From positions 1 through 64,000 of the forward strand of contig JAFRUA010000003.1 in NCBI GenBank assembly GCA_017434855.1: a stretch of 64,000 nucleotides of DNA, given 5' to 3'. Under the pieces are notes generated by a model. That model had not been told where the DNA came from and ran no database searches. It worked only from the letters and a program-made list of their open reading frames with translations. Position numbers and translations under genes: made by a program. Positions 1 through 64,000 of this stretch are shown here, piece after piece (position 1 is the stretch's first letter; each line of letters starts with the position of its first letter). The stretch is from Clostridia bacterium. GTDB lineage: Bacteria > Bacillota > Clostridia > Oscillospirales > Acutalibacteraceae.

Positions 1-104
1 CGGGCGGGGGCTTGGCCCGCGCGTGGCGCGCGGGGCCCGGCGGCTGATTCCGCAAAAAACACGCCCGGCAAAGAGCCGAACGCGTTTCGTTCATATTTGG
101 ACGG

Positions 105-722
105 TTACAGCACATTGTCAAGATAATCGGCAATGTCAAACGGATCCAGCGGGCTGTCTTTTTTCAGATAGAGCGGGTGGTGCGGGTGGCCGCGTTTGCT
201 GATGGGGCCGCTGGTGAACCACTGCGCATCATGTGACGCGCCGATCTCCATCATGTCGCGCAGACAGTCCTTGAGATAGGGCCGCTTTTCCACCAGGTTG
301 CCCCAGGCTGCCCAAACGGCCGGGTGCGCGCCGCCGTGGGCAAGGATGTAATCAAAGGCCGCCATGTTTTCGCGGTGCAGCATCTCGTTGCAGCGGCGGT
401 CCATGTCGTCGGGCCGGGTGGCCCGCTGGGCATAGACGTTGAACATGATAAAGCTGTCAAACCCGCCAGCGTGCGCAATGCGCTCCACAGATTTCAGCGT
501 GTTGTCCAGCGCGTTCGGCGCGGCGGTGGACGGATTGATGCCGATGCAGATCAGCGGTCTGCTGCCCCGGGTACCCAGGATGTACCGATATTCGGCATAG
601 CGGTGCGGCACATACAGCCAGGTGTTGACGTCATAATCCGCCTGCGGTTCCAGCGCAGCCGCGTGCGCCGACGCAAAGGGTTCGATCTGCAGGGTGTGAC
701 TTTCGGCGCAGGGAATGTGCAT
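105..722 (-). CDS. DUF1643 domain protein
   Basis: A 205-residue protein of the DUF1643 family. The recognisable signature is the ICIGINPSTA stretch at about residues 58-67, followed by ALDNT and a conserved central part with the motif FNVYAQRAT. Members are small cytosolic proteins of unknown biochemical role, some of them linked to phages or defence islands; nothing here suggests such a link. The ATG at 722 is preceded by AAAGGAGG at an 8-nt spacing, which fixes the start. It is transcribed away from the deacetylase gene to its right. A weak hairpin with a T-run lies downstream around 52-80. The family call is fairly safe; the function is unknown. Confidence 0.8.
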   Translation of the reverse strand: MHIPCAESHTLQIEPFASAHAAALEPQADYDVNTWLYVPHRYAEYRYILGTRGSRPLICIGINPSTAAPNALDNTLKSVERIAHAGGFDSFIMFNVYAQRATRPDDMDRRCNEMLHRENMAAFDYILAHGGAHPAVWAAWGNLVEKRPYLKDCLRDMMEIGASHDAQWFTSGPISKRGHPHHPLYLKKDSPLDPFDIADYLDNVL

Positions 723-807
723 GGCAAAGCCTCCTTTGGGTTGCTGGCGTTATCATACCACGGCAGAGAAAAATCTTTTTTCTCATTTGTAAAAAAGCGA
801 TAAGTGG

Positions 808-836
808 TTGTATTTTTTCTCATTTCCTGCTATGAT
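808..836 (+). promoter_or_regulatory. Promoter of the secreted deacetylase
   Basis: TTGTAT at 808-813 and TATGAT at 831-836 are separated by 17 nt, a good housekeeping-sigma match, 31 nt before the start codon at 868. Confidence 0.6.
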
Positions 837-867
837 AGAAATGATAATAAATATCAAAGGAGCGATC

Positions 868-2346
868 ATGATGAAATCGATCAAACGGTGGGCTTGCATT
901 TTACTCACGCTGGTGCTGCTGACGGGCAGTGTCTGCGTGTCGGTCACGGCTGCAAACGCGCCGAAAAAGTTCCGCGCCGCCTGTGCGGACGGGGCGCTGG
1001 TCCTGCGCTGGAACGCGGTGGCCGGGGCGGAAAGCTATGTCCTGCTCAAGCAGAACGCCCGGGGCGAATGGATCCGCAAAAACGGGGCGTCCCCGACTTC
1101 GACGACCTTCACCGACGCCAAGGTGAAGGACGCGCACAGCTACAACTATCGGGTGTATGCCGTGGTGAACGGAAACAAGGGCGCTGCCGCCGCCTTGAAG
1201 GCGACCTATCTTGCGCCGCCGCAGATCACAAAGTTTGTCAACCGCGCAAACGGCATCCAGCTCAAATGGAAGCGCTGTGCCGCGGCAGCGCAGTACACGC
1301 TGTATCGGCTGAACACGCGCGGAGCCTGGGAGCGCATTGCGACGCTGGGCGCGGGCACCCGGTCTTATCTTGACAGGAATGTCACCGGCGGAACGAAGTA
1401 TACCTATACCCTGCGGCAGACCAGCGGCAGCACGGTCAGCGCGTTTAAAAAGAACGGCTTCCGTCACGTCTTTGTGTCGCCGGTCACCGGCCTGACGGTG
1501 AAGAATTCGCCAAAGGGCGTCATTCTGCGATGGAACGCGGTGGCCGAGGCAAAGACCTATGAGGTTTTGCGCAAAGTTCCCGGCGGATCGTGGACGACCG
1601 TGAAAACAGTGAAACGTACTACGACACAGATGGTTGACGCCGCCGCGCCCTATGGCAAAAAATGTTTCTATCTGGTGCGCGCGCTGCGGCCGAACAATGT
1701 CGGTGCCAACGGCACGGTCGAGGCGGTGTTTGCCGTGGACCCGACCAAACCGATGATCGCCCTGACCTATGACGACGGGCCCTATCGCCCGACCACCAAT
1801 CAGGTGCTTGACGTTCTGGAAAAATACAACGCGCGGGCGACCTTCTTCGTTGTCGGGAACCGTCTTGCGACCTACAGCGACTGCCTGGCGCGCGAAGCGT
1901 CACTCGGCTGCGAGATCGGCTGCCACACCTATAACCACACTACGCTGACCTCGGCGTCTGACACGACGATCGCCAACGAGATTGCAAACACCAACGCCCT
2001 CATCGCGCAATACAGCGGCCAGACGCCGCGGCTGCTGCGTGCGCCGGGCGGCGCGATCAACAGCCGTGTGCAAAGCGTGGTCGGCTATCCGCTGATCCAG
2101 TGGTCGGTTGATACCCGCGACTGGGAACATCGCAACACCCAGACCACGATCAACCATGTCAAGACCCATGCAAGCGACGGCGCGATCGTCCTGATGCACG
2201 ATATCCATGCGCCCACCGCCAACGCTGCCGAGGGCGTGGTTTCATATCTTGTCGGTCAGGGGTACCAGCTTGTGACCGTCAGCGAGATGATGGACGCCAA
2301 GGGCATCACGATGCAAAACGGCAGTGTCTATTACCGCGCCGGGTAA
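868..2346 (+). CDS. Secreted FN3-repeat polysaccharide deacetylase (NodB/CE4)
   Basis: A 492-residue exported enzyme. It starts with a signal peptide (residues 1 to about 31: basic start, hydrophobic LLTLVLLTG core, AANA end). About three fibronectin type III-like modules follow (roughly residues 32-290), and then a NodB/CE4 polysaccharide deacetylase domain. NodB motifs are visible: TYDDGP near residue 300 (catalytic and metal Asp), HTYNH near 353 (metal His pair), RAPGG near 391 and LMHDIH near 442. The family removes acetyl groups from peptidoglycan, chitin or xylan chains; the FN3 modules would hold it in the cell-wall space. AAAGGAG at 857-863 serves either of two adjacent ATGs (868 or 871). 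The substrate cannot be read from sequence. Confidence 0.9.
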   Translation: MMKSIKRWACILLTLVLLTGSVCVSVTAANAPKKFRAACADGALVLRWNAVAGAESYVLLKQNARGEWIRKNGASPTSTTFTDAKVKDAHSYNYRVYAVVNGNKGAAAALKATYLAPPQITKFVNRANGIQLKWKRCAAAAQYTLYRLNTRGAWERIATLGAGTRSYLDRNVTGGTKYTYTLRQTSGSTVSAFKKNGFRHVFVSPVTGLTVKNSPKGVILRWNAVAEAKTYEVLRKVPGGSWTTVKTVKRTTTQMVDAAAPYGKKCFYLVRALRPNNVGANGTVEAVFAVDPTKPMIALTYDDGPYRPTTNQVLDVLEKYNARATFFVVGNRLATYSDCLAREASLGCEIGCHTYNHTTLTSASDTTIANEIANTNALIAQYSGQTPRLLRAPGGAINSRVQSVVGYPLIQWSVDTRDWEHRNTQTTINHVKTHASDGAIVLMHDIHAPTANAAEGVVSYLVGQGYQLVTVSEMMDAKGITMQNGSVYYRAG

Positions 2347-2399
2347 AATATCCGGAAACAACAATCTGTTTGCTGACTGTCATTTTTCACAAAAAGTGG

Positions 2400-2428
2400 T
2401 TGAACTTTCTTGGAAAATATGATATAAT
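2400..2428 (+). promoter_or_regulatory. Promoter of the lipase-like gene
   Basis: TTGAAC at 2400-2405, a 17-nt spacer, then a consensus TATAAT at 2423-2428, 59 nt before the start codon at 2488. Confidence 0.7.
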
Positions 2429-2487
2429 ATACGGAGATGATCCTTCAGGGTCACCTGCAGTTCACTGCGAAAGGGAAGGGGATTTTG

Positions 2488-3684
2488 ATGGAAAGCAAGA
2501 ATAAATATCCGGTCATTTTTGTTCACGGTATGTTCGGCTGGGGCGGCGACGAAGGCCTTAACCGCAAAATGCCCTATTGGGGCGCCAGCACCGGCGACCT
2601 GATGGCGTTTCTGAAGGATGAGGGATACGAGACCTATTCCGTTTCGGTCGGGCCGCTGTCTTCCGCCTGGGACCGCGCGTGCGAGATGTATGCCCGCCTG
2701 ACGGGCACAACGGTCGACTACGGCAAAGTCCATTCCGAAAAATGCAATCACCGCCGCTACGGCCGTACCTATGAGGAGCCGCTGCTGGACGACTTTTCGG
2801 AAGAGAAAAAAATTCACCTGGTCGGTCATTCCTTCGGCGGCACGACCGTGCGCCTGTTTGCGCACCTGATGGCCTACGGCGCGCCGGAAGAGATCGAAGG
2901 GACGAATCCGGATGAGATCTCCGGCCTGTTCACCGGGGGCAAGGGCGACTGGCTGTGCAGCCTGACCACGATTTGCACGCCCAACAACGGCACCGTCGTG
3001 TTCCAGATCGCAGAAAAATACAAGCTGATGCCGCTGGTGGAAAACATCGCCTACGGCTATGTCGGCGTGGCGGGGCGCATGCCCATGCAAACACGGCAGT
3101 TCTTTGACTTCCACCTGGAGCAGTACGGCATCAATAATACGCCGGGCAAAGAGGATCGCCGGGAAATGGGCCAGGCGCGGCGCAACATCCGCTACGGGAT
3201 CGACAACATCAAGGTCGACATGTCGCCGGAACGGTCCAAGGAACTCAACGAGATCATGAAGCCCATGAACCCGCACCTTTATTATTTTTCATACTATTTC
3301 AACGCCGTCGGCAAAAAGGTGGGCAAGGAAAAGCTCAAGCCCATCAACACCGACTTCGCGTTCCTGTACCTCACGAGCAGCCTGGTCATGTTTGACAACC
3401 GCAAAAAGATCGCGTCGGGTAACTATTCCATCGACGACGTCGCCAACGACGGCCTGGTCAACATCGGCTCGGCAAAGCACCCGGATAATCAGCCCTTCAA
3501 GGACTATGACCCCGACAACATCGAGCCGGGCATCTGGCAGGTGCTGCCGGAGTTTGAGGGCGACCACGGCACGGCGATCGGCCTGTTTGCCGACAAAGAC
3601 AAGACCCACAAGCTCTATCTCGACATGATGGAGATGCTCTGCAAGGTGGAAACGCTGCGCGAAGCAGAGACGGTCGAAAGCTAA
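2488..3684 (+). CDS. Triacylglycerol lipase-like alpha/beta hydrolase
   Basis: A 398-residue alpha/beta hydrolase resembling the lipase I.5 group of Geobacillus and Staphylococcus. The oxyanion loop is FVHGMFGWGGDEG near residues 11-23, the nucleophile elbow is GHSFGG near 113-118, and a DHGT motif near 358 probably supplies the catalytic His. The insert around residues 60-90 (VDYGKVHSEKCNHRRYGR) matches the position where that lipase group carries its zinc-binding subdomain. No signal peptide is seen, so it looks cytosolic, unlike the secreted lipases. The ATG at 2488 follows the purine-rich site AAGGGAAGGGG; the in-frame ATG at 2437 has none. It appears monocistronic, with its own promoter and a strong hairpin behind it. 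Confidence 0.8.
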   Translation: MESKNKYPVIFVHGMFGWGGDEGLNRKMPYWGASTGDLMAFLKDEGYETYSVSVGPLSSAWDRACEMYARLTGTTVDYGKVHSEKCNHRRYGRTYEEPLLDDFSEEKKIHLVGHSFGGTTVRLFAHLMAYGAPEEIEGTNPDEISGLFTGGKGDWLCSLTTICTPNNGTVVFQIAEKYKLMPLVENIAYGYVGVAGRMPMQTRQFFDFHLEQYGINNTPGKEDRREMGQARRNIRYGIDNIKVDMSPERSKELNEIMKPMNPHLYYFSYYFNAVGKKVGKEKLKPINTDFAFLYLTSSLVMFDNRKKIASGNYSIDDVANDGLVNIGSAKHPDNQPFKDYDPDNIEPGIWQVLPEFEGDHGTAIGLFADKDKTHKLYLDMMEMLCKVETLREAETVES

Positions 3685-3689
3685 ATATC

Positions 3690-3710
3690 AGATTTTAGAC
3701 ATTAGATCGC
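3690..3710 (+). repeat. 7-bp repeat array leading into a hairpin
   Basis: Three units in 7-nt register (AGATTTT, AGACATT, AGATCGC) begin 5 nt after the lipase stop codon and run directly into the TCGCGGGGAA stem of the following hairpin. Unit length, polarity and following core match the other 7-bp arrays in the window. Confidence 0.6.
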
Positions 3711-3755
3711 GGGGAAGCATTCCAAAACAGGAATGTGTTCCCCGCGATTTTCGTT
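3706..3755 (+). terminator. Rho-independent terminator after the lipase-like gene
   Basis: An 11-bp perfect stem (3706-3716 with 3738-3748, ATCGCGGGGAA and its complement), with further inner pairing GCATTCC/GGAATG, is followed by TTTCGTTTT. It would stop transcription of the 2488-3684 gene. Confidence 0.75.
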
Positions 3756-3821
3756 TTGTTGTGATACGCACAAAACATTATAGGCGCCGATCGTTGATCA
3801 GCACGGCAAAACGTATACGTT

Positions 3822-5306
3822 TCACGATTGTCTTGCAGGCAGTCCGACCAGCCCGGCCGCGTCCCCGGGCATGGCCTTGTATGCCGTCAGCAGCACCCAC
3901 AATGCGTAGCCGAACACACCGAAGCGGTTGAGCGCCGGGGAATAGAAGTAATCCGTCCCGAGCAATTCCAGCTTGTTCGGCAGCACGTTGATGTATTTTT
4001 TTGCAAAGTCCTCTTTCGTAAAGCGAAAATAACAGGCGGACGGATATGCCAGCCGGGTGATGCTGTGATAATCCCAGCGGGCAACGCAGGTGTGATAGTC
4101 TGCCGCGCCTTCATCGCCGGCATAGCTGCCGAACAGCAGCCGCGGGATGTCCTCCATGAGTACGCCCTCGTGCGCCTCATTTGCCAGCGCCACAAAGCCG
4201 ACGCCGCTGTTCGGCTCCAGAAGCAGCATGGCCGCAGACAGCGAGTTGCCGTTGTGGCCGACCACGGGAACGCCGTAGGAATACAGCCAGAACAGGCCGT
4301 GACTGCTGCGCGGGACGTCGGTGCCGGTATAATTCCGGCTGGGCGCGAAGAATTCCGCAAAGCCCTCTGCCGACAGCAGCCGCTCGTCACGCAGCAGCAG
4401 CGCCCTTGCAAAGGTTTCCAGGTCGTGCAGCGTGGAGGTGCAGTGGCCCGCGGGATAGCAGTTCATCACGCGCCACGCGGCCGCCTGGGTATCCTTGACT
4501 GCGCTTCCGTCGGAATTGTAAAACCACAGGTTCCCGAAGCGCTCCTGTACGGTGGGGTTGTCTGACAGGTCGGCAGACAGGGCCGTGTTGTCCATCCCCA
4601 GCGGGACAAAGACATTTTGCCGGGCATAAGCGGAAAAGGTCTCGCCGGTGACGCACTCGATGACATATGCCGCCAGCGCGCAGCCATAGTTGCTGTAGGC
4701 GACCGTATCGCCCGGGCGATAGATCTGGTGCGGCTCGGATTTTTTCAGGTATTCCTCCAGCGTCAGGGGCTTTGCAGAGGAATAAAGCAGTTCGTCCATG
4801 GTCAGCAGGCGGTTGCGCGCAATGACGATCATGTTGGCGGTCGTGTCTTCAAAGCCCGCGGTGTGATTCATCAGGTGCAGCAGGGTGATCGGGTCGTCAA
4901 AGCGCAGCTTCCGAAGGAAGCCCTTCGGCAGATAGGTGCGAATGTCTTCGTTCAGGTCAAGCAGCCCGCGCTCGGCGAGCTGCATGGCGCTCAGCCAGAC
5001 GATCAGCTTGCTGACGCTGCCCCAGTCGACCACCGTGGTCTCGTCCATCCGCAGGCCGCGTTCTTTGTTTGCAAAGCCGAAATAGCCCTCATAGATTGTG
5101 CCCTCGGCGTCAAAGACGGCGGTCATATAGCCGTTGTCGGTGCCGCGCGCGTCAAAGGCGGCTTCGATGCGGTCCTCCAGTTCGCCATACGCCAGGCCGG
5201 AGGGAAAGGCTTTTTCGGATGTCTGTGCCGCACACAGCGGAGCGAACGGAACCAGCAGCAACAGCGCCAGAAGCAGCGCCGCCCCTTGTTTGAATTGACG
5301 TTTCAT
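3822..5306 (-). CDS. Secreted beta-lactamase-family serine hydrolase
   Basis: A 494-residue protein of the class C beta-lactamase/penicillin-binding-protein-like family (Pfam Beta-lactamase). A signal peptide covers about residues 1-28 (ALLLALLLLVPFAPLCAAQ). The three active-site motifs are present: SVSK at 97-100 (Ser nucleophile and Lys), YSN at 204-206, and HNG at 351-353 in place of KTG. The HxG variant is usual for esterases and D-aminopeptidases of this family, so true beta-lactamase activity is unlikely. Start ATG 5306 has AAAGGAGG 6 nt upstream; the open frame continues upstream to 5576 but those codons look untranslated. A C-terminal hydrophobic stretch (VFGYALWVLLTAY) could be a membrane contact. 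The natural substrate is unknown. Confidence 0.85.
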   Translation of the reverse strand: MKRQFKQGAALLLALLLLVPFAPLCAAQTSEKAFPSGLAYGELEDRIEAAFDARGTDNGYMTAVFDAEGTIYEGYFGFANKERGLRMDETTVVDWGSVSKLIVWLSAMQLAERGLLDLNEDIRTYLPKGFLRKLRFDDPITLLHLMNHTAGFEDTTANMIVIARNRLLTMDELLYSSAKPLTLEEYLKKSEPHQIYRPGDTVAYSNYGCALAAYVIECVTGETFSAYARQNVFVPLGMDNTALSADLSDNPTVQERFGNLWFYNSDGSAVKDTQAAAWRVMNCYPAGHCTSTLHDLETFARALLLRDERLLSAEGFAEFFAPSRNYTGTDVPRSSHGLFWLYSYGVPVVGHNGNSLSAAMLLLEPNSGVGFVALANEAHEGVLMEDIPRLLFGSYAGDEGAADYHTCVARWDYHSITRLAYPSACYFRFTKEDFAKKYINVLPNKLELLGTDYFYSPALNRFGVFGYALWVLLTAYKAMPGDAAGLVGLPARQS

Positions 5307-5565
5307 TACGGGGCCTCCTTTCATAAAACGGCGGGACTGCTGCATTTGGCGAAGAGCAAAAAGAAAAACAGCAACGGATCCATTGGAATCAGGTCGTAGA
5401 GACAATTCTGCGCCCCGATTTCTTTTTTCTTTGGATGGGCTGCGCCCATACCCGATCTTTGTTTTTCTTTTTTCGACGTTTTTTCTCCTTCGGCGTACTT
5501 CTGTACAGCCTTCAGTCGAAGAAAACGCCGTCTTCACCGAAATGCAACAGCCCCCTGTGGATTGT

Positions 5566-6546
5566 TTATTCGTCAATGAAGAACGCTTCGATCAGCCGCA
5601 GGTACTTCAGCAGGGTGTCGTCCACCGAGGCATAGATCTCGTGCCGGCAGCCGCGCAGCTTCACAATGCGGCCAAAGCGCACCATTGCGATGAATGCGTC
5701 TTCTTTTTCGCTGACCACGGAGTGATCCTCCTCCGGCTGGAACAGCAGCACGGGGATCTGGATCTTTGCGCAGCGTTTGGGGTCGAGGTTGCGCTTTGTG
5801 ACCTTTGCCGCCTCGCGCACCCAGCGGTACGACGCGGACGCCGTCTGCAGCAGCGGGTTCTGAAGCCGCTTGGCGTGGTAATAGTCAAAGCGGGCCTTGG
5901 ACGTGTCGTTGCTGGTCTCAAACGTCGCGTCTGGGTTGAAGCCGTGGAAGACAAAGACGCGCTCGTCGCCCTTGCCGAGCAGGATGGAGGTGTCGGCGAG
6001 GGCCTTCGCCGCCGGAATGGGCAGCGGCATCTTGGGCATGATCATCGGCGCGCTGAGAATGGCGCGCTCAAATACGCCGGGATAGGTCTGCAGGTGCTGC
6101 ACCGTGATGGCGCCGCCCATGGAGTGCGCGTAGACATACAGCGGCAGGTCCGGGTACGCCGGCCGCACGACCGTTGTCACAAAGGTCTGCAGGTCCTCGA
6201 CATAATCCGTAAACCGGCCGATCGTCACGGTCTGGGGGTCGTCTGAGTTGCGGCGCGCGGAATTGCCGTGACCGCGGTTGTCGATGGCAAAGACGTTCAG
6301 CCCCATCATCAAAAAGTAATAGGACATCTCGCGGAACTTTTCGGCGCTTTCGGTGTAGCCGTGGACGATCACCACGGTGGCGACGGCATTTTCGGCCGGA
6401 TAGGCCTCATAGCTGATCGGCGCGCCGTCAAAACCGGGAAAGGTTGTTTTGGTACGCCGCGCGGCAAGGAACGGTTCCACGACCGTTTCCATCGTTTGGG
6501 CATAATTGACTTCCGACACCGGCAGCGTGCTGAATTTGGTTGACAT
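5566..6546 (-). CDS. Monoacylglycerol lipase-like alpha/beta hydrolase
   Basis: A 326-residue hydrolase of the serine aminopeptidase S33/Hydrolase_4 family (PldB, monoglyceride lipase). Visible: VIVHGYTES near 59-67 (oxyanion loop), IDNRGHGNS near 88-96, the nucleophile elbow AHSMGG at 140-145 (Ser142), a PEEDHSVV acid segment and a GCRHEIY segment supplying the His. No signal peptide, so it is intracellular. The ATG at 6546 follows AAGGAGG with 7-nt spacing. It lies upstream of the beta-lactamase-family gene on the same strand, 259 nt away, so the two may or may not share a transcript. Expected to cleave lysophospholipid or monoacylglycerol esters; the exact substrate is inference. Confidence 0.85.
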   Translation of the reverse strand: MSTKFSTLPVSEVNYAQTMETVVEPFLAARRTKTTFPGFDGAPISYEAYPAENAVATVVIVHGYTESAEKFREMSYYFLMMGLNVFAIDNRGHGNSARRNSDDPQTVTIGRFTDYVEDLQTFVTTVVRPAYPDLPLYVYAHSMGGAITVQHLQTYPGVFERAILSAPMIMPKMPLPIPAAKALADTSILLGKGDERVFVFHGFNPDATFETSNDTSKARFDYYHAKRLQNPLLQTASASYRWVREAAKVTKRNLDPKRCAKIQIPVLLFQPEEDHSVVSEKEDAFIAMVRFGRIVKLRGCRHEIYASVDDTLLKYLRLIEAFFIDE

Positions 6547-6665
6547 GGCGGTTCCTCCTTCGGGTACGGTTTTCTCGCCTTCTATTGTAGACGATTTCAC
6601 GCCAAAAATCAACCGCTCTGCAACATTTTGCCGTTCTTTTTTCGGACCCCGGCCGGGTCGGCGGA

Positions 6666-7901
6666 TCAGGCCGCGTCGTTTTGCATTTCGGGTTCGTCGA
6701 TGAGCGACGTCAGCAGATGCGCCTTTTCCAGCATCGTCTGGGCAAAGATGGCATAGCCGTGCTTCGGGTCGCCCAAAAAGACGTGGGTCACTGCGCCCAC
6801 CAGCATGCCGTTCTGCACCACGGGACTGCCGCTCATGCCCTGCACAATGCCGCCGGTGGCCCGCAGCAGAGCGTCGTCTGTGATACGCAGCGTCAGGTTC
6901 TGGCCCCTGGCGTTGGTTTTGTCCACCCGTTCGATTTTGGCGTCAAAGGCCTGCGGTCCGGCGCCGTCCACGGTGGCGATGATCTGCGCGTCGCCGACCT
7001 GCACCTCGCTGCGCGTTGCCACGGGATACACGCTGCCCGTGAAAACGTCCTGCTCCAGAAAGCCGTAAACACCGTCGTTCCCGTTGACCAACAGGCTGCC
7101 GCACCGGTCGTCGGCAAATTTTCCGCTCAGCGCACCGGCGGCGCTGGCGCTGCCCTTGCGGCAGTCGCTGACGGTTGCCGTGACAATGTCGCCCTCAAAC
7201 AGCGGCAGCGGTTCGTTGGTCTCGGCGTCGCAGACCGCGTGGCCGAGTCCGGCATAGACGCCGCTTTCCTGTTCAAAAAAGGTCAGTGTGCCAATGCCTG
7301 CGGCGCTGTCTTTGATCCACAGCCCGGCCAGATATTTTTTCTGCGCGTCGCAATAGGCCGGCGAAAGCGCGGTCTCTTTTTGTTCCCCGCCGCGCAAAAA
7401 GACAACGGTCATCGGCGTGCCGTCAAAGGATGCGAACATTTGCGCAAGCTGTGTGTGGGAACGGATGGTTTCGCCGTTCACGCGCAGGATGACGTCGCCC
7501 GCGGCAAGACCGGCGTCGTCCGCGGGATTCGCTTCGCCGTCCGCGGTCAAAACGGCTTGGGTGCCGGCAACCACCACGCCGTCGGTATACAGCCGCAGGC
7601 CGAACAGTTCGCCGCTGACGGTGACATACTGCCGCCTGCGGACCGTCATGGTCGCGGTTTTAACCGGCAGCACGCCCAGCAGATTGACCTGCACATCATA
7701 GGAGCGCACGCCCTGCGCCGTGACGGTTGCGCTGCCGGCGGCAACGGGCTGCAGCGTATAAAGCAGGTGCGTCTGCGGCACCGCGTCAGACACGGCGGTC
7801 ATCTCATCCGGCACCGCGACAGTTCCGAATATCAGCAGGACCGCCAAAAGCAACACCACGCCGATCGCACCGAGCTTTGACACGTACATGATTTTTTTCA
7901 A
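6666..7901 (-). CDS. spoIVB: SpoIVB-like sporulation serine peptidase
   Basis: A 411-residue protein with one N-terminal membrane segment (about residues 11-30), a PDZ domain (about 120-190, with AGDVILRVNGE) and a C-terminal SpoIVB peptidase S55 domain. The catalytic Ser motif TGGIVQGMSGSPVVQNG is unmistakable and is followed by GAVTHVFLGDP. In Bacillus, SpoIVB is secreted from the forespore and triggers SpoIVFB processing of pro-sigma-K; here it marks the organism as a likely spore former. The start appears to be TTG at 7901 with GGAGG 7 nt upstream; ATG at 7889 is the alternative. A small AGGCGC/GCGCCT hairpin sits just upstream in the leader (7916-7934). It is divergent from lexA; in Bacillus spoIVB neighbours spo0A, which is not seen here. 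Confidence 0.9.
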   Translation of the reverse strand: MKKIMYVSKLGAIGVVLLLAVLLIFGTVAVPDEMTAVSDAVPQTHLLYTLQPVAAGSATVTAQGVRSYDVQVNLLGVLPVKTATMTVRRRQYVTVSGELFGLRLYTDGVVVAGTQAVLTADGEANPADDAGLAAGDVILRVNGETIRSHTQLAQMFASFDGTPMTVVFLRGGEQKETALSPAYCDAQKKYLAGLWIKDSAAGIGTLTFFEQESGVYAGLGHAVCDAETNEPLPLFEGDIVTATVSDCRKGSASAAGALSGKFADDRCGSLLVNGNDGVYGFLEQDVFTGSVYPVATRSEVQVGDAQIIATVDGAGPQAFDAKIERVDKTNARGQNLTLRITDDALLRATGGIVQGMSGSPVVQNGMLVGAVTHVFLGDPKHGYAIFAQTMLEKAHLLTSLIDEPEMQNDAA

Positions 7902-8037
7902 AATTTCACCTCCATAGGCGCGTCAAAAGCGCCTGTCTTTAATGTTTGCGCCGCGCGCCGGATTATCATCGGAAATTTGCGTTGTGCACCGGAATCGCGC
8001 GCCGTTTCGCGGGTGGAAAAATTTTTTGAAAAAAATC

Positions 8038-8051
8038 AAAACAAATGTTTG
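8038..8051 (+). promoter_or_regulatory. Candidate LexA (SOS) box of lexA
   Basis: AAAACAAATGTTTG matches the Bacillus DinR/LexA consensus CGAACRNRYGTTYG at 12 of 14 positions, with both AAC and GTT half-sites intact. It overlaps the -35 of the lexA promoter, the expected place for autorepression. Confidence 0.7.
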
Positions 8052-8077
8052 CATTTTTGAAAAAGATGTGCTATACT
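8049..8077 (+). promoter_or_regulatory. lexA promoter
   Basis: TTGCAT at 8049-8054, a 17-nt spacer and TATACT at 8072-8077, 35 nt before the lexA ATG; the -35 overlaps the candidate LexA box. Confidence 0.75.
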
Positions 8078-8112
8078 ATCCTAAACAGAATAAATGTTCA
8101 AGGAGGGTTTGT

Positions 8113-8703
8113 ATGGAACCTTTGACTGACAATCAACGCAGAGTTTTTGAATTTTTGCGCGACCGCTCCGGCGACGGCATCCCGCCCACCGTGCGAGAGA
8201 TCGGCGCCGCCGTGGGCATGACGTCCACGTCCACGGTCCAGCGCAACCTGGACGCACTGGAAGAAAAGGGCTACATCATGCGTGACCCGCTGCGCAAGCG
8301 GACCATCCGCATCGTGGGCCAGGCAGAGCATGTGCACCATGTGCCGCTGCTGGGTACCGTCACGGCCGGCGCGCCCATCCTTGCCGTGGAGCAGATCGAA
8401 AGCTATCTGCCCTATTCCGGCTATGTGTCCAAAGACAAGCCGCTGTTTGCCCTGCACGTCCGCGGAGAAAGTATGCTCAACGCCGGCATCCACGACGGCG
8501 ACATCATCTTTGCCGAAAAGACCCCGACGGCCCGCAACGGCGACATTGTGGTCGCGCTGCTGGAGGATGAGGCCACGGTCAAGACGTTCTATAAAGAGAA
8601 CGGTCACTTCCGTCTGCAGCCGGAAAACGACGCCTATCAGCCCATCATTGTCAACGAGGTCATCATCCTGGGCAAGGTCGTCGCCCTGCTGCGGTACTAT
8701 TGA
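8113..8703 (+). CDS. lexA: LexA repressor
   Basis: A 196-residue SOS repressor with the standard two-domain layout. The N-terminal winged helix (MEPLTDNQRRVFEFL, then PPTVREIGAAVGMTSTSTVQ, residues 24-43) recognises DNA. The C-terminal S24 peptidase domain has the autocleavage bond Ala85-Gly86 in TAGAP, the nucleophile Ser120 in RGESM and the general-base Lys157 in ATVKTF. RecA filaments would stimulate self-cleavage and derepress the SOS regulon. The ATG at 8113 follows AAGGAGG. The promoter carries a LexA box over its -35. The stop codon overlaps the start of the next reading frame, so the two are likely co-expressed. Confidence 0.97.
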   Translation: MEPLTDNQRRVFEFLRDRSGDGIPPTVREIGAAVGMTSTSTVQRNLDALEEKGYIMRDPLRKRTIRIVGQAEHVHHVPLLGTVTAGAPILAVEQIESYLPYSGYVSKDKPLFALHVRGESMLNAGIHDGDIIFAEKTPTARNGDIVVALLEDEATVKTFYKENGHFRLQPENDAYQPIIVNEVIILGKVVALLRYY

Positions 8704-8708
8704 GCGCC

Positions 8709-9182
8709 GTGAAACTCAGTAAATATGAAGGAAAGTGCGTGCGCGTCTACCTCAAAAGCGGCGAGATCTTTGAGGGGATCGCGGAGCACGACAGCGCGGA
8801 ATACTGCTTTCACGAATTCGGCGTGGACGAAGATGCGCTGCAAATGGAGAACTTTGTGCTGTATCGCCGCGATATCAAAAAGGTTGAATCCTTAGAGGGC
8901 CGCACCGGTCCCTGGGGTCCGTTTTCCGCGCCCTTCGGCCAGTTGGAAGAGGCGGTCTGCGACGCCGGCGCCGATCTCATCGATGAGGTCTTTACCGGCG
9001 AAGAGGACGTGCACATCGTGCGGCTGCTGCGCTGCCTGATCGTCCGCCTGGGGTCGAGCGACGCCAAAGAGATTCCCGACGTTGAACAATTGCCGAAGCT
9101 GCTGCGCGATCTGCCGTCCTTCACCGAAAATGAAGAGGCGCTGGAAATGGCGAAGCAGTTGCTGGAAAAAGTTGAAAGTTGA
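8709..9182 (+). CDS. Unknown protein with Sm-like N-terminus, coupled to lexA
   Basis: A 157-residue cytosolic protein I cannot name. The first 60 residues (GKCVRVYLKSGEIFEGIAEH, then EDALQMENFVLYRRDIKKVE) look like a small beta-barrel of the Sm/LSm type. The rest is acidic and helical, with a run of Ile/Leu-rich helices near the end. The frame begins right at the lexA stop: TTG at 8700 overlaps it by two bases, and GTG at 8709 gives the more natural start MKLSKYEG. Neither has a good ribosome binding site, so translational coupling to lexA is likely. That would place it under SOS control. A 7-bp repeat array begins in its last codons and a terminator follows. Confidence 0.7.
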   Translation: MKLSKYEGKCVRVYLKSGEIFEGIAEHDSAEYCFHEFGVDEDALQMENFVLYRRDIKKVESLEGRTGPWGPFSAPFGQLEEAVCDAGADLIDEVFTGEEDVHIVRLLRCLIVRLGSSDAKEIPDVEQLPKLLRDLPSFTENEEALEMAKQLLEKVES

Positions 9183-9205
9183 CGGTCAACGGTTGACGGT
9201 TGAGT
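9171..9205 (+). repeat. 7-bp tandem repeat array over a stop codon
   Basis: Five units in exact 7-nt register: GTTGAAA, GTTGACG, GTCAACG, GTTGACG, GTTGAGT. The array starts inside the last codons of the preceding gene and includes its TGA, then runs into a terminator hairpin. Confidence 0.75.
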
Positions 9206-9231
9206 CCTTCCCGAAAGGGGAGGGCTTTTTT
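9206..9231 (+). terminator. Terminator of the lexA unit
   Basis: CCTTCCC, GAAA loop, GGGGAGGG, then CTTTTTT. The stem includes one G-T pair. It immediately follows the 7-bp array. Confidence 0.7.
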
Positions 9232-9454
9232 GCAGCAGCGCCATGTTGCGGGATTTCACCGATGCCCCGCAGCCTTTCGGGCGGCAATGCAAAGCAGGGG
9301 AAAACAAATGTCACCGGATCGTCGACCGCTGCACGCCTTCCCCGAAAAGGAGGGCGTTTGTTTGTTTCTGAAATTCATCTCGATTTTGGGTGTCATAATA
9401 GGCCTCATCCCTACCTAAAATTTCAGCAAAAAAGGATGCGGTCAGCGGCACTCT
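9232..9454. other. Intergenic stretch, no gene seen
   Basis: Short open frames here have no ribosome binding site and no recognisable content. A second, weaker copy of the CCTTCCC-type hairpin (CCTTCCCCGAAAAGGAGGG at about 9342-9360, followed by CGTTTGTTTG) is visible. Otherwise nothing was recognised. Confidence 0.4.
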
Positions 9455-9459
9455 TGAAA

Positions 9460-9497
9460 AACAAGAAAAACCCGCGAAAACACAGTGTTTTCGGGGG
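9460..9497 (-). terminator. Terminator of the tRNA-Thr gene
   Basis: Read on the minus strand: CCCCCGAAAACA, short loop, TGTTTTCGCGGG, then TTTTTCTTGTTTTTC. Strong stem with a T-rich tail just after the tRNA 3' end. Confidence 0.8.
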
Positions 9498-9500
9498 TTC

Positions 9501-9576
9501 TGGAGCTGCTAACCGGATTTGAACCGGTGACCTCATCCTTACCAAGGATGCGCGCTACCGACTGCGCCATAGCAGC
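9501..9576 (-). tRNA. tRNA-Thr (GGT)
   Basis: A complete cloverleaf on the minus strand. The acceptor stem is GCTGCTA paired with TAGCAGC, and the D arm has GCGCAGTCGGTAGCGC. The anticodon stem CATCC/GGATG holds loop TTGGTAA, hence anticodon GGT (Thr). The T arm has CCGGTTCAAATCCGG. The discriminator is T and the CCA end is encoded at 9501-9503. Confidence 0.95.
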
Positions 9577-9714
9577 ATCTGTTCACAACAGCTTTCATAT
9601 TATAGCCTAATTGTTTGCAATTGTCAATGGATTTTGAAAAGAAATTTTTTGTTTTTCAAAAAAAGTCACGGGGCGCGTCGAGCGGGTCGGCGCGCCCCGA
9701 TGTTGTCGGTTGCG

Positions 9715-10497
9715 TCAGGCGCGCACACGCGCAGACGGCAGGTCGTGTTTTTCCAGCAGGCCGTTGACCACGTCGGGAAAGTTGGTGATGATGCCATCCA
9801 CGCCCAGGGCGATCATCTTGTCCACAGAGCGCGGGGCGTTGATGGTCCAGGCGTTGAGCTGCATGCCGGCGGCATGGGTCTTTTTCACCAGCTCTTCGGT
9901 GATGTACATGGAAAACGGGTGCAGCGCGTCGGCGTTCAGCGATTTTGCAACGTCCAGTGCATTGCGGAAGACGCGGAAGGTGACCTTGCTGTTCGGGCTG
10001 ATCAAAAAGGCGGTTTTGGTTTTGGAATCCACCTGCTTCGCTTCGGCCACCAGCTTCGGGTCAAAGCTGGAGATCAAAAGCTGATCGAACAGACCGAATT
10101 CCTTGACCATGGCGATCGTGTCGCGCACGATGGTCGTTTCGTTGGCGCGGGGGCTTTTCAGCTCGATGTTGAGCACCTTGAGGTCGGCGGTCGCCACCAG
10201 CTCCAGGAATTCGCGCAGCGTGGGGATGCGCGTGCCGGCAAACTTCGGGCTGAAATAGGCGCCGAAGTCATAGCGCTTGAGTTCGTCAAGCGTCATCTGA
10301 GAGATGCTGCCCTTGCCGTTGGAGGTGCGGTCGATCGTATAGTTGTGGCAAAGCACCAGGGCGTTGTCCTTTGTGACGTGCACATCGGTTTCAAAGCCGT
10401 CCACGCCGAGATGCAGCGCCTTTTCAAACGCGGGCAGCGTGTTTTGCGGCGCATAGATGTTGGCGCCCCTGTGCGAAATGACGTTGATGTGTGCCAT
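9715..10497 (-). CDS. Glycerophosphodiester phosphodiesterase (cytosolic)
   Basis: A 260-residue GDPD/UgpQ-type TIM barrel. It hydrolyses glycerophosphodiesters to glycerol-3-phosphate and an alcohol. Key residues are visible: HR at 9-10, the metal-binding ETD at 36-38, and CHNYTIDRTSNG with the catalytic His51. A second half typical of the family ends with the DGIITNFPD signature. No signal peptide, so it acts on internal substrates. Start ATG 10497, with AAGGTG upstream. This is the first of three GDPD paralogues in the window (others at 18451 and 40167); the 40167 one is closest in architecture. It is divergent from the LytTR-type promoter at 10626-10695. Confidence 0.92.
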   Translation of the reverse strand: MAHINVISHRGANIYAPQNTLPAFEKALHLGVDGFETDVHVTKDNALVLCHNYTIDRTSNGKGSISQMTLDELKRYDFGAYFSPKFAGTRIPTLREFLELVATADLKVLNIELKSPRANETTIVRDTIAMVKEFGLFDQLLISSFDPKLVAEAKQVDSKTKTAFLISPNSKVTFRVFRNALDVAKSLNADALHPFSMYITEELVKKTHAAGMQLNAWTINAPRSVDKMIALGVDGIITNFPDVVNGLLEKHDLPSARVRA

Positions 10498-10625
10498 TCA
10501 ATTCACCTTCTCAAAAGAGTTACAGGCATTATACCACGTTTCGACAGGGAAGTCAAGCAACCCGTGCGGCGGTCTTTGCGGTACCGTGCCGGGCGGCGGT
10601 GGGGGAGCGGCCCGCGCGCTGCATG

Positions 10626-10655
10626 ACCGTTCATCCCGAAAAACCGACCGTTCAT
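10626..10655 (+). promoter_or_regulatory. Candidate LytTR response-regulator operator
   Basis: Two exact direct copies of ACCGTTCAT (10626-10634 and 10647-10655) are separated by 12 nt, so they lie 21 bp apart, on the same DNA face. The word fits the LytTR half-site consensus [TA][AC][CA]GTTN[AG][TG] at every position. The second copy ends 34 nt before the -10. The same arrangement recurs at 29780-29809. Confidence 0.7.
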
Positions 10656-10666
10656 CCCGATTGGGG

Positions 10667-10695
10667 TTGACAACGAAGCGGCAGTTCGATATATT
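10667..10695 (+). promoter_or_regulatory. Promoter of the zinc-ribbon membrane protein gene
   Basis: TTGACA at 10667-10672, 17-nt spacer, TATATT at 10690-10695, 25 nt before the ATG at 10721. Confidence 0.75.
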
Positions 10696-10720
10696 GATGG
10701 TGAAAAAAGGGGGACGTGAG

Positions 10721-11530
10721 ATGTATTGTAATCATTGCGGAAAAGAGCTGCGGGATGATATGGTTTATTGCGGCTATTGCGGGCAGCGCGTTTGGTCAGA
10801 AGAAACGGTGCGGCAACTGCTGAACGGGCAAAATGTACTGCCGACAGCTTCATCAAAGCTTTCTACGCCGCAAGTGGTCGCCTCAATCCCAAACCGGCAG
10901 TCCCCACAGGAACTGTGGCAGTCCACTATGCAGCAACCGCTCCGGCCGCAGCCCGACACACCGGTTGCTGCTTCACCTTTGCAACAAGACAGAACGGCGA
11001 GAATCGCGAGGACGATTGTGGCTGTCATGACAACGATCATGTCGCTGTTTATTCTTGTAATGCATTTTTCGCCGTTGTATGAAGTCAGCTTTTTTGACAA
11101 GAAGCGCATGTCCGTTCTATCGTTAATTTCAAGAACCAACCAATTGTTGGATCGGGTTTCGGCATTTGGAGTCAATGTTTCAGAAAAGAAAGCGCTTTTG
11201 ATCATTTCAATGATTCTGATCATCGTGTTCATGCTTGTAATCGTTGTGTTTTCTGCGCTTGTTCTGATCTGGCTTGCAACCGATCGGCCATACACGATCA
11301 GGCTGTTCGTTCCGGTGATCGTTTCCATGCTGCTTTCATTTGCAGTTCAACTGGCTGTGCGCTTCTATATTGAGGATCTTTCGATGGAATTATATGCTGA
11401 AGCGCTGATCAATGCGACCTCTGCAGGTTTTGCTTATGCTTTGAGCTCCATCCTGTTTCCCATTCTGATTGGGCTTTCTGCGCCCAAGGCCTGCGTCAAA
11501 AAGCGAAAGGTTCTTTTGAACCAAGCGTAA
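10721..11530 (+). CDS. Zinc-ribbon multi-pass membrane protein
   Basis: A 269-residue membrane protein. The N-terminal zinc ribbon is CNHCG then CGYCG (residues 3-20), a CxxC pair set as in the zinc_ribbon_2 family. A polar, Pro/Gln-rich linker follows (about 40-95). Then come about four hydrophobic helices: IVAVMTTIMSLFILVMHF, ALLIISMILIIVFML and neighbours, an ...IRLFVPVIVSMLLSFAV segment, and a C-terminal SSILFPILIGL. The ATG at 10721 follows AAAGGGGG; the in-frame ATG at 10697 (MVKKGGRE) is less likely. Function unknown; such proteins are common and uncharacterised in Clostridia. Its base composition (lower GC than its neighbours) is slightly odd. It is probably co-transcribed with the gene at 11609 from a LytTR-type promoter. 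Confidence 0.75.
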   Translation: MYCNHCGKELRDDMVYCGYCGQRVWSEETVRQLLNGQNVLPTASSKLSTPQVVASIPNRQSPQELWQSTMQQPLRPQPDTPVAASPLQQDRTARIARTIVAVMTTIMSLFILVMHFSPLYEVSFFDKKRMSVLSLISRTNQLLDRVSAFGVNVSEKKALLIISMILIIVFMLVIVVFSALVLIWLATDRPYTIRLFVPVIVSMLLSFAVQLAVRFYIEDLSMELYAEALINATSAGFAYALSSILFPILIGLSAPKACVKKRKVLLNQA

Positions 11531-11553
11531 CCGGCAGGCGGATCATCACGGTC
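11529..11553 (+). repeat. 25-nt direct repeat, copy 1
   Basis: Identical over 25 nt to 12390-12414. It begins at the stop codon of the zinc-ribbon gene and contains the left arm, but not the right arm, of the hairpin present at the second copy. Confidence 0.85.
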
Positions 11554-11608
11554 AGTAAAACATAAACCGCCGATGAAAGCAGCGGTTCAATCAAAAGGAG
11601 GACATCTT

Positions 11609-12379
11609 ATGAAAAAAGCGATCGCATGCATTCTTGTCATTCTGCTCATTGCGGCGGCGGGCGCCGGCGGGTTTTATGCCGGAATGCGGGTGCAAAAGAA
11701 CAAGTACACGAAAACAACCCTTGCGGACGCGACGGCACAGACCGTGACCGACGCTGCCGGTACCGAAGCAAAAACACCGGAAAACGAGGCGGCCTATGAA
11801 CTGTATCGCGAATACGCCGCGGGGCTGAGCAAGGCGTCTGACGCCGTCTATCTGGCAGACGTCACCCATGACGGCGTGGATGACCTGATCGTGTTCATCG
11901 GTGAAAGCGAGCCGTTCATCGACGTGCACACGGTCAAGGACGGAAAGGTGGAACAGATCAGTTGCATCGGGCTGATGTATCACGACGTCTATCTGACCGC
12001 GCCGGGCGGTACCTGCAATTTTATGATTGAATTCCACGGGACCGAAATGGTCGGCGATAATGAGGACGGGTACTTTAACCCGGAGGACTTTGAATGGATG
12101 CATGTAACGAACGAATGCCATGAATTCTATCTGACCAACGACGGAGAGATGGTCACGGTCCATAAAATCTCCAAAAAGTATGAGAGCACCGACCCGGCGA
12201 CAGAGGCCTACTATATTTCAAATGCCGAGTATCTCGCAGAGGTCGCGGACCGCTACGGCCAGAACCTTTCCACACTGTATGGCGTATATTCGACACGAGA
12301 TGTGCCGCACCCGGTCCAATGGCTGGATCTGCGCATCGACGCCGTGTTCCCGGAGGAGAGAACCGACACAGCATCATAA
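11609..12379 (+). CDS. Membrane-anchored extracellular protein, unknown
   Basis: A 256-residue protein with a single N-terminal membrane helix or uncleaved signal (residues 1-27, MKKAIACILVILLIAAAGAGG) and an extracellular remainder. Residues about 60-130 contain a helix followed by YLADVTHDGVDDLIVFIG. This is the D-x-x-x-DG-x-x-x-L motif also seen in the lipoproteins at 24309 and 25060 in this window, and it is followed by a beta pair with KDGKVEQIS. The motif suggests a small calcium-loop or VCBS-like fold, but this is inference. Start ATG 11609 with AAAAGGAGG. It lies 78 nt after the zinc-ribbon gene and between two copies of a 25-nt direct repeat. No family name recognised. Confidence 0.7.
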   Translation: MKKAIACILVILLIAAAGAGGFYAGMRVQKNKYTKTTLADATAQTVTDAAGTEAKTPENEAAYELYREYAAGLSKASDAVYLADVTHDGVDDLIVFIGESEPFIDVHTVKDGKVEQISCIGLMYHDVYLTAPGGTCNFMIEFHGTEMVGDNEDGYFNPEDFEWMHVTNECHEFYLTNDGEMVTVHKISKKYESTDPATEAYYISNAEYLAEVADRYGQNLSTLYGVYSTRDVPHPVQWLDLRIDAVFPEERTDTAS

Positions 12380-12389
12380 ACTGCGGAAA

Positions 12390-12414
12390 AACCGGCAGGC
12401 GGATCATCACGGTC
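12390..12414 (+). repeat. 25-nt direct repeat, copy 2
   Basis: Second exact copy of the sequence at 11529-11553, 861 nt downstream, so that the pair brackets the gene at 11609-12379. Confidence 0.85.
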
Positions 12415-12421
12415 CGCCTGC
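12395..12421. terminator. Hairpin between converging genes
   Basis: GCAGGCGGA at 12395-12403 pairs with TCCGCCTGC at 12413-12421, a perfect 9-bp stem with a 9-nt loop. There is no clean T-run on either side, so termination strength is uncertain. It sits between the 11609 gene (plus) and the GH16 gene (minus). Confidence 0.5.
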
Positions 12422-12441
12422 TGCATTATGTTGTGATCGGA

Positions 12442-13404
12442 TCACAGCGGAATGGGCATCTTGTCTTTGTACTGATACGCGCGGACATAGTCCACGATGA
12501 AGTCTGACGGCAGATGGCGGTTGTTTGCAACCTTTTCGTTCACGCCGACCGACAGAATCAGATACAGCGGCACCTGACACACGCCGCCAAAGTCGGTGTG
12601 CGCCGTTTCAACGCCGTTGATATAGAAGATATAGCCGTCCTCATTCCATTCCACACCGTAGGTGTTGAACTGATTGTAGGGGTCGTCGGCATAGAACCAG
12701 CCCTGGATCTCTTTTTTGTGCGCGTCGCCGTAGGCGTCCACATGGATGGTGTGGTAGACGGAGCCGAAGTCCTTGCTGCCTTTGTCATAGTCTGTCGGCG
12801 TTTCAAACACGTCGATCTCGCAGCCGGAAATGCCGCCGTCGGTGTCGTCGTCCCACATGCCGTCGGTCAGCAGCCAAAAGGCCGGGTTCAGGCCCGCGCC
12901 CTTCGGCAGGATGCACCGCACCTCAAAATAGCCGTAAAGCTGTTCAAAGCCGCAGTGCCGCCCGTTGTAGTTCTTGTTGGGGTTCGTTTCCATGCCGTAG
13001 GAATAATAGTGTGCGCCGGCGGGGCCGTCCTCTTTGTAGCTTACCGAGATCTTGAGACAGCCGTCGTCGGTGAAGCTGACCTGGCCGCGGTTCCAGTACG
13101 CGGTGTCGCGCGGCTGGGTGTCGTTGTCGCCATAGACATAGTGGCCCTGCCAGATCTCGTCGTCAAAGCCGTGATCAAATTCGTCGGCAAAGGTGAGCAC
13201 AAAACGGCTCAGGTCAACGTGTCTGTCCTGATACGGGGTGACGGGGCGGTCGGTGAACGTGGCACCGAGCAGTTGGGTCGAGACCATCAGCAGCGCAAAG
13301 AAGCGCTTGAAGTTGAACGTCACAAGGGCCTTGCCTGCCATCAGCAGCGCCGGCCCGATGGCGGTCAGGGCGGCGAGGTGCCGCTTCGGGATGGATTTGA
13401 ACAT
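12442..13404 (-). CDS. Glycoside hydrolase family 16 enzyme
   Basis: A 320-residue endo-beta-glucanase-type protein. The GH16 signature EIDVFE occupies residues 196-201, with Glu196 as nucleophile, Asp198 as helper and Glu201 as acid/base. The fold is also supported by FADEFDHGFDDEIW at the domain start (72-85) and by conserved aromatic blocks (GYFEVRCILPKGAGLNPAFWLL). An N-terminal region with two hydrophobic stretches (about 13-28 and 34-48) probably anchors or exports it. The family cleaves beta-1,3(4)-glucans, laminarin, xyloglucan or marine galactans; which one cannot be told here. Start ATG 13404 with AAAGGAG upstream. No neighbouring polysaccharide-uptake genes are seen. Confidence 0.9.
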   Translation of the reverse strand: MFKSIPKRHLAALTAIGPALLMAGKALVTFNFKRFFALLMVSTQLLGATFTDRPVTPYQDRHVDLSRFVLTFADEFDHGFDDEIWQGHYVYGDNDTQPRDTAYWNRGQVSFTDDGCLKISVSYKEDGPAGAHYYSYGMETNPNKNYNGRHCGFEQLYGYFEVRCILPKGAGLNPAFWLLTDGMWDDDTDGGISGCEIDVFETPTDYDKGSKDFGSVYHTIHVDAYGDAHKKEIQGWFYADDPYNQFNTYGVEWNEDGYIFYINGVETAHTDFGGVCQVPLYLILSVGVNEKVANNRHLPSDFIVDYVRAYQYKDKMPIPL

Positions 13405-13464
13405 CAGAACACTCCTTTCAAAAAATGACCGCTGCGGTGATTGGTACCAAAGCGGTCGGTTGTT

Positions 13465-14847
13465 TTATTTCGGCTGGATATACGGCAAAAAGGCGTTGGT
13501 GTTGTCAAAGGCGCCGGTGTCAAACATCAGGTCCTGAAACAGCACCTCCAGCGCCACCGGGTTGCCGGCGTGGTCCTTGAGCTTGAGGAGTTTGCCGACG
13601 CGCTGTGCCATGGGCATGAAGGCGCGGTATTCCGGCGTATCCGGCGTATAGACCTTGACGCCGGAGTACATCTGCAAAATCAGCTCCAGCATAAAGTCCT
13701 TGACCTTTTTGCCGGCAACGACGGGGTCCACCGCGCCCGGCACCAGCAGGATGCGGCCGAGGCCCTTGAAGGTCAGGGAATTGATGACCTTGCCCAGCAG
13801 CTTGAGCGCGGGCTTCAGTCGGTCCACGGTTTTGGCGTCCATCGAAAAGCCGCGCGCCAGCAGCTTGAAATGCTCGATGTCGTGCTCCATCGACCGGAAG
13901 ATGTCGTTGATCATGTCGGTGAAGTGCTTTTTCATATAGGTCTCGACCGACAGACCGCCGCGGTCCCAGTCAAAATCCTGCAGGAACTTCGTTTGAACGT
14001 CCACGCCGTCGTCGCGCACCGTGATTTTGCGGTACGGGGCAGGGTAGCCGGTGATGGACGCCGTGTTGACATGATACAGGCGGTTGCCCTTGTCCGTGTC
14101 GAGATATTCGATGGACTGCATGTGGGTGTGGCCGGTGAAGATGTATTCGATGCCGAGGTCGGCAAAAAAGGGCGCCGTGGTTTCATAACCGCCCAGCATG
14201 TCGCGGTGTGAAAAGACCGGATAGATCCTGGCCGGCGGCAGCATGGGGTGATGCGTCACGGCGATCACGCGCGCGCCGTCGGTCTTCGCTTCGGCGGCCT
14301 GGTCTTTGATCCAGTTCAGTTGGTCGGCGTCATAGCCGCAGAACGCCTCGCCGTCGCCGTCGTCATTGAGCATGAGCAGCCGCAGCCCCGGCGCGAGTTT
14401 GAGCGCATAGGAATGAGACGGCTCGTGGATGCTGACCGCTTCGTTCCAGCCGAAGTCGAAGTACAGCGTTTCCAGCTCGTCGCGGGTATAGCTCGGCACC
14501 TTGAAGGAGCCGTGCTCAGTGTAGCTTTGCGCGATCTTGGCATAGTCGTGGGTCGCGGTCATCACATAGACGCGCTTTCCGGCGTCTTTCATTTTTTGCA
14601 GCAGCGGCAGCAGCAGGTCGTGGCTTGCTTTTTCGCCGTCAAAGGTCACGTCGCCGGAAATGATCACGGTGTCGACCGCTTTGTCGGCGACCAGTTCATC
14701 AAAGGCAGCCTCAATGATCCTGACCGATTCCTTCATGCACTTCTGGTCCATGGCCGCCTTGAGGTCATAGTATTTTCCGTGAGCGCCGAGCTGCTCGGCG
14801 GCAAACAGATGCAGGTCCGTGATCTGAAAAAACGTAAAGTCGTTCAA
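13465..14847 (-). CDS. Calcineurin-like metallophosphoesterase
   Basis: A 460-residue phosphoesterase. Metal-binding motifs in order: ITDLHL (D11, H13), SGDVTFDG (D66), then ATHDY at 99-102, where most members have GNHD. VTHHP near 206 and TGHTH near 250 follow. The catalytic domain takes the first about 300 residues; the remaining 160 form a helical C-terminal domain found in larger members of the family. There is no signal peptide. The Asn of GNHD, normally a metal ligand and phosphate contact, is replaced by Thr, so metal binding or activity may differ. Substrate unknown. The start at 14847 is the only ATG near the conserved N-terminus. A repeat element lies immediately upstream. Confidence 0.85.
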   Translation of the reverse strand: MNDFTFFQITDLHLFAAEQLGAHGKYYDLKAAMDQKCMKESVRIIEAAFDELVADKAVDTVIISGDVTFDGEKASHDLLLPLLQKMKDAGKRVYVMTATHDYAKIAQSYTEHGSFKVPSYTRDELETLYFDFGWNEAVSIHEPSHSYALKLAPGLRLLMLNDDGDGEAFCGYDADQLNWIKDQAAEAKTDGARVIAVTHHPMLPPARIYPVFSHRDMLGGYETTAPFFADLGIEYIFTGHTHMQSIEYLDTDKGNRLYHVNTASITGYPAPYRKITVRDDGVDVQTKFLQDFDWDRGGLSVETYMKKHFTDMINDIFRSMEHDIEHFKLLARGFSMDAKTVDRLKPALKLLGKVINSLTFKGLGRILLVPGAVDPVVAGKKVKDFMLELILQMYSGVKVYTPDTPEYRAFMPMAQRVGKLLKLKDHAGNPVALEVLFQDLMFDTGAFDNTNAFLPYIQPK

Positions 14848-14870
14848 ATGATTTCACGCTCCTTGTATAA

Positions 14871-15046
14871 GTTTGCAGTGTGCAGTTTGCAGTGTGGAGT
14901 TGTGGGGCGCCGCCTGCGGCGATGCGCCGAAAGCCCGACAGAATCAACGAGCGCGAAATGGACAGTCCCTTTTTTGCGCGGACAAAACAAAGCATTCGTT
15001 ACATATTGCCTGCGGCCTTGACTGTACGCTGCAAACTGAAGTGCAC
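14871..15046 (+). repeat. 7-bp array with palindromic core (MITE-like unit)
   Basis: Four 7-nt units (GTTTGCA, GTGTGCA, GTTTGCA, GTGTGGA) at 14871-14898 are followed by a GC-rich hairpin (GGCGCCGCC and GGCGATGCGCC around TGC, about 14904-14926). At the far end TGCAAACTGAAGTGCAC (15030-15046) is roughly the inverse of the array words. No coding content is seen between the iolE and metallophosphoesterase genes. Confidence 0.6.
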
Positions 15047-15062
15047 CGAAAGGAACACCGTC

Positions 15063-15956
15063 TTACAGTCCTGTTTTCTCCCTGATATAGTTCCGCGCCA
15101 AAACCGCGTATTCAAACGGGTTCGCCTTGGCGGGATCCTGCTCGGCCTCGACCACGACCCAGCCCTCATAGTCGGCGTCGGCCAGAATGTCAAACACCGG
15201 CGTAAAGTCAAAGTCGCCGTCGCCGGGGACGGTGAACGACCCGGCGCGCACCGCGTCGAGGAAGCTGTAGCCCTTGGCCTTGGCGTCGTCGATGACGGAC
15301 TGACGGATGCTCTTGAGGTGGACGTGCTTCACACGGTGAACGTACTTTTTCAGCACGCCGATGGCGTCTTCGCCGCTGAAGGCCAGGTGGCCGGTGTCAT
15401 ACAGCAGGTACACAAGGTTCGGATCGGTCAGCGCCATCAGCTTGTCGATCTCTTCGGCAGTCTGCACGCCCGTGCCCATGTGGTGATGAATGGTGAAAAC
15501 CATTCCTTTTTCCTTGGCAAGGCGGCCCATCTCGTTGAAGCCCTTGACGATCAGGTCCCACTGTGCGTCGGTATAGACCGGCTTTTCGCCGAAGATGGAC
15601 ACGGGCTTGCCCTGGATGGAGTTGCCCTGCTCGGACGCGCCGATGACTTTGGCGCCCAGCGCGTGCAAAAAGTCGCGGTGCTTGATGAACGCTTCGATTG
15701 TGGCGTCATAGCCCTCGCTCAGCAGCAGCGAAGAAAACCATGCGTTGCAGATGCGCATGCCGCGCACGTCGAGCTTGTGCTTCAGCGTTTCAACATCCTT
15801 CGGATACTTGTTGCCGATCTCGCTGCCGGTGAAGCCCGCCAGCGCCATTTCGCTGATGCACTGTTCAAAGGTGTTTTCCGCGCCCAGGTCGGGCAGGTCG
15901 TCGTTGGTCCACGCGATGGGCGCGATGGCAAGCTTTACTTTGTCTTTGTTTAACAT
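15063..15956 (-). CDS. iolE: Inosose dehydratase (IolE)
   Basis: A 297-residue AP-endonuclease-2-type TIM barrel. The N-terminus [18 protein letters not shown] and the stretch [24 protein letters not shown] are diagnostic of IolE, which dehydrates scyllo-inosose to 3D-trihydroxycyclohexane-1,2-dione (step two of myo-inositol catabolism). Metal-site segments [19 protein letters not shown] and [10 protein letters not shown] are intact. It is the last gene of the inositol cluster in transcription order, downstream of iolD and a small HD-domain gene. ATG 15956 follows AAGGAGAGCATAGT. High confidence. Confidence 0.95.
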
Positions 15957-16028
15957 ACTATGCTCTCCTTATGTTTCATTTTTTAGAGGTGCCCAATCAG
16001 AAATGTGGGCTGGATGAACTGGTCGTCG

Positions 16029-16487
16029 TCAAAAATATTCTTCATAAGATCCCGGTTCACCCTTCAAAAACGCGATTTCTTTTTGATACCGTTCCACCCG
16101 GGCAAGGTCTCGCTCGGTCGGGTACGGGATGCGCGTCAGGTCACTGTTGTGGCGCAGGTCGGCCAGCTTGACGACCGTTGCAAGTTTGTCGCTCTTGACG
16201 CGCTGAAGATAATCCCGCAGCGGTTCTCCGCTTCGTTTCGTCACGCAGTCCACGGCATGGACCACCGCTTCCGAAAAGCCCGCGTCGCGCAGGTCCTGCA
16301 GCGTGACGGGAGTATCCTCTGCCACGTCGTGCAGCAGTGCAACGGTTTTTTCATCGTCCGTTTCAACAAAAGATGCAACCGTCAGCGGGTGGCTGATATA
16401 ATCCTTCCCCGCCTTGTCCACTTGCCCGGCGTGTGCGTTTGCGGCAATCTCATACGCCCGCTGCACCTGAACAGAATCAAATTCCAT
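16029..16487 (-). CDS. HD-domain phosphohydrolase (RelA/SpoT HD-like)
   Basis: A 152-residue stand-alone HD domain. His33 (ISHP), the His53-Asp54 pair (LLHDVAEDTP) and a late Asp (VVKLADLRHNSD) form the metal site as in the hydrolase half of RelA/SpoT and in MESH1-type enzymes. There is no synthetase domain. Family members hydrolyse (p)ppGpp or other nucleotides, so this could be a small alarmone hydrolase, though that is inference. It sits between iolD (4 nt away) and iolE (73 nt away) on the same strand and is presumably co-transcribed with inositol catabolism genes, an unusual setting. Confidence 0.8.
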   Translation of the reverse strand: MEFDSVQVQRAYEIAANAHAGQVDKAGKDYISHPLTVASFVETDDEKTVALLHDVAEDTPVTLQDLRDAGFSEAVVHAVDCVTKRSGEPLRDYLQRVKSDKLATVVKLADLRHNSDLTRIPYPTERDLARVERYQKEIAFLKGEPGSYEEYF

Positions 16488-16490
16488 ACA

Positions 16491-18335
16491 TCAATACAGC
16501 CGTGCCTTTTTGATTTCGGCAGACATCTCCTCATACGCCTTCTGCACGGTCTCGCTGGTGGAAACCTCTGCGACGCCGACGCGCCACCAGGAATCGTAAC
16601 CGTCGGACATGGACTTGTGCGCGACCTTGATGTCGAACAGCACGGGGATGTCGTAGGTTCTGGAATCCTCCAGCGCGGCTTTCAGCTCGTCCTCGTTCGT
16701 CACGCGATAGCTCTTGCAGCCGTAGCCCTCGGCGATCTTCGCGTAGTCGGTCATAATAACGTCGCCGTCGAGGAAGCCGCTGTCGGTGCGGCGGGTGAAA
16801 CGGGTGCCGAAGGTGTCGGTGCCCTGGTTGTTCTGCAGGTTTTCGATGCAGCCCCAGCCTTCGTTGTCAAACAGCATGACGTTGATCTTCGCCTTTTCCT
16901 GCACGGCGGTGTAAAGCTCGCTGTGCAGCATGAGAAAGCTGCCGTCGCCGACCATGGTGTAGACGTCCCTGTCGGGGGCGGCCAGCTTCGCGCCCAGCGC
17001 GCCGCAGATCTCGTACCCCATGCAGGAGAAGCCGTATTCCATGTGGTAGGTGTTCTCGCCCTTGGACTTCCACAGCCGCTGCATGCAGCCGGGCAGGGAG
17101 CCGGAGGAACCGATCGCGATGGCGTCGTTCGCGGCAAAGTCGTTGATGATGCCCAGCGCGCGGGTCTGCGAAAAGCCGTCCTTCAACTGCATGTTGTACA
17201 TGCGGTCGATCTCGGCAAAGAATGCTTTCTGCGCCTCTTGGTACTCGGTCGTCCAGCCGCTCGAGTAACCGTCCAGCTTTGCCATGATGGCGTTCAGCGC
17301 CTCTTTTGCGTCAGCCAGCACGGCGACGGAATCCATCTTGAACGCGTCAAACGCGCACACGTTGATGGACAGCATCTTGACGTCCGGGTTCTGGAACCCC
17401 CACTTGGAGCAGGTGGTGAAGTCCGTCAGACGGGTGCCGACGGCGATGACAAGGTCGGTCTGCTTGGCGATGGCGTTGGCCGCCGCGCCGCCGGTGACGC
17501 CCACGCCGCCCATGTTCAGCGGGTGGTCAAAGGGGATCTGTCCCTTGCCGGCCTGGGTTTCGCCGATGGGAATGTTGTATTTTTCCGCAAAGGCCAGCGC
17601 GGTCTTCCAGCTTTCGGAATAAGTCACGCCGCCGCCGACGATCATCATCGGCTTTTTCGCGTCTTTGATCAGGTCGATCGCGGCGTCGATCTCGCGCGCC
17701 GAGGGGCGCTGGCGGTCGATGTACCACACGCGCTTTTTCAGGAAATAGTCCGGATAATCAAAGGCTTCGGCCTCCACGTCCTGCGGCATGGCGATGCACA
17801 CGGCGCCGGTGTCGGCGGGGCTGGTCAGCACGCGCATGGCGTTGATGCACGCGGTCATGAGCTGTTCGGGGCGCTCGATGCGGTCCCAGTATTTGCACAC
17901 GGCGCGGAAGGCGTCGTTCGCCGTGGTGGACACGGCGGTGGGCTGCTCGATCTGCTGCAGCACGGGGTCCGGCTGGCGGCAGGCGAAGGTGTCGCCCGGC
18001 AGCACCAGCAGCGGGATGCGGTTTGCCGTGGCGGTGCCGCAGGCGGTGACCATGTTCAGCGCGCCCGGGCCGATGGACGACGTGCAGGCGATGATCCGGC
18101 GGCGGTGGTTCTGCTTGGCAAAGGCGATGGCGGCGTGCGCCATACCCTGCTCGTTGTGGCCCTGATAATAGGTCAGGCTGTGGCCGCCCTGTTCCAGTGC
18201 CTGGCCGATGCCGACCACGCAGCCGTGGCCGAAGATGCCGAAGATGCCTTTGACGAACTTGGTTTCTACGCCGTCAAAGCTGACGTACTGGTTGTCGAGG
18301 AATTTGACAAGGGCCTGCGCCATGGTGAGTTTCAT
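16491..18335 (-). CDS. iolD: 3D-trihydroxycyclohexane-1,2-dione acylhydrolase (IolD)
   Basis: A 614-residue thiamine-diphosphate enzyme that opens the ring to 5-deoxy-glucuronate, the third step of inositol breakdown. The three domains of the acetolactate-synthase superfamily are present: an N-terminal pyrimidine-binding domain with the GHGCVVGIGQALEQ Glu region, a central domain, and a C-terminal ThDP domain (GDGSF to NEGWGCIENLQ, near residues 461-490). Length and the start MKLTMAQALVKFLDNQYV match IolD. ATG 18335; the next gene upstream is a secreted GDPD whose stop lies 115 nt away. Confidence 0.95.
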   Translation of the reverse strand: MKLTMAQALVKFLDNQYVSFDGVETKFVKGIFGIFGHGCVVGIGQALEQGGHSLTYYQGHNEQGMAHAAIAFAKQNHRRRIIACTSSIGPGALNMVTACGTATANRIPLLVLPGDTFACRQPDPVLQQIEQPTAVSTTANDAFRAVCKYWDRIERPEQLMTACINAMRVLTSPADTGAVCIAMPQDVEAEAFDYPDYFLKKRVWYIDRQRPSAREIDAAIDLIKDAKKPMMIVGGGVTYSESWKTALAFAEKYNIPIGETQAGKGQIPFDHPLNMGGVGVTGGAAANAIAKQTDLVIAVGTRLTDFTTCSKWGFQNPDVKMLSINVCAFDAFKMDSVAVLADAKEALNAIMAKLDGYSSGWTTEYQEAQKAFFAEIDRMYNMQLKDGFSQTRALGIINDFAANDAIAIGSSGSLPGCMQRLWKSKGENTYHMEYGFSCMGYEICGALGAKLAAPDRDVYTMVGDGSFLMLHSELYTAVQEKAKINVMLFDNEGWGCIENLQNNQGTDTFGTRFTRRTDSGFLDGDVIMTDYAKIAEGYGCKSYRVTNEDELKAALEDSRTYDIPVLFDIKVAHKSMSDGYDSWWRVGVAEVSTSETVQKAYEEMSAEIKKARLY

Positions 18336-18450
18336 TTTTCATCACACTCTTTCATTGTATATTGAGGGGATAAGGGGTTGAGATGTTAAGGGATGAAGGG
18401 ACTGTATAAACTTCACGGATCAATACGGTGCTTCAAAAGGCGTCTGCGGT

Positions 18451-19557
18451 TCAGAAGCGGAACCACGACGCAACTTTATTGAACAGATTGCGGAACCATT
18501 GAGCAATCCGGGAGAAAAAGCTTTGCTTTGGTTTCTCCAGCTTTGCAATCGTTTGCGTCTCAGTGGCGCCGCAAGCGTTACAGGTGCGTTTGGCAAGTCC
18601 CGTTTCTTCGGTGGTGGCTTCTTTCACGACCGCCCAGTCGCCATAGGTATGATGCTCCATCGTCGCTTTTCCGCACAGCGTGCAAACTGAGCGATGCGAT
18701 GATTCATCGATGCGCTTGAAGGTCACGGTTGTGTGCGGGCATGCGGTCTTTCCGGGCACGAGAAGGTTGGTCGTCAGATCGGTCACGCCCTGCAAATAGC
18801 CGGATTCGGCGACGTCCATGCTGTCCACCGTCCAGATCATTGTTTTCAGACCGGCCGCCTGTGCGCTTTGCAGCACCTGTGCGGGCGTAAGGTATGAAAC
18901 GTCGATGCCGTCGATCCCGTTTTCCACGCAGAAATCAATGTCTTCCGCAGTGCCGGGGTTGGAAAGCAGATAGGTCGGGACTTCCGGCAGCAGCGCTTTG
19001 ATGCCGGTAACAATCTCCCGTCCGAAGCTGATGATGACAAACGCGTCTTTTTCTTCCCGCGCACGCAAAACCGCGGCAAGGCTGGGCAGACTGTCCTCAT
19101 TGACAATGCTCTTGATCTCAATGACCGGATGCAGTCCGTATTGCCTGCAGACGTCCAGATACTCCACAAGCGTCGGAATCTTGGTGTTCGGAAACTGCTG
19201 TACGTTTGCGCCGGCGTCGATGGTCAGCGCTGCAATTTCGTCGTAAGTGAATGCGGACACCAACCCTGTGCCGTCGGTCATGCGGTCCACGGTGTCGTCG
19301 TGCATCAGGACCCAAACGCCGTCTTTGGTCTGCGAAATATCACACTCCGCACCCCAAAAGCCGTATTCGCCGGCCAGCCGGAAGGCGGGGAGGGTATTCT
19401 CCGGCGCAACGGCGGAATAGCCTCTGTGCGCGACGGCGTACATGCCGCCTGCCGGAATCACGTCGGAGTCATAGAGATAAACAGGCGCCGCAACTGCTGA
19501 AAGCGTGAAGCCGAGAAGTGTCAGAATCACAAGTACGATCGCTGAGTTTTTTTTCAT
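18451..19557 (-). CDS. Secreted GDPD with C-terminal Cys-rich and membrane-proximal tail
   Basis: A 368-residue exported glycerophosphodiester phosphodiesterase. A signal peptide covers residues 1-23, then the GDPD barrel (about 35-255) with HRGYSAVAPENT, ECDISQTKDG and MHDDTVDRMTDGTG carrying the catalytic His/Glu/Asp set. A C-terminal tail (about 270-345) has paired CxxC motifs (CTLCG and CNACGATET), a repeat type common in secreted Clostridia proteins. It ends in an amphipathic FFSRIAQWFRNLFNKVASWF segment that could bind membrane. It would release glycerol-phosphate from external phospholipid or teichoic acid debris. It interrupts the iol cluster between iolB and iolD; no functional link to inositol is evident, although glycerophosphoinositol as a substrate is a plausible idea. 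Confidence 0.9.
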   Translation of the reverse strand: MKKNSAIVLVILTLLGFTLSAVAAPVYLYDSDVIPAGGMYAVAHRGYSAVAPENTLPAFRLAGEYGFWGAECDISQTKDGVWVLMHDDTVDRMTDGTGLVSAFTYDEIAALTIDAGANVQQFPNTKIPTLVEYLDVCRQYGLHPVIEIKSIVNEDSLPSLAAVLRAREEKDAFVIISFGREIVTGIKALLPEVPTYLLSNPGTAEDIDFCVENGIDGIDVSYLTPAQVLQSAQAAGLKTMIWTVDSMDVAESGYLQGVTDLTTNLLVPGKTACPHTTVTFKRIDESSHRSVCTLCGKATMEHHTYGDWAVVKEATTEETGLAKRTCNACGATETQTIAKLEKPKQSFFSRIAQWFRNLFNKVASWFRF

Positions 19558-19625
19558 AATCTTTCTCCCCCTTCATCGCTTCGGCGTTCTTTTCGCGGAC
19601 GAGACCTGAAAGAAGACAGAAACGC

Positions 19626-19702
19626 TGCAGCGCGACCACCGTCTAATGTCTAACGTCTAACATCTAACATCTGAAAGAATGAAGCATGGCTTCATTCTTT
19701 CG
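19626..19702 (-). repeat. 7-bp array with core and iolB-stop hairpin
   Basis: On the minus strand a 12-bp perfect hairpin (GAAAGAATGAAG and its inverse, 19673-19702) is built around the iolB stop codon. It is followed by five 7-nt units (19641-19675; GTTAGAT, GTTAGAC and variants) and then the core GGTGGTCGCGCTG (19626-19638). The order array-then-GTCGCG core matches the other elements. Confidence 0.7.
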
Positions 19703-20495
19703 GCCACATCAGCGCTTCGTTCTTGGGGTCGGTCACCCAGCGGTGCTCCGGCAGGAAGTACGGCGTGATGTAGGGGTTGCCGTCCAGATGGCGGATGACC
19801 CAAAGGTACCACATCGCATAGCCGGGGGCCGTGGTCTGCGGGTGGGTCTCTTCCTCCAGAATCAGCACGGTGGAGTTGTTGTGGGTCTTGACCACGTCTT
19901 CGCTCAACTCGGCAAAGCCGTAGCCCTGCGCCGGATTGAACTTGTAGTAATAGATCTCCGGCTGGGGATGGGTGTGCGGCGGATAGCTGGACCACTTGCC
20001 GGGGAAGCCGATGACCTCGCCCACAACAAGATTGGACCACGGCGCGTTGCTGTAATCGAACACGGTGCGCACGATGCGGGTGGATGCTTCGCGCATGGTG
20101 CCCTTGCCGCGCTGCTCGCTGGCGCATTCCTCCGGCGTATAGAGTTTGCACGGGAACGTCTTTTCGTTGTCGGTCCGGTGCACCGTCCACTCGCTTTCGG
20201 CAGTCGCGGTGATGGTCACCTTGATGTCGTTGGGAACGGACAGGACCCACGGGTCAAAGTCAAAGCAGTTGTCGCGCTCGATCTCAAAGCACCGGCCGTC
20301 AAATTCCACCTTCGCTTTGCCGTATACCAAAAGATATGCGCGCTCCATGTGCTGACTGTCGGTGAAGACGTCGCCCGCCTTTTGGCGCAGGATGCCGAAG
20401 TCCATCATCGTCTTCGGTTCGGCGTCTGCAAAGTTTGTAATAGCATTGTAGCCGAAGGGCCATTCCTTCGGGCCGGGAAGCAATCGTTTGTCCAT
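19692..20495 (-). CDS. iolB: 5-deoxy-glucuronate isomerase (IolB)
   Basis: A 267-residue cupin of the KduI/IolB family, isomerising 5-deoxy-D-glucuronate to 2-deoxy-5-keto-gluconate in inositol catabolism. The metal-site segment PPHTHPQPEIYYYKF (about 156-170) is clear, as is the C-terminal PGYAMWYLWVIRHLDGNPY block. Length agrees with IolB. It is the second gene in the cluster, 12 nt after iolG on the same strand, so the two are certainly an operon. The ATG at 20495 has GGAGG within the iolG end region. Confidence 0.95.
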   Translation of the reverse strand: MDKRLLPGPKEWPFGYNAITNFADAEPKTMMDFGILRQKAGDVFTDSQHMERAYLLVYGKAKVEFDGRCFEIERDNCFDFDPWVLSVPNDIKVTITATAESEWTVHRTDNEKTFPCKLYTPEECASEQRGKGTMREASTRIVRTVFDYSNAPWSNLVVGEVIGFPGKWSSYPPHTHPQPEIYYYKFNPAQGYGFAELSEDVVKTHNNSTVLILEEETHPQTTAPGYAMWYLWVIRHLDGNPYITPYFLPEHRWVTDPKNEALMWPKE

Positions 20496-20507
20496 ATCGG
20501 CGCCTCC

Positions 20508-21521
20508 TCACATGATCTCGGTCAGCTTGACCGGGCGGCCCTCTTTGACGCTCTTTTTCGCAGCCAGGGCGATCAGAATGGCGGCCAGGCCGTCTTCGCC
20601 GGTCGTCGGGGTCGGCTTGTCTTCCTGAATCGCCTCAACAAACTGCAGCATCTCGTCACGGAAGGACTGCATGTACCGTTCCAGGAAGAAATACAGCGGC
20701 TTGTCGGTCTGCACGCCGTCGGCAGTCATGAGCGTGACGTTGGTCGGGGTGTCGTTGGCCGCTATGGCAGCGCCGAGCGAACCGAACGCCTCCACGCGCT
20801 GGTCATAGCCGTAGGCCGCGCGGCGGGAGTTGTCGATCACGCCGATGGCGCCGTTCTTGAACTTCAGCGAAATGATGGCCGTGTCCACGTCGCCGGCTTC
20901 GCCGATGGCGGGGTCCACCAGGCACGCCGCGTTGACATAGACCTCTTCAACCTCGCTGCCCGCGATGAAGCATGCCATGTCAAAATCATGGATCGTCATG
21001 TCAAGGAAAATGCCGCCGGACACCGCCGCATACTTTGCCGGTGGCGGCTCCGGGTCGCGGGAGGTGATCTTCACCAGCTCCAGCTTGCCGATCTTGCCTT
21101 CGTTGATGAGCTCGCGGATGTGGGCAAAGTTGTGGTCAAAGCGGCGGTTAAAGCCGACCTGCAGCTTGACGCCGGTCTCTTTCACCGTGTCGATGACGGC
21201 CTGCACCTTTTCCGGCGTCAGGTCCACGGGCTTTTCGCAAAAGACGTGCTTGCCCGCCTTTGCCGCGGCGATGGAGATGTCGGCGTGCGTGTCGGTGGAA
21301 GAGCAGACCAGCACCGCGTCGATGGCGGGGTCGGCCAGCATTTCGGTGTAATCCTTATAGATCTTTTCGATGCCGTACTCCGCGGCGAGGGCCGGCAGCG
21401 CGTCCTGAAAGACGTCGGTGATGCCGAGCACCTTTGCGCCGGGGACGCTGTAGGTGATGGACTTCATGTGGACCTTGCCGATGCGGCCGGCGCCGATGAT
21501 GCCGATGTTGAGTTGTTTCAT
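20508..21521 (-). CDS. iolG: Inositol 2-dehydrogenase (IolG)
   Basis: A 337-residue Gfo/Idh/MocA oxidoreductase, NAD-dependent and oxidising myo-inositol to scyllo-inosose. Rossmann motif GIIGAGRIGKVH at residues 7-18, catalytic EKPVDL near 96-101, and a C-terminal alpha/beta domain with DMTIHDFDMACF carrying the Asp-x-x-x-His pair. It is the first gene of the cluster and has its own strong promoter about 50 nt upstream. IolG is assigned over other GFO/IDH members because of the adjoining iolB, iolD and iolE. Confidence 0.92.
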   Translation of the reverse strand: MKQLNIGIIGAGRIGKVHMKSITYSVPGAKVLGITDVFQDALPALAAEYGIEKIYKDYTEMLADPAIDAVLVCSSTDTHADISIAAAKAGKHVFCEKPVDLTPEKVQAVIDTVKETGVKLQVGFNRRFDHNFAHIRELINEGKIGKLELVKITSRDPEPPPAKYAAVSGGIFLDMTIHDFDMACFIAGSEVEEVYVNAACLVDPAIGEAGDVDTAIISLKFKNGAIGVIDNSRRAAYGYDQRVEAFGSLGAAIAANDTPTNVTLMTADGVQTDKPLYFFLERYMQSFRDEMLQFVEAIQEDKPTPTTGEDGLAAILIALAAKKSVKEGRPVKLTEIM

Positions 21522-21572
21522 TGTTTAGCCTCCGTTGTTCAAACTTGCACGCGAACGTGCCATACAAATTAC

Positions 21573-21601
21573 AGTATAGCAAAAAATATTTGCCGTTGCA
21601 A
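21573..21601 (-). promoter_or_regulatory. Promoter of the iol operon
   Basis: On the minus strand TTGCAA (21601-21596), a 17-nt spacer and TATACT (21578-21573), about 52 nt before the iolG start. Confidence 0.7.
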
Positions 21602-21613
21602 GATGCAGCGGCA
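21591..21613. promoter_or_regulatory. Palindromic operator candidate at the iol promoter
   Basis: Arms TGCCGTTGCA and TGCAGCGGCA around AGA form a 9-of-10 inverted repeat that covers the -35 of the iolG promoter. A second imperfect palindrome (GCACGCGAACGTGC, 21547-21560) lies in the leader. Placement suggests repressor binding; the regulator is not in the window. Confidence 0.5.
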
Positions 21614-21684
21614 ATTTTCAGCGGCGGATTTTATGAATTTTCTGTGATTGTGTGATGCCTGATCAAAAGCGGGAAACGCGGTTT

Positions 21685-22695
21685 TTAAAGTGCGGAACCG
21701 TCATTTGGGTTGCTCGTCGGCGCCGCGTTTTGAACGGGTGCGGGCTTTGCCATACAAAGCGCATTGATTTTGTTCTGCATCAAAATGATGGCAACGATCG
21801 GAATGAAGATGCCGAGGATCAGGCAAAGCGTTGCCATGTCGGATTGATACAGCCCCTTGGCTTTTGAAAACGCGTCGATTCTTTGCCCGTGTTTATACAG
21901 CCAGTAAATGCTGTAAAAGGGTACGAACATGCAAAGCAGGAGCTTGTTCGTCGGATCGTACTGCTCTGCGCCGGGCGTTTTGTTCAAATATTTCGTGGTT
22001 CTGTAGATCCAGATGTAAGGCCAGATCCCGAACGTAAAGAGGCAAAGAACGATGTGCTTCTCCAGGCTGCAATACGCCTCGTCATATTCGGACGGCGCGG
22101 CGGCGTTCGGGTCGTCTGCCGCGTTTTGTACAGGAATGGTTGTATATGGGTCCATACACCATGATGCGAAAAGGAACAATGCGACTGCAAATAGTATTGC
22201 GTCAAACAAATCTGTGATCCTATCTGGAGAAGGGAAGCGGGCGAACATAATAATAACATTGATTAACGCTGATGAAAAATAAAGGATAGCGGGCAAAAAG
22301 TAGATGCGCTTTGCAATTTTCTGACACGCTGAAAGTTGAGGAAGCGTTGCCGTTCCCACAATGAATGTCAGCAAAAGGTAGGCGAAGACCTGAATTACTT
22401 GACCTACGGAAAAGTCGATAATCAAATAATATCCGGATACGGCGATGAACGGAATGGTTGCAATAAACAGTAACTTGTTCAGCTTTTTCTGCAGCAAAAC
22501 AATACCGGTAAAGATACGTGGTGCAATGAGAAGGGCAGATGAAACCACAGCTGAAACTATTATTTCAGATTCATTAGAAGTTTGGTTTTCAACGATTTCA
22601 ATAATAACAAAGAGACAGAGCCCCAAAAACTCAAAAATAGCAAATATTAAAAAGAGAATCGCTGCGATAGGAAATTTGATTATTTTATTCTCCAT
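21685..22695 (-). CDS. DUF4234 multi-pass membrane protein
   Basis: A 336-residue membrane protein. The N-terminal half has about five hydrophobic helices (IAAILFLIFAIFEFLGLCLF and others). The C-terminal part matches DUF4234: LEKHIVLCLFTFGIWPYIWIYRTTKYLN, then PTNKLLLCMFVPFYSIYWLYK and a final helix LCLILGIFIPIVAIILM. Function of the family is unknown. The coding sequence is clearly lower in G+C than the surrounding genes, which may point to acquisition. ATG 22695 follows GGAGG. It stands alone between the iol promoter and a structured gap. Confidence 0.75.
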   Translation of the reverse strand: MENKIIKFPIAAILFLIFAIFEFLGLCLFVIIEIVENQTSNESEIIVSAVVSSALLIAPRIFTGIVLLQKKLNKLLFIATIPFIAVSGYYLIIDFSVGQVIQVFAYLLLTFIVGTATLPQLSACQKIAKRIYFLPAILYFSSALINVIIMFARFPSPDRITDLFDAILFAVALFLFASWCMDPYTTIPVQNAADDPNAAAPSEYDEAYCSLEKHIVLCLFTFGIWPYIWIYRTTKYLNKTPGAEQYDPTNKLLLCMFVPFYSIYWLYKHGQRIDAFSKAKGLYQSDMATLCLILGIFIPIVAIILMQNKINALCMAKPAPVQNAAPTSNPNDGSAL

Positions 22696-22846
22696 TATGA
22701 TTTTTTCCTCCTGTGAATGGTTTTACATATCTTTTGACGGGTCTGCTTGTTTTTTTGTGGTTCCTGCGCTTTCCGATCCTTTTGCACCTCTTTTGGATAA
22801 TAAAAAATGCGCCCATGAAGGACGCATAAAAAATGCCGTCCATCAT
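22685..22846 (-). CDS. Possible small membrane peptide
   Basis: A 53-codon frame: MMDGIFYASFMGAFFIIQ, a short hydrophobic helix, followed by a very basic tail (KRCKRIGKRRNHKK). Its stop overlaps the start region of the DUF4234 gene. No good ribosome binding site is seen before the ATG, so it may be spurious; the clean hydrophobic-then-basic layout is the only support. Confidence 0.25.
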   Translation of the reverse strand: MMDGIFYASFMGAFFIIQKRCKRIGKRRNHKKTSRPVKRYVKPFTGGKNHNGE

Positions 22847-22850
22847 GTCG

Positions 22851-22976
22851 CCAAACAGATTCTCACTATACAATCAAATAATACAATAGCAAGATAGGAC
22901 GCACTTTTTCAAAAGTGAGCCACCGTATTATTTGATTGTTAGGTATAGATCAGGAATTTGTCCCGAATCTGTTTGG
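22851..22976. repeat. 126-nt inverted-repeat element
   Basis: Nested inverted arms: CCAAACAGATTC (22851-22862) with GAATCTGTTTGG (22965-22976), and CAATCAAATAATAC (22871-22884) with GTATTATTTGATTG (22925-22938). Both pairs are exact. The centre is about 40 nt. It could fold into one long hairpin; MITE remnant or structured RNA. Confidence 0.65.
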
Positions 22977-23051
22977 CACTTACATCATATCACACCTCTT
23001 TTATAAAGAAAATTGCAAGCAAAACTTTTTTTGTTCCGGAAAAACCGCGCG

Positions 23052-23094
23052 CAAAAAAACGCCGGCCGCCCGGGACAGAACCCACAGCAGCCGG
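23052..23094 (-). terminator. Terminator left by a lost dehydrogenase paralogue
   Basis: Minus strand: CCGGCTGC pairs with GCGGCCGG (one G-U), followed by CGTTTTTTT. It is a diverged copy of the hairpin at 23274-23313 and follows the gene remnant at 23116-23176. Confidence 0.7.
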
Positions 23095-23115
23095 ACGGTT
23101 TGTTTAATGATGTGT

Positions 23116-23176
23116 TCAGTTCACCACGTTCGACGGCGTCCCGCGCAGGAAGTTCTTGACATTTTCACAAAAATGC
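23116..23176 (-). pseudogene. Remnant: C-terminus of a D-2-hydroxyacid dehydrogenase paralogue
   Basis: The last about 19 codons read ENVKNFLRGTPSNVVN and stop. This is nearly the same as the end of the intact dehydrogenase just upstream (ENVENFLHGTPSNVVN). Both the coding end and the following terminator are duplicated with an exact 220-nt offset. Nothing upstream of the fragment matches the rest of the gene, so most of a tandem paralogue has been deleted. Confidence 0.75.
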
Positions 23177-23273
23177 AAGTTAACGTTGCAAAAAACTTCA
23201 TTTGATCAAAAGTTGACACGTTAAACATGGATAATTCTTGACGCTTCACTTTTATATTCAAAACCGCACGTGC

Positions 23274-23313
23274 AAAAAACGCCGGCCGCCGGGGCAGAAC
23301 CCGCAGCAGCCGG
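23274..23313 (-). terminator. Terminator of the hydroxyacid dehydrogenase gene
   Basis: Minus strand: CCGGCTGC and GCGGCCGG stem followed by CGTTTTTTGC, 23 nt after the stop codon. Confidence 0.75.
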
Positions 23314-23335
23314 ACGGATTTATTTGACGGTCGGT

Positions 23336-24295
23336 TCAGTTCACCACGTTCGACGGCGTTCCGTGCAAAAAGTTTTCCACGTTTTCGCGGAAAATGCCCA
23401 TCAGCCGGGTGCGCGCCTCAAAGCTGGCCCACGCGATGTGCGGCGTGATGAGGCAGCGTTCGCAGGTCAGCAGGGGATTGTCTGCCTTCGGCGGCTCGGT
23501 CGAGAGCACGTCCACGCCCGCGCCGGCGAGTCTGCCCGCGTCCAGCGCGGCGGCAAGGTCCGCTTCGTTGACGACCGGCCCGCGCGAGGTGTTGATGAGG
23601 TACGCGGTCGGCTTCATCTTTGCGATGAAGTCCGCGTTCACCAGACCGGCGGTCTCCTTTGTCAGCGGGCAGTGCAGCGACAGCACGTCGCTTTCTTTTT
23701 GCAGCGTTTCCAGCGAAACGAATTCCACGCTGCCGAACCCGTCATAGGTACGCGCATGCGGCGTGCACACCAGCACGCGCATGCCAAAGGCGTTTGCAAT
23801 GTTGGCGACGGCCGTGCCGATGCGGCCAAAGCCGAAGATGCCGAAGGTCTTTCCGTGCAGCAGCGAGATCGGCGCCGCCTGATAGCAGAAGTCGGGGCAG
23901 GCGGTCCAGTCGCCGCGCTTGACGCTGTCGTTGTGCAGCGCAACACGGTTCACCAGCTCCAGCACGAATGCAAAGACCAACTGCGCCACGCCGTCGGTGC
24001 TGTAGGCCGGGATGTTGGACACGGGAACGCCGTGCGCCCGGGCGGCGTCCACGTCGATGACGTTGTAGCCCGTGGCGAGCACCGCGATGAATTTGAGCTT
24101 TGGCAGCGCGTCGATGATCTCTTTGGTGAGTACGGTCTTGTTGGTCACCAGAATGTCGGCGTCACGGCTGCGCTCGAGCACCAGCGCCGGCGGCGTGCGG
24201 TCATATACGGTATAGCTGTCAACCACGTCGGCCAGCCAGTCCCAGCGCAGGTCGCCCGGGTTTTCGGCATGGCCGTCCAAAATCACAAGGTCCAT
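23336..24295 (-). CDS. D-2-hydroxyacid dehydrogenase (glycerate dehydrogenase-like)
   Basis: A 319-residue NAD(P)-dependent dehydrogenase. Nucleotide-binding motif GFGRIG at 155-160, catalytic Arg in NTSRGPVV, the Glu segment in DVLSTEPP and the catalytic His in ITPHIAWAS. Closest in layout to HprA-type glycerate/hydroxypyruvate reductases; it lacks the ACT domain of SerA. It would interconvert glycerate and hydroxypyruvate or a related pair. It is followed by its own terminator and by the remnant of a second copy, and preceded by an unrelated lipoprotein gene 13 nt away on the same strand. Substrate assignment is tentative. Confidence 0.88.
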   Translation of the reverse strand: MDLVILDGHAENPGDLRWDWLADVVDSYTVYDRTPPALVLERSRDADILVTNKTVLTKEIIDALPKLKFIAVLATGYNVIDVDAARAHGVPVSNIPAYSTDGVAQLVFAFVLELVNRVALHNDSVKRGDWTACPDFCYQAAPISLLHGKTFGIFGFGRIGTAVANIANAFGMRVLVCTPHARTYDGFGSVEFVSLETLQKESDVLSLHCPLTKETAGLVNADFIAKMKPTAYLINTSRGPVVNEADLAAALDAGRLAGAGVDVLSTEPPKADNPLLTCERCLITPHIAWASFEARTRLMGIFRENVENFLHGTPSNVVN

Positions 24296-24308
24296 GGTGT
24301 GCCTCCTT

Positions 24309-25007
24309 TTAATAGGTCGTAAATTCGATGTCGGGGCCGAAGTCCGGCGTCGGCGGGAAGGTGTAGGCTTCCCCCTCGTCCATCAGCAGCGCGTCGTCCG
24401 CAATCGAGATGCGGGTGGCGACGCCTTCACCGTTCATGCCGGCGCGCAGGGTGACGCACCGGTCGCCGTCGCTCAGCGCGGCGTGCCAGCCCTCGCAGTC
24501 GCCGAGGTGGATCGCCGCGCCGTTTTTGGCGGTATAAAAGTAGTAAGTGCGGTCCATTTCACCGGCGCCGTCGTGGACGATCAGCTCGTCGGTGCCGTCC
24601 TCGTCAATGTCGTGAAAGGCGTATTCGCGATAGATGAAATCTTCGCTCGCGTCCCATTTGTCCATGTATGTCTGCAGTACTTCGCTATAAATGTCATCCG
24701 CCGTTTTTTCGGGGACGGGGTCGGTGGCCGGCGTCGGTTCGGGCTCGGGTTCCGTGGGCGCGTCGGGTTCGGTCGGGTTGGCTTCGGTGGTGTCGGCCGC
24801 GGTCGGTTGCGTCGGTTCGGCGGGTTCGGGTTCGGCGGACGCGGGGGAGGTTGCCTTTTCGGTCACGTCGCCCCGGGCGGCGGATGCGTCGGCGCCCGCA
24901 GGGTCGGCGGAACCGTCGGTTTTTTGTTTGCCGCAGGCCGCAAAGATCGCGACGGCCAGCAGCAGCGCGAGACAAAGGGCAAGCAGCTTTTTCCATGTGG
25001 TGCGCAT
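24309..25007 (-). CDS. Lipoprotein with Thr/Pro/Glu linker and DxDxDG domain
   Basis: A 232-residue lipoprotein. Signal peptide with a lipobox-like IFAAC (Cys25 lipidated). Then a long low-complexity linker rich in Thr, Pro, Glu and Ala (about 30-110; TEPEPEPTPATDP type). Then a globular end with HDIDEDGTDELIVHDG and a following YFYTAKNGAAIHLGD. The same helix plus D-x-D-x-DG-x-x-E-L unit occurs twice in the next gene and once in the 11609 gene. Function unknown; the linker suggests the domain projects through the cell wall. ATG 25007 follows AGGAGG. Confidence 0.75.
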   Translation of the reverse strand: MRTTWKKLLALCLALLLAVAIFAACGKQKTDGSADPAGADASAARGDVTEKATSPASAEPEPAEPTQPTAADTTEANPTEPDAPTEPEPEPTPATDPVPEKTADDIYSEVLQTYMDKWDASEDFIYREYAFHDIDEDGTDELIVHDGAGEMDRTYYFYTAKNGAAIHLGDCEGWHAALSDGDRCVTLRAGMNGEGVATRISIADDALLMDEGEAYTFPPTPDFGPDIEFTTY

Positions 25008-25059
25008 AAAAAGACCTCCTGTGAAAATAGATTGTATTGTTTAGAATTACAGACAACAG

Positions 25060-27417
25060 TTAGCTGTGTGTCGAATACAAATTAATTGAAATCGTGGGAT
25101 CCATTTTGACAACAGACAAGTTCATTGCGGGACAAATGCCGGAACTTGTGTCGTATACGGTATTCACTTCGTGCACTTCACCAGTAGCGAAAACGCCGCA
25201 AGAATCTTTGGCGTGAAGTCCTTCGCAGCGTAGAAGCCAGTCCTCTCTTAAATCGAGGCCTTGACAACGCGCATAATCGCTGGGTGGCTGTAATATACGT
25301 GCAGAATCTTCGTGCCACTCAGGACTAAACCCGTAGTCAGGATTTCTTACCTCACTATCGGAAAGAGGGAATATCTTTCCGACCGGTGAATCATAACTGT
25401 CGTTTTCAATAAACTGTATCTGTTCTTTTTGATGCTTTGTAAATGCTGTTTCATAGAAATCATGATTCAGCCAGTCACGAATGTCCGATGTGGAGTATTT
25501 GTTTGCGGGATTTATGTATTTTTTATCCTGATAGCATGAATCCCGATAATTGTCGTTTTTGGATTTGTAAAAAACAATATTCTGAAAAGCTTGCGCATCA
25601 ATGATAGAAGTGCACATTACAAGGCCAGATACAGGATCAAGTACGCGCCATTTGAGAGGTTCATATCGAAAGTAGTAAACATGATTCACTGTATATCCGT
25701 TATCGTCCTGATAGGAGTGTTCTGAGGTTGCTTGCGATGTTGTAATCGCTGGACGATACTGCGAAAAAACAACGGCACGGTATTTTTCACCGTCACAGAA
25801 GAAATCTGCAAACTTCATATAGTCATCAGACTTTGTACTTCCATTTACGCTTGTATCCCATGAAGAGCCTTCAACCCAGCCTGTTGGGTGTCCGCTGTAT
25901 TCTGTTCCGCTGTAATATTTATAGCTCTTCCAGACGGCAGCATCGGCTGCGGCCTTCAGGGCGGTTGTTTCCGAGACTTCCGACTGCGGATAGGAACCAA
26001 ACTCAAATGTGTCGCCAACATGATAGACATTGTTGTCAACCGGAGGCGTTCCTTCTGTCGGAATCATTGTGTTGTCATTTTCGGGTTCGCTTGCCGGTTC
26101 CTCAGCGCTGAACGGTGTAAGCGTGAGTTTGACTTTATCGATGTCATAAGCCTTTTCCAGTGCTTCCTTCGTGATCGGTTGCTGCTTGCTACTATCAGAA
26201 ACGGTCTCTGCAGTGGCATGGAAACATTCGCCACTGTCCTGGAAATAGACTTCGACGAAGTGAAGAGCACCATTTTTGTATTCATAGAATTCCATTGTAT
26301 TCGTATCGTATCCGCCGTGATTGTAACGCGCGATCCGTCCGTCGGTACAAAGGTAGAGCAGGTTGCGCTCAAAGCTTTGGATGGTTTTGACAGGTACCCC
26401 GTCTTTGATCGTAAACAAATCAAGGATGCTGTTATCATCGCTTGTTGTTCTTCCCGTGATCATTTCAGGGTTGCCATCATTGTCGAGGTCTTGGAACATG
26501 TAACCGGAGTCATCGACAGAACCGTAGCTGAACAAGTAACAGATACTGAAGTCGGGAGAACGGATCGGCATAAATACAGGGCTGTCACCAAAGTAGTTGA
26601 CTTCATAGTTTTTTTCAAGCAATTCGCCCATGTCCAACCCTTTTGCAAACGCTTCCCGATACATTTCAATGACCGGGGCATACAGCGTTTTTGCACGCGC
26701 TTCCGGGCTGAGGTCCAGGTCTTCCACGTTGTCCGGCAGCACCAGCTCGGCAAACTCCTTCATTGCCAGCTTTGCTTCGGTGTAGCCTGTTGCGCCCCGG
26801 TCATAGTCGTCTTTGCTGATGACATCCATGTCTTCGGCATAGAATTCACTTTCGCTCTTTGGCAGCTCGCCGGTCGCGTGGTACCACGCGTCCATGCCGT
26901 CGATGATCATGCCCGCGTCGTGGATGTAGCTGTCGGTCGGGGTCAGACTGTCGTCGTCCATCTTGTAGAACGTCGTGACTTCCAGCGATTCATAATCGTC
27001 GATCTCATCGACCAGACGGTTGTCATCGGTCAGCGTCAGGACGGGTTCCTTCGCCGTGTCGGTCAGTTGTTTGATGCTCTCGCCGTCTGCGGTATACAGG
27101 TCATAGACCGTGGCGGCTTCGTCCGCGCGGCCGATGAACAGCTCGGGCGTTTTGTCGTTGTTCAGGTCCAGGAAGGCGAACGACGGTTCGGCTGTTTTTT
27201 CAAGGCCGGCAAGGTTCGGCGCAAGGCCGGTTTCAAGAAACTTTTCGCGCGGCCATTCCTCTTCAAAGGCCTGCTTATATTTTTTCAGCACCGGGGCATA
27301 CAGCGCCTCATATTCCGCCGTGTCGTCGGCTTTGGCGCCGGGTTTCTTTTTGCCGCAGCCCGCAAACGTCGTCAGCAGAAGGATGCACGCGAGCAAAAGC
27401 GCAAGAGGTCGTTTCAT
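25060..27417 (-). CDS. Large lipoprotein with duplicated DxDxDG units and DUF6273-like domain
   Basis: A 785-residue surface lipoprotein. Lipobox FAGC follows a hydrophobic signal (about 1-20). The first 380 residues hold two related units, each opening with a Y-A-P-V helix (YAPVLKKYKQAFEEEW and YAPVIEMYREAFAKGL). Each unit goes on to a DLNNDKTPEL or DLDNDGNPEM loop and a ...LYTADGESI / LFTIKDGVPV hairpin. The last about 330 residues match the DUF6273 pattern (FEFGSYPQSEV, then PLKWRVLD, SDIRDWLN and a closing ICPAMNL). The start is ATG 27417 with GAGGTGATC upstream; an in-frame GTG lies at 27426. No enzyme motif was recognised. Confidence 0.75.
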   Translation of the reverse strand: MKRPLALLLACILLLTTFAGCGKKKPGAKADDTAEYEALYAPVLKKYKQAFEEEWPREKFLETGLAPNLAGLEKTAEPSFAFLDLNNDKTPELFIGRADEAATVYDLYTADGESIKQLTDTAKEPVLTLTDDNRLVDEIDDYESLEVTTFYKMDDDSLTPTDSYIHDAGMIIDGMDAWYHATGELPKSESEFYAEDMDVISKDDYDRGATGYTEAKLAMKEFAELVLPDNVEDLDLSPEARAKTLYAPVIEMYREAFAKGLDMGELLEKNYEVNYFGDSPVFMPIRSPDFSICYLFSYGSVDDSGYMFQDLDNDGNPEMITGRTTSDDNSILDLFTIKDGVPVKTIQSFERNLLYLCTDGRIARYNHGGYDTNTMEFYEYKNGALHFVEVYFQDSGECFHATAETVSDSSKQQPITKEALEKAYDIDKVKLTLTPFSAEEPASEPENDNTMIPTEGTPPVDNNVYHVGDTFEFGSYPQSEVSETTALKAAADAAVWKSYKYYSGTEYSGHPTGWVEGSSWDTSVNGSTKSDDYMKFADFFCDGEKYRAVVFSQYRPAITTSQATSEHSYQDDNGYTVNHVYYFRYEPLKWRVLDPVSGLVMCTSIIDAQAFQNIVFYKSKNDNYRDSCYQDKKYINPANKYSTSDIRDWLNHDFYETAFTKHQKEQIQFIENDSYDSPVGKIFPLSDSEVRNPDYGFSPEWHEDSARILQPPSDYARCQGLDLREDWLLRCEGLHAKDSCGVFATGEVHEVNTVYDTSSGICPAMNLSVVKMDPTISINLYSTHS

Positions 27418-27560
27418 AAAGATCACCTCATGGGATTGATGTCTTTATTCTATCATTCCTTGCTGAAAAAAACAACCGTTTCTGCAGAAAAAAACCGCGG
27501 CGGCAACTTGTGACAAAAATCAAATTTCTGTGAAAACATTTTTAAATTTTTAAAAAACCG

Positions 27561-27589
27561 TTGACCGACAGAGGGGTTTGTTATAGAAT
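27561..27589 (+). promoter_or_regulatory. Promoter of the TVP38-family gene
   Basis: TTGACC at 27561-27566, 17-nt spacer, TAGAAT at 27584-27589. The remaining 27427-27560 is AT-rich with no gene seen. Confidence 0.6.
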
Positions 27590-27650
27590 AGACTAAATTA
27601 GACTCTGTAAGTATGCTCTTTGCAGCGAAAACTGCTTTGGGGGGAGCTTT

Positions 27651-28475
27651 TTGAAAGACGGAAAAACCCGCAGCAAGGTCCTGAACGTTGCCGCGCTGAT
27701 TTGTTTTTTGTTTGCGCTGGCGCTGGTTGTGATCCTGCGCCTGGCGCAGCAGGAGGGCTTTGTCAAGTGGTATCACAACTATACCGACACGCTGGCGCAT
27801 TTTGAAACCTGGATGCAGACCAACGGCGCGACCTGGTATTCCGTGATGCTCATCCTGCTGAATTTTGTGCTGAAAGCGGTGATCCCGTGGTTCCCGCTCG
27901 CCTGCATCTGTGTGGCAAGCGGCGTTGTGTTTGAATGGTATCTGGCGATCCCGATCAACGTGATCGGCCTGACGCTGCTGTTCACGATCAAATACCTTTG
28001 GGGCAAGCGCTACGGCGGCGGCAACGCCAAAAAGATCCTTGCGCGCTACAAGGGCGCGTCTGAATTTATCGACAGCAATCAGGTCGGTTCTGCCGTGGTG
28101 CTGTTTGTGCTGCGGCTGGTGCCGATGATGCCCATCAATTCGGTCAGCCAGCTTTACGGAACGACGGATATCCCGTTCTGGAAATATCTGATCGTGTCGC
28201 TGGTCGGGTTTTCTTATAAACTGTTTTCCTATACCCTGATCGGCCGGAACGTTTATGACCCGATGTCGGCAAGATTCCTGCTGCCGTTCGTGTTCCTGTC
28301 GCTGTTTTCCGGCTTTGTCATTCTGGCGCTCAACGGCGTCATCCAGGTGTCGCAGGACCGGCTGCTCATGCGTCCGTTCGGGGTTGGAAAAAAGGATAAA
28401 AACAATTCGGCAGAAGAAGCAGCGAAGTTTCTGGAGAACACAGACAATTCAGCAAAAGGATCAACAAAAGAATGA
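27651..28475 (+). CDS. TVP38/TMEM64-family (VTT domain) membrane protein
   Basis: A 274-residue integral membrane protein of the SNARE-associated/VTT (DedA-like) family. N-terminal helix AALICFLFALALVVIL, then the VTT core with AVIPWFPLACICVASGVVFEW, LRLVPMMPINSVSQLYG (the conserved Arg-x-x-Pro re-entrant segment) and the C-terminal helices. Related bacterial proteins are lipid scramblases or flippases, including for undecaprenyl phosphate; the role here is not fixed. The frame begins at TTG 27651 after GGGGGGAG, since no ATG precedes the conserved part. The acidic, Lys-rich tail ends 15 nt before the galactokinase start, so the two share an operon. Confidence 0.85.
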   Translation: MKDGKTRSKVLNVAALICFLFALALVVILRLAQQEGFVKWYHNYTDTLAHFETWMQTNGATWYSVMLILLNFVLKAVIPWFPLACICVASGVVFEWYLAIPINVIGLTLLFTIKYLWGKRYGGGNAKKILARYKGASEFIDSNQVGSAVVLFVLRLVPMMPINSVSQLYGTTDIPFWKYLIVSLVGFSYKLFSYTLIGRNVYDPMSARFLLPFVFLSLFSGFVILALNGVIQVSQDRLLMRPFGVGKKDKNNSAEEAAKFLENTDNSAKGSTKE

Positions 28476-28490
28476 AAAGGAGAAATGACC

Positions 28491-29777
28491 ATGCCTGCTT
28501 TGAATGAGGTTCGCCGGCTCTTGCGGGAGCGGGCGCTGGACGACAGCTTTGCGGCCGCTTATACCCCGGAGCTGTTTGACCGGCAATACACGCGCTTTGC
28601 CGCGGTGACAGACGATTTTGCCGAACGGTTTGACCCGAGCGGCAACCGCGACGTTCATCTGTTTTCCGCCCCCGGGCGCACGGAGGTCGGCGGCAACCAT
28701 ACCGACCATAACCACGGCAAGGTCCTGGCCGCCAGCATCAGTCTGGACGTGGTGGGCGCCGCGGCCAAAAATGACGAGTTCACCGTGCGCATCAAGTCTG
28801 CCGGGTACCCCATGGATGTGGTGGACTGCGGCGACCTTTCGGTTCATGACGCCGACGCCGGGCGCAGCGTTTCGCTGGTGCGCGGCATTCTGGCCGGGTT
28901 TGCACAGCGCGGCTACAAGGTCGGCGGCTTTGACGCCGCCACGGCGTCCATGGTTCTGTCCGGGTCCGGGCTGTCCAGCTCGGCGGCGTTTGAGATTTTG
29001 GTCGGCACCATCCTGAACGAGCTGTATAACGACGGCGCCGTTTCGCCCGTTGAGCTGGCCAGGATCGCGCAGTATGCCGAAAACGTGCATTTCAAAAAGC
29101 CCTGCGGTCTGCTGGACCAGATGGCCTGCTCGGTCGGCGGCTTTGTCAAGATCGACTTTGCCGACCCCGCCGCCCCGGTGGTGGAGCGCGTCAACTTTGA
29201 TTTTGCGTCCTGCGGGCATTCGCTTTGCATCATCGACACCCTGGGCAGCCACTCTGACTTGACAGACGATTATGCCGCCATCCGCAGCGAGATGGAGGCG
29301 GTGGCCGCCTACTTCGGCAAAACCGTGCTGCGCGAGGTCACAAAGCAGCAGGTCCTTGACAACGCCGCGGCGCTGGCCAAAGCGATCTCGGAACGCGCCG
29401 TGCTGCGCGCGCTGCACTTCTTTGGTGAAAACGAGCGGGTGGAGCGCGAGTTTGACGCACTGTCTGCCGGCGACTTTGAAACATTCAAAGCCACGGTGAT
29501 CGAAAGCGGCCGCTCGTCCTATCAGTATAATCAAAACGTCTTTACATCCAGGTATCCCACAAAGCAGCCGTTGTCGCTGGCGCTGGCCGTGAGCGAAGAT
29601 TTGCTGAAAGGGCGCGGCGCGTGGCGTGTGCACGGCGGCGGCTTTGCCGGAACGATCCAGGCCTTTGTGCCGAATGATCTGCTTGCGGACTATCTGGCCG
29701 CGATGCGCGCGCTGTTCAATCAGGACGCCTGTTATGTGCTGAGTGTGCGTCCGGTGGGCGGCAAACAGTTTATCTGA
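28491..29777 (+). CDS. galK: Galactokinase
   Basis: A 428-residue GHMP kinase that phosphorylates galactose to galactose-1-phosphate. The galactokinase signature RTEVGGNHTDHNHGKVL lies near 64-80 (GNHTDHN rather than the usual GEHTDYN). The ATP loop is LSGSGLSSSAAFE and the C-terminal GHMP motif is GGGFAGTI. ATG 28491 has AAGGAG at 8 nt; the ATG at 28485 is too close to it. It lies in a unit with the TVP38-family gene; galT and galE are not in the window, but an alpha-galactosidase lies 2.7 kb downstream. Confidence 0.9.
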   Translation: MPALNEVRRLLRERALDDSFAAAYTPELFDRQYTRFAAVTDDFAERFDPSGNRDVHLFSAPGRTEVGGNHTDHNHGKVLAASISLDVVGAAAKNDEFTVRIKSAGYPMDVVDCGDLSVHDADAGRSVSLVRGILAGFAQRGYKVGGFDAATASMVLSGSGLSSSAAFEILVGTILNELYNDGAVSPVELARIAQYAENVHFKKPCGLLDQMACSVGGFVKIDFADPAAPVVERVNFDFASCGHSLCIIDTLGSHSDLTDDYAAIRSEMEAVAAYFGKTVLREVTKQQVLDNAAALAKAISERAVLRALHFFGENERVEREFDALSAGDFETFKATVIESGRSSYQYNQNVFTSRYPTKQPLSLALAVSEDLLKGRGAWRVHGGGFAGTIQAFVPNDLLADYLAAMRALFNQDACYVLSVRPVGGKQFI

Positions 29778-29779
29778 CG

Positions 29780-29809
29780 ACCGTTCATCCCGAAAACCCG
29801 ACCGTTCAT
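29780..29809 (+). promoter_or_regulatory. Candidate LytTR response-regulator operator
   Basis: Two exact direct copies of ACCGTTCAT (29780-29788 and 29801-29809) with a 12-nt spacer, the same words and spacing as at 10626-10655. The second copy ends 33 nt before the -10. It starts 3 nt after the galK stop codon. Confidence 0.7.
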
Positions 29810-29819
29810 CCGAATTGTA

Positions 29820-29848
29820 TTGAAAAGAACCTTGCTTTTTGCTAAACT
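29820..29848 (+). promoter_or_regulatory. Promoter of the FN3-repeat protein
   Basis: TTGAAA at 29820-29825, 17-nt spacer, TAAACT at 29843-29848, 31 nt before the start codon. Confidence 0.7.
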
Positions 29849-29879
29849 GAAGACACAAACAGAACAGGAGGATCGAACC

Positions 29880-32291
29880 ATGAAACGTATGATGAAAACC
29901 ACACTTGCGCTTTTGCTCTGCCTGCTGATGCTGATGAGCACGGCGGCCGTGTCGTTTGCCGCCGGGCCGGGCACCGTCAAGAGGCTGCAGGCGACCGTGA
30001 TCACCGACCTGGTGGTCAAGCTGAAGTGGAACGCCGTCTCCGGCGCGGACGGCTATCGCGTCGAGCGCTACAGCGCCTCGGCCGACGCCTGGACACAGGT
30101 GGCCAAAACCACGTCGACAGTCTGGAAAGACACATCCGTTGCCGCCGGCAAAGCATACAGCTATCGCGTGCGTGCCTATCAGGGCAAGACCACGGGCGGT
30201 TATTCCGCCGTGCTGGACGTGCTGACCCAGCCGGAAGCGGTCACGTCTGTGGACGCAAAGGTCAAGGACGGCCAGACCGTGGTGCTCAGTTGGGAAGCCG
30301 CGGCCGGCGCGACCGTCTATAAGATCTATCGCAAAGACGCGTTCTCTTCCAACTACAAGGCCGTCGGTTCGTCAAAGGCCACGTCTTATACGGTAAAATC
30401 CGGCTATGCGACCGGCAAGACCTATTACTGCGTGCGCAGCTTTGCAAAGCAGAACGGCATGACCAGCTTTGCGGCCAACAGCCCCGCGGCCAAGGTCACG
30501 GTGAAACCGGGCGCACTGGCCGCCGTTTCAGCGTCCAACCAGACGGCGGCGTCTGTGACGCTGAGCTGGGATGCGGTGCCCGGCGCCAACCGCTATGTGA
30601 TCGAGCAGCGCGACGCGGCGACCGAAAAACAGTTTGTGGCGCTTGCAACGGTTAAGAAGACGACCCATCAGGTCAAAATGGACTGCTCACACGGTGTGGT
30701 CTATTTCCGCGTGCGTCCCGTTTCCACCAACGGCACCGTCACGATCTCCGGCACGGTGAGCCCGGCGGTCAAGCTGGCGTTCAAGCCGAAAAAGGTGGCG
30801 GCCGTGACGCTGAAGAACGCGACCTACAACAGCCTGACATTGTTCTGGACCAAGGCGGACGGCGCGTCGAACTATCTGATCTATGAGGTCAACGCCGCCG
30901 GCAAGCGCGTGCTGGTTGGCGAAACGGCGGAAACGACCTATCAGATCAAGGGCCTGGCGTCTGATTCCACACATACCTATGTGGTCCGCGCTGTTTCCGA
31001 GTATGCCGGCACGACCTATCGCGCAGCGTTCAGCCCAGCGCTGACCGCCTCCACGACGTTTGGCACCGTGGCCAAACTGAAGTTCTCGCTGGATTCCACC
31101 AACCAGCTCTATCTGCTTTGGGACGCCCTGACAGATGTGGACGGCTATGAAGTGGAAAAGCTGGTCGGCGGCAGTTGGAAGCTGATCGGCAACGTCAAAG
31201 ACACGGTGTTTGACGCGACCGCTGCCGAAAGCGGCAAAACGCTGAACCCGGGCCAGGAATATTCCTATCGTGTGCGCGCCTATTTCAAAGACGGCAGCGA
31301 GATGGTCTATTCCGAATACAGTGAAGTTCTGACCGTGCGCGCTGTTCCCGATGTGCCGAAGAACCTCAAGACCGCCACCGGTTCCGGCCACAGCATCGTT
31401 GTGGAGTGGGACGCCGTGCCGGGTGCGGAAATGTATGACATCTATTATTATGACAATGATCTCGGCGAGTGGCGCTTCGGCGAACGCACCGCGGGCGGCA
31501 CCTATGTCAACGACAAAGGCGTGGCGCGCGCTTATTATGCCGAAAAGAACATCGAAAAGAGCGGCGATTATCAGTACCGCGTGCGCGCCGTGGTGCTCAA
31601 CGGCGAAACAGCGGAAGAGGGCGGCTATCACAGCCGGTTCAGCGACGTGGTCACGCACCACTATGTCTATGCGGAAGAGCCGCAGGCCGACTTTGCGCCG
31701 GGCGTGATGAAGAGCGGTATCCTCGGGTATCTGTATGACGAAAAAGAAAAGGTGTTCTACACGGCGGACGACCCGTGGCAGCGCAACTTCGGCTTCAATG
31801 CAACCTATGACATCGCGTCGCAGTTTGTGATGATCCAGTATGACACCACGCGCATCAAGTTCAAGTATCAGGGCCGCGACTGGATGATCCAGCCGTGGAA
31901 AGGCCAGTACGGCATGGTCCTTTACGGCGGCGAGGTCGGCGTTTATGTCAAGTATACCGACCGCGACGCGGAGCACTATGACTGCGCGGCAGACGACGAC
32001 CGCCTGATGATGGCGATGTCGCTGTATCGCTATGACTCCGACAAGCAGGAATGGGTCCATGAGTTCGACCGTCCCTACGGTACCTATTGGTGGATCACGG
32101 GCTTCACGCCGGGCTTCATCCGCTTCACCACCCCGGGCAAGGCGCAAAGCTTCCAGACCTATCCCGACCTGCGCCTTGACGTCCGTGTCACGATGAAAGA
32201 CTTTGAGATGCTGCAGGGTGTGACCAAGGCGCTCAAAGAGCTGGATATGCCTTACACCGTGTCCGGTCTGGACGTCTACTTCTCCTTCTGA
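29880..32291 (+). CDS. Secreted FN3-repeat protein with DUF4474-like C-terminus
   Basis: An 803-residue exported protein. Signal peptide residues 1-27 (LALLLCLLMLMSTAAVSFAA). Then about seven fibronectin type III modules, each with a KLKWNAVSGADGYRVER-like strand and a YSYRVRAY-like strand (about residues 30-610). The last about 195 residues form a separate domain with GYLYDEKEKVFYTADDPWQR, DWMIQPWKGQYGMVLYGGEVG and WWITGFTPGF, which I read as DUF4474. FN3 arrays in Clostridia serve as wall-spanning spacers; the C-terminal domain may bind or act on the cell surface. The FN3 modules resemble those in the 868-2346 deacetylase. ATG 29880 follows AGGAGG. Controlled by a LytTR-type promoter. Confidence 0.8.
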   Translation: MKRMMKTTLALLLCLLMLMSTAAVSFAAGPGTVKRLQATVITDLVVKLKWNAVSGADGYRVERYSASADAWTQVAKTTSTVWKDTSVAAGKAYSYRVRAYQGKTTGGYSAVLDVLTQPEAVTSVDAKVKDGQTVVLSWEAAAGATVYKIYRKDAFSSNYKAVGSSKATSYTVKSGYATGKTYYCVRSFAKQNGMTSFAANSPAAKVTVKPGALAAVSASNQTAASVTLSWDAVPGANRYVIEQRDAATEKQFVALATVKKTTHQVKMDCSHGVVYFRVRPVSTNGTVTISGTVSPAVKLAFKPKKVAAVTLKNATYNSLTLFWTKADGASNYLIYEVNAAGKRVLVGETAETTYQIKGLASDSTHTYVVRAVSEYAGTTYRAAFSPALTASTTFGTVAKLKFSLDSTNQLYLLWDALTDVDGYEVEKLVGGSWKLIGNVKDTVFDATAAESGKTLNPGQEYSYRVRAYFKDGSEMVYSEYSEVLTVRAVPDVPKNLKTATGSGHSIVVEWDAVPGAEMYDIYYYDNDLGEWRFGERTAGGTYVNDKGVARAYYAEKNIEKSGDYQYRVRAVVLNGETAEEGGYHSRFSDVVTHHYVYAEEPQADFAPGVMKSGILGYLYDEKEKVFYTADDPWQRNFGFNATYDIASQFVMIQYDTTRIKFKYQGRDWMIQPWKGQYGMVLYGGEVGVYVKYTDRDAEHYDCAADDDRLMMAMSLYRYDSDKQEWVHEFDRPYGTYWWITGFTPGFIRFTTPGKAQSFQTYPDLRLDVRVTMKDFEMLQGVTKALKELDMPYTVSGLDVYFSF

Positions 32292-32309
32292 TTTCAAACC
32301 ACCGTATAA

Positions 32310-32343
32310 AAGCACGTCTGTTTCCTGCAGGCGTGCTTTTTGC
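32310..32343 (+). terminator. Terminator of the FN3-repeat gene
   Basis: AAGCACGTCTG pairs with CAGGCGTGCTT (one G-T), loop TTTCCTG, followed by TTTTGC. Confidence 0.8.
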
Positions 32344-32418
32344 TGTGCTCGGCCGTGCTTCCGGTAAAAAAGTGCCCAATCTTATTTGGCAGTTTTTCAC
32401 TATTCTGACGCTTTTTGA

Positions 32419-32447
32419 TTGACTTTATTGGCAGAATCATATAAAAT
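32419..32447 (+). promoter_or_regulatory. Promoter of the alpha-galactosidase operon
   Basis: TTGACT at 32419-32424, 17-nt spacer, TAAAAT at 32442-32447, 44 nt before the start codon. Confidence 0.65.
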
Positions 32448-32491
32448 AAAACTGATATTTTATGCGCAAATGCGCGGAACAGGAGAAGCTT

Positions 32492-34846
32492 ATGATTTAT
32501 TGCAGCAAAGAAAATGTGTTTCACCTTCAAACCAAAGACACCAGCTACATCTTTCGCGCGCTGCCGTCCGGTCAGATGGAGGGGATGTACTACGGCAAAA
32601 GAATCCGCCACAGCGACGACATGACTTATCTCTATGACAAGCATGAATGCGGCTACAGCAATGCGTCGCCCCGGTCGCAAAAGGACACCTCTTTGTCGCT
32701 GGACCACATCGCGCTGGAATATTCCGCCTACGGTAAGGGCGATTACCGGGTCCCGGCGATGCAGGTGCTGTCTGCGGACGACATCTATACCACAGACTTT
32801 TTGTTCAAGAGCGCGTCTGTCAGCGAGGTCAAGCCGGAGCTGAAAGGTCTGCCGTCGTCTTATGGCGAAAGCAAAACGCTGACCGTGGTGCTGGAGGATC
32901 AGATCCTCGGCGCCGAGCTGCACATGTTCTATACCGTGTTTGAGGACTGCAACGTCATCACCCGCAGCGTGCGCCTGGTCAACACGGGCAAGCGGCCGTT
33001 CCGCATCAAGTCGCTGATGAGCATGCAGCTTGATCTGCAGCGCGGCAACTACACCTTCCTGAGCTTTGACGGCGCGTGGATCCGTGAACGGTATAAGCAT
33101 GAGCACGTTCTGAACAGCGGCGCGTTTTCGATCGGCTCCATCACCGGCACCAGCTCCAACCGCCACAACCCGTTCTTTGCCGTCAAGCGCAGCGACTGCA
33201 CCGAAACGATGGGCGAATGCTACGGCTTCAATCTGGTGTATTCCGGCAACCACATTGCCCGCACGGAGGTATCGACCCATGGCCTGCTGCGCATCCAGAA
33301 CGGCATCAACCCGTTTGAGTTTGACTGGCTGCTGAACGCCGGTGACGCCTTTGACGCGCCGGAAAGCGTGCTGACCTTCTCAGACAAGGGCCTCAACGGC
33401 ATGAGTCAGAACATGCACCTGTTTGTCAAGGAGCACATCGTCCGCGGCGAATGGAAATATAAGGAGCGCCCCATCCTGGTCAACAACTGGGAGGCAACCT
33501 ATTTCAACTTCAATGAGACCAAGATCATGAACATTGCCAAGGCGGCCCGCGAGCTGGGCGCCGAGATGTTTGTGCTGGACGACGGCTGGTTCGGCAAACG
33601 CAACAACGACAAGTGCTCGCTCGGCGACTGGGTCATCAACAAAAAGAAGCTGCCCTCCGGCATTGAGGGCATCGCCAAAAAGATCAACGACCTTGGGCTG
33701 ATGTTTGGCCTGTGGGTGGAGCCGGAGATGGTCTCGCCGGACAGCGACCTCTATCGTGCGCACCCCGACTGGGCGATCAAGACCGACGTCTATGAGCCGA
33801 CGCAGGGCCGCAACCAGTTGGTGCTGGACCTGACGAACCCCCATGTGCGCGAATACCTCATCAACGCGATGACCGACGTGTTCCGCTACGGCAACATCGA
33901 ATACATCAAGTGGGACAACAACCGCCAGATGTCCGATATTTTCTCCCATGTGCCCGGCGCGCGCATCGGCGAGTTCTTCCACCGTTACATCATGGGCCTG
34001 TATGAGATCTGGGATTCCCTGACCGAAAAATTCCCGCACATCCTGTTTGAGGCCTGCTCTTCGGGCGGCAACCGGTTTGACCTGGGCACCTTCTGCTATA
34101 TGCCGCAGTGCTGGACCAGCGACGACACCGACGCGCTGGAACGCATCTATATCCAGTCCGGCACGTCCTACGGTTATCCGCAGTCCGTCATGACGATGCA
34201 TGTGGCCTGCACGCCGTCGTTTGCGACGCTGCGCGCCTCTTCGATCGAGCACCGCTTCAACGTGTCTGCCTTCGGTCTGCTGGGCTATGAGCTGGACGTG
34301 ACCATGCTGTCAAAGTTTGACAAGGCCGCGGTCAAAAAGCAGATCGAGTTTTACAAGCAGCACCGCCGTCTGCTGCAGTACGGCGAATTCAGCCGCATCG
34401 GCGATTTCTTCACCGACAACATTGCCAAGTGGCAGATCACGTCGCCCGATAAGAGCGAGAGCATGATGGGTTATTTCATCAACCGCGCCGTTCCCAACTG
34501 GGGCAACGACGTCATCCGCTTCACCGACCTGGACGCCGACAAGACCTATGAGCTGACCGCCCGCATCCAGTTGTTCAACATCAAGACGATCGGCGAGATC
34601 ATCAACACGCCGCTGCCGAAAAAGATCGACCTGGAAGAAAGCAAGCTCTATGAATTCCTGTGCGAGACCGTGAAGCTGCGCAGCGAAAAGGAACACTACA
34701 CCGTCGGCGGCGACGCGCTGATGGCGGCGGGCTTCAAGCCGCACCAGCCCTTTGTGCTCAGCGGCTACAAGCCGGGTGTGTCGCGCATTCTGCTTGACAC
34801 CGATTCCAGAATGTACTATCTGAGCGAAGTCGCAAACAAGGCATGA
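32492..34846 (+). CDS. Alpha-galactosidase (GH36)
   Basis: A 784-residue cytosolic alpha-galactosidase of glycoside hydrolase family 36. The N-terminal beta-sandwich (about 1-330) carries the family's long supersandwich fold. The barrel has FVLDDGWFGKRN near 361-372, the nucleophile Asp475 in KWDNNR, and SCSSGGNRFDLG followed by the acid/base in TSDDTD (about 542-547). Both catalytic positions lie close to those of Geobacillus AgaA. It removes terminal alpha-galactose from raffinose-family oligosaccharides and melibiose, feeding the galactokinase upstream. ATG 32492 follows AGGAGAAG. Its stop overlaps the next start (ATGA), so it heads a three-gene operon. Confidence 0.95.
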   Translation: MIYCSKENVFHLQTKDTSYIFRALPSGQMEGMYYGKRIRHSDDMTYLYDKHECGYSNASPRSQKDTSLSLDHIALEYSAYGKGDYRVPAMQVLSADDIYTTDFLFKSASVSEVKPELKGLPSSYGESKTLTVVLEDQILGAELHMFYTVFEDCNVITRSVRLVNTGKRPFRIKSLMSMQLDLQRGNYTFLSFDGAWIRERYKHEHVLNSGAFSIGSITGTSSNRHNPFFAVKRSDCTETMGECYGFNLVYSGNHIARTEVSTHGLLRIQNGINPFEFDWLLNAGDAFDAPESVLTFSDKGLNGMSQNMHLFVKEHIVRGEWKYKERPILVNNWEATYFNFNETKIMNIAKAARELGAEMFVLDDGWFGKRNNDKCSLGDWVINKKKLPSGIEGIAKKINDLGLMFGLWVEPEMVSPDSDLYRAHPDWAIKTDVYEPTQGRNQLVLDLTNPHVREYLINAMTDVFRYGNIEYIKWDNNRQMSDIFSHVPGARIGEFFHRYIMGLYEIWDSLTEKFPHILFEACSSGGNRFDLGTFCYMPQCWTSDDTDALERIYIQSGTSYGYPQSVMTMHVACTPSFATLRASSIEHRFNVSAFGLLGYELDVTMLSKFDKAAVKKQIEFYKQHRRLLQYGEFSRIGDFFTDNIAKWQITSPDKSESMMGYFINRAVPNWGNDVIRFTDLDADKTYELTARIQLFNIKTIGEIINTPLPKKIDLEESKLYEFLCETVKLRSEKEHYTVGGDALMAAGFKPHQPFVLSGYKPGVSRILLDTDSRMYYLSEVANKA

Positions 34847-35481
34847 GGACTTACGAAAGCCCGGTGTTTCAAACGGCGCCGGACTGGGACGCCGTCCCTG
34901 TGGGAAAGATCGACTGCTTTCAATGGGAAGCAGTCGTTCCCTTCCGCCCAAAAAGCTTTTTTCAATGCTGCTTTGTACGGGGCGGAGGCGTGCTTGCCCG
35001 GCTGTGGTCGCTGGAGCCGCAGCCGCGCGCGGTCTGCACCAGGCGCGACGACCCCGTGTATGAGGATTCCTGCCTGGAAGTGTTTTTTCAGCCCTTTCCG
35101 GATTTGGGGTACCTCAACGTGGAGATGAACCCGCAGGGCGTCTTTCTGGCGGAGGTCGGTACGGGGCGCGAAAACCGCGTGCTGCTGAAGGACCTGACCG
35201 CCGCCGAGCCGGTCGTCACGCCGTTTTCGGTGCCGGGCGGCTGGGGCGCGGAGCTGTGTTTGCCCTGCGTCCTTTTGACCGAAGCCTTTGGCCGGCCGTT
35301 CACGGCAGCGCCCGGGCAATACCGCGGCAACTTTTATAAGTGCGGCGACAAAACGCCGGCGCCGCATTACGGGTCCTTTGCCCCGATGCGCAGCAATCCG
35401 CCGGGCTTTCACGACCCCGACTGTTTTGCAACACTATGTCTGAAAGAGGAACGCTATGGAATCACTGAAAAAAATCGTTGA
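34843..35481 (+). CDS. CBM9-like carbohydrate-binding protein
   Basis: A 212-residue protein resembling the carbohydrate-binding domain-9-like family. A beta-sandwich is suggested by FRPKSFFQCCFVRGGGVLARLW, VYEDSCLEVFFQPFPDLGYLNVEMNPQG and a closing FYKCGDKTPAPHYGSFAP segment typical of this family. There is no signal peptide, so it is cytosolic here. Stand-alone members with this layout are often found beside glycosidases; the exact ligand is unknown. The ATG overlaps the alpha-galactosidase stop by 4 nt and its end overlaps the kinase start by 26 nt, a tightly packed operon. Confidence 0.7.
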   Translation: MRTYESPVFQTAPDWDAVPVGKIDCFQWEAVVPFRPKSFFQCCFVRGGGVLARLWSLEPQPRAVCTRRDDPVYEDSCLEVFFQPFPDLGYLNVEMNPQGVFLAEVGTGRENRVLLKDLTAAEPVVTPFSVPGGWGAELCLPCVLLTEAFGRPFTAAPGQYRGNFYKCGDKTPAPHYGSFAPMRSNPPGFHDPDCFATLCLKEERYGITEKNR

Positions 35482-36571
35482 CGTCTGCCGCCGGTTCGGC
35501 GTGACAGGCGACCCCATCCGTTACAAGACCTTTACCGACGGGCACATCAACGCCACGTTCCTGGTGGTCTTTTCCAACGGCGGAGAGCTGAAAAAGTATC
35601 TGGTGCAAAACATCAATACCGTGGTGTTCAAGGAGCCGGAGCGCCTGATGGAAAACGTCATCAGCGTCACGCACTTTCTGCGCAAAAAAATCCGCGCCGC
35701 CGGCGGCGACCCGGAGCGCGAAACGCTGCACTTTTTAAAGACGACGGACGGGCAGCTTTGCCTGCGTGACGGCGAGCACTGCTGGCGCATCTATCATTTC
35801 ATCGACGATTCGTTCACCTATGATCTGATCGAGGACCCGGCGATCTTTCGCGCGGCGGGGGAGGGCTTCGGCCGGTTCCAGCGGCTTTTGGCGGATTATC
35901 CGATTGAAAACCTGTTTGAAACGATCCCCGATTTTCACGACACGCCAAAGCGGGTGGATGCTCTGCGCGCCGCGGCGCAGCAGGATGCGGTCGGCCGGCT
36001 GCACGAGGTGCGGTCGGAACTGGACTTTGCGCTTTCGCGTGCAGGCGAAGCGTCCCGCGCGCTGGACTTGCTCAAAAGCGGCAACGTGCCGCTGCGCGTG
36101 ACCCACAACGACACCAAGCTCAACAACATCCTGTTTGACACAACGACCAAAAAAAGCATCTGCGTGATCGACCTTGACACCATCATGCCGGGACTGTCGC
36201 TCTATGACTTTGGCGACGCAATCCGCTTCGGTGCCAAAACCGCGTTTGAGGATGAGGCGGACCTCAGCAAAGTCTCGATCTCCATGGAGCTGTTTGCCGC
36301 CTATGCCGAAGGGTATCTGTCGGAATGCGCCATGGCCCTGACGCAAAGCGAGATCGACCACCTGGCGTTTTCGGCGTGGCTGATGACCTATGAATGCGGC
36401 GTGCGTTTTCTGACCGACTATCTGAACGGCGACGTCTATTTCAAGATCGACTGCCCGGAGCACAATCTGATCCGCGCGCGCAACCAGTTCAAGATGGTGA
36501 AAGAGATCGAGGCAAAGCTGCCGGAGATGGAAGCCATTGTGCAGCGCGTGGTCGCGGCAAACAAGGCATGA
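35456..36571 (+). CDS. APH-family sugar kinase (N-acetylhexosamine 1-kinase-like)
   Basis: A 371-residue kinase of the aminoglycoside phosphotransferase fold. The catalytic loop is RVTHNDTKLNNILFD (about 214-228; Asp219 acts as base) and the metal motif is VIDLDTIMPG (about 234-243). Layout, length and the N-terminal GHINATFLV loop match NahK, which phosphorylates N-acetylglucosamine or galactosamine at C1. With the alpha-galactosidase and CBM9-like partners, it suggests salvage of host or dietary glycan sugars; substrate assignment rests on similarity. The start overlaps the preceding gene by 26 nt, with AGAGGAACG upstream. Confidence 0.82.
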   Translation: MESLKKIVDVCRRFGVTGDPIRYKTFTDGHINATFLVVFSNGGELKKYLVQNINTVVFKEPERLMENVISVTHFLRKKIRAAGGDPERETLHFLKTTDGQLCLRDGEHCWRIYHFIDDSFTYDLIEDPAIFRAAGEGFGRFQRLLADYPIENLFETIPDFHDTPKRVDALRAAAQQDAVGRLHEVRSELDFALSRAGEASRALDLLKSGNVPLRVTHNDTKLNNILFDTTTKKSICVIDLDTIMPGLSLYDFGDAIRFGAKTAFEDEADLSKVSISMELFAAYAEGYLSECAMALTQSEIDHLAFSAWLMTYECGVRFLTDYLNGDVYFKIDCPEHNLIRARNQFKMVKEIEAKLPEMEAIVQRVVAANKA

Positions 36572-36609
36572 CCCATGTGAAAAACGGCGCAGTTTTTGTC
36601 GGCGCCCTC

Positions 36610-36639
36610 TTTACAACCGCGCGGCAGATGTGCTATAAT
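36610..36639 (+). promoter_or_regulatory. mscL promoter
   Basis: TTTACA at 36610-36615, 18-nt spacer, TATAAT at 36634-36639, 48 nt before the mscL start. Confidence 0.55.
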
Positions 36640-36687
36640 AAATGAAATCAGGGGGGCACCCCGAAATAACAAACGGAGGAATGCAAA

Positions 36688-37170
36688 ATGAAAAAATTCG
36701 CAAAAGAGTTTAAAGAGTTCGTCCTGCGCGGCAACGTGATGGACCTGGCCGTCGGCGTCATCATCGGCGCGGCATTCGGCAACATCGTCACCGCCCTGAC
36801 CGATGACTTTATCAATCCGCTGATCTCGTCCATCGGCGGCGTTGAGGTCGCGGGCATGATCAAGCTGCCCTGGGTCAACTATGAGGGCCTGGATTCCGAA
36901 GCTGCCAAGGCGCTGTCTCTTGACTACGGCCACTTCATCACCACCATCGTCAACTTCCTGATCATGGCGCTGTGCATCTTCCTGATGGTCAAGGCGGTCA
37001 ACAAGCTGATGTCTGTCGGCAAAAAGCCGGATGCGCCGGCCGACCCGACCACCAAGGAATGCCCGTTCTGCAAGAGCGAAATTTCCATCGAAGCGACCCG
37101 CTGCCCGCACTGCACGTCTGAACTGCCGGAAGACGACAAGACAGAGGCCCTGGCGGGAGCGAAGGACTGA
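36688..37170 (+). CDS. mscL: Large-conductance mechanosensitive channel with zinc-ribbon tail
   Basis: A 160-residue MscL. The N-terminal amphipathic helix and TM1 (FKEFVLRGNVMDLAVGVIIG, 8-27) are strongly conserved. An extracellular loop (about 48-80) and TM2 (82-104, FITTIVNFLIMALCIFLMV) follow. The cytoplasmic tail carries two CxxC pairs (C125/C128 and C139/C142), a zinc-ribbon extension absent from E. coli MscL. The channel opens under membrane tension and releases solutes on osmotic downshock. The ribbon may stabilise the cytoplasmic bundle or sense metal or redox; this is inference. ATG 36688 follows GGAGGAATG. proC starts 7 nt after its stop. Confidence 0.95.
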   Translation: MKKFAKEFKEFVLRGNVMDLAVGVIIGAAFGNIVTALTDDFINPLISSIGGVEVAGMIKLPWVNYEGLDSEAAKALSLDYGHFITTIVNFLIMALCIFLMVKAVNKLMSVGKKPDAPADPTTKECPFCKSEISIEATRCPHCTSELPEDDKTEALAGAKD

Positions 37171-37176
37171 TCTTTC

Positions 37177-37971
37177 ATGCTTGGATTCATCGGGATGGGA
37201 AACATGGCGTCTGCCATTCTGCGCGGCGTCATGGGTTCCGGTTTGCTGAACGCAAGCGACGTGCTGGTCTATGACGTCCTGCCCGAAAAGGTGCAGGCCC
37301 AGTGCGAGCGCTTCGGCGTCGGCAAGGCAGACGGCGCCGCCGAGATCGCCGAACGGTGCGACACGGTTGTGCTTGCGGTCAAGCCGCAGGTGCTGCCCGC
37401 GCTGCTGGATGAGATCGGCGCTTTGCTCAAAGCGGCAAAGCCGCTGGTGCTGACCATTGCCGCGGGCAAACCGCTGGCGTTTTATGAAACGGCGCTCGGC
37501 AAAACGCAGCGCATCGTCCGCATCATGCCAAACATCAACGCCACCGTGGGCGCGGCCGTGTCTGCCTATTGCCCGAACGCGGCGGCGACTGAAACAGACT
37601 GTGCGTTTGCGGATGCGTTCTGCGCGTCGTTCGGTACGGCCATGCGGCTGCCGGAATCGCAGTTTTCCGTCTTCGGCGTGGTCGGCGGCTGCGCCCCGGC
37701 GTTTGTGCAGTTGTTTATGGACGCGCTGGCGCGGGCCGGCGTGCGCTATGGCCTGCCGAAAGATACGGCGCTTCAAATCGCGGCGCAGACCGTGCTGGGC
37801 AGCGCAAAGCTGCTGATGGAAAGCGGCGAACACCCGCAGCAGATCATCGACAATGTCTGCTCCCCGGGCGGCACCACCATCGAGGGCGTGCTCTCGCTGC
37901 AAAAGGACGGCTTTGAAGCCGCCGTTGCAAACGCGGTGAGGGCGGCGGTTGAAAAAGACGCGAAGCTTTAA
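37177..37971 (+). CDS. proC: Pyrroline-5-carboxylate reductase
   Basis: A 264-residue ProC, the last step of proline synthesis (P5C to proline, with NADPH). N-terminal Rossmann motif GFIGMGNMASAIL at 3-15; conserved AVKPQVL and RIMPNINATVG segments; the C-terminal dimerisation domain has the substrate-site ICSPGGTTIEG-type motif (read here as VCSPGGTTIEGVL). Length fits the family. It follows mscL by 7 nt, so they are probably co-transcribed. proA and proB are not in the window. Confidence 0.95.
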   Translation: MLGFIGMGNMASAILRGVMGSGLLNASDVLVYDVLPEKVQAQCERFGVGKADGAAEIAERCDTVVLAVKPQVLPALLDEIGALLKAAKPLVLTIAAGKPLAFYETALGKTQRIVRIMPNINATVGAAVSAYCPNAAATETDCAFADAFCASFGTAMRLPESQFSVFGVVGGCAPAFVQLFMDALARAGVRYGLPKDTALQIAAQTVLGSAKLLMESGEHPQQIIDNVCSPGGTTIEGVLSLQKDGFEAAVANAVRAAVEKDAKL

Positions 37972-38862
37972 TCACATCAAAAAGAACAGCGTCAGCGCCT
38001 CCGCGATCCGTTCGTCAACTGAATCAAATTCTGAAGCGGGCGAAGGAGCATCTCCTTTGCCCGGTTCCATTGTGAGCGCCGGGCGGGCAAAAATTTCGGT
38101 GAACCGGTCGGCAAAGGCGCAGCAAACGCCGTCGGCCGTATTGTCGCCGACATCAAGGCCGCAGCAGTCGGCCAGCAGCTTTTGCATAAAAACCGCGCCC
38201 GTGGGTGCACAGGCAATGCCGCAGCGCACCACGCCGCCCGAACCGCACAGCGCCAGTGCCTGACGAAACGGCTGCCTGCGGCAAAGGCGCAGCAGGGCGG
38301 CGGTTTCAGCTTCACGCTCCGGCTGCTCGCCGGAAAACCCGGCAGGCGCGGGTCCGGTGACGCCGGCCACGGCCTCTTCATTCCGCCGCAGCGACCACCC
38401 GGAGGAAAAATTCCGCATCAGCTCCACGCCGTTGGCGTTGGCTTGCCAGGGAACGTCGGTCTGCAGTGTGTGCACAAAGCGGCGCAGGCTGCCGGCGCCG
38501 GCCGGGCCGCGGGTAAAAATCTCGATGCCGTCCGGGTTCAGGCAGGGCAGCACCGTCACGCCGCAATCGCGCAGCGCTTTGCCGACGTCGATATCAAACA
38601 GCGGTTCTCTGTTTGCCGCGGCCCGGCACAGCCGTTCAATAAATCCAAGCGCGGTTTGGCAGTGCGCCGTTTCACTGCCGCCGAAACCGGCGACGATCAA
38701 TGCCTGCCGGCGCGGGTTGCCCACCGACAGCGCAAAGATGCCGCGCCCCAGGGCCGACCGCCCCGCGACCCGGACCGAAAGCCCGGGGTACCGCCCGCGC
38801 AGCGACTCCAGCCGGCGCAAAAATGGTTGATAAAAACACGGCGCGGCCGTTTGCTGATCCAT
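37972..38862 (-). CDS. M14 carboxypeptidase-like protein, metal ligands missing
   Basis: A 296-residue protein with the order of motifs of the M14 zinc carboxypeptidases. The first ligand motif HxxE reads GGSE (61-64), so the His is replaced by Gly while Glu remains. LPCLNPDGIEIF (106-117) and NANGVELMRNF (142-152) are well kept. The strand that should carry the third ligand (usually SFHTQG) reads ALCGSGG (204-210), so that His is lost as well. The catalytic Glu in TMEPG (Glu266) is present. There is no signal peptide. It is therefore probably a non-peptidase relative or an enzyme with a changed metal site. Start ATG 38862 with AAAGGGGG upstream; it converges on proC, 0 nt between stops. Confidence 0.7.
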   Translation of the reverse strand: MDQQTAAPCFYQPFLRRLESLRGRYPGLSVRVAGRSALGRGIFALSVGNPRRQALIVAGFGGSETAHCQTALGFIERLCRAAANREPLFDIDVGKALRDCGVTVLPCLNPDGIEIFTRGPAGAGSLRRFVHTLQTDVPWQANANGVELMRNFSSGWSLRRNEEAVAGVTGPAPAGFSGEQPEREAETAALLRLCRRQPFRQALALCGSGGVVRCGIACAPTGAVFMQKLLADCCGLDVGDNTADGVCCAFADRFTEIFARPALTMEPGKGDAPSPASEFDSVDERIAEALTLFFLM

Positions 38863-38928
38863 ACGCGCGCCCCCTTTCACCCAAGAATATGCAAAAATCA
38901 CCCCAGACAGAACCGAAAGGAGCTTTTC

Positions 38929-39474
38929 ATGGACCTGACCGAAAAAACATTGAAAGAGACCACCATCTTTGACGGCCGGATCATCCGCGTGCATGTGGAC
39001 GACATCGAGCTGCCAAACGGCAAACCCGCGATTCGCGAGATCGTGGAGCACCCGGGCGGCGTGTGTGTGGCCGCGCTGACCGACCGGAACACGATGACCT
39101 TTGTGCGGCAGTACCGTTATCCGTACCACAAGGTGCTGCTGGAGCTGCCCGCCGGCAAGCTGGAAAAAGGGGAGGACCCCCTGACCGCCGGCCTGCGCGA
39201 GCTGGAGGAGGAGTGCGGTCTGCAGGCCGAAACGGTGCGTTCGCTGGGCTGCGTCTATCCGACCGTTGCCTATTGCAGCGAGATCATCTATCTCTTCCTT
39301 GCGACCGGGCTGACAAAGACGCACCAGCATTTTGACGAGGACGAGTTCCTGGAAACGGTGGAGCTGACGCTGGATGAAGCAGTGGAGATGGTGATGCGAA
39401 ACGAGATCACCGACAGCAAAACCGTTGCCATGGTGCTGAAAATCGCGCGGCTGAAAGAAACGGGGGCGCTTTGA
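38929..39474 (+). CDS. Nudix hydrolase (ADP-ribose pyrophosphatase-like)
   Basis: A 181-residue Nudix protein. The Nudix box spans GKLEKGEDPLTAGLRELEEE (about 74-93) and continues CGL, with all conserved Gly, Glu and Arg positions. The flanking YRYPYHKVLLELPAG and YPTVAYCSEIIYLFLATGL are typical of the NudF/ADP-ribose pyrophosphatase branch, which splits ADP-ribose to AMP and ribose-5-phosphate. ATG 38929 with AAAGGAG. Its TGA overlaps the next start (TGATG), forming a two-gene unit with maf. It is divergent from the M14-like gene. Confidence 0.9.
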   Translation: MDLTEKTLKETTIFDGRIIRVHVDDIELPNGKPAIREIVEHPGGVCVAALTDRNTMTFVRQYRYPYHKVLLELPAGKLEKGEDPLTAGLRELEEECGLQAETVRSLGCVYPTVAYCSEIIYLFLATGLTKTHQHFDEDEFLETVELTLDEAVEMVMRNEITDSKTVAMVLKIARLKETGAL

Positions 39475-40052
39475 TGCGCCGGCTGATTCTGGCGTCGGCC
39501 TCTCCGCGGCGCAAAGAGCTGCTGAATCGCGCGGGGTACCGCTTTGACGTGTGTCCTTCTGACGCGGACGAAACGCTGCCCGTCGGCTGCGGCGCCAAAG
39601 AGGCGGTTGCCTTGCTGGCGCAGAAAAAAGCGGCGTCGGTGGCTGCGCGGTTTCCGGGCGCGGTGGTGCTGGGCTGCGACACCGTGGTCGCCCTTGACAA
39701 TGTCATTCTGGGCAAGCCGCAAAACGAAGCGGACGCGGCCGCCATGCTGCGCCGGCTGTCCGGCCGGGTGCACACGGTCTGGTCCGGCGTGTGCATCACC
39801 GACGGGGCGCGGACCGAAACGTTCTGCGAAGCGACGGCGGTGGAATTCTTTCCGCTGTCTGACGAAACGGTCGCGTCTTATCTTGCCACGGGCGAACCCT
39901 TTGACAAGGCCGGCGCCTACGGCATTCAGGGCTTTGGCGGCGTGCTGGTGCGGCGGTTTGACGGCGATTACTGCAACGTGGTCGGCCTGCCGCTGGCGCA
40001 GTGCGCACGGGTGCTGGCGTCCTTCGATGTGTTCGGCACGGTAAAAATATAA
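39474..40052 (+). CDS. maf: Maf nucleotide pyrophosphatase
   Basis: A 192-residue Maf/YhdE family protein. N-terminal LILASASPRRKELLNRAG (4-21), then the acidic DADETLP, a central LGCDTVV (catalytic Asp) and GKPQNEADA, and GAYGIQGFGGVLV near the end; all conserved. Maf proteins hydrolyse non-canonical or methylated nucleoside triphosphates (dTTP/UTP type) and influence septation. The start codon ATG 39474 overlaps the Nudix stop. The pairing of Nudix and Maf suggests a nucleotide-cleaning unit, but that is inference. Confidence 0.93.
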   Translation: MRRLILASASPRRKELLNRAGYRFDVCPSDADETLPVGCGAKEAVALLAQKKAASVAARFPGAVVLGCDTVVALDNVILGKPQNEADAAAMLRRLSGRVHTVWSGVCITDGARTETFCEATAVEFFPLSDETVASYLATGEPFDKAGAYGIQGFGGVLVRRFDGDYCNVVGLPLAQCARVLASFDVFGTVKI

Positions 40053-40070
40053 AAAACTTTTGCAAAAGAC

Positions 40071-40098
40071 TTGATTCTTTTGAAAAAATGAGTATAAT
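40071..40098 (+). promoter_or_regulatory. Promoter of the third GDPD gene
   Basis: TTGATT at 40071-40076, 16-nt spacer, TATAAT at 40093-40098, 68 nt before the ATG. Confidence 0.65.
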
Positions 40099-40166
40099 CC
40101 TCTTTTGGACTGCGCCGGAACGCCGGGCAGTGCGTAAAACGATTTTGTGAAAGAAGTGGATTTCCA

Positions 40167-40889
40167 ATGTCCAAAATATTTGCCCACCGCGGCTGCAGCG
40201 GTACTTACCCCGAAAACACCATGCTTGCCTTTCAAAAGGCGGTGGAGCTTGGCGTGGACGGCATCGAGTTTGACGTGCACCTGACCAAAGACAACCGCCT
40301 GGTGATCATCCATGACGAAAATATCGAGCGCACCAGCAACGGCAAGGGCTGGGTCCGCGACATGACGCTGGACGAGCTGCGGCAGTACGACTATTCCGCG
40401 GGCTTTGCCGGTGTGTACGGCTTCAACCCGATCCCCACGCTGCGCGAATACTTTGACCTGGTCAAAGACACGCCGATCATTTCCAACATCGAGCTGAAAA
40501 CCGGCGTGTTTGAATACCCGACCATCGAGCGCCGCGTGATCGAAGTGATCCGCGAGTATCATCTGGAGGACCGCGTGATTTTGTCGTCCTTCAACCATTA
40601 CACCATCCTGCGCTGCAAGGCGCTGGCGCCGGACCTGAAGTGCGGCTTCTTGACCGAGGACTGGATCATCGACTGCGGCAAATATACGGCGTCGCACGGT
40701 GTGGAGTGCTGCCACCCGAACAAATACAATCTGGTGCCGGAGTTTGTGAAAGAGATGCACGACGCCGGGCGCGAGATCAACACCTACACCGTCAACGAGG
40801 ACGAAGACATCCTGCGCCTGTCGGCCCTTGGGGTGGACGCCCTGATCGGCAACTATCCGGAGCGCATGATCGAATTGCTGCGGAAATAA
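40167..40889 (+). CDS. Glycerophosphodiester phosphodiesterase (cytosolic)
   Basis: A 240-residue GDPD. HRGCSGTYPENT (7-18, HR pair), EFDVHLTKDN (33-42; metal Glu/Asp) and IHDENIERTSNGKG (49-62; catalytic His) are all present, and the C-terminal LGVDALIGNYPE segment is typical. No signal peptide. It cleaves glycerophosphodiesters to glycerol-3-phosphate plus alcohol. This is the third paralogue in 31 kb. It has its own promoter and a bidirectional terminator, so it is monocistronic. Confidence 0.93.
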   Translation: MSKIFAHRGCSGTYPENTMLAFQKAVELGVDGIEFDVHLTKDNRLVIIHDENIERTSNGKGWVRDMTLDELRQYDYSAGFAGVYGFNPIPTLREYFDLVKDTPIISNIELKTGVFEYPTIERRVIEVIREYHLEDRVILSSFNHYTILRCKALAPDLKCGFLTEDWIIDCGKYTASHGVECCHPNKYNLVPEFVKEMHDAGREINTYTVNEDEDILRLSALGVDALIGNYPERMIELLRK

Positions 40890-40954
40890 AAGCAGAAAGA
40901 ACGAAGAAAAACAACCGTTTGATTTGGGCGCAGCCCATCCATAGATAGAAAAAA

Positions 40955-40986
40955 GCAGGGTGCAGACAAGACGTTTGGCACCCTGC
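40955..40986. terminator. Bidirectional terminator
   Basis: GCAGGGTGC (40955-40963) pairs with GCACCCTGC (40978-40986). TTTTATT follows on the plus strand and TTTTTT on the minus strand, so it serves both the GDPD gene and the arginine operon with its small last gene. Confidence 0.85.
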
Positions 40987-41037
40987 ATTTTATTGCGATC
41001 GGTTTTTCTTTTTGTTCTTCGCGAAATACGCAGTCTC

Positions 41038-41226
41038 TTATTTGAACAGCGGCTCATACGCATTGCACTTTGCAATGTTGCTCATGTTCAGATTGAAATA
41101 GCCCTTTTTGTTGATGCACTTGCCCATTTTCTGGATGGCCCTGGTCGTTTGCAGCGCGCCGTTGATTTCGCGCGCGCCGGTCCAGTAAACACAGTTTTCA
41201 CAGCAGTGAAAGCCCTTGGTCGCCAT
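41038..41226 (-). CDS. Small Cys-rich protein
   Basis: A 62-residue protein with four to five Cys in a metal-site-like layout: CCENC near 8-12, KC near 36 and KC near 54. It has the block YWTGAREINGALQT and the sequence GKCINKKGYFNLNM. Similar tiny proteins with this spacing occur across Firmicutes and some of their phages, without known function. The ATG at 41226 follows AAGGAGGA at a proper distance, which supports real translation. It sits 14 nt after argD, so it would be expressed with the arginine genes; why is unclear. Confidence 0.7.
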   Translation of the reverse strand: MATKGFHCCENCVYWTGAREINGALQTTRAIQKMGKCINKKGYFNLNMSNIAKCNAYEPLFK

Positions 41227-41240
41227 TTGAAATCCTCCTT

Positions 41241-42407
41241 TTATTGCGTGTCGGCACAGGCGGTCAGGATGGCCTCGGCCGCGGTTTGCAGCAGTTCAAA
41301 CGGGATGTTCAGCGCGGGCAGCAGACGCACCTTGTCTTTGGCGGTCAGGCACAGCACGCCGTTTTGCAGGCAGGCACTTACCACGTCGGCGGCGGGCTTT
41401 GTTGTCTTCAGCCCCAGCATCAGACCCAGGCCGGTGACGGATTCAATGCCCGGGGCGCCGTCAAACAGCCGGCGCAGCGCCTCGCTCTTGGCCCTGACCT
41501 CGCTCAGCAGCGCGCCGTCGATGCGCGACAGGATGCTGAGCGCCGCGGCGCAGCACACGGGGTTGCCGCCGAAGGTGGAGCCGTGGTCGCCGAAGCCGAG
41601 CACATGCTGCACCTTTTCACCCAGCAGCGTGGCGCCCAGCGGCAGCCCGCCGGCCAGGCCCTTGGCCGTGGAGACCACGTCGGGCACGATGCCGTAATTC
41701 ATATAGGCATACAACTCGCCGGTGCGCCCGTTGCCGGTCTGGACCTCGTCCGTGATCAAAAGGATGTCGTGTTCTTCGGTGAATGCACGCGCGGCGGTGA
41801 GAAAGTCTTTGTTCAGTGCAACAACGCCGCCCTCGCCCTGGATGCATTCCACCATCAGGGCGGCCAGCTTGTGCTCCCCGGCGGCGGCTTCCAGCGATTC
41901 CATCGTGGGGTCGATGTGGATGAAGCCCGGCGTCAGCGGCTGAAACAGCTCGTGATAATGCGCCTGCCCCGTGGCGGCCAGGGTGGTCAGCGTCCGCCCG
42001 TGAAAGCTGTTTTTCAGCGTGGCGATCGTGAAGCAGTCCGCGCCCTTTTTGTCTGCGGCGTATTTGCGCGCAACCTTGATGGCGCACTCGTTGGCCTCGG
42101 CCCCGGAGTTGGAGAAAAAGACCTTTTTCATCCCGGTCTTTTCACACAGCAGGGCGGCCAGCTTGGCGCACGGCCCGGTGTAGTAAAGATTTGACATATG
42201 CTGGACCTTTGCGATCTGCGCGGTCACGGCGGCCTGCCAGTCGTCGTCCGCAATGCCAAAGGCGGTCACGCCGATGCCGCTGGTGAGGTCGATGTAATCT
42301 TTTCCCGTGTCGTCGGTCACAACGGACCCTTTGCCGCTGACGATCTCCACCGGAAAGCGTTTGTAGGTCCCGGCCACATAGGTCTGATCCAATGCTTTGA
42401 TGCTCAT
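41241..42407 (-). CDS. argD: Acetylornithine aminotransferase
   Basis: A 388-residue class III PLP aminotransferase, converting N-acetylglutamate semialdehyde to N-acetylornithine. N-terminal VDLTSGIGV-like block, SNSGAEANECAIKVAR, the DEVQTGNGRTG metal/PLP Asp motif, and the PLP Lys in STAKGLAGGLPLGA. Length and context fix ArgD over related ornithine or GABA transaminases. The start overlaps the argB stop by 4 nt. Confidence 0.95.
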   Translation of the reverse strand: MSIKALDQTYVAGTYKRFPVEIVSGKGSVVTDDTGKDYIDLTSGIGVTAFGIADDDWQAAVTAQIAKVQHMSNLYYTGPCAKLAALLCEKTGMKKVFFSNSGAEANECAIKVARKYAADKKGADCFTIATLKNSFHGRTLTTLAATGQAHYHELFQPLTPGFIHIDPTMESLEAAAGEHKLAALMVECIQGEGGVVALNKDFLTAARAFTEEHDILLITDEVQTGNGRTGELYAYMNYGIVPDVVSTAKGLAGGLPLGATLLGEKVQHVLGFGDHGSTFGGNPVCCAAALSILSRIDGALLSEVRAKSEALRRLFDGAPGIESVTGLGLMLGLKTTKPAADVVSACLQNGVLCLTAKDKVRLLPALNIPFELLQTAAEAILTACADTQ

Positions 42408-43273
42408 GCGTTGTCCCTCCTGATCCAGGTGCCGGCGCCCTCGTCGGTCAAAAGCTCCATGAGGATGGAGTGCGGGACGCGGCCGTCCAGAATGACGACG
42501 TTTTTGACCCCTTCCTCCAGCGCGTGGATGCAGCAGTCCACCTTCGGGATCATGCCGCCGGAGATCACGCCCGTGTCATACAGCGCCATGGCTTCGCGCA
42601 CGGTCAGTTCCGGGATCAGGGTGGAGGGGTCGTCCTTGTCTTTGAGGATGCCGTCGATGTCGGTCATCATGATGAGCCGTTCGGCCTGCAGCGCCGCCGC
42701 GATATAGGCCGCAGCGGTGTCGCTGTTGATGTTGTAGGAATTGCCCTGCTTGTCGCACCCCACGGTGGAGATCACGGGGATGTAGCCCTTTTCAAGCAGG
42801 TCCAGCACGGGCTGGATGTGCACATGCGTCACCTCGCCCACAAAGCCGAGCCGTTCATCCTTGACCTCGGCCTCGATCAGCCGCCCGTCCATCCCGGACA
42901 GGCCCACGGCGTTGCCGCCCTGCATCTGCAAAAGGTTGACCAGCGATTTGTTGATCTTCCCGGCCAGCACCATCTGCACAATGTCCACCGTTTCACGGTC
43001 CGTGACGCGCAGCCCGTCCACAAAGGTCGGCTGTTTGCCCAGCCGGTCCATGAGCTGAGAGATCTCCGGCCCGCCGCCGTGGATGAGCACCACCCTGACG
43101 CCGATGAGCCACAGCAGCGCGATATCTTCCATCACCTGCTGCTTGCGCGTTTCATTGATCATGGCGTTGCCGCCGTATTTGACGACGACGATTTTGCCTG
43201 TGTACCGTTTGATGTACGGCAGCGCCTGCGTCAACACCTGCGCGCGCTGCGCATTTGAAAATTGCTGTTCCAT
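42404..43273 (-). CDS. argB: Acetylglutamate kinase
   Basis: A 289-residue amino acid kinase that phosphorylates N-acetylglutamate. IVVVKYGGNAM (28-38) binds ATP, followed by VLIHGGGPEIS with the Gly-rich phosphate loop and GFVGEVTHV. The C-terminal ISGGMIPKVDCCIHAL carries the conserved Lys. The N-terminal about 25 residues (AQVLTQALPYIKRYTGK) are the extension seen in arginine-sensitive hexameric forms, so feedback inhibition by arginine is likely. Positioned between argJ and argD. Confidence 0.95.
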   Translation of the reverse strand: MEQQFSNAQRAQVLTQALPYIKRYTGKIVVVKYGGNAMINETRKQQVMEDIALLWLIGVRVVLIHGGGPEISQLMDRLGKQPTFVDGLRVTDRETVDIVQMVLAGKINKSLVNLLQMQGGNAVGLSGMDGRLIEAEVKDERLGFVGEVTHVHIQPVLDLLEKGYIPVISTVGCDKQGNSYNINSDTAAAYIAAALQAERLIMMTDIDGILKDKDDPSTLIPELTVREAMALYDTGVISGGMIPKVDCCIHALEEGVKNVVILDGRVPHSILMELLTDEGAGTWIRRDNA

Positions 43274-43282
43274 GGTTTCACC

Positions 43283-44497
43283 TCAGGTGCGATAGTCGCC
43301 GTTGATGCGCACATAGTCATAGGTCAAATCGCAGCCCCAGGCGGTCGCCGCCGCCGTGCCGCTTTTGAGTTCCACCAGAATCTCGATCTCGTCCTGCAGC
43401 AAAATCTCTTTTGCAATCTCTTCCGAGAAGGGGACGCCCGCGCCGTTTTCACAGACCTTGACGGTACCTTTGCTGCTTTGGAAAGCGACGTCGATCCCGG
43501 TCACGTCCACGTCCGCGCCGCTGTAGCCGATGGCGCACAGCACGCGCCCCCAGTTGGCGTCCGCGCCAAACATGGCGGCTTTCAAAAGGCTGGAGCAGAC
43601 CACGCTTTTTGCCACGGTTTTGGCGGTGGCTTTGTCCGCCGCGCCGGTGACCCGGCATTCCAGCAGTTTGGTGGCGCCTTCGCCGTCACCGGCAATCATC
43701 CGCGACAGCGCGACGGTCACGGTGTTGAGCGCTTTCATAAAGGCCGCAAAATCTTCGCCGTCCGCTTCGATGACGTCGTTTTCGGCCAGGCCGTTGGCAA
43801 GCACCGTCACCATGTCGTTGGTGGAGGTGTCGCCGTCGATGCTCAGCATGTTGAAGGTGTTGGCAATGTCGCCGCTGAGCGCGGTCTGCAGCATGGCGGG
43901 CTTGATGGCGGCGTCGGTGGTGATAAAGACCAGCATGGTCGCCATGTTGGGGTGGATCATGCCGCTGCCCTTGGCGATGCCGCCCAACCGGCAGACCTTG
44001 CCGCCGAGCGTGAATTCCACGGCGACCTCTTTCTTTTTGGTGTCGGTCGTCATGATGCCGAAGGCCGCCTGTTCGCTGCCGTGGGCATTGAGGCCCTTGA
44101 CCAGCGCCGGGATGCCCGCCGCGATGGGCGCGATGGGCAGCGGCTGGCCGATGACGCCGGTCGATGCGACCACCACGTCGTCCGCACGGATGGACAGGGC
44201 ATCGGCGGTCAGGCGGCTCATGGCTTCGGCAATCTCGATGCCGTCGGCGTTGCAGGTGTTGGCGTTGCCGCTGTTGCAGATGACGGCCTGCGCCGTGCCG
44301 TTTTGCAGATGCGCTTTGGTCACGGTCAGGGGCGCGCCCTTGACCAGATTGGTGGTATAGACGGCCGCCGCGCTGGCGGGAACCGTGCTGAAAATCATGG
44401 AAAGGTCGTTTTTGTCTTTGTTTTTGCGAATGCCGCAGTGGATGCCGTTCGCCAAAAAACCGGTTGCGGCGCAGACGCCGCCGTCGATGAATTTCAT
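43283..44497 (-). CDS. argJ: Glutamate N-acetyltransferase/amino-acid acetyltransferase (ArgJ)
   Basis: A 404-residue ArgJ. The autoprocessing site is present in KGSGMIHPNMATML: cleavage before the Thr of MATML yields alpha and beta chains, with that Thr as nucleophile. The opening GGVCAATGFLANGIHCGIRK is also typical. It recycles the acetyl group from acetylornithine to glutamate, making the cyclic pathway; whether it also uses acetyl-CoA (bifunctional form) cannot be told. The start at 44497 is set by GGAGGACGAA upstream; an upstream in-frame start at 44551 lacks a site and overlaps argC. Confidence 0.93.
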   Translation of the reverse strand: MKFIDGGVCAATGFLANGIHCGIRKNKDKNDLSMIFSTVPASAAAVYTTNLVKGAPLTVTKAHLQNGTAQAVICNSGNANTCNADGIEIAEAMSRLTADALSIRADDVVVASTGVIGQPLPIAPIAAGIPALVKGLNAHGSEQAAFGIMTTDTKKKEVAVEFTLGGKVCRLGGIAKGSGMIHPNMATMLVFITTDAAIKPAMLQTALSGDIANTFNMLSIDGDTSTNDMVTVLANGLAENDVIEADGEDFAAFMKALNTVTVALSRMIAGDGEGATKLLECRVTGAADKATAKTVAKSVVCSSLLKAAMFGADANWGRVLCAIGYSGADVDVTGIDVAFQSSKGTVKVCENGAGVPFSEEIAKEILLQDEIEILVELKSGTAAATAWGCDLTYDYVRINGDYRT

Positions 44498-44510
44498 GGG
44501 TTCGTCCTCC

Positions 44511-45434
44511 TTATAGCACCAGGCCGGCGGTCTCGTCCAGCCCGAGCGCAAGGTTCATATTCTGAATGGCGGCGCCGGACGCGCCTTTGCCGAGGTTGTC
44601 AAAGCGGGCGACCAGCGTCATGCGCGCGTCGTTGCCGAACACCGCGACCTCCATGCAGTCGCGACCGGCTAGGGCGGCGGCGGACAGAAAGCCGTTTTCG
44701 TCCGTGTCGGGACAAAAACGAACCAGTCCCGCCTGATAATACGCCGCGTAGCAGGCTTCGACCTGTGCCTTGGTGATTTGGTACGCATCGCCGAACAGCG
44801 GCACCGTGACCTCCATGCCGGAATGGTACGGCGCAACGATGGGGCAAAACACCGGTGCGTTTTCCAGTTGGCACATCGCCTTCATTTCGGGCAGATGCTT
44901 GTGCGTCTGCGACAGACCGTACAGGCGCGGCGCGGTCAGCAGCTCGTCCAGCTCGTCGGTTTCATAGTCCGCGATCATCTGCTTGCCGCCGCCGGAGTAC
45001 CCGGTCAAAGAAAAGCAACTCAGGCGCGCGTCCGCTGGCAGCAGCCCCGTTTCGACCAGCGGGGCGACCAGGGCGATAAACCCGCTGGCGTGGCAGCCGG
45101 GGTTTGCGATGCGCTTTGCCGCTTTGATCTTGTCACGCTGCGCCCCGATCTCTGCAAAGCCATAGGTCCAGTCGGGGCTGACGCGGTGCGCGGTGGATGC
45201 GTCGATGATGACCGCGTCCGTGTCTTGAAACAGGTCGGCGGCCTCGATGGCGGCGGCGTCCGGCAGGCACAAGAACACAACGTCCGCCTGTTTTGCACAC
45301 TGCTTGCGCGCTGCGGGGTCTTTGCGCTTGTCCGGGTCGATCGTCAGCAGCCGGATATCACTGCGGCCGCGCAGCCGGTCGGCGATCCGCAGACCCGTGG
45401 TGCCGGCGGAACCGTCGATAAAGATGGTGTTCAT
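44511..45434 (-). CDS. argC: N-acetyl-gamma-glutamyl-phosphate reductase, short type
   Basis: A 307-residue ArgC of the shorter type 2 group. N-terminal FIDGSAGTTGLRI (4-16) replaces the long-form Rossmann motif GxxGYxG. The catalytic Cys lies in NPGCHASGF, with the later HKHLPEM segment carrying the His. It reduces N-acetylglutamyl phosphate to the semialdehyde with NADPH. First gene of the operon argC-argJ-argB-argD, transcribed from the promoter at 45485-45513, which has ArgR-type boxes. Confidence 0.93.
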   Translation of the reverse strand: MNTIFIDGSAGTTGLRIADRLRGRSDIRLLTIDPDKRKDPAARKQCAKQADVVFLCLPDAAAIEAADLFQDTDAVIIDASTAHRVSPDWTYGFAEIGAQRDKIKAAKRIANPGCHASGFIALVAPLVETGLLPADARLSCFSLTGYSGGGKQMIADYETDELDELLTAPRLYGLSQTHKHLPEMKAMCQLENAPVFCPIVAPYHSGMEVTVPLFGDAYQITKAQVEACYAAYYQAGLVRFCPDTDENGFLSAAALAGRDCMEVAVFGNDARMTLVARFDNLGKGASGAAIQNMNLALGLDETAGLVL

Positions 45435-45467
45435 GATGGGATCAGCTCACTTTAATATGCAAAAGAT

Positions 45468-45481
45468 TGAATGTTTATGCT
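45468..45481. promoter_or_regulatory. Second, weaker ARG box candidate
   Basis: TGAATGTTTATGCT matches the ArgR/AhrC consensus TGAATWWWWATTCA at 11 of 14 positions; it lies just past the -10, near the likely transcription start. Confidence 0.45.
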
Positions 45482-45484
45482 GAA

Positions 45485-45513
45485 ATTATACAGATTTATT
45501 CCGAATAAGTCAA
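45485..45513 (-). promoter_or_regulatory. Promoter of the arginine operon
   Basis: Minus strand: TTGACT (45513-45508), 17-nt spacer, TATAAT (45490-45485), about 50 nt before argC. Confidence 0.8.
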
Positions 45514-45521
45514 GGGAAAAC

Positions 45522-45535
45522 TGAAAATTTATTCA
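45522..45535. promoter_or_regulatory. ARG box (ArgR/AhrC operator) candidate
   Basis: TGAAAATTTATTCA matches TGAATWWWWATTCA at 13 of 14 positions. It sits just upstream of the -35; together with the box at 45468 it would allow ArgR looping repression by arginine. Confidence 0.65.
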
Positions 45536-45557
45536 GATTTCTTGCAATGATGCACGA

Positions 45558-46163
45558 TCAAAAGCCAAGCGCCTCGTCAATCAGCAGCACTTCTGTCTGA
45601 AAGCCGAGCATCGGCCGGCCGAGGACAACGAAGCCGTTGCAGATGCGTTCCGGGCTGCTGCAGTCATAGCAGCGGTCGCCGCGGACGGCGCAGGGGGTCT
45701 TGCGGCCCAGGCGCATGGCGTTTTTCGGCGCGGCGATGTTGCGCGCGCGGCGGATGGCGGCGTCCAGGTCCGGCGCGATCTTGTTTTTGCCGATGACAAA
45801 GATCACCCGCTTGTGACCGAAAAGGGTGGAGGATACGCGGTTGCCGGCGCCGTCGATGTTGACCAGGTCGCCCTGCACCGAAACGCCGTTGGCCGAGGTA
45901 ATGTAAACGTCGGTCACGGCGGCCGCCGCAAGGACCTCGCCGCGCGTTTTTCCGGCGGGGATGGTCCAGTGATGGATCACCGTGTTATGCGTACCCAATA
46001 CTGCGGGCAGATCGAGCTGCGCCGCCGTCTGTGACCCGCCAAAGGCGACGGACGTCCCGTCAAGCGTTTCGTTCAGGTACCGGACAGCGTCTGCGCCGGT
46101 GGAAAATACGCGGCAGTCAAAGCCGCGCGCTTTCAGATTGTTCTGTACTTGCAAAAGGTCCAT
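45558..46163 (-). CDS. LUD domain protein
   Basis: A 201-residue stand-alone LUD (DUF162) protein. FSTGADAVRYLNE, then SVAFGGSQTAAQL, ITSANGVSVQGDLVNIDGAGNRVS and GKNKIAPDLDAAIRRARNIAAPKNA are the family blocks. Related LutC and LutB act in lactate oxidation, but this single-domain Firmicutes type has no assigned role. A Cys-rich part (VRGDRCYDCSSPERIC) near the end may bind a metal cluster. Of two nearby ATGs the one at 46163 has the better spacing (8 nt) to AAGGAG; the one at 46169 is 2 nt from it. No obvious operon partners. Confidence 0.85.
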   Translation of the reverse strand: MDLLQVQNNLKARGFDCRVFSTGADAVRYLNETLDGTSVAFGGSQTAAQLDLPAVLGTHNTVIHHWTIPAGKTRGEVLAAAAVTDVYITSANGVSVQGDLVNIDGAGNRVSSTLFGHKRVIFVIGKNKIAPDLDAAIRRARNIAAPKNAMRLGRKTPCAVRGDRCYDCSSPERICNGFVVLGRPMLGFQTEVLLIDEALGF

Positions 46164-46178
46164 AGCCATGTCTCCTTG

Positions 46179-48107
46179 TCAAAGATTGTCGCCGCGTTCG
46201 GCGGTCAGGGTTTCCAGTTCTTCGCCCAGCGCCTGCCATTCGTCCATCAGAGCTTCCTGGTCGCGGGTGCGCGTTTCCAGCGCCGTGGTCAGGCGCAGAA
46301 TGTCTTCATAATTTGCCGCCGTTTCCGGCGCGTTGAGCTGGGTCTGCAGCGCTTCGATTTCTGCGTCAATGGCGTCGATTTCGGTTTCCAGCCGGCCAAG
46401 CTTGCCCCTGGTGCGGCGGATGCGGCTGTCCAGCTCCTTTTGCTTTTTATAGCTGTTTTCCTTCGGCGCGGCCTTCACCGGCGGTTCTTCCGGCCGGGCC
46501 GGAAAAGCGGCGCAGAAATCGTCATAGTTCCCGGTGACGCTGTCGATGCCGTCCGGCCGCAGGCGCAGCACGCGCGTGGCCAGCCGGTTGATGAAATAGC
46601 GGTCGTGCGACACCACCAGCATGGTGCCGTCAAAGGTGTCAAACGCGACCTCCAGCGCTTCGCGCGACTGGATATCCAGATGGTTGGTCGGTTCGTCCAG
46701 GATCAGGAAATTTGCGCCGGACAGCATCAGCTTGAGCAGCGCCACGCGCCCGCGTTCCCCGCCGGACAGCGCGTGCATGGATTTGAACACGTCCTCGCCC
46801 TTGAACAAAAAGGCGGCCAGCGCCCGGCGGACGTCCACCTCGTTCAGCTTGCGAAAGCTGTCCCACACCTCGTCCAGCACGGTTTTGTCACTGCCGGACA
46901 GCTCGGCCAGCGTCTGGTCAAAATATCCGATGCGTACCCCCACGCCCAGCGTGATCTTGCCGCTGTCGCGGCGCAGCCGGCCCAGCAGAATCTTCAGCAG
47001 TGTGGATTTGCCGCAGCCATTGTCGCCGATCAGAAAGACGCGCTCCCCGCGCCGGATGTGGAGCGAAACGTCCTGAAACAGCGGCGCACCGTCAAACGCT
47101 TTTGAAATGTCGCTGCACATCAGCACGTCGTTGCCGCTGACCAGGTCGGTTTTGAAGGAAAAGCGGATGCTCTGTTCCTCGGCCTCGGGCCGCACCAGCG
47201 TCTCCTTCAGCCGGTCCACGGCCTTTTGCTTGGAGGCGATGGTCTTGTAGTTGCGCTCGCGGTTGAACTGGCGCTGCTGCTCCATGATGCCCTCGATGCG
47301 GCGAATCTCTTTCATCGTGCCGGCATAGGCGCGTTCCTCGGTCTTGATCCGCTCGGCCCGCAGCGCGGCATAGCGCGAATAATTCCCCTCGGCCGCATAG
47401 AGCGCGCCGTGCTCCAGCGAGAACGTGCGGTTCGTCACCTTGTCCAGAAAGTACCGGTCATGGGAAATGATCAGTGCGCTGCCGCGAAAATCGGTCAAAA
47501 AGCCCTGCAGCCAGTCGATGCTGCGCACGTCCAGGTGGTTGGTCGGCTCATCCAGAAGCAGCAGATTGGCGCCGCACAGCAGCAGTTTTGCCAGGCTGAC
47601 CTTGGACCGCTGCCCGCCGGACAGCACCGAACACGGCAGCGAAAAGTCCTCTTCTTTGAACCCGAGGCCCAACAGGGCAGAGCGCGCCCGGCTGCGATAG
47701 GTGAACCCGTCGTGCCAGGCCAAAAGGTCGTTCAGTTGTTGCTGCCGCCGGGTCAGGGCGGCGACGTCGCCGGTTCCGCGGTCGATCTGCCGCGCAATGT
47801 CTTCCAGCTCATGCTCGGCGTCGATGACGTCCTGATAGACGGTCAGCAGTTCGTCCAGCATGCTGCGCTCGCTGCCGGAGCAGGCGTGCTGTTCCATATA
47901 GCCGATCACGGTGTCTTTGCCGATGGCAACGGTCCCCTCGGCGGGGGCGATCTCTTTGGTCAACAGGCGCATCAGCGTGGTTTTGCCCGCGCCGTTGACG
48001 CCGATGAGGCCGATCTTGTCTTTTGGCCCGATGCTGAAGTCGGCGCCGGAAAAGATCGTTTGGTCCCCAAAGGCGACCGAAAGGCCAAAGCCGGTCACAA
48101 GCGCCAT
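46179..48107 (-). CDS. ABC-F family ATPase
   Basis: A 642-residue cytosolic protein with two ABC ATPase domains and no membrane part. Walker A of domain 1 is GVNGAGKTT, signature LSGGQRSKV, Walker B LLLLDEPTNHLD. The linker (about 240-320) is a basic helical arm. Domain 2 has GDNGCGKST, LSGGERGRV and LILDEPTNHLD. A C-terminal coiled coil (about 545-642, KKQKELDSRIRRTRGKLG onward) is of the Uup/YdiF type. ABC-F proteins bind the ribosome E site to restart stalled translation or protect against antibiotics; the subtype is YdiF/Uup-like rather than a known resistance factor. Start ATG 48107 follows GGGGTGAG. Confidence 0.9.
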   Translation of the reverse strand: MALVTGFGLSVAFGDQTIFSGADFSIGPKDKIGLIGVNGAGKTTLMRLLTKEIAPAEGTVAIGKDTVIGYMEQHACSGSERSMLDELLTVYQDVIDAEHELEDIARQIDRGTGDVAALTRRQQQLNDLLAWHDGFTYRSRARSALLGLGFKEEDFSLPCSVLSGGQRSKVSLAKLLLCGANLLLLDEPTNHLDVRSIDWLQGFLTDFRGSALIISHDRYFLDKVTNRTFSLEHGALYAAEGNYSRYAALRAERIKTEERAYAGTMKEIRRIEGIMEQQRQFNRERNYKTIASKQKAVDRLKETLVRPEAEEQSIRFSFKTDLVSGNDVLMCSDISKAFDGAPLFQDVSLHIRRGERVFLIGDNGCGKSTLLKILLGRLRRDSGKITLGVGVRIGYFDQTLAELSGSDKTVLDEVWDSFRKLNEVDVRRALAAFLFKGEDVFKSMHALSGGERGRVALLKLMLSGANFLILDEPTNHLDIQSREALEVAFDTFDGTMLVVSHDRYFINRLATRVLRLRPDGIDSVTGNYDDFCAAFPARPEEPPVKAAPKENSYKKQKELDSRIRRTRGKLGRLETEIDAIDAEIEALQTQLNAPETAANYEDILRLTTALETRTRDQEALMDEWQALGEELETLTAERGDNL

Positions 48108-48223
48108 GCGCTCACCCCTTTTCAATCAAATGTACTTTGGCTATTTTATCCCATTCTGGCAAAAGATGCAAGGGCCTGACGAAGAAAAATAAGAAGGAAA
48201 TGTAAATTTGTGGCGGCAATCCC

Positions 48224-48252
48224 TTGTCAAACGCGGCGAATGATGTTATAAT
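48224..48252 (+). promoter_or_regulatory. Promoter of the zinc-ribbon/DUF1858 unit
   Basis: TTGTCA at 48224-48229, 17-nt spacer, TATAAT at 48247-48252, 49 nt before the start codon. Confidence 0.7.
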
Positions 48253-48301
48253 GAAGTGAACTTTGCGGGTCGGCAGTGCCGAACCGATGGGAGGATCAGT
48301 T

Positions 48302-48820
48302 ATGACTTGTAAATTCTGCGGCAAAGAAATGGATGACAACGCGGATTTTTGCCCCGTCTGCGGCCAGGGGGCCGAGCCGGCTGTGGCAAAGGCCGATTCC
48401 AAACCGGCGCCCGGGGACGAAAAAGACTATCAACTGGACGATGCGGCGGGCGAGCCGACCGCTGATGTGGCAGACATTGACGACGACGAGCCGACCGCTG
48501 TGATTCCGGACGAGCCCGACGCGGCGAGCGAAACGCCCGAAGAGGTGCCTGCCAAAGAAAAAAAGCGGAAGAAAGAAAAGGCCAAGGCCAACTTTTTCCT
48601 GCGGCTGGTCAGCTTTTTGTTCATCCTGATCGGTCTGATCATCTATGCGGTGATGAAGCGCAAATCCACGCCGGAAAAGGCCTATTCCATCGCCAATGCG
48701 GTGCTGGCGGGTCTGTGTGTGCGGCTGTTCATTGTGATTCTTTATTTCATGATGTCTTACGGCTGGATCACGCTGGACTTCCTGATGCCCATCATCGCCA
48801 AGCTGTCCGGCCAGGGATAA
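48302..48820 (+). CDS. Zinc-ribbon membrane protein with acidic linker
   Basis: A 172-residue protein: N-terminal zinc ribbon with CKFCG (3-7) and CPVCG (17-21). Then comes an acidic linker (about 40-90, DDEPTAVIPDEPDAASETPEE) and a Lys-rich patch (KEKKRKKEKAK). Two hydrophobic helices follow (about 103-120, LVSFLFILIGLIIYAV, and 138-158). Function unknown; the layout repeats that of the 10721 protein. ATG 48302 follows GGGAGGATC. The DUF1858 gene starts 13 nt downstream. Confidence 0.75.
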   Translation: MTCKFCGKEMDDNADFCPVCGQGAEPAVAKADSKPAPGDEKDYQLDDAAGEPTADVADIDDDEPTAVIPDEPDAASETPEEVPAKEKKRKKEKAKANFFLRLVSFLFILIGLIIYAVMKRKSTPEKAYSIANAVLAGLCVRLFIVILYFMMSYGWITLDFLMPIIAKLSGQG

Positions 48821-48833
48821 GGGAGGCTGCGCT

Positions 48834-49046
48834 ATGACTGAAATCACCAAAGACATGACCATCGGCGAGGTGCTGGACGCCCAGCCCGGCGTGGCCTATT
48901 TCTTCCTTCAGGTCGGCATGCATTGCCTGGGCTGCCCCGCTTCACGCGGTGAAACGGTGGAGGAAGCGTGCATGGTCCACGGCGTGGACTGCGACGACCT
49001 GCTGGGCGTTGTGAACGAATATCTGGCGTCGCAGAAAAGCGAATGA
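48834..49046 (+). CDS. DUF1858 protein
   Basis: A 70-residue protein of the DUF1858 family: ITKDMTIGEVLDAQPGVAYFFLQVGMHCLGC, with the CxxC pair in HCLGCPAS (30-37), and a helical tail ending in VNEYLASQ. Members resemble the N-terminus of YtfE/Ric-type and hybrid-cluster partners and may carry iron or sulfur, but function is not proven. ATG 48834 follows GGGAGG. It is the last gene before a terminator. Confidence 0.85.
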   Translation: MTEITKDMTIGEVLDAQPGVAYFFLQVGMHCLGCPASRGETVEEACMVHGVDCDDLLGVVNEYLASQKSE

Positions 49047-49060
49047 TCCGAATCAAACCA

Positions 49061-49085
49061 AAGCCGCCGCAAGGTGGCTTTTTTG
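49061..49085 (+). terminator. Terminator after the DUF1858 gene
   Basis: AAGCCGCC, loop GCAA, GGTGGCTT, then TTTT; one G-T pair. Confidence 0.8.
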
Positions 49086-49101
49086 CAAGAAGGGTGGGTT
49101 T

Positions 49102-49146
49102 AATTCGGAATTCCGAATTTTAACTCCATACTCCACACTTTTCACC
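49102..49146. repeat. 7-bp arrays without a core
   Basis: AATTCGG, AATTCCG, AATTTTA at 49102-49122, then ACTCCAT, ACTCCAC, ACTTTTC in the next register up to 49143. The same words occur at 58062-58082 and 58407-58482. It lies directly before the trmK ribosome binding site. Confidence 0.55.
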
Positions 49147-49171
49147 AACTTTTATAAAGGAGAGTCTGTCT

Positions 49172-49861
49172 ATGAAGCTCGACCGTCGCCTTTCGGCGGT
49201 TGCGTCGCTGGTGCGGCCGGGGGCCGTGCTGGCCGATATCGGCACCGACCATGCCTATCTGCCGGCCTATCTGGTGCAAGCGGGCGTCTGCCCGCGGGCG
49301 ATCGCGGCGGACCTGCGAAAAGGGCCGCTGCAAAACGCGGACAGCACCATTGCTTCTTGCGGCCTTGGCGATGTGATCACCACCCGCCTGTCTGACGGAC
49401 TGGATTCCTTTGGGCCAAACGACTTTGACGACGTGGTCCTGGCCGGGATGGGCGGTCTGCTGATCACAGAGCTGCTGATGCGCGCCCCGTGGCTCCGGAA
49501 CGGCGCCAAGCGCATCATTGCCCAGCCGATGCGTCACCCGTGGGCGGTGCGGCAGTTTTTCTATGAAAACGGCTTTGCCCTTGTGCGCGAAATCTGCGTG
49601 GCCGACGGCAGCCGCTGCTACTGCGCCATGGCGGCGGAATACACCGGGCGGCAAACGCCCCTGACCCCGGCGCTGCCGTATGTCGGTACGCTGCGTCCGC
49701 AGCAAAGCGAAGAAACGGCGCGGTTTCTTTTTTGGCAGCGAAAACAACTGCAAACGCGGCGCGACGCCCTGCTGGCGGCAGACCCGGACAGTGCCGAGGG
49801 CCGCGAACTGACAACGATCCTGGCGGATTTTGACCGCCTGACAAAGGGGGATACACCATGA
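49172..49861 (+). CDS. trmK: tRNA (adenine(22)-N1)-methyltransferase
   Basis: A 229-residue TrmK. The SAM-binding motif is VLADIGTDHAYLPAYL (18-33). The conserved AIAADLRKGPLQNA and the catalytic-site block VVLAGMGGLLITELL follow, then a helical C-terminal coiled coil (about 165-229). It methylates A22 in the tRNA D-loop using S-adenosylmethionine. Its stop overlaps the start of the Nif3-family gene, the usual Firmicutes arrangement. ATG 49172 follows AAAGGAG. Confidence 0.95.
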   Translation: MKLDRRLSAVASLVRPGAVLADIGTDHAYLPAYLVQAGVCPRAIAADLRKGPLQNADSTIASCGLGDVITTRLSDGLDSFGPNDFDDVVLAGMGGLLITELLMRAPWLRNGAKRIIAQPMRHPWAVRQFFYENGFALVREICVADGSRCYCAMAAEYTGRQTPLTPALPYVGTLRPQQSEETARFLFWQRKQLQTRRDALLAADPDSAEGRELTTILADFDRLTKGDTP

Positions 49862-50625
49862 CGGTACAATCCATTCTTGATTATCTGAACGAAACAGCGC
49901 CGCTTGCCACCCAGTGCGGGTGGGACAACAGCGGCTTTCTGGTCGGCGACGCGGCCGGGGACGTCGCCGTGGTCGCCTTTGCGCTGGACCTGACGCCCCA
50001 GACCCTTGCCGGTGCGCTGGAGGCCAAGGCCGACCTTTTGGTCACGCATCACCCGGTGATCTTTCAGCCGCAGCGCAGTCTGCTTGCGGACCGGGTGCTC
50101 TATCACACGGTGAAAAGCGGTCTTGCCGTGATCTCGCTGCATACCCCGTGGGACTGCGCCGCCGGGGGCGTCAACGATGTGCTGAGCGGTCTGCTGGGCC
50201 TGACGGACGTTGTTCCGGTGCCGGACAGTGCCGGCGGTGCGCCGATGGCGCGCATCGGGTCGGTGGACGCGTGCGGCGCCAAAGAACTGGCTGAACGTGT
50301 GGCTGACGCTTTGGGTACCACTGTGCGCCTGGTGGACGGCGGCAAACCCATTGCCCGCGTTGCGGTGTGCGGCGGGGCGGGGATGTCGCTGCTGGACGAC
50401 GCTGTGGCCGCCGGGGCGGACGCCTTTGTGACCGGGGAACTCAAGCACCACGAGGCGCTGGACGCGGCAGAGCGCGGCGTCACCGTGATCGCCGCCGGGC
50501 ATTTTGAAACCGAGCGCCCGTCGATGGCGGCGCTGTGCGGCGCGGTACGCCAAAGGTTCCCGCAGCTTTCCGCCGTGCTGCTGGATGAAACGAACCCCGT
50601 GGCCTTTGTGGGCCCGAAAGGATGA
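49858..50625 (+). CDS. Nif3-like dinuclear metal-centre protein
   Basis: A 255-residue Nif3/YqfO-type protein (also listed as GTP cyclohydrolase I type 2 family). The metal ligands are in LLVTHHPVIF (about 58-67), SLHTPWDCA (near 95) and the C-terminal GHFETERPS (His and Glu). The shorter form lacks the PII-like insert. The biochemical role of the family is disputed. ATG overlaps the trmK stop by 4 nt; the following rqcH starts 3 nt after its stop, so the three genes form an operon. Confidence 0.92.
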   Translation: MTVQSILDYLNETAPLATQCGWDNSGFLVGDAAGDVAVVAFALDLTPQTLAGALEAKADLLVTHHPVIFQPQRSLLADRVLYHTVKSGLAVISLHTPWDCAAGGVNDVLSGLLGLTDVVPVPDSAGGAPMARIGSVDACGAKELAERVADALGTTVRLVDGGKPIARVAVCGGAGMSLLDDAVAAGADAFVTGELKHHEALDAAERGVTVIAAGHFETERPSMAALCGAVRQRFPQLSAVLLDETNPVAFVGPKG

Positions 50626-50628
50626 GCC

Positions 50629-52365
50629 ATGGCACTGGACGGCATTTTTTTATCCAGGATCCGGGATGAGATCGAATCGCGCGTGCTGCAGTTCCGGGTG
50701 GAAAAGGTGCAGCAGCCCGCAAAAGATCAGGTGGTGCTGGTCTTTCGCGGCAAGGGCGGGGCGCAGCGGCTGCTGGTCTGCGTGCGGTCCGACAGCCCGC
50801 GGGTGCATTTTACTTCGCAGGCGATCGAAAATCCGGCGGCGCCGCCGATGTTTTGCATGCTGCTGCGCAAGCACCTGACGGCGGCAAAGCTGACAGATGT
50901 GCGCCAGCAGGCGCTGGACCGTCTGCTGTTTCTGGACTTTGACGCGACGAATGAGATCGGCGACCCGGTCAGGCTTTCGCTGTGCGTCGAGATCATGGGG
51001 ACCTACAGCAACCTGATCCTCATCGGCCCCGACGGAAAGATCATCGACAGCATCAAGCGCATCGACTATGCGGCGTCAAGCACCCGGCAGGTGCTGCCGG
51101 CGCTGCCCTATGTTTTGCCGCAGCCGCAGGATAAGCTCTGCCTGGAAACCTGCGCGCCCGGCGACGTCACCGCGCGGCTGCTGCAGACGCCGCACAAGCT
51201 GCTGCCGTCGGCGCTGCTGGCGGCGGTGCAGGGCATTTCGCCCATCGTTGCGCGGGAGCTGGCCTTTCGCGTGAATGGGGAGGACGCCGCGGTGGAGGAC
51301 CTGACGGCGCAGCAGACCGCGTCGCTGGAAGCTGCGCTTGCCGCGATCCAAAGCGGGCTGCACCGAGACACGGCGGTCTATCTTGTTCCGGACGACGCCG
51401 GCGCGCCGAAGGAGCTGTCGTTTTTGCCGATTCTGCAATACGGCGCGGCACGGCAGAGCATGGCCTATGACAGCGCGTCAACGCTGCTGGACGACTTTTT
51501 CAGCGAGCGCGACCGGGTGTCGCGGCTGCACCAGCGCGGCAAAGAGCTGCTGCGCACCCTGTCCAATCTGACCGACCGCACGGCCCGCAAGCTGGCGCTG
51601 CAGCGCAAAGAGCTGGCCGCCTGCGCGGACCGCGACACGCTGCGCCTTTACGGGGAACTGATCACCGCCAACCTGCACACGCTGCAAAAGGGCAGCCGCA
51701 GTTACACGGTCACGAATTACTATGACGGCATGAAACCGCTGACCGTTCCCGCCGACCCGGCCAGAACGCCGCTGGAAAACGCGAACCGCTATTACAAGGA
51801 GTACCGCAAAGCCCAGACGGCCGAGGCGATGCTGACCAAACTGATTGCGGAAGGCGAAAGCGAGCTGGCCTATTTTGAATCGGTGCAGGATGCGCTTTCG
51901 CGTGCCGACAGCGACGCCGAGCTTGCCGCCATCCGGGAAGAGCTGCACGCCGGCGGCTATCTCAAAAAGGCCGGCAAAAAGCAAAAAAGCAAGCCGCTGG
52001 ACGTCCTGCGCTTCCGGTCGTCCGACGGCTATCAGATCCTGGTCGGGCGCAACAATCTGCAAAACGACCGCCTGTCGCTCAAAACGGCGCGCAAAACCGA
52101 CCTGTGGCTGCATGTGCAGGGCTTCCCCGGTTCACATGTGATCCTGGAAGCGCAGAACGGCGAGGTGTCGGACCGGGCCATCGAAGAGGCCGCCGCCATC
52201 GCCGCGTACTACAGCCGCGCGCGGGAATCCTCGCTGGTCCCCGTGGACTACACCCGGGTGAAGGAGCTCAAAAAGCCCGTCGGCGCCAAGCCCGGCAAGG
52301 TGATCTATCATACCTATTATACAATTATCGTGAAGCCGGAGAAGGCGGTTCGCGAAAAAGAGTGA
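50629..52365 (+). CDS. rqcH: RqcH (NFACT family) ribosome-quality-control factor
   Basis: A 578-residue NFACT protein, formerly called fibronectin-binding protein A. NFACT-N domain (about 1-220) opens MALDGIFLSRIRDEIE and contains CVEIMGTYSNLILI and RQVLPALPY. Helix-hairpin-helix and coiled-coil arms occupy about 220-440. The NFACT-R domain (about 455-560) has RSSDGYQILVGRNNLQND, LWLHVQGFPGSHVIL and KPGKVIYHTYYTI. RqcH binds stalled 50S subunits and adds C-terminal Ala tails, marking the nascent chain for degradation. Third gene of the trmK operon. A 7-bp repeat array begins 9 nt after its stop. Confidence 0.93.
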   Translation: MALDGIFLSRIRDEIESRVLQFRVEKVQQPAKDQVVLVFRGKGGAQRLLVCVRSDSPRVHFTSQAIENPAAPPMFCMLLRKHLTAAKLTDVRQQALDRLLFLDFDATNEIGDPVRLSLCVEIMGTYSNLILIGPDGKIIDSIKRIDYAASSTRQVLPALPYVLPQPQDKLCLETCAPGDVTARLLQTPHKLLPSALLAAVQGISPIVARELAFRVNGEDAAVEDLTAQQTASLEAALAAIQSGLHRDTAVYLVPDDAGAPKELSFLPILQYGAARQSMAYDSASTLLDDFFSERDRVSRLHQRGKELLRTLSNLTDRTARKLALQRKELAACADRDTLRLYGELITANLHTLQKGSRSYTVTNYYDGMKPLTVPADPARTPLENANRYYKEYRKAQTAEAMLTKLIAEGESELAYFESVQDALSRADSDAELAAIREELHAGGYLKKAGKKQKSKPLDVLRFRSSDGYQILVGRNNLQNDRLSLKTARKTDLWLHVQGFPGSHVILEAQNGEVSDRAIEEAAAIAAYYSRARESSLVPVDYTRVKELKKPVGAKPGKVIYHTYYTIIVKPEKAVREKE

Positions 52366-52373
52366 AGCGTTAT

Positions 52374-52606
52374 CAATGGAGAATGGAGAATGAAGAATTG
52401 CGGTCGCGCCGGACATTATGAAAACCGTCGGGTTTGCGCCGCGAAGTTCGTTTGTTTTCTGCGGTAAGCGTGTAAATCAGAATGAGCCTTTGAGACGGAT
52501 CTTCCAATCAAAGCGCCTTCGGTTGGCTGCACGGTTCCTTTGCGGGAAGAATGCTGCAGTTGCCGAGCCGTTTCCCGCGATCATCATTCTTCATTCTTCA
52601 TTTTCC
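52374..52606. repeat. MITE-like unit bounded by inverted 7-bp arrays
   Basis: Left: AATGGA, GAATGGA, GAATGAA (52374-52394) then core GAATTGCGGTCGCGCCGG. Right: ATTCTTC, ATTCTTC, ATTTTCC (52586-52606), which on the other strand reads GAATGAAGAAT followed by GATGATCGCGGG. So the same array-core order faces inward from both ends of about 230 nt. The first 90 nt inside the left end align with the element at 58083. No gene is seen. Confidence 0.7.
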
Positions 52607-52622
52607 CCGAAAGGAGCATCCC

Positions 52623-53981
52623 ATGTCCAACTACAACGTCCTGACTTACGGCGCGGCCGGCAACGGTGCGCATGACGACGCCGCTTCCATTCAGGCGGCC
52701 ATTGACGCCTGCTTTGCCGCCGGCGGCGGGCGGGTGGTCCTGCCCGGCGGGCACACCTATCTGAGCAGCTCGCTGCGCCTGAGGGCAAACGTGGAGCTGT
52801 ATGTTGACAAAGGCGCCGTGCTGAAAGCGACGGGCGACCTGAACGGGTATATCCGCCCGAACGAAACGGTCAACGACCCCAAGACCGCCCTGATCGGCAA
52901 CCCGGTGACGGGCAAGCCCAGCTTTGTCTTCCTTTACGGGTACGAGGCGCACGGGTGCGCCATTGCCGGGGCGGGGGTGATCGACGGCCACGCCGACGCC
53001 TTTGTCAAGCGCAAAGACCGCTATTATGTCACGGGCGACTTTTATCCGCGCCCCACGACGATCTATGTTGAAAAGAGCGACCACGTCACGTTTTGCGATT
53101 TCACGGTGCGGAACGCGCCGTTCTGGACGCTGCACCCGGCGGGCTGCGACGACGTGCTGATCCGGAACATCCGCATTCTCAACGATCTGGACGTTGCCAA
53201 TTCCGACGGCATCGACCCGGACCACTGCCGCAACGTGCGCATTCTGGGCTGCCACATCGTCTGTGCCGACGACTGCATCTGTCTCAAGACGACCAAAGGC
53301 AACGCGGAATACGGCCCGTGCGAAAACATCGTCATCGACGGCTGCACGCTGACGTCCACCTCGGCGGCGATCAAGATCGGGACCGAGGGCGTCGCCGATT
53401 TCCGCAACGTGCTGGTGTCCAACTGCGTCATCAGCCGGTCCAACCGCGGGCTGTCGATCCAGATCCGCGACGGCGGCAGCGTGGAAAACGTCAGCTATCA
53501 GAACATCATGATCGAAACGCGGCGCTTTTCGTCCGACTGGTGGGGCACGGCGGAACCGATCGTGCTGACGGCCTTTGACCGCGATGAAAACACCAGAAGC
53601 GGCAGCATCCGGAACGTCCGCTTTTTCAACGTGACCGCCGTGGGCGAAAACGGCGTGCTGCTGCACGGCACGGCAGACAACCCCATCCGCGACGTGACGT
53701 TTGACCGCTGCAGCGTCACGGTCACCAAAACAAGCAAGTGGCCCTGCGGCCTGTATGACCTGCGGCCGTGCCTGGCCTATGGGGTGGAGACCGCCGACAA
53801 CGCCGCGTTTTATCTGCGGTACGCCGACCGGGTTGCTCTGGTCGACACCCGTGCGGCCTTCGGCACGGTGTGCGACAGCTACCGTCATGCCCTGGACGCG
53901 GAACATGTCACCGGTCTGGACCTGCGCCGGTTTGAGGGCAGGGGGGCACACCCGGAGGATGCGGCGGTTAGAAGCTGTTAG
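52623..53981 (+). CDS. Glycoside hydrolase family 28 (polygalacturonase-like)
   Basis: A 452-residue right-handed beta-helix enzyme. The start YGAAGNGAHDDAASIQAAID is the usual GH28/pectate-lyase-superfamily opening. Active-site motifs: NSDGIDPDHC near 197-206 (NTDG type; catalytic Asp), CADDCICLK near 216-224 (DD pair), and the IKIGTE and GLSIQIRDGG substrate loops. The GHG motif of fungal enzymes is not seen. It would cleave galacturonans or related uronide links. There is no signal peptide, suggesting it acts on imported oligomers, as in many gut Firmicutes. ATG 52623 follows AAAGGAG. Its last two codons and stop belong to a 7-bp repeat array. Confidence 0.88.
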   Translation: MSNYNVLTYGAAGNGAHDDAASIQAAIDACFAAGGGRVVLPGGHTYLSSSLRLRANVELYVDKGAVLKATGDLNGYIRPNETVNDPKTALIGNPVTGKPSFVFLYGYEAHGCAIAGAGVIDGHADAFVKRKDRYYVTGDFYPRPTTIYVEKSDHVTFCDFTVRNAPFWTLHPAGCDDVLIRNIRILNDLDVANSDGIDPDHCRNVRILGCHIVCADDCICLKTTKGNAEYGPCENIVIDGCTLTSTSAAIKIGTEGVADFRNVLVSNCVISRSNRGLSIQIRDGGSVENVSYQNIMIETRRFSSDWWGTAEPIVLTAFDRDENTRSGSIRNVRFFNVTAVGENGVLLHGTADNPIRDVTFDRCSVTVTKTSKWPCGLYDLRPCLAYGVETADNAAFYLRYADRVALVDTRAAFGTVCDSYRHALDAEHVTGLDLRRFEGRGAHPEDAAVRSC

Positions 53982-54001
53982 CGGTTAGCGGTTAGCAGTC
54001 A
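53967..54001 (+). repeat. 7-bp array across the GH28 stop codon
   Basis: GTTAGAA, then GCTGTTA, GCGGTTA, GCGGTTA, GCAGTCA in 7-nt register. The array includes the last codons and TAG of the GH28 gene and leads into GCGCGCGGGGAA, matching the core that follows the array at 3690. Confidence 0.75.
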
Positions 54002-54035
54002 GCGCGCGGGGAACTGATTGCGGCGGAGCCGCCAC

Positions 54036-54092
54036 CTCGCAAGGCGCCCCCTTTGGGGGAGCTGGCAGTGCCGCAGGCACTGACTGAGGGGG
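54036..54092 (+). repeat. REP-like palindromic element, copy 1
   Basis: CCCCCTTTGGGGGAG, then an inner GGCAGTGCC/GGCACTGAC stem-loop, then TGAGGGGGTG. Elements with this build are common between genes of Faecalibacterium-type genomes, from memory. An inverted, diverged copy lies at 54342-54386. Confidence 0.65.
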
Positions 54093-54128
54093 TGCTTCCG
54101 AAATGGAACGTCCGCGCCGCGCGAATCA

Positions 54129-54572
54129 GTTTGCAGTGTGCAGTTTGCAGTGTGCAGTTGATGTCGCGCTGCACATTTTTCTCTGCCAAAACGTCCGCGC
54201 CGCGAAGGGACAGATCGATTCATTTGCGGTTCTGTTTGGTACGCGGTGCGGGTCTCCGGTGGAGACCTCGCGAAGCGAAGCAACGACCGAGGCGGGAGCC
54301 GAGAACGGCAGGCGAGACTTGGGGAAAGTCGCTGCGCGACAACGCCCCCTCCGTCGCTGCGCGCCACCTCCCCCGAAATCGGTGGAGGCTAAACACTTCC
54401 CCTTCACCGCTGCGTAAAAGCGGCGGCGCGTCTCTCACGATCGCCGAACCCTTCCCCGCGTACCAAAAAGCAACGCCGAAACCACCTCCACGTCCCTTCG
54501 CGGACGAAACCTTTTGACAGAGAAAGCGTTCCGGCGCGACCTCAATTCTTCATTTTTCATTTTTCATTTTTC
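54129..54572. repeat. Composite element with about 95-nt inverted ends
   Basis: Left end: array GTTTGCA, GTGTGCA, GTTTGCA, GTGTGCA (54129-54156), core TGATGTCGCGC, then TTTCTCTGCCAAAA, CCGCGAAGGGAC and GGTACGCGG (to about 54247). Right end read inverted from 54572: three GAAAAAT units, GAAGAAT, core TGAGGTCGCGCCGG, then TTTCTCTGTCAAAA, CCGCGAAGGGAC and GGTACGCGG (to about 54460). The inner 200 nt contains the inverted REP copy and no convincing gene. Confidence 0.75.
54342..54386 (-). repeat. REP-like palindromic element, copy 2 (inverted)
   Basis: Read on the minus strand: GGGGGAGGTGGC, a short GCGCGCAGCGA loop region, CGGAGGGGGC. It has the same outer GGGGGAG and GGAGGGGG blocks as 54036-54092, opposite direction. 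Confidence 0.6.
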
Positions 54573-54600
54573 TTTTTTCAGTAGAAAGGCCGGTGCACCC

Positions 54601-57600
54601 ATGCCCTTTACCCATCTGCATCTGCATACCGAATACAGCCTGCTGGACGGCGCGTGCCGCATCCGCGACCTGATGGACGTGGTCAAGGCGGGCGGCATGG
54701 ATGCCGTGGCCGTCACGGATCATGGCGTGATGTACGGCGCCGTGGAATTCTATAAAGCCGCCAAAGCCGCCGGGGTCAAGCCCATCATCGGCTGCGAATG
54801 CTATGTGGCCGCCCGGTCGCGGTTTGACAAGGTGCGCGGGCCGGACAGCGAACGCTATCACCTGATTTTGCTGTGCAAAAACGAAACGGGCTATCGCAAC
54901 CTGATCGCCATGTGCTCCTTGGCGTTTACCGAAGGGTTTTATACCAAACCGCGCATCGACCGCGACCTGCTGCGGCAGTACCACGAGGGACTGATCTGCC
55001 TGAGCGGCTGCCTGGCGGGCGAGGTGCCGCGATTGCTGCAGCGCGGGGATTATGACGGGGCCAGAGCCACGGCCCTGTGGTACCGCGACCTGTTCGGCGA
55101 CGGAAACTATTACCTTGAAATTCAGAATCACGGCCTGCGTGAGGAGCGCGACATTCTGCCGGAGCTGATCCGCCTGTCACAGGAAACGGGCATCCCCCTG
55201 GCCGCGACCAACGACGCGCACTATCTGGAAAAGGCGGACGCCGAGCTGCAGGAGGTCCTGCTGTGCATCCAGACCAACCATGTGCTGGGGGAGGACACGG
55301 GCCTGTCGTTCTCCACCGAAGAGTTCTATGTCAAAAGCGACGCCGAAATGCGCGCGCTGTTTGCCGCGGTGCCGCAGGCGATCGAAAACACCGCCGTCAT
55401 TGCCGCGCAGTGCAATCTGGATTTCACCTTTGGCAACACGGTGCTGCCGCACTTTGACGTGCCGAACGGCGAAGACCACGCCGCCTATTTTCGCCGGCAG
55501 TGCCTTGCGGGGCTGAACGCGCTGTTTGACGGCGCGCCGCCCCGGGCCTATCTGGACCGGCTGGACTATGAACTGGGCGTCATCGAGCGCATGGGCTATG
55601 TGGATTATTTCCTCATCGTGCACGATTTCATCCGCTTTGCCAAAAGCAAGGGCATCCCCGTGGGGCCGGGGCGCGGCAGCGGGGCCGGGTCGCTGGCGGC
55701 GTACTGCATCGGCATCACCGGCATCGACCCGATGAAATACAACCTGCTGTTTGAACGCTTTCTGAACCCGGAGCGCGTGAGCATGCCGGACTTTGACATC
55801 GACTTTTGCTACGTCCGGCGGCAGGAGGTCATCGACTATGTGATCGGCAAATACGGCGCCGACCATGTGGCGCAGATCGTCACCTTCGGCACCCTGGCCG
55901 CCCGGGCCGCAGTGCGCGACGTGGGGCGGGTGCTGGGCATGCCGTACCCCGCCGTGGACACGGTGGCAAAGCTGATCCCGGCGGAGCTGAAGATCACCAT
56001 TGACAAGGCGCTGAAGCAGTCGGCCGACCTGCGCACGCAGTATGAAGATTCTGCCGACGTGCGCCGCCTTCTGGACCTTGCCCGCAAGGTGGAGGGTATG
56101 CCCCGCCATGCTTCGACCCACGCCGCCGGGGTGGTCATCACGCGCGAACCGGTGATGCACTATGTGCCGCTGGCCGTGAACGACGAAAGCGTCGTGACCC
56201 AATACACCATGACCACGCTGGAACAGCTTGGACTGCTGAAGATGGACTTTCTGGGTCTGCGCACGCTGACCGTGATCGACGACACGGTCAAGCTGATCCG
56301 CAAGCGCGTGCCCTCGTTTTCGCTGAATGACATCGACGTGGACGACAAAGCGACCTATGCCATGCTGTCCACCGGCCGCACAGACGCCGTGTTTCAGTTT
56401 GAGTCGGCGGGGATGCGCAGCGTGCTCAGCCGCCTGAAGCCGGAGAATCTGGAGGACCTGATCGCCGTGATCTCGCTGTATCGTCCCGGCCCGGCGGATT
56501 CCATCGGCACCTATATCGACAACCGCCACCACCCCGAACGCACCACCTATCCGTGCGAACAGGTCAAAGACATTCTGGCTGTGACCTATGGGTGCATGGT
56601 GTATCAGGAGCAGGTCATGGAGATTTGCCGCGTGGTCGCGGGGTACTCCTATGGCGCGGCGGATCTGGTGCGGCGCGCCATGGCCAAAAAGAAGCTGGAC
56701 GTGATGGAAAAAGAGCGGGAGCACTTCATCACCGGCGCGGTGCAAAACGGCGTGGACGAGGCCACGGCCCGGTCGCTGTTTGAAGAGATGTCGCGCTTCG
56801 CAAACTATGCGTTCAACAAATCCCACGCGGCGGCGTATGCCTTCGTCGCGTTCCAGACGGCGTGGCTCAAGTGCCATTACCCGTGCGAGCTTTTGGCTGC
56901 CACGCTGACCAGCGTGCTGGATTCGTCCGCCAAGGTGGCGCTGTATATCGCGGAGTGCACCCGGCTGGGCATCCGCGTGCTGCCCCCCAGCGTCAATGCC
57001 GGGGCGCAGGATTTCACTGTGGAGGACGGCTGCATCCGCTTCGGCCTTTTGGCCATCAAAAACCTGGGCCGCGGCTTTATCCGTGTGATCATTGAAAAGC
57101 GGCGCACCGGGCCGTACCGCAGCTTTTTTGACTTTTGCCGGCGTACCTTCGGCAAGGAGTTCAACAAACGCGCCGTGGAAAGCCTGATCCTTTGCGGCGC
57201 GCTGGACGGCCTGGACCTGAACCGCAAAGAGATGCTGTATCTGCTGCCCATCGCCGTCGATCATCTGGAAGAGGAGCGAAGCCACAACATCAGCGGCCAG
57301 ATCGGCTTTTTTGACGAGGGGTCGGTCTTTGCGGCGCAGGATGCGCCAAAGCCGCTGAAGCTGGAGGAATTCCCCTATGAACAGATGCTGGCGGATGAAA
57401 AAGCGATCACGGGCCTGTATCTGTCCGGCCACCCGATGCAGCCGTATACGGACCTTGCCGCCACTGTGGGCGCCGACCGCATCGGCGACCTGTTGACCGA
57501 GGATGAGGCCCCCACCGCGCGCTATCGCGACGGGGCGCGGGTCAAGCTGTTCGGCGTGGTGACCGGCGTGGGAAAAAAGACGACCAAGACCGGCGCGACG

Positions 57601-58050
57601 ATGGCTTTTGTGCAATTGGAGGACCTGACCGGCAGCGTGGAGTGCCTGGTCTTTCCGCGTCTTTATGCCGACCGGCAGCAGTTGCTGCAAAACGGCACGC
57701 TGCTTTTGATCGAGGGCCGCATCAGCCGGCGCGAGGATCAGCCGCCGTCGGTGCTGTGCGACCGGGTGGACGCGAACCCGAAAAACACCGTTGCCCCCGC
57801 CGCGCAACAGCAGGGAGAAAAACAGGGCGGGCGAAAAGGCGTCTTTCTGCGTGTGGAATCGCGCAGCGACCCGCGCCTTGCAAAGCTGAAAACCCTTTGC
57901 GAGATCTTTGGGGGCGCGTTCCCGCTGTATGTGTTTTATGCCGACGAGAAAAAATATGCGCATTTTGCAACGATCGCCGCCCACCCGCCGGTGCTGGACG
58001 AGCTGCGGTACCTGTTCGGCAATGACGACGTTGTGGTGAGGGGAGATTAG
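54601..58050 (+). CDS. dnaE: DNA polymerase III subunit alpha (DnaE)
   Basis: An 1149-residue C-family polymerase. PHP domain at the N-terminus (HLHTEYSLLDG, TDHGVMYG). The palm/catalytic region has GPGRGSGAGSLAAYCIGIT near 354-372 and the catalytic Asp pair in MPDFDIDFCYVRR near 395-407. The fingers follow, and a C-terminal OB-fold has VKLFGVVTGVGKK and LEDLTGSVECLVFP (about 980-1020). It lacks the exonuclease insert of PolC, so it is the DnaE type that extends primers in Firmicutes, alongside PolC. ATG 54601 is chosen from the conserved start PFTHLHLHTEYS, with AAAGG upstream; the frame before it lies in a repeat. Confidence 0.97.
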   Translation: MPFTHLHLHTEYSLLDGACRIRDLMDVVKAGGMDAVAVTDHGVMYGAVEFYKAAKAAGVKPIIGCECYVAARSRFDKVRGPDSERYHLILLCKNETGYRNLIAMCSLAFTEGFYTKPRIDRDLLRQYHEGLICLSGCLAGEVPRLLQRGDYDGARATALWYRDLFGDGNYYLEIQNHGLREERDILPELIRLSQETGIPLAATNDAHYLEKADAELQEVLLCIQTNHVLGEDTGLSFSTEEFYVKSDAEMRALFAAVPQAIENTAVIAAQCNLDFTFGNTVLPHFDVPNGEDHAAYFRRQCLAGLNALFDGAPPRAYLDRLDYELGVIERMGYVDYFLIVHDFIRFAKSKGIPVGPGRGSGAGSLAAYCIGITGIDPMKYNLLFERFLNPERVSMPDFDIDFCYVRRQEVIDYVIGKYGADHVAQIVTFGTLAARAAVRDVGRVLGMPYPAVDTVAKLIPAELKITIDKALKQSADLRTQYEDSADVRRLLDLARKVEGMPRHASTHAAGVVITREPVMHYVPLAVNDESVVTQYTMTTLEQLGLLKMDFLGLRTLTVIDDTVKLIRKRVPSFSLNDIDVDDKATYAMLSTGRTDAVFQFESAGMRSVLSRLKPENLEDLIAVISLYRPGPADSIGTYIDNRHHPERTTYPCEQVKDILAVTYGCMVYQEQVMEICRVVAGYSYGAADLVRRAMAKKKLDVMEKEREHFITGAVQNGVDEATARSLFEEMSRFANYAFNKSHAAAYAFVAFQTAWLKCHYPCELLAATLTSVLDSSAKVALYIAECTRLGIRVLPPSVNAGAQDFTVEDGCIRFGLLAIKNLGRGFIRVIIEKRRTGPYRSFFDFCRRTFGKEFNKRAVESLILCGALDGLDLNRKEMLYLLPIAVDHLEEERSHNISGQIGFFDEGSVFAAQDAPKPLKLEEFPYEQMLADEKAITGLYLSGHPMQPYTDLAATVGADRIGDLLTEDEAPTARYRDGARVKLFGVVTGVGKKTTKTGATMAFVQLEDLTGSVECLVFPRLYADRQQLLQNGTLLLIEGRISRREDQPPSVLCDRVDANPKNTVAPAAQQQGEKQGGRKGVFLRVESRSDPRLAKLKTLCEIFGGAFPLYVFYADEKKYAHFATIAAHPPVLDELRYLFGNDDVVVRGD

Positions 58051-58482
58051 TGTGGAGTTATAATTCGGAATTCGGAATTCGGAATTGCGGCCGCGCCGAC
58101 ACGAAACTGCAACCGGCAGGTTCGTGTCGCGAAGGAAGCTTGTACACTGCGGCAAGTGTGTTGATCAGAACAGAATCGTTGGGTTCAGTGTGCAGTTTGC
58201 AGTGTGCAGTTATGGTCGCGGAATGCGTTGTTCTGTACGCTGACATTGCACCTGCGGAAAAACCGCGCTGATAACCGAAAGCGCTTTGATCAGAATTCTG
58301 ACCTCACAAGTTATATTCTAATTGACACACTCACCATTGAGCAAAAGCTTTCTCTGCGGCGCTGATCTGCCGGCTTTCGCGGCGTTCAGCGCGACATCAC
58401 TTCCGAATTCCGCATTCCGAATTCCGAATTTTTACCGCACACTCCAAACTCCAAACTCCACACTGCAAACTCCACACTGCGC
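58050..58482. repeat. Cluster of 7-bp arrays and cores between dnaE and pfkA
   Basis: Array AATTCGG x3 (58062-58082), core AATTGCGGCCGCGCCG and a hairpin with arms CGACACGAA/TTCGTGTCG. Next is a second array GTGTGCA, GTTTGCA, GTGTGCA (58188-58208) with core TTATGGTCGCGG. On the other strand are ATTCCGC/ATTCCGA units (58407-58434) followed by ACTCCAA, ACTCCAA, ACTCCAC, ACTGCAA, ACTCCAC, ACTGCGC (58441-58482), with an inverted core GTGATGTCGCGC at about 58390-58401. No gene is seen in this 430-nt stretch. Confidence 0.75.
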
Positions 58483-58510
58483 CCTACGCGCTCCACTTTG
58501 ATCTTGGCTC

Positions 58511-58539
58511 TTGACAAATCCTGAAAAGCGGCGTATAAT
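58511..58539 (+). promoter_or_regulatory. pfkA promoter
   Basis: Perfect consensus: TTGACA at 58511-58516, 17-nt spacer, TATAAT at 58534-58539, 37 nt before the start; expected to be strong. It lies immediately after the repeat cluster. Confidence 0.9.
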
Positions 58540-58576
58540 AAACGCTCAAACTGTTTTGTATCACGGAGGAATAAAT

Positions 58577-59548
58577 ATGAAGACGATGAAAACGATCGGC
58601 GTTCTGACCAGCGGCGGCGACGCGCCGGGCATGAACGCGGCCATCCGCGCCGTTGTGCGCACCGGCTGTGAAAACGGGATGAAGGTTTTTGGCATCAACC
58701 GCGGCTACAACGGTCTGATGGAAAACGACATGTATGAAATGAATCTGCGCTCGGTGTCAGACATCATCAACCGCGGCGGCACCATCCTCTATTCCGCCCG
58801 CAGCGAGCGCTTCAAGACCGAAGAAGGCATGCAGGCAGCCATTCGCGTCTGCCGTGAGCGCGGCATCGACGGCCTGGTGGTCATCGGCGGCGACGGTTCG
58901 TTCCGCGGGGCGCGCGACCTTTCGCTGCGCGGCATTCCCTGCGTGGCGATTCCCGGCACGATCGACAACGACATCGGCTGCTGTGACAAGACCATCGGCT
59001 ATGACACCGCGCTGAACACCATCACCGAGATGGTGGACCGCATTCGCGACACCACGGAATCGCATGACCGCTGCGCAGTGGTGGAGGTCATGGGCCGCGG
59101 CGCCGGCTATCTGGTACTGAACGCGGGCATCGCCTGCGGCGCAACGTCCATTTTGCTGCCGGAGATCCCTTATGATTTTGAACGCGACGTGATCGACCGC
59201 ATGAAGCGTACCCAGCGCAGCAACAAGGTCCACTTTGTCGTCATGGTCTCTGAGGCCATCGGCGGTGTGGCAGAAATGGCAAAGCGCATCCAGAGCGAAA
59301 CGGGTGTGGAAAGCCGCGCCACGGTTCTGGGCCATGTGCAGCGCGGCGGTCACCCCACGGCAAACGACCGCATCCTTGCCAGCAGCATGGGCTTCCACGC
59401 CGTGCAGCTTTTGATGAAGGGCATCGGCAACCGCGTGGTCGCCGTGCAGCAGGAGCAGGTGCTGGACTTTGATATCTATGAGGCATTGAACATGACAAAA
59501 TCTGTGGACCTCGGCCTGTATGACATGGCGATGCAGATCTCGATCTGA
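58577..59548 (+). CDS. pfkA: 6-phosphofructokinase
   Basis: A 323-residue ATP-dependent PfkA for the committed step of glycolysis. GVLTSGGDAPGMNAAIRAVV (8-27) binds ATP, GGDGSFRGARDL follows, and PGTIDNDIGCCDKTIGYDTALN contains the catalytic Asp and Thr. EVMGRGAGYL and the C-terminal LGHVQRGG complete the set. Length is that of the homotetrameric bacterial enzyme. GGAGGA precedes ATG 58577, and the promoter matches consensus exactly. radC starts 2 nt after its stop. Confidence 0.97.
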   Translation: MKTMKTIGVLTSGGDAPGMNAAIRAVVRTGCENGMKVFGINRGYNGLMENDMYEMNLRSVSDIINRGGTILYSARSERFKTEEGMQAAIRVCRERGIDGLVVIGGDGSFRGARDLSLRGIPCVAIPGTIDNDIGCCDKTIGYDTALNTITEMVDRIRDTTESHDRCAVVEVMGRGAGYLVLNAGIACGATSILLPEIPYDFERDVIDRMKRTQRSNKVHFVVMVSEAIGGVAEMAKRIQSETGVESRATVLGHVQRGGHPTANDRILASSMGFHAVQLLMKGIGNRVVAVQQEQVLDFDIYEALNMTKSVDLGLYDMAMQISI

Positions 59549-59550
59549 CA

Positions 59551-60294
59551 ATGAAGTCCAAACCGAATGCGAAAGACGGGCCGAATCAGGTCAATCACGC
59601 CGGCCACCGAAAAAGTGTGCGGGAATCTTATCTTGCCCACGGTTTGCTGGGCGAGCCTGACCACTGTGTGCTGGAGCTGCTGCTGTTTTACGGGATCCCG
59701 TATCGAGACACCAACCCAATCGCGCATGCGCTGATCGACGCCTTCGGGTCGTTTTCTGCCGTGCTGGAAGCGACGCCCGAACAGTTGCAGCGCATCAAGG
59801 GGATGACGGCGAACGCGGCCGTGCTGCTGAATCTGATCCTGCCGGTGTTTCGCCGGTATGAAGAGGACGCGCGCCGCCGCCCGAGACTGGAAACCTCGAC
59901 ACAGGTGGCGGACTATATGCGTTCGCGCTATCGCGGCGTGACGGTGGAAACGCTGTATGCGCTGTGCTTTGACGAAACTGCAACGCTTTTGAGCGTGCGA
60001 AAGGTGGTGGAGGGCGACGCCTGCAGCATGCCGATGGACTTTCGTGCCCTGGCGGCTGCTGCGCTGGAAACCGGCGCCACCCATGTCACCCTGGTGCACA
60101 ACCATCCGGGCGGGATCGCCGCGCCGTCGATGGAAGACGCACGGTCCACACGCAGCGCACGCACCTTGCTGAAGGCGCTGAAGATCAATCTGGACGACCA
60201 TATCATCGTTGCGGGAGAGCAGTTCTTTTCAATGGCCAATTCTGCCCGGTTTGCCAGTATCTTTCTGGAAGGCGACGGCGCATTGCTGACCTGA
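59551..60294 (+). CDS. radC: RadC family JAB/MPN-domain protein
   Basis: A 247-residue RadC. The N-terminal helix-hairpin-helix region (about 30-90, with LELLLFYGIPYRDTNPIAHAL and LQRIKGMTANAAVLL) is followed by the JAMM metallo-domain: the His pair in LVHNHPGG (186-193) and the Asp in SMEDARSTRSA, with the upstream Glu partner in FDETATLL. Despite the name, a DNA-repair role is unproven. ATG 59551 is 2 nt after pfkA, so it is probably translated from the same transcript. Confidence 0.9.
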   Translation: MKSKPNAKDGPNQVNHAGHRKSVRESYLAHGLLGEPDHCVLELLLFYGIPYRDTNPIAHALIDAFGSFSAVLEATPEQLQRIKGMTANAAVLLNLILPVFRRYEEDARRRPRLETSTQVADYMRSRYRGVTVETLYALCFDETATLLSVRKVVEGDACSMPMDFRALAAAALETGATHVTLVHNHPGGIAAPSMEDARSTRSARTLLKALKINLDDHIIVAGEQFFSMANSARFASIFLEGDGALLT

Positions 60295-60358
60295 TGCCCC
60301 GCAGCGACGGGCGGCGCAGATTTTTTTGCGGTCCGCAAGAATTTTTTTCGGTTTTTTA

Positions 60359-60387
60359 TTGACAAAATCTTTTGCCGTCGATATAAT
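60359..60387 (+). promoter_or_regulatory. Promoter of the yceD-rpmF operon
   Basis: Perfect consensus: TTGACA at 60359-60364, 17-nt spacer, TATAAT at 60382-60387, 18 nt before the ATG at 60406, so the leader is very short. Confidence 0.85.
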
Positions 60388-60405
60388 ATTGTGCGGGGTG
60401 TTTGC

Positions 60406-60900
60406 ATGGTCGTTGATCTGGAAGCTTTGATGAACGGTGCGGTGGATTCCATTCCCCTGGATACGGCAGAGGATCTTTCGGCAGAGCCGTTGGGCGGCGC
60501 GGCCTTTGCTGCGCCGGTGCGTCTGCGCGGCGCCATCACCAACCAGGCCGGGATTGTGACCCTGTGTGCCGATGCGGCGGTGTCGCTTGGCTTTGACTGC
60601 GACCGCTGCGCTGCGCCCACGGTGACCACGCTGCATGTGCCCATGCGCCACACGCTGCTGCGCGCGCTGAGCAATGACGCGGACTGGGAGGATTATATCG
60701 TTGTGCCGGACCTGCGGCTGGACCTGACGGCCCTGGTGCGAGAGGATGTTTTGCTCGCGCTGCCGACCAAGCTGCTGTGCCGCGACGATTGCAGGGGGCT
60801 TTGCCCCGCCTGCGGCAAAAACCTCAACGACGGCCCCTGCGGCTGTAAAAAAGAAATCGACCCGCGGCTGGAAGGTCTCCTTTCGCTGTTGGATGAATAA
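60406..60900 (+). CDS. yceD: YceD/DUF177 protein
   Basis: A 164-residue YceD-family protein. It ends in a Cys-rich segment CRDDCRGLCPACGKNLNDGPCGC (about 125-147), the conserved DUF177 tail with LCPxCGxxLN. The family is linked to 23S rRNA and ribosome assembly and is nearly always next to rpmF, as here. A GTG at 60391 is in frame, but ATG 60406 has GGGGTG at about 5 nt and gives MVVDLEAL. Confidence 0.92.
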   Translation: MVVDLEALMNGAVDSIPLDTAEDLSAEPLGGAAFAAPVRLRGAITNQAGIVTLCADAAVSLGFDCDRCAAPTVTTLHVPMRHTLLRALSNDADWEDYIVVPDLRLDLTALVREDVLLALPTKLLCRDDCRGLCPACGKNLNDGPCGCKKEIDPRLEGLLSLLDE

Positions 60901-60936
60901 ATCATATAATAAGTAAAGAATAGGAGGTGCTGGTCC

Positions 60937-61125
60937 ATGGCAGTACCGGCAAGAAGAGTTTCAAAGGCAAGAAGAGACAAACGGCGCTCCAGCGTCTGGA
61001 AGCTGAACGCCCCCACGCTTGTGAAGTGCAAGCAGTGCGGCGAATACACGGTTCCGCACAAGGTCTGCGGCAGCTGCGGCTATTACAACGGCAAGCTTGT
61101 TGTTGCGCACGACGACGAAGACTGA
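60937..61125 (+). CDS. rpmF: 50S ribosomal protein L32
   Basis: A 62-residue L32. The start AVPARRVSKARRDKRRS is diagnostic, and a zinc ribbon follows with CKQCG (31-35) and CGSCG (44-48), hence the Cys-plus (zinc-binding) version. It sits in the large-subunit peptidyl-transferase region. It follows yceD by 36 nt with AGGAGG 10 nt before the ATG. This yceD-rpmF pair is conserved in most bacteria. Confidence 0.98.
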   Translation: MAVPARRVSKARRDKRRSSVWKLNAPTLVKCKQCGEYTVPHKVCGSCGYYNGKLVVAHDDED

Positions 61126-61219
61126 TTTTGCTTTTGAGCTGACAAGAGGTAGAGGGGCGTTCGTTCTCTCTGCCTTTTCAACTTTTTGGGCAGTCTGAGC
61201 GGCAAAGGGGGTGGATGCG

Positions 61220-62527
61220 TTGGCTGTTCTGATCCAAAGCGTGGCAAAAAAATCGCCCGCCGACAAAAAGGGCGTGCGCCCGGGCGAAACGCTGGTTTCG
61301 ATCAACGGGCACGAGATCAACGACGTGCTGGACTATCAGTTCTATGCCCAGGAAAAAAAGCTGGTGCTTGCGCTGCTGAGTCCGCAGGGCAGGGGCCGCG
61401 CCGTCACCGTGCGCAAAGACGCCATGGGGGACCTGGGCCTGGAATTTGAAACCTATCTGATGGACAGCCAGCGCCGCTGCAAAAACAAGTGTGTGTTCTG
61501 CTTCATCGATCAGATGCCGCCCGGCATGCGCGAAACGCTGTATTTCAAGGATGACGACGCCCGGCTGTCGTTTTTGTTCGGCAACTATGTGACGCTGACC
61601 AATCTGAGCGAGCGCGACGTGGCGCGGATCATCGAAATGCACATCAGCCCCGTCAATGTCTCGGTCCACACGATGAACCCCGCGCTGCGGGTAGAGATGA
61701 TGAAAAACCCGCACGCCGGCGAAAGCCTGCAGATTCTGTATCGCCTGGCCGAGGCCGGCATTGCGCTGAATACCCAACTGGTGCTGTGCCCCGGCATCAA
61801 CGACGGGCCGGAGCTGGAGCACAGCCTGACCGCGCTGGAAGACTTGCTGCCCGCACTGCAAAGCGTGGCGACGGTTCCGGTCGGGCTGACCAAGTACCGC
61901 GAACATCTGCCGCTGCTGAGGGAGTACACCAAAGAAACGGCGCGGCAGGTCATCGATATCGTGGACGGCTTCGGCGACCGGTGCCTGGCGCGGTACGGGC
62001 GGCGGGTGGCGTTCTGCGCCGACGAGTTTTATCTGAAGGCCGAACTGCCCCTGCCCGACGAAGCATACTATGAAGATTACCCGCAGATCGAAAACGGCGT
62101 CGGCATGTGGAAAAGCATGGAGACGGAATTTTGCGACGCGCTGGACGTCTGCGACCTGCCGCCGGAAACCGGGATTTCGGTCGGTATGGCAACCGGCATG
62201 GCGGCAAAACCGCTGCTGGAGTCGTTTGCGCGGGCGGTGCGTGACCGGTTTCCCGGCGCAAAGATTGCGGTCCATGCGATCCGTAACGACTTTTTCGGCC
62301 ACAGCATCACGGTGGCCGGGCTGGTGACCGGGCGGGACCTGATCGCCCAGCTCAAAGGAAAAGACCTGCACGGCAGGCTTTTGATCCCGTCGGTCATGCT
62401 GCGCAGCGAGGGCGACTGCTTTCTGGACGACGTGACGCTGCACGACGTTGAGGCTGCGCTGGGCGTTCCGGTCAGCGTGTGTGAAAACAACGGCAGCAGC
62501 CTGCTGGAAAAAATACTGCACCCCTGA
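61220..62527 (+). CDS. DUF512-family radical SAM/PDZ protein
   Basis: A 435-residue protein. The N-terminal part (about 1-70) is PDZ-like with GVRPGETLVSINGHEI. A radical-SAM type CX3CX2C cluster motif (C87, C91, C94) lies in CKNKCVFCFIDQMPPGMR, followed by DDDARLSFLFGNYVTLTN. The DUF512 domain occupies the C-terminal part (NDFFGHSITVAGLVTGRD). The family is widespread in anaerobic Firmicutes, often next to der, and its substrate is not known. TTG 61220 is favoured as start because AAAGGGGG lies 8 nt before it; GTG 61211 is the longer option (438 residues). der starts 12 nt after the stop. Confidence 0.88.
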   Translation: MAVLIQSVAKKSPADKKGVRPGETLVSINGHEINDVLDYQFYAQEKKLVLALLSPQGRGRAVTVRKDAMGDLGLEFETYLMDSQRRCKNKCVFCFIDQMPPGMRETLYFKDDDARLSFLFGNYVTLTNLSERDVARIIEMHISPVNVSVHTMNPALRVEMMKNPHAGESLQILYRLAEAGIALNTQLVLCPGINDGPELEHSLTALEDLLPALQSVATVPVGLTKYREHLPLLREYTKETARQVIDIVDGFGDRCLARYGRRVAFCADEFYLKAELPLPDEAYYEDYPQIENGVGMWKSMETEFCDALDVCDLPPETGISVGMATGMAAKPLLESFARAVRDRFPGAKIAVHAIRNDFFGHSITVAGLVTGRDLIAQLKGKDLHGRLLIPSVMLRSEGDCFLDDVTLHDVEAALGVPVSVCENNGSSLLEKILHP

Positions 62528-62539
62528 GGAGGGAGTTCT

Positions 62540-63856
62540 ATGGCAAAACCTGTGGTGGCCATCGTCGGCCGGCCGAACACCGGCAAATCGACGCTCTTTA
62601 ACAAACTGGTCGGGCAGCGGCTGTCCATTGTGGACGACACGCCCGGTGTGACGCGCGACCGCATCTTTGGCGACTGCGAGTGGCTGCGTTGGCATTTTTT
62701 GCTGGTGGACACCGGCGGCATCGAGCCGAAGGCGGACGACGTGATCCTGTCTCAGATGCGGCGCCAGGCCCAGCTGGCCATTGACAGCGCCGCGGTCATC
62801 ATCCTGGTGACAGACATTCGTTCCGGCGTGGTGGCCACCGACGCGGACGTGGCGGCCATGCTGCAAAAAAGCGGCAAGCCGATCGTGCTGTGCGTCAACA
62901 AATGCGATTCCGTCGGCGATCTGCCGCTGGAGTTTTATGAGTTCTATAACCTCGGGCTGGGCGACCCCATTGCGGTGTCTGCCGTGCACGGCCACGGCAC
63001 CGGCGACCTGCTGGACGCCGTGGTGCAGTATCTGCCCGAGCCTGAAGCGCAGCAGGAACAGGACAGCCTGATCTCGGTCGCCGTGATCGGCAAGCCGAAC
63101 GTGGGCAAAAGCTCGCTGGTCAACCGCATCAGCGGAGAGGAACGCTCCATCGTTTCCGACATTGCCGGCACCACGCGCGACGCCATCGACACCGTGGTGG
63201 AAAACGAGTTCGGTTCGTTTCTGTTCATCGACACGGCCGGCATGCGCCGCAAAAGCCGCATCGACGACCAGTTGGAAAAATACAGCATTCTGCGCGCCCG
63301 AATGGCGGTGGACCGCGCCAATGTGTGCGTCATCATGATCGACGCCGTGGAAGGGTTCACCGAGCAGGATTCCAAGGTGGCGGGGCTGGCCCACGAGCAG
63401 GGCAAGGCCTGCATCATCGCCGTCAACAAATGGGACGCCGTGGAAAAGGACGGCGCCACCATGACGGCCTATCGCAAAAAGCTGATGGGCGACTTTTCGT
63501 TCATGTCCTATGCGCCGATCATTTTCATTTCGGCCAAAACCAGCCAGCGGCTGGACCGGCTGTTTGAACTGATCAAGTTTGTGGATGAGCAGAACGCCAT
63601 GCGCATTTCCACCGGAAAGCTCAACGACGTTCTGGCCGCGGCAACGGCCCGCGTGCAGCCGCCCACCGACAAGGGCCGCCGGCTCAAGATCTATTATATG
63701 ACCCAGGCGTCCACCCGGCCGCCGACGTTCGTCTGCTTTGTCAACCGCGCCGACCTGTTCCATTACAGCTATCAGCGCTACATTGAGAATCAGATCCGCG
63801 AGGTCTTCGGTCTGGAGGGTACGCCGGTGCGGTTCGTCATCCGGGAACGGGAGTGA
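62540..63856 (+). CDS. der: GTPase Der (EngA)
   Basis: A 438-residue ribosome-assembly GTPase with two tandem G domains: G1 of the first is GRPNTGKST (10-18) and of the second GKPNVGKSS. Each is followed by DTGG or DTAG switch II and NKCD/NKWD base-recognition motifs. The C-terminal KH-like domain (about 355-438) ends in GLEGTPVRFVIRERE. It acts in maturation of the 50S subunit. GAGGAGGG precedes ATG 62540; it is co-transcribed with the DUF512 gene. Confidence 0.98.
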   Translation: MAKPVVAIVGRPNTGKSTLFNKLVGQRLSIVDDTPGVTRDRIFGDCEWLRWHFLLVDTGGIEPKADDVILSQMRRQAQLAIDSAAVIILVTDIRSGVVATDADVAAMLQKSGKPIVLCVNKCDSVGDLPLEFYEFYNLGLGDPIAVSAVHGHGTGDLLDAVVQYLPEPEAQQEQDSLISVAVIGKPNVGKSSLVNRISGEERSIVSDIAGTTRDAIDTVVENEFGSFLFIDTAGMRRKSRIDDQLEKYSILRARMAVDRANVCVIMIDAVEGFTEQDSKVAGLAHEQGKACIIAVNKWDAVEKDGATMTAYRKKLMGDFSFMSYAPIIFISAKTSQRLDRLFELIKFVDEQNAMRISTGKLNDVLAAATARVQPPTDKGRRLKIYYMTQASTRPPTFVCFVNRADLFHYSYQRYIENQIREVFGLEGTPVRFVIRERE

Positions 63857-63902
63857 CCGGCGAAACAGCGAAATTGGCCTGCGGCCGGTGAAAAAACGCC
63901 GC

Positions 63903-63927
63903 TACACACCGGGCTGCGCGGTGTGTA
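63903..63927 (+). promoter_or_regulatory. Hairpin overlapping a -10-like site
   Basis: TACACACCG (63903-63911) pairs perfectly with CGGTGTGTA (63919-63927), and TATAAT follows at 63926-63931. It may be a weak promoter, an operator for a gene beyond the window, or a weak terminator for der. A 7-bp word GTGTGCA followed by AATTGCGG lies at 63959-63979, possibly one more copy of the repeat family. Confidence 0.35.
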
Positions 63928-64000
63928 TAATGAACCTGTCAAACCCAAGCGAAACGCAGTGTGCAGAATCAAATTGCGGCAGCCACGTTTGTTTTTGCGT

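Follow-up and report, generated by a model that had tools for sequence, protein, structure and literature searches.

Heptameric tandem arrays in a Clostridia genome as probable arms of small foldback elements related to S23/IVS gene elements

Results

The window analyzed here, the whole 64,000-nt stretch of DNA from a Clostridia bacterium, contains tandem arrays with an exact period of 7 nt. Scoring each match +1 and each mismatch -2, we found 12 period-7 segments at a score of at least 9 and 11 at a stricter threshold of at least 12, compared to none in 40 dinucleotide shuffles of the window. This confirms the arrays reported in a first-pass annotation and answers its own caveat that shuffled sequence of the same composition might yield them as well. 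Eleven of its 14 sites pass our threshold, while three (3690, 49102, and 49123) are shorter, sub-threshold remnants, and the array it placed at 58407-58482 is in fact two (58401-58430 and 58441-58478). Among the other periods from 4 to 15, at a score of at least 12, the window contains one segment of period 9, six of period 14 (a signal that is the double of 7), and none of the rest. In a 464-kb sample, consisting of the window and 400 kb of the same genome, there were 26 segments of period 7 and 17 of period 14, with 20 for all other periods together (seven of period 9, four each of 12 and 15, two each of 5 and 6, and one of 8). The window is unusually rich in arrays, with 12 of the 29 in the 464 kb. 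Ten of these 29 lie within ORFs called by a crude method, and some of those ORFs look spurious. A gene 3' end is the nearest boundary for 17 of the 29, which is unconvincing as a preference. An Rfam search of the window returned only a tRNA and no known RNA family at the arrays.

The annotation overlooked the inverted pairing of the arrays, which are not free-standing but are the arms of elements. Each intact copy is a stretch of 230 to 450 bp bracketed by a G-rich array and the inverse complement of that array, with a short core just inside the arm (Table 1). We counted as core any match to GGTCGC or [GA]TCGCG within 14 nt of an array. Of the 12 window arrays, 7 have such a match on the inner side and none on the outer side; look-alikes (GGCCGCG, GCGCGCGG, and GGGGCGCC) are present in three more, and nothing in two. 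The claim that the core always follows on one side was thus borne out, with the qualification that "same side" means facing the interior of an inverted pair, and right-hand arrays lie on the other strand. Its predicted recurrence elsewhere held for part of the arrays, with a core at the inner side of 13 of 29 and at the outer side of 3 of 29 in the 464 kb.

Table 1. Elements, single arms, and remnants in the window
Feature	Coordinates	Strand	Description
E1, gene-less	52375..52602	+	arms match as inverse complements
E1 left arm	52375-52398		AATGGAG/AATGAAG, then core TTGCGGTCGCG (52399-52409)
E1 right core and inverse arm	52573-52602
E2	54127..54579	+	cores and interior pair; arm words differ
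E2 left arm with core	54127-54158		AGTTTGC/AGTGTGC
E2 right arm with core	54545-54579		inverse of GAAAAAT
E3, gene-less, nested	58049..58480	+	two inverted pairs
E3 left arm	58049-58086		AGTGTGG turning in phase into AATTCGG
E3 inner array with core	58186-58210
E3 right inverse arms	58401-58430 and 58441-58478
Solo arm	53973..54003	+	GTTAGCG/GTTAGCA, then core look-alike GCGCGCGGGG; period-7 score 15
Arm with look-alike core	14870..14918	+	AGTTTGC/AGTGTGC (14870-14900), core GTGGGGCGCCGCC
Arm with core inside	19626..19672	-	TTAGACG/TTAGATG (19641-19672), core GGTGGTCGCG (19626-19640)
Array without core	9168..9203	+	AAAGTTG/GTTGACG, then terminator-like hairpin
Remnant, sub-threshold	49102..49139	.	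AATTCGG back-to-back palindrome and short ACTCCAT/ACTCCAC array
Remnant, sub-threshold	3682..3754	+	TTTTAGACATTAGA directly 5' of hairpin starting TCGCGGGGAA

Pairing is incomplete outside the intact copies. In the 464 kb, 17 of the 29 arrays have no inverse partner of score at least 11 within 700 bp; the solo GTTAGCG/GTTAGCA arm and the minus-strand TTAGACG/TTAGATG arm have none within that distance, and the arm at 14870-14900 has a weak one near 15012-15038 (score 11). The remnant carrying the AATTCGG palindrome aligns with the E3 left arm. E2 is self-palindromic over 54158-54545 (59%), with relatives at 78 genomic positions, some of which match through its interior repeat. Copies also nest in one another.

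Consistent with the suggestion of a structured RNA, E1 and E3 fold as hairpins closed by their own arms (for E1, z = -2.8, with 2 of 200 shuffles as stable; for E3, z = -7.9, with 0 of 100); the E2 fold has a z score of -4.5. The genes beside the elements, which from their translations we take to be dnaE/pfkA, serS, and pgk/tpiA, look miscellaneous. These hairpins could be RNA-processing or regulatory elements in which RNase III cleaves the stem, or the S23-family protein described below binds it, so as to tune neighboring transcripts, with any mobility old or incidental. Parallels are the Coxiella intervening sequence (IVS), in whose stem RNase III cleavage takes place (PMC4990558), and the TAACTGA repeats of Beggiatoaceae, mostly located just upstream of start codons (PMC4679880). 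Given the miscellaneous neighbors and the nesting of copies, we consider this account highly improbable as the main explanation, but it is compatible with mobility.

The annotation also overlooked that full-length relatives of the window elements carry a gene of the PF05635 (S23, or 23S rRNA intervening sequence) family of four-helix-bundle proteins. These relatives, mostly 410 to 640 bp long, consist of an arm, the gene, and an inverse arm, and they have core and arm sequence in common with the window elements; the look-alike core GTGGGGCGCCGCC, for example, matches gene-bearing element L131. The window copies lack the gene, with no PF05635 match on the window contig in a profile search. Of the 155 PF05635 genes identified across this genome and its relatives, we examined 78. 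Arrays flank 43 of these on both sides and 54 on one side or more, while 24 loci have none; at dnaE loci, a weak control in a comparison that did not include other small genes, arrays lay on both sides in 1 of 101. The arms are inverse complements at 42 of the 43 two-armed loci, the exception being L132, whose gene-bearing arm pair matches in direct orientation. Left and right arms match with a score of 23.0, compared to 6.6 for swapped partners (maximum, 9.8 in 1,000 shuffles). Of 97 gene-bearing arms, 45 are 31 or 32 nt long (five boxes); 14 arms from other groups show no such clustering (3 of 14). The core lies inside 16 of the 97 and outside none, with the other 81 lacking a match. At one orthologous site, five aligned copies have different words, and both arms changed together in four.

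The arm word follows the type of protein encoded between the arms. Word similarity tracks protein similarity (r = 0.63; 0 of 2,000 permutations, whether free or within genomes), and the word-class difference between protein types recurs outside Clostridia (0 of 5,000 permutations). L243 is an exception to this rule, and part of the correlation could reflect word and protein being inherited together. The idea that the arrays are targets of a dedicated, so far hypothetical enzyme is only partly supported, in that the words go with the PF05635 family. Bracketed elements were also found in three genomes of other groups and in Planctomycetota, where inverted repeats surround 44 of 68 PF05635 genes (control, 0 of 68). 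The constancy of the 7-nt unit holds here, but around genes of this family in Planctomycetota the arm unit can be 8 or 6 as well, and the correlation between word and protein is weak (r = 0.20; for pairs below 70% identity, 0.13, with 2 of 2,000 permutations). The period label showed no association with protein identity there. The statement that no such family was known in Clostridia agrees with the literature searched, but the elements are common in this genus.

Several observations support the earlier proposal of a mobile repeat. Gene-bearing copies occupy unrelated sites (L265/L289 and L132/L133), with sequence in common only within the element; the PF05635 gene is multi-copy, at nine places; and 10 of the 12 genomes read have no element at the dnaE-pfkA site, which holds E3 in the window and where congener flanks are too diverged to judge target-site duplication. 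When dnaE loci from other genera (80 in all) were used to look for empty sites, they proved too distant; only 2 of the 80 had period-7 matches, one of them runs of N. An E2 probe matched 23 of 34 genomes of the genus, and we set the per-genome counts aside because a GC-rich repeat within E2 (query 128-200) accounts for many of the matches. One genome, G022, has four E2-probe matches and no PF05635 match.

Alternatively, the arrays could be static hairpins, such as terminators or spacers, in which replication slippage lengthens the stem and quasi-palindrome correction keeps it paired. Such an origin would suit the proximity to gene 3' ends, the word change in situ at the orthologous site, and the 17 unpartnered arrays, but not the gene-bearing copies at unrelated sites, the empty sites, the multi-copy gene, the narrow arm length, or the association between protein and word. 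We therefore regard immobile hairpins as quite unlikely.

We also searched for other movers, namely Y1 transposases and reverse transcriptases (RVT_1). This genome has one Y1 match, with no arrays beside it, and no match to PF00078 (reverse transcriptase), which is found in 13 of 59 relatives. Among the 47 PF05635-positive genomes, RVT_1 is present in 10, Y1 in 28, and neither in 19, including G033 (8 copies; 98% complete) and G050 (7 copies; 98%). We rejected both as the required mover because co-occurrence with PF05635 is lacking. The same genomes bear on the possibility that an unrelated enzyme, either a transposase or a reverse transcriptase, moves what are simply MITE-like elements, with the four-helix-bundle gene as a passenger. 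In that case one would expect the small size and inverted ends of the elements, the predominance of gene-less copies in this genome, and the single Y1 match. However, the 19 genomes without either mover and the array-free Y1 locus speak against it, and a passenger gene is not expected to follow the arm word; we regard it as unlikely.

Discussion

On the evidence of draft genomes only, we think it probable, at roughly two chances in three, that the arrays form the ends, or arms, of small mobile foldback elements that belong to the S23/IVS kind and are dispersed outside rRNA genes. The best reading of the gene-bearing full-length elements and their gene-less derivatives is as dispersed relatives of 23S rRNA intervening sequences. 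The window copies would then be derivatives that, in the manner of MITEs, lack the gene but retain arms and core. Because complementarity is kept while the word changes, the arms probably function as a paired stem, whether in DNA, in RNA, or in both. Elsewhere, the S23/PF05635 protein forms a homopentamer ring; since word class follows protein subfamily and arms typically have five boxes, we infer that it may bind the arms, perhaps one box per subunit. Bound protein could mark the element for movement, processing, or both, and might serve gene-less copies in trans, while fold-back copying may be the source of the joint word change in both arms. Points against this explanation are the 24 array-less PF05635 loci, the unpartnered arrays, the differing arm words of E2, the direct orientation of the L132 pair, and the exception L243, together with the many arms lacking a core match, the absence of clustering at 31-32 nt in other groups, and the weak correlation between word and protein in Planctomycetota.

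The 23S rRNA IVSs (of Coxiella and Leptospira, for example) resemble these elements in size class, S23p-family gene, and terminal inverted repeats. The gene is found in gene-bearing relatives (PF05635 matches 24 of 24 aligned proteins), not in the window copies, and a closing stem is seen both in the inverse-complement arms and in the arm-closed folds of E1 and E3. Unlike the IVSs, the elements here are many, dispersed, and in some cases gene-less, with words that vary and follow protein type; PF05635 loci, those of Planctomycetota not included, gave no match to Escherichia coli 23S or 16S rRNA. The STRR of heterocystous cyanobacteria are short period-7 intergenic arrays with variable words, as are the TAACTGA repeats of Beggiatoaceae (PMC4679880). 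Neither an inverted partner arm nor a partner gene is named in the descriptions available for these two repeats.

The window elements fit a MITE in being gene-less and dispersed with terminal inverted repeats, and their ends and core are common to PF05635 elements, but PF05635 is no known transposase. MITEs and REPIN/RAYT elements are small, palindromic, gene-less, and dispersed, whereas the arms here are internally repetitive and of changing sequence; the cognate Y1 of REPIN/RAYT has no consistent counterpart among the PF05635-positive genomes. The Avd protein of diversity-generating retroelements has a related fold (of the 24 proteins, PF22296 matches 8 weakly and NF033474 matches 10), but the reverse transcriptase of such elements has no match in this genome. 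Foldback/Galileo elements of Drosophila differ in being eukaryotic, large, and transposase-coding (P-element superfamily; PMC3573991).

A more speculative extension, which we hold only tentatively and think rather doubtful, is a transposase-less mobile class with protein-keyed ends. In such a class, a pentameric four-helix-bundle ring would read five boxes per arm, one per subunit; fold-back copying would rewrite the arms, so that word and protein co-evolve; and gene-less copies would be served in trans. Cyanobacterial, Beggiatoaceae, and other orphan heptamer repeats would be worn ends, and 23S rRNA IVSs the rRNA-resident members.

To our knowledge, no function has been agreed on in decades for either heptamer tandem repeats or S23/IVS proteins. 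Here, one puzzle forms the ends of elements that carry the other, and therefore both become one testable system. The report on the Coxiella IVS likewise describes its function as not agreed, and places tandem heptamers in front of the S23p gene in an IVS of 428 nt with terminal inverted repeats (PMC4990558). Beyond that case, we found no prior link between heptamers and S23/IVS in the literature searched, which left out preprints and most subscription journals. The arm word predicts protein type, and vice versa; should the arm prove to be bound by the protein, the variation seen in nature across many genomes would amount to a ready-made binding code. Solved structures exist for relatives of the PF05635 protein (2RLD and 2GSC).

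Period-7 arrays occur as inverted pairs

The window contained 12 period-7 segments at a score of at least 9 and 11 at a score of at least 12; 40 dinucleotide shuffles yielded 0 at period 7 against these 11. At the higher score, the other periods from 4 to 15 gave one segment of period 9 and six of period 14, the double. The first-pass annotation had listed 14 array sites, three of which proved to be only shorter remnants (Table), while the others stood. Adding a 400-kb sample of the source genome, a 2.74-Mb draft, gave 464 kb with 29 arrays at a score of at least 10, and because 12 of these fall inside the window, the window is unusually rich in them. At a score of at least 12, the 464 kb held 26 segments of period 7 and 20 of all other periods except 14 together. 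For dnaE, the closest full-length relatives in GTDB belong to Clostridia MAGs and share 60% identity; the closest congener compared shares 80%.

Comparison of the window with itself revealed long imperfect palindromes with arrays at their ends (Table). Array pairs at most 1.5 kb apart in the 464 kb were inverse complements in 5 of 15 cases and direct repeats in 1 of 15, compared to about 10% each for random pairs, and an inverse partner (score at least 11, within 700 bp) was found for 12 of 29 arrays versus 18 of 174 controls. The remaining 17 are solo or worn. Of the gene-less window elements, E1 and E3 fold into hairpins closed by their own arms, and E2 also folds well but looks recombined, since its two arms carry different 7-nt words and do not pair. 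The core (GGTCGC or [GA]TCGCG within 14 nt of an arm, the arm being read on its G-rich strand) lay on the inner side of 13 of 29 arrays and the outer side of 3; two of these three are the arms of a single element, L264 (7921, 8148), for which base count leaves the direction in doubt. The core had been described as always on the same side, and so it appears because it sits inside the arms. Words also shift in phase within arrays (Table). At two loci, L005 (~1777) and L027 (~1448), the identical sequence TATAATAAAAGTGGACACC, which resembles an insertion-sequence end, directly adjoins a heptamer array.

Coordinates and loci of the features
Feature	Position or locus	Observation
E1	52375..52602	z -2.8; 2/200 shuffles equally stable
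E2	54127..54579	z -4.5
E3 (nested)	58049..58480	z -7.9
Imperfect palindrome	54158-54545	arrays at ends
Imperfect palindrome	58062-58462	arrays at ends
Shorter array remnants	3690, 49102, 49123	
Phase-shifted words	58049	AGTGTGG-AGTTATA-ATTCGGA
Phase-shifted words	49102	in remnant
GC-rich stretch inside E2	54247-54320	dispersed genus repeat
Direct repeat	23041-23176 and 23260-23397	~138 bp, 82% identity; adjoins AT-rich intergenic region
Planctomycetota arms, period 8 or 6	L265, L272, L289, L298, L301, L303, L314, L318 and others	

PF05635 genes are often bracketed by arms

PF05635 (23S rRNA intervening-sequence protein, a four-helix bundle) matched nine places in the source genome and 155 in total, in 47 of 59 genomes including this one. 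We examined 78 of the 155 loci: the nine, 29 among the matches listed and the next 40 by E-value. Period-7 arrays lay within 200 bp on the left of 52 genes, on the right of 45, on both sides of 43 and on at least one side of 54, leaving 24 loci with none; by the identical measure 101 loci of dnaE, the sole comparison gene, gave 4, 2 and 1 (left, right, both). Among periods 4-15, only 7 and its double gave more than one hit. Left and right arms matched as inverse complements with a mean of 23.0, compared to 4.4 in direct orientation (the pair at L132 matches directly instead) and 6.6 when partners were shuffled (maximum 9.8 in 1000 shuffles). A period-free test found inverted repeats scoring at least 14 at 47 of 78 loci, versus 6 of 78 when each partner was taken from a different locus. 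All 24 aligned proteins matched both PF05635 and TIGR02436, and solved structures 2RLD (1e-41) and 2GSC (4e-26) were matched. Collectively, these data argue strongly for an element of two inverted arms associated with a PF05635 gene.

Outside Clostridia, PF05635 was present in 4 of 20 genomes of other groups, with matched arms, judged by eye, on both sides of 6 of 18 loci in three genomes. In the phylum of G073, a Phycisphaerae MAG, 25 of 59 genomes had matches. Among 68 Planctomycetota loci (28 among the matches listed and 40 chosen by score, including a few from G079 and G091), inverted repeats scored at least 14 at 44, versus 0 of 68 controls. Arrays on both sides had period 7 at 18 loci and period 8 at 8; the 36 arms of clear period comprised 25 of period 7, nine of period 8 and two of period 6. 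The claim that unit length never varies thus softens: 7 is typical, not a law.

The elements resemble known intervening sequences. Passages of PMC4990558 describe the Coxiella IVS as 428 nt with an S23p gene, terminal inverted repeats forming a 28-bp stem, and two or three tandem heptamers, by strain, before the gene; RNase III cuts it, and older work proposed mobility. Our elements are IVS-like but, at the loci compared with rRNA, do not lie in 23S rRNA, and are therefore not classed as 23S IVSs. TAACTGA repeats are the subject of PMC4679880, in which "four helix", "S23" and "intervening" are absent, and the accessible part of PMC4853749 gives TAACTGA counts in Thiomargarita. Our literature search found no paper connecting heptamer arrays with PF05635 outside rRNA.

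Evidence for mobility

Relatives of E2 occurred at 78 places in the source genome, partly via its internal repeat, where many hits from other genomes also land. Several lie within ~200-700 bp of contig ends (C76, C44, C62, C38), as though the repeats had interrupted the assembly; actual copy numbers may be higher. Gene-bearing copies at unrelated sites were 88% identical over 452 bp in one genome (L265, L289), with flanks unmatched for 1.4 kb on each side, and 87% identical over 466 bp between two species (L132, L133). From the dnaE stop to a motif that we take as pfkA, the distance was 82-162 nt in 10 of 12 readable loci (30 inspected), where the flanks showed no readable target duplication; with an element it was 548 nt in the window and 276 nt at L157. 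We have good confidence that the element is mobile.

Gene-less and gene-bearing copies share sequence: the right end of E2 and L218 have an arm-plus-core stretch in common (52 nt at 81%), as do the core at 14870 and L131 (39 nt at 90%). The 62 gene-less arrays of the source genome scored 12.32 against its own five gene-bearing words, base composition not being matched, versus a mean of 10.82 (sd 0.43, maximum 12.29) for 2000 random five-word sets from other genomes; single congener words (L211, L129) match as well as its own. A search of the 47 PF05635-positive genomes found RVT_1 in 10, Y1 in 28 and neither in 19. According to an accessible part of PMC10053308, PF05635 resembles Avd. As a guess, the element might be moved by the host's own replication or repair machinery working on a protein-marked hairpin, a route we propose speculatively.

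Words turn over and correlate with the protein

At one site beside a gene that we take, from its translated flank, to be serS, five species had alignable flanks and the words TAGTGGC, TAGCWGT, TTAGCNG, TTAGCTG and TAGTCGT. Four loci (L126, L129, L130, L113) carried their own species' word on both arms, L127 is decayed, and L128 is a sixth match to the region. Single words were kept in the orthologous pairs L186/L216, L193/L218 and L191/L203.

Word similarity correlated with protein identity (r 0.63; 51 elements, 27 genomes; 0 of 2000 permutations, both when free and when kept within genomes), as it did in pairs below 70% identity (r 0.56) and inside subfamily 2 (r 0.47). Proteins with the NIAEG motif (n=13) had TAG/AGT words, and those of GTSIGAN type (n=38) AAT/AAA words. 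The correlation was weak in Planctomycetota (r 0.20, 0 of 2000; below 70% identity 0.13, 2 of 2000). Among 50 armed loci outside Clostridia, two of them unclassified, AAT-class frequency was 0.36 for type 2 (n=7) versus 0.05 for type 1 (n=41; 0 of 5000 permutations), and L243 contradicts the rule. The correlation is owed in part to joint inheritance; that words turned over at one site speaks against inheritance as the whole explanation. We hold with moderate confidence, from these sequence comparisons, that the protein may recognize the word.

Arms at gene-bearing loci (n=97) measured 31 or 32 nt in 45 cases and 30-33 nt in 63 (range 16-80), as did 10 of 29 genome-sample arrays at 31 or 32 nt; 14 arms from other groups showed no such clustering (3 of 14). 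This length equals 4.5 units, or a 4-nt box five times with 3-nt spacers. According to Lin 2006, quoted in PMC4990558, the S23p of X. campestris forms a homopentamer ring, and a putative pentamer geometry is, speculatively, conceivable.

An array-less subfamily with candidate Gut-1 leaders

Seven PF05635 loci without arrays (L141, L183, L185, L192, L198, L207, L210) had a common leader of ~245 nt, several pairs being homologous over leader and gene only. At L192 and L198, in one genome, homology begins 1-2 nt from a tRNA 3' end. The Rfam Gut-1 RNA (RF01706) matched the leader at five of seven loci (E < 0.01); one match exceeded the gathering score, and some formed inverted pairs. Gut-1 may belong to a mobile element.
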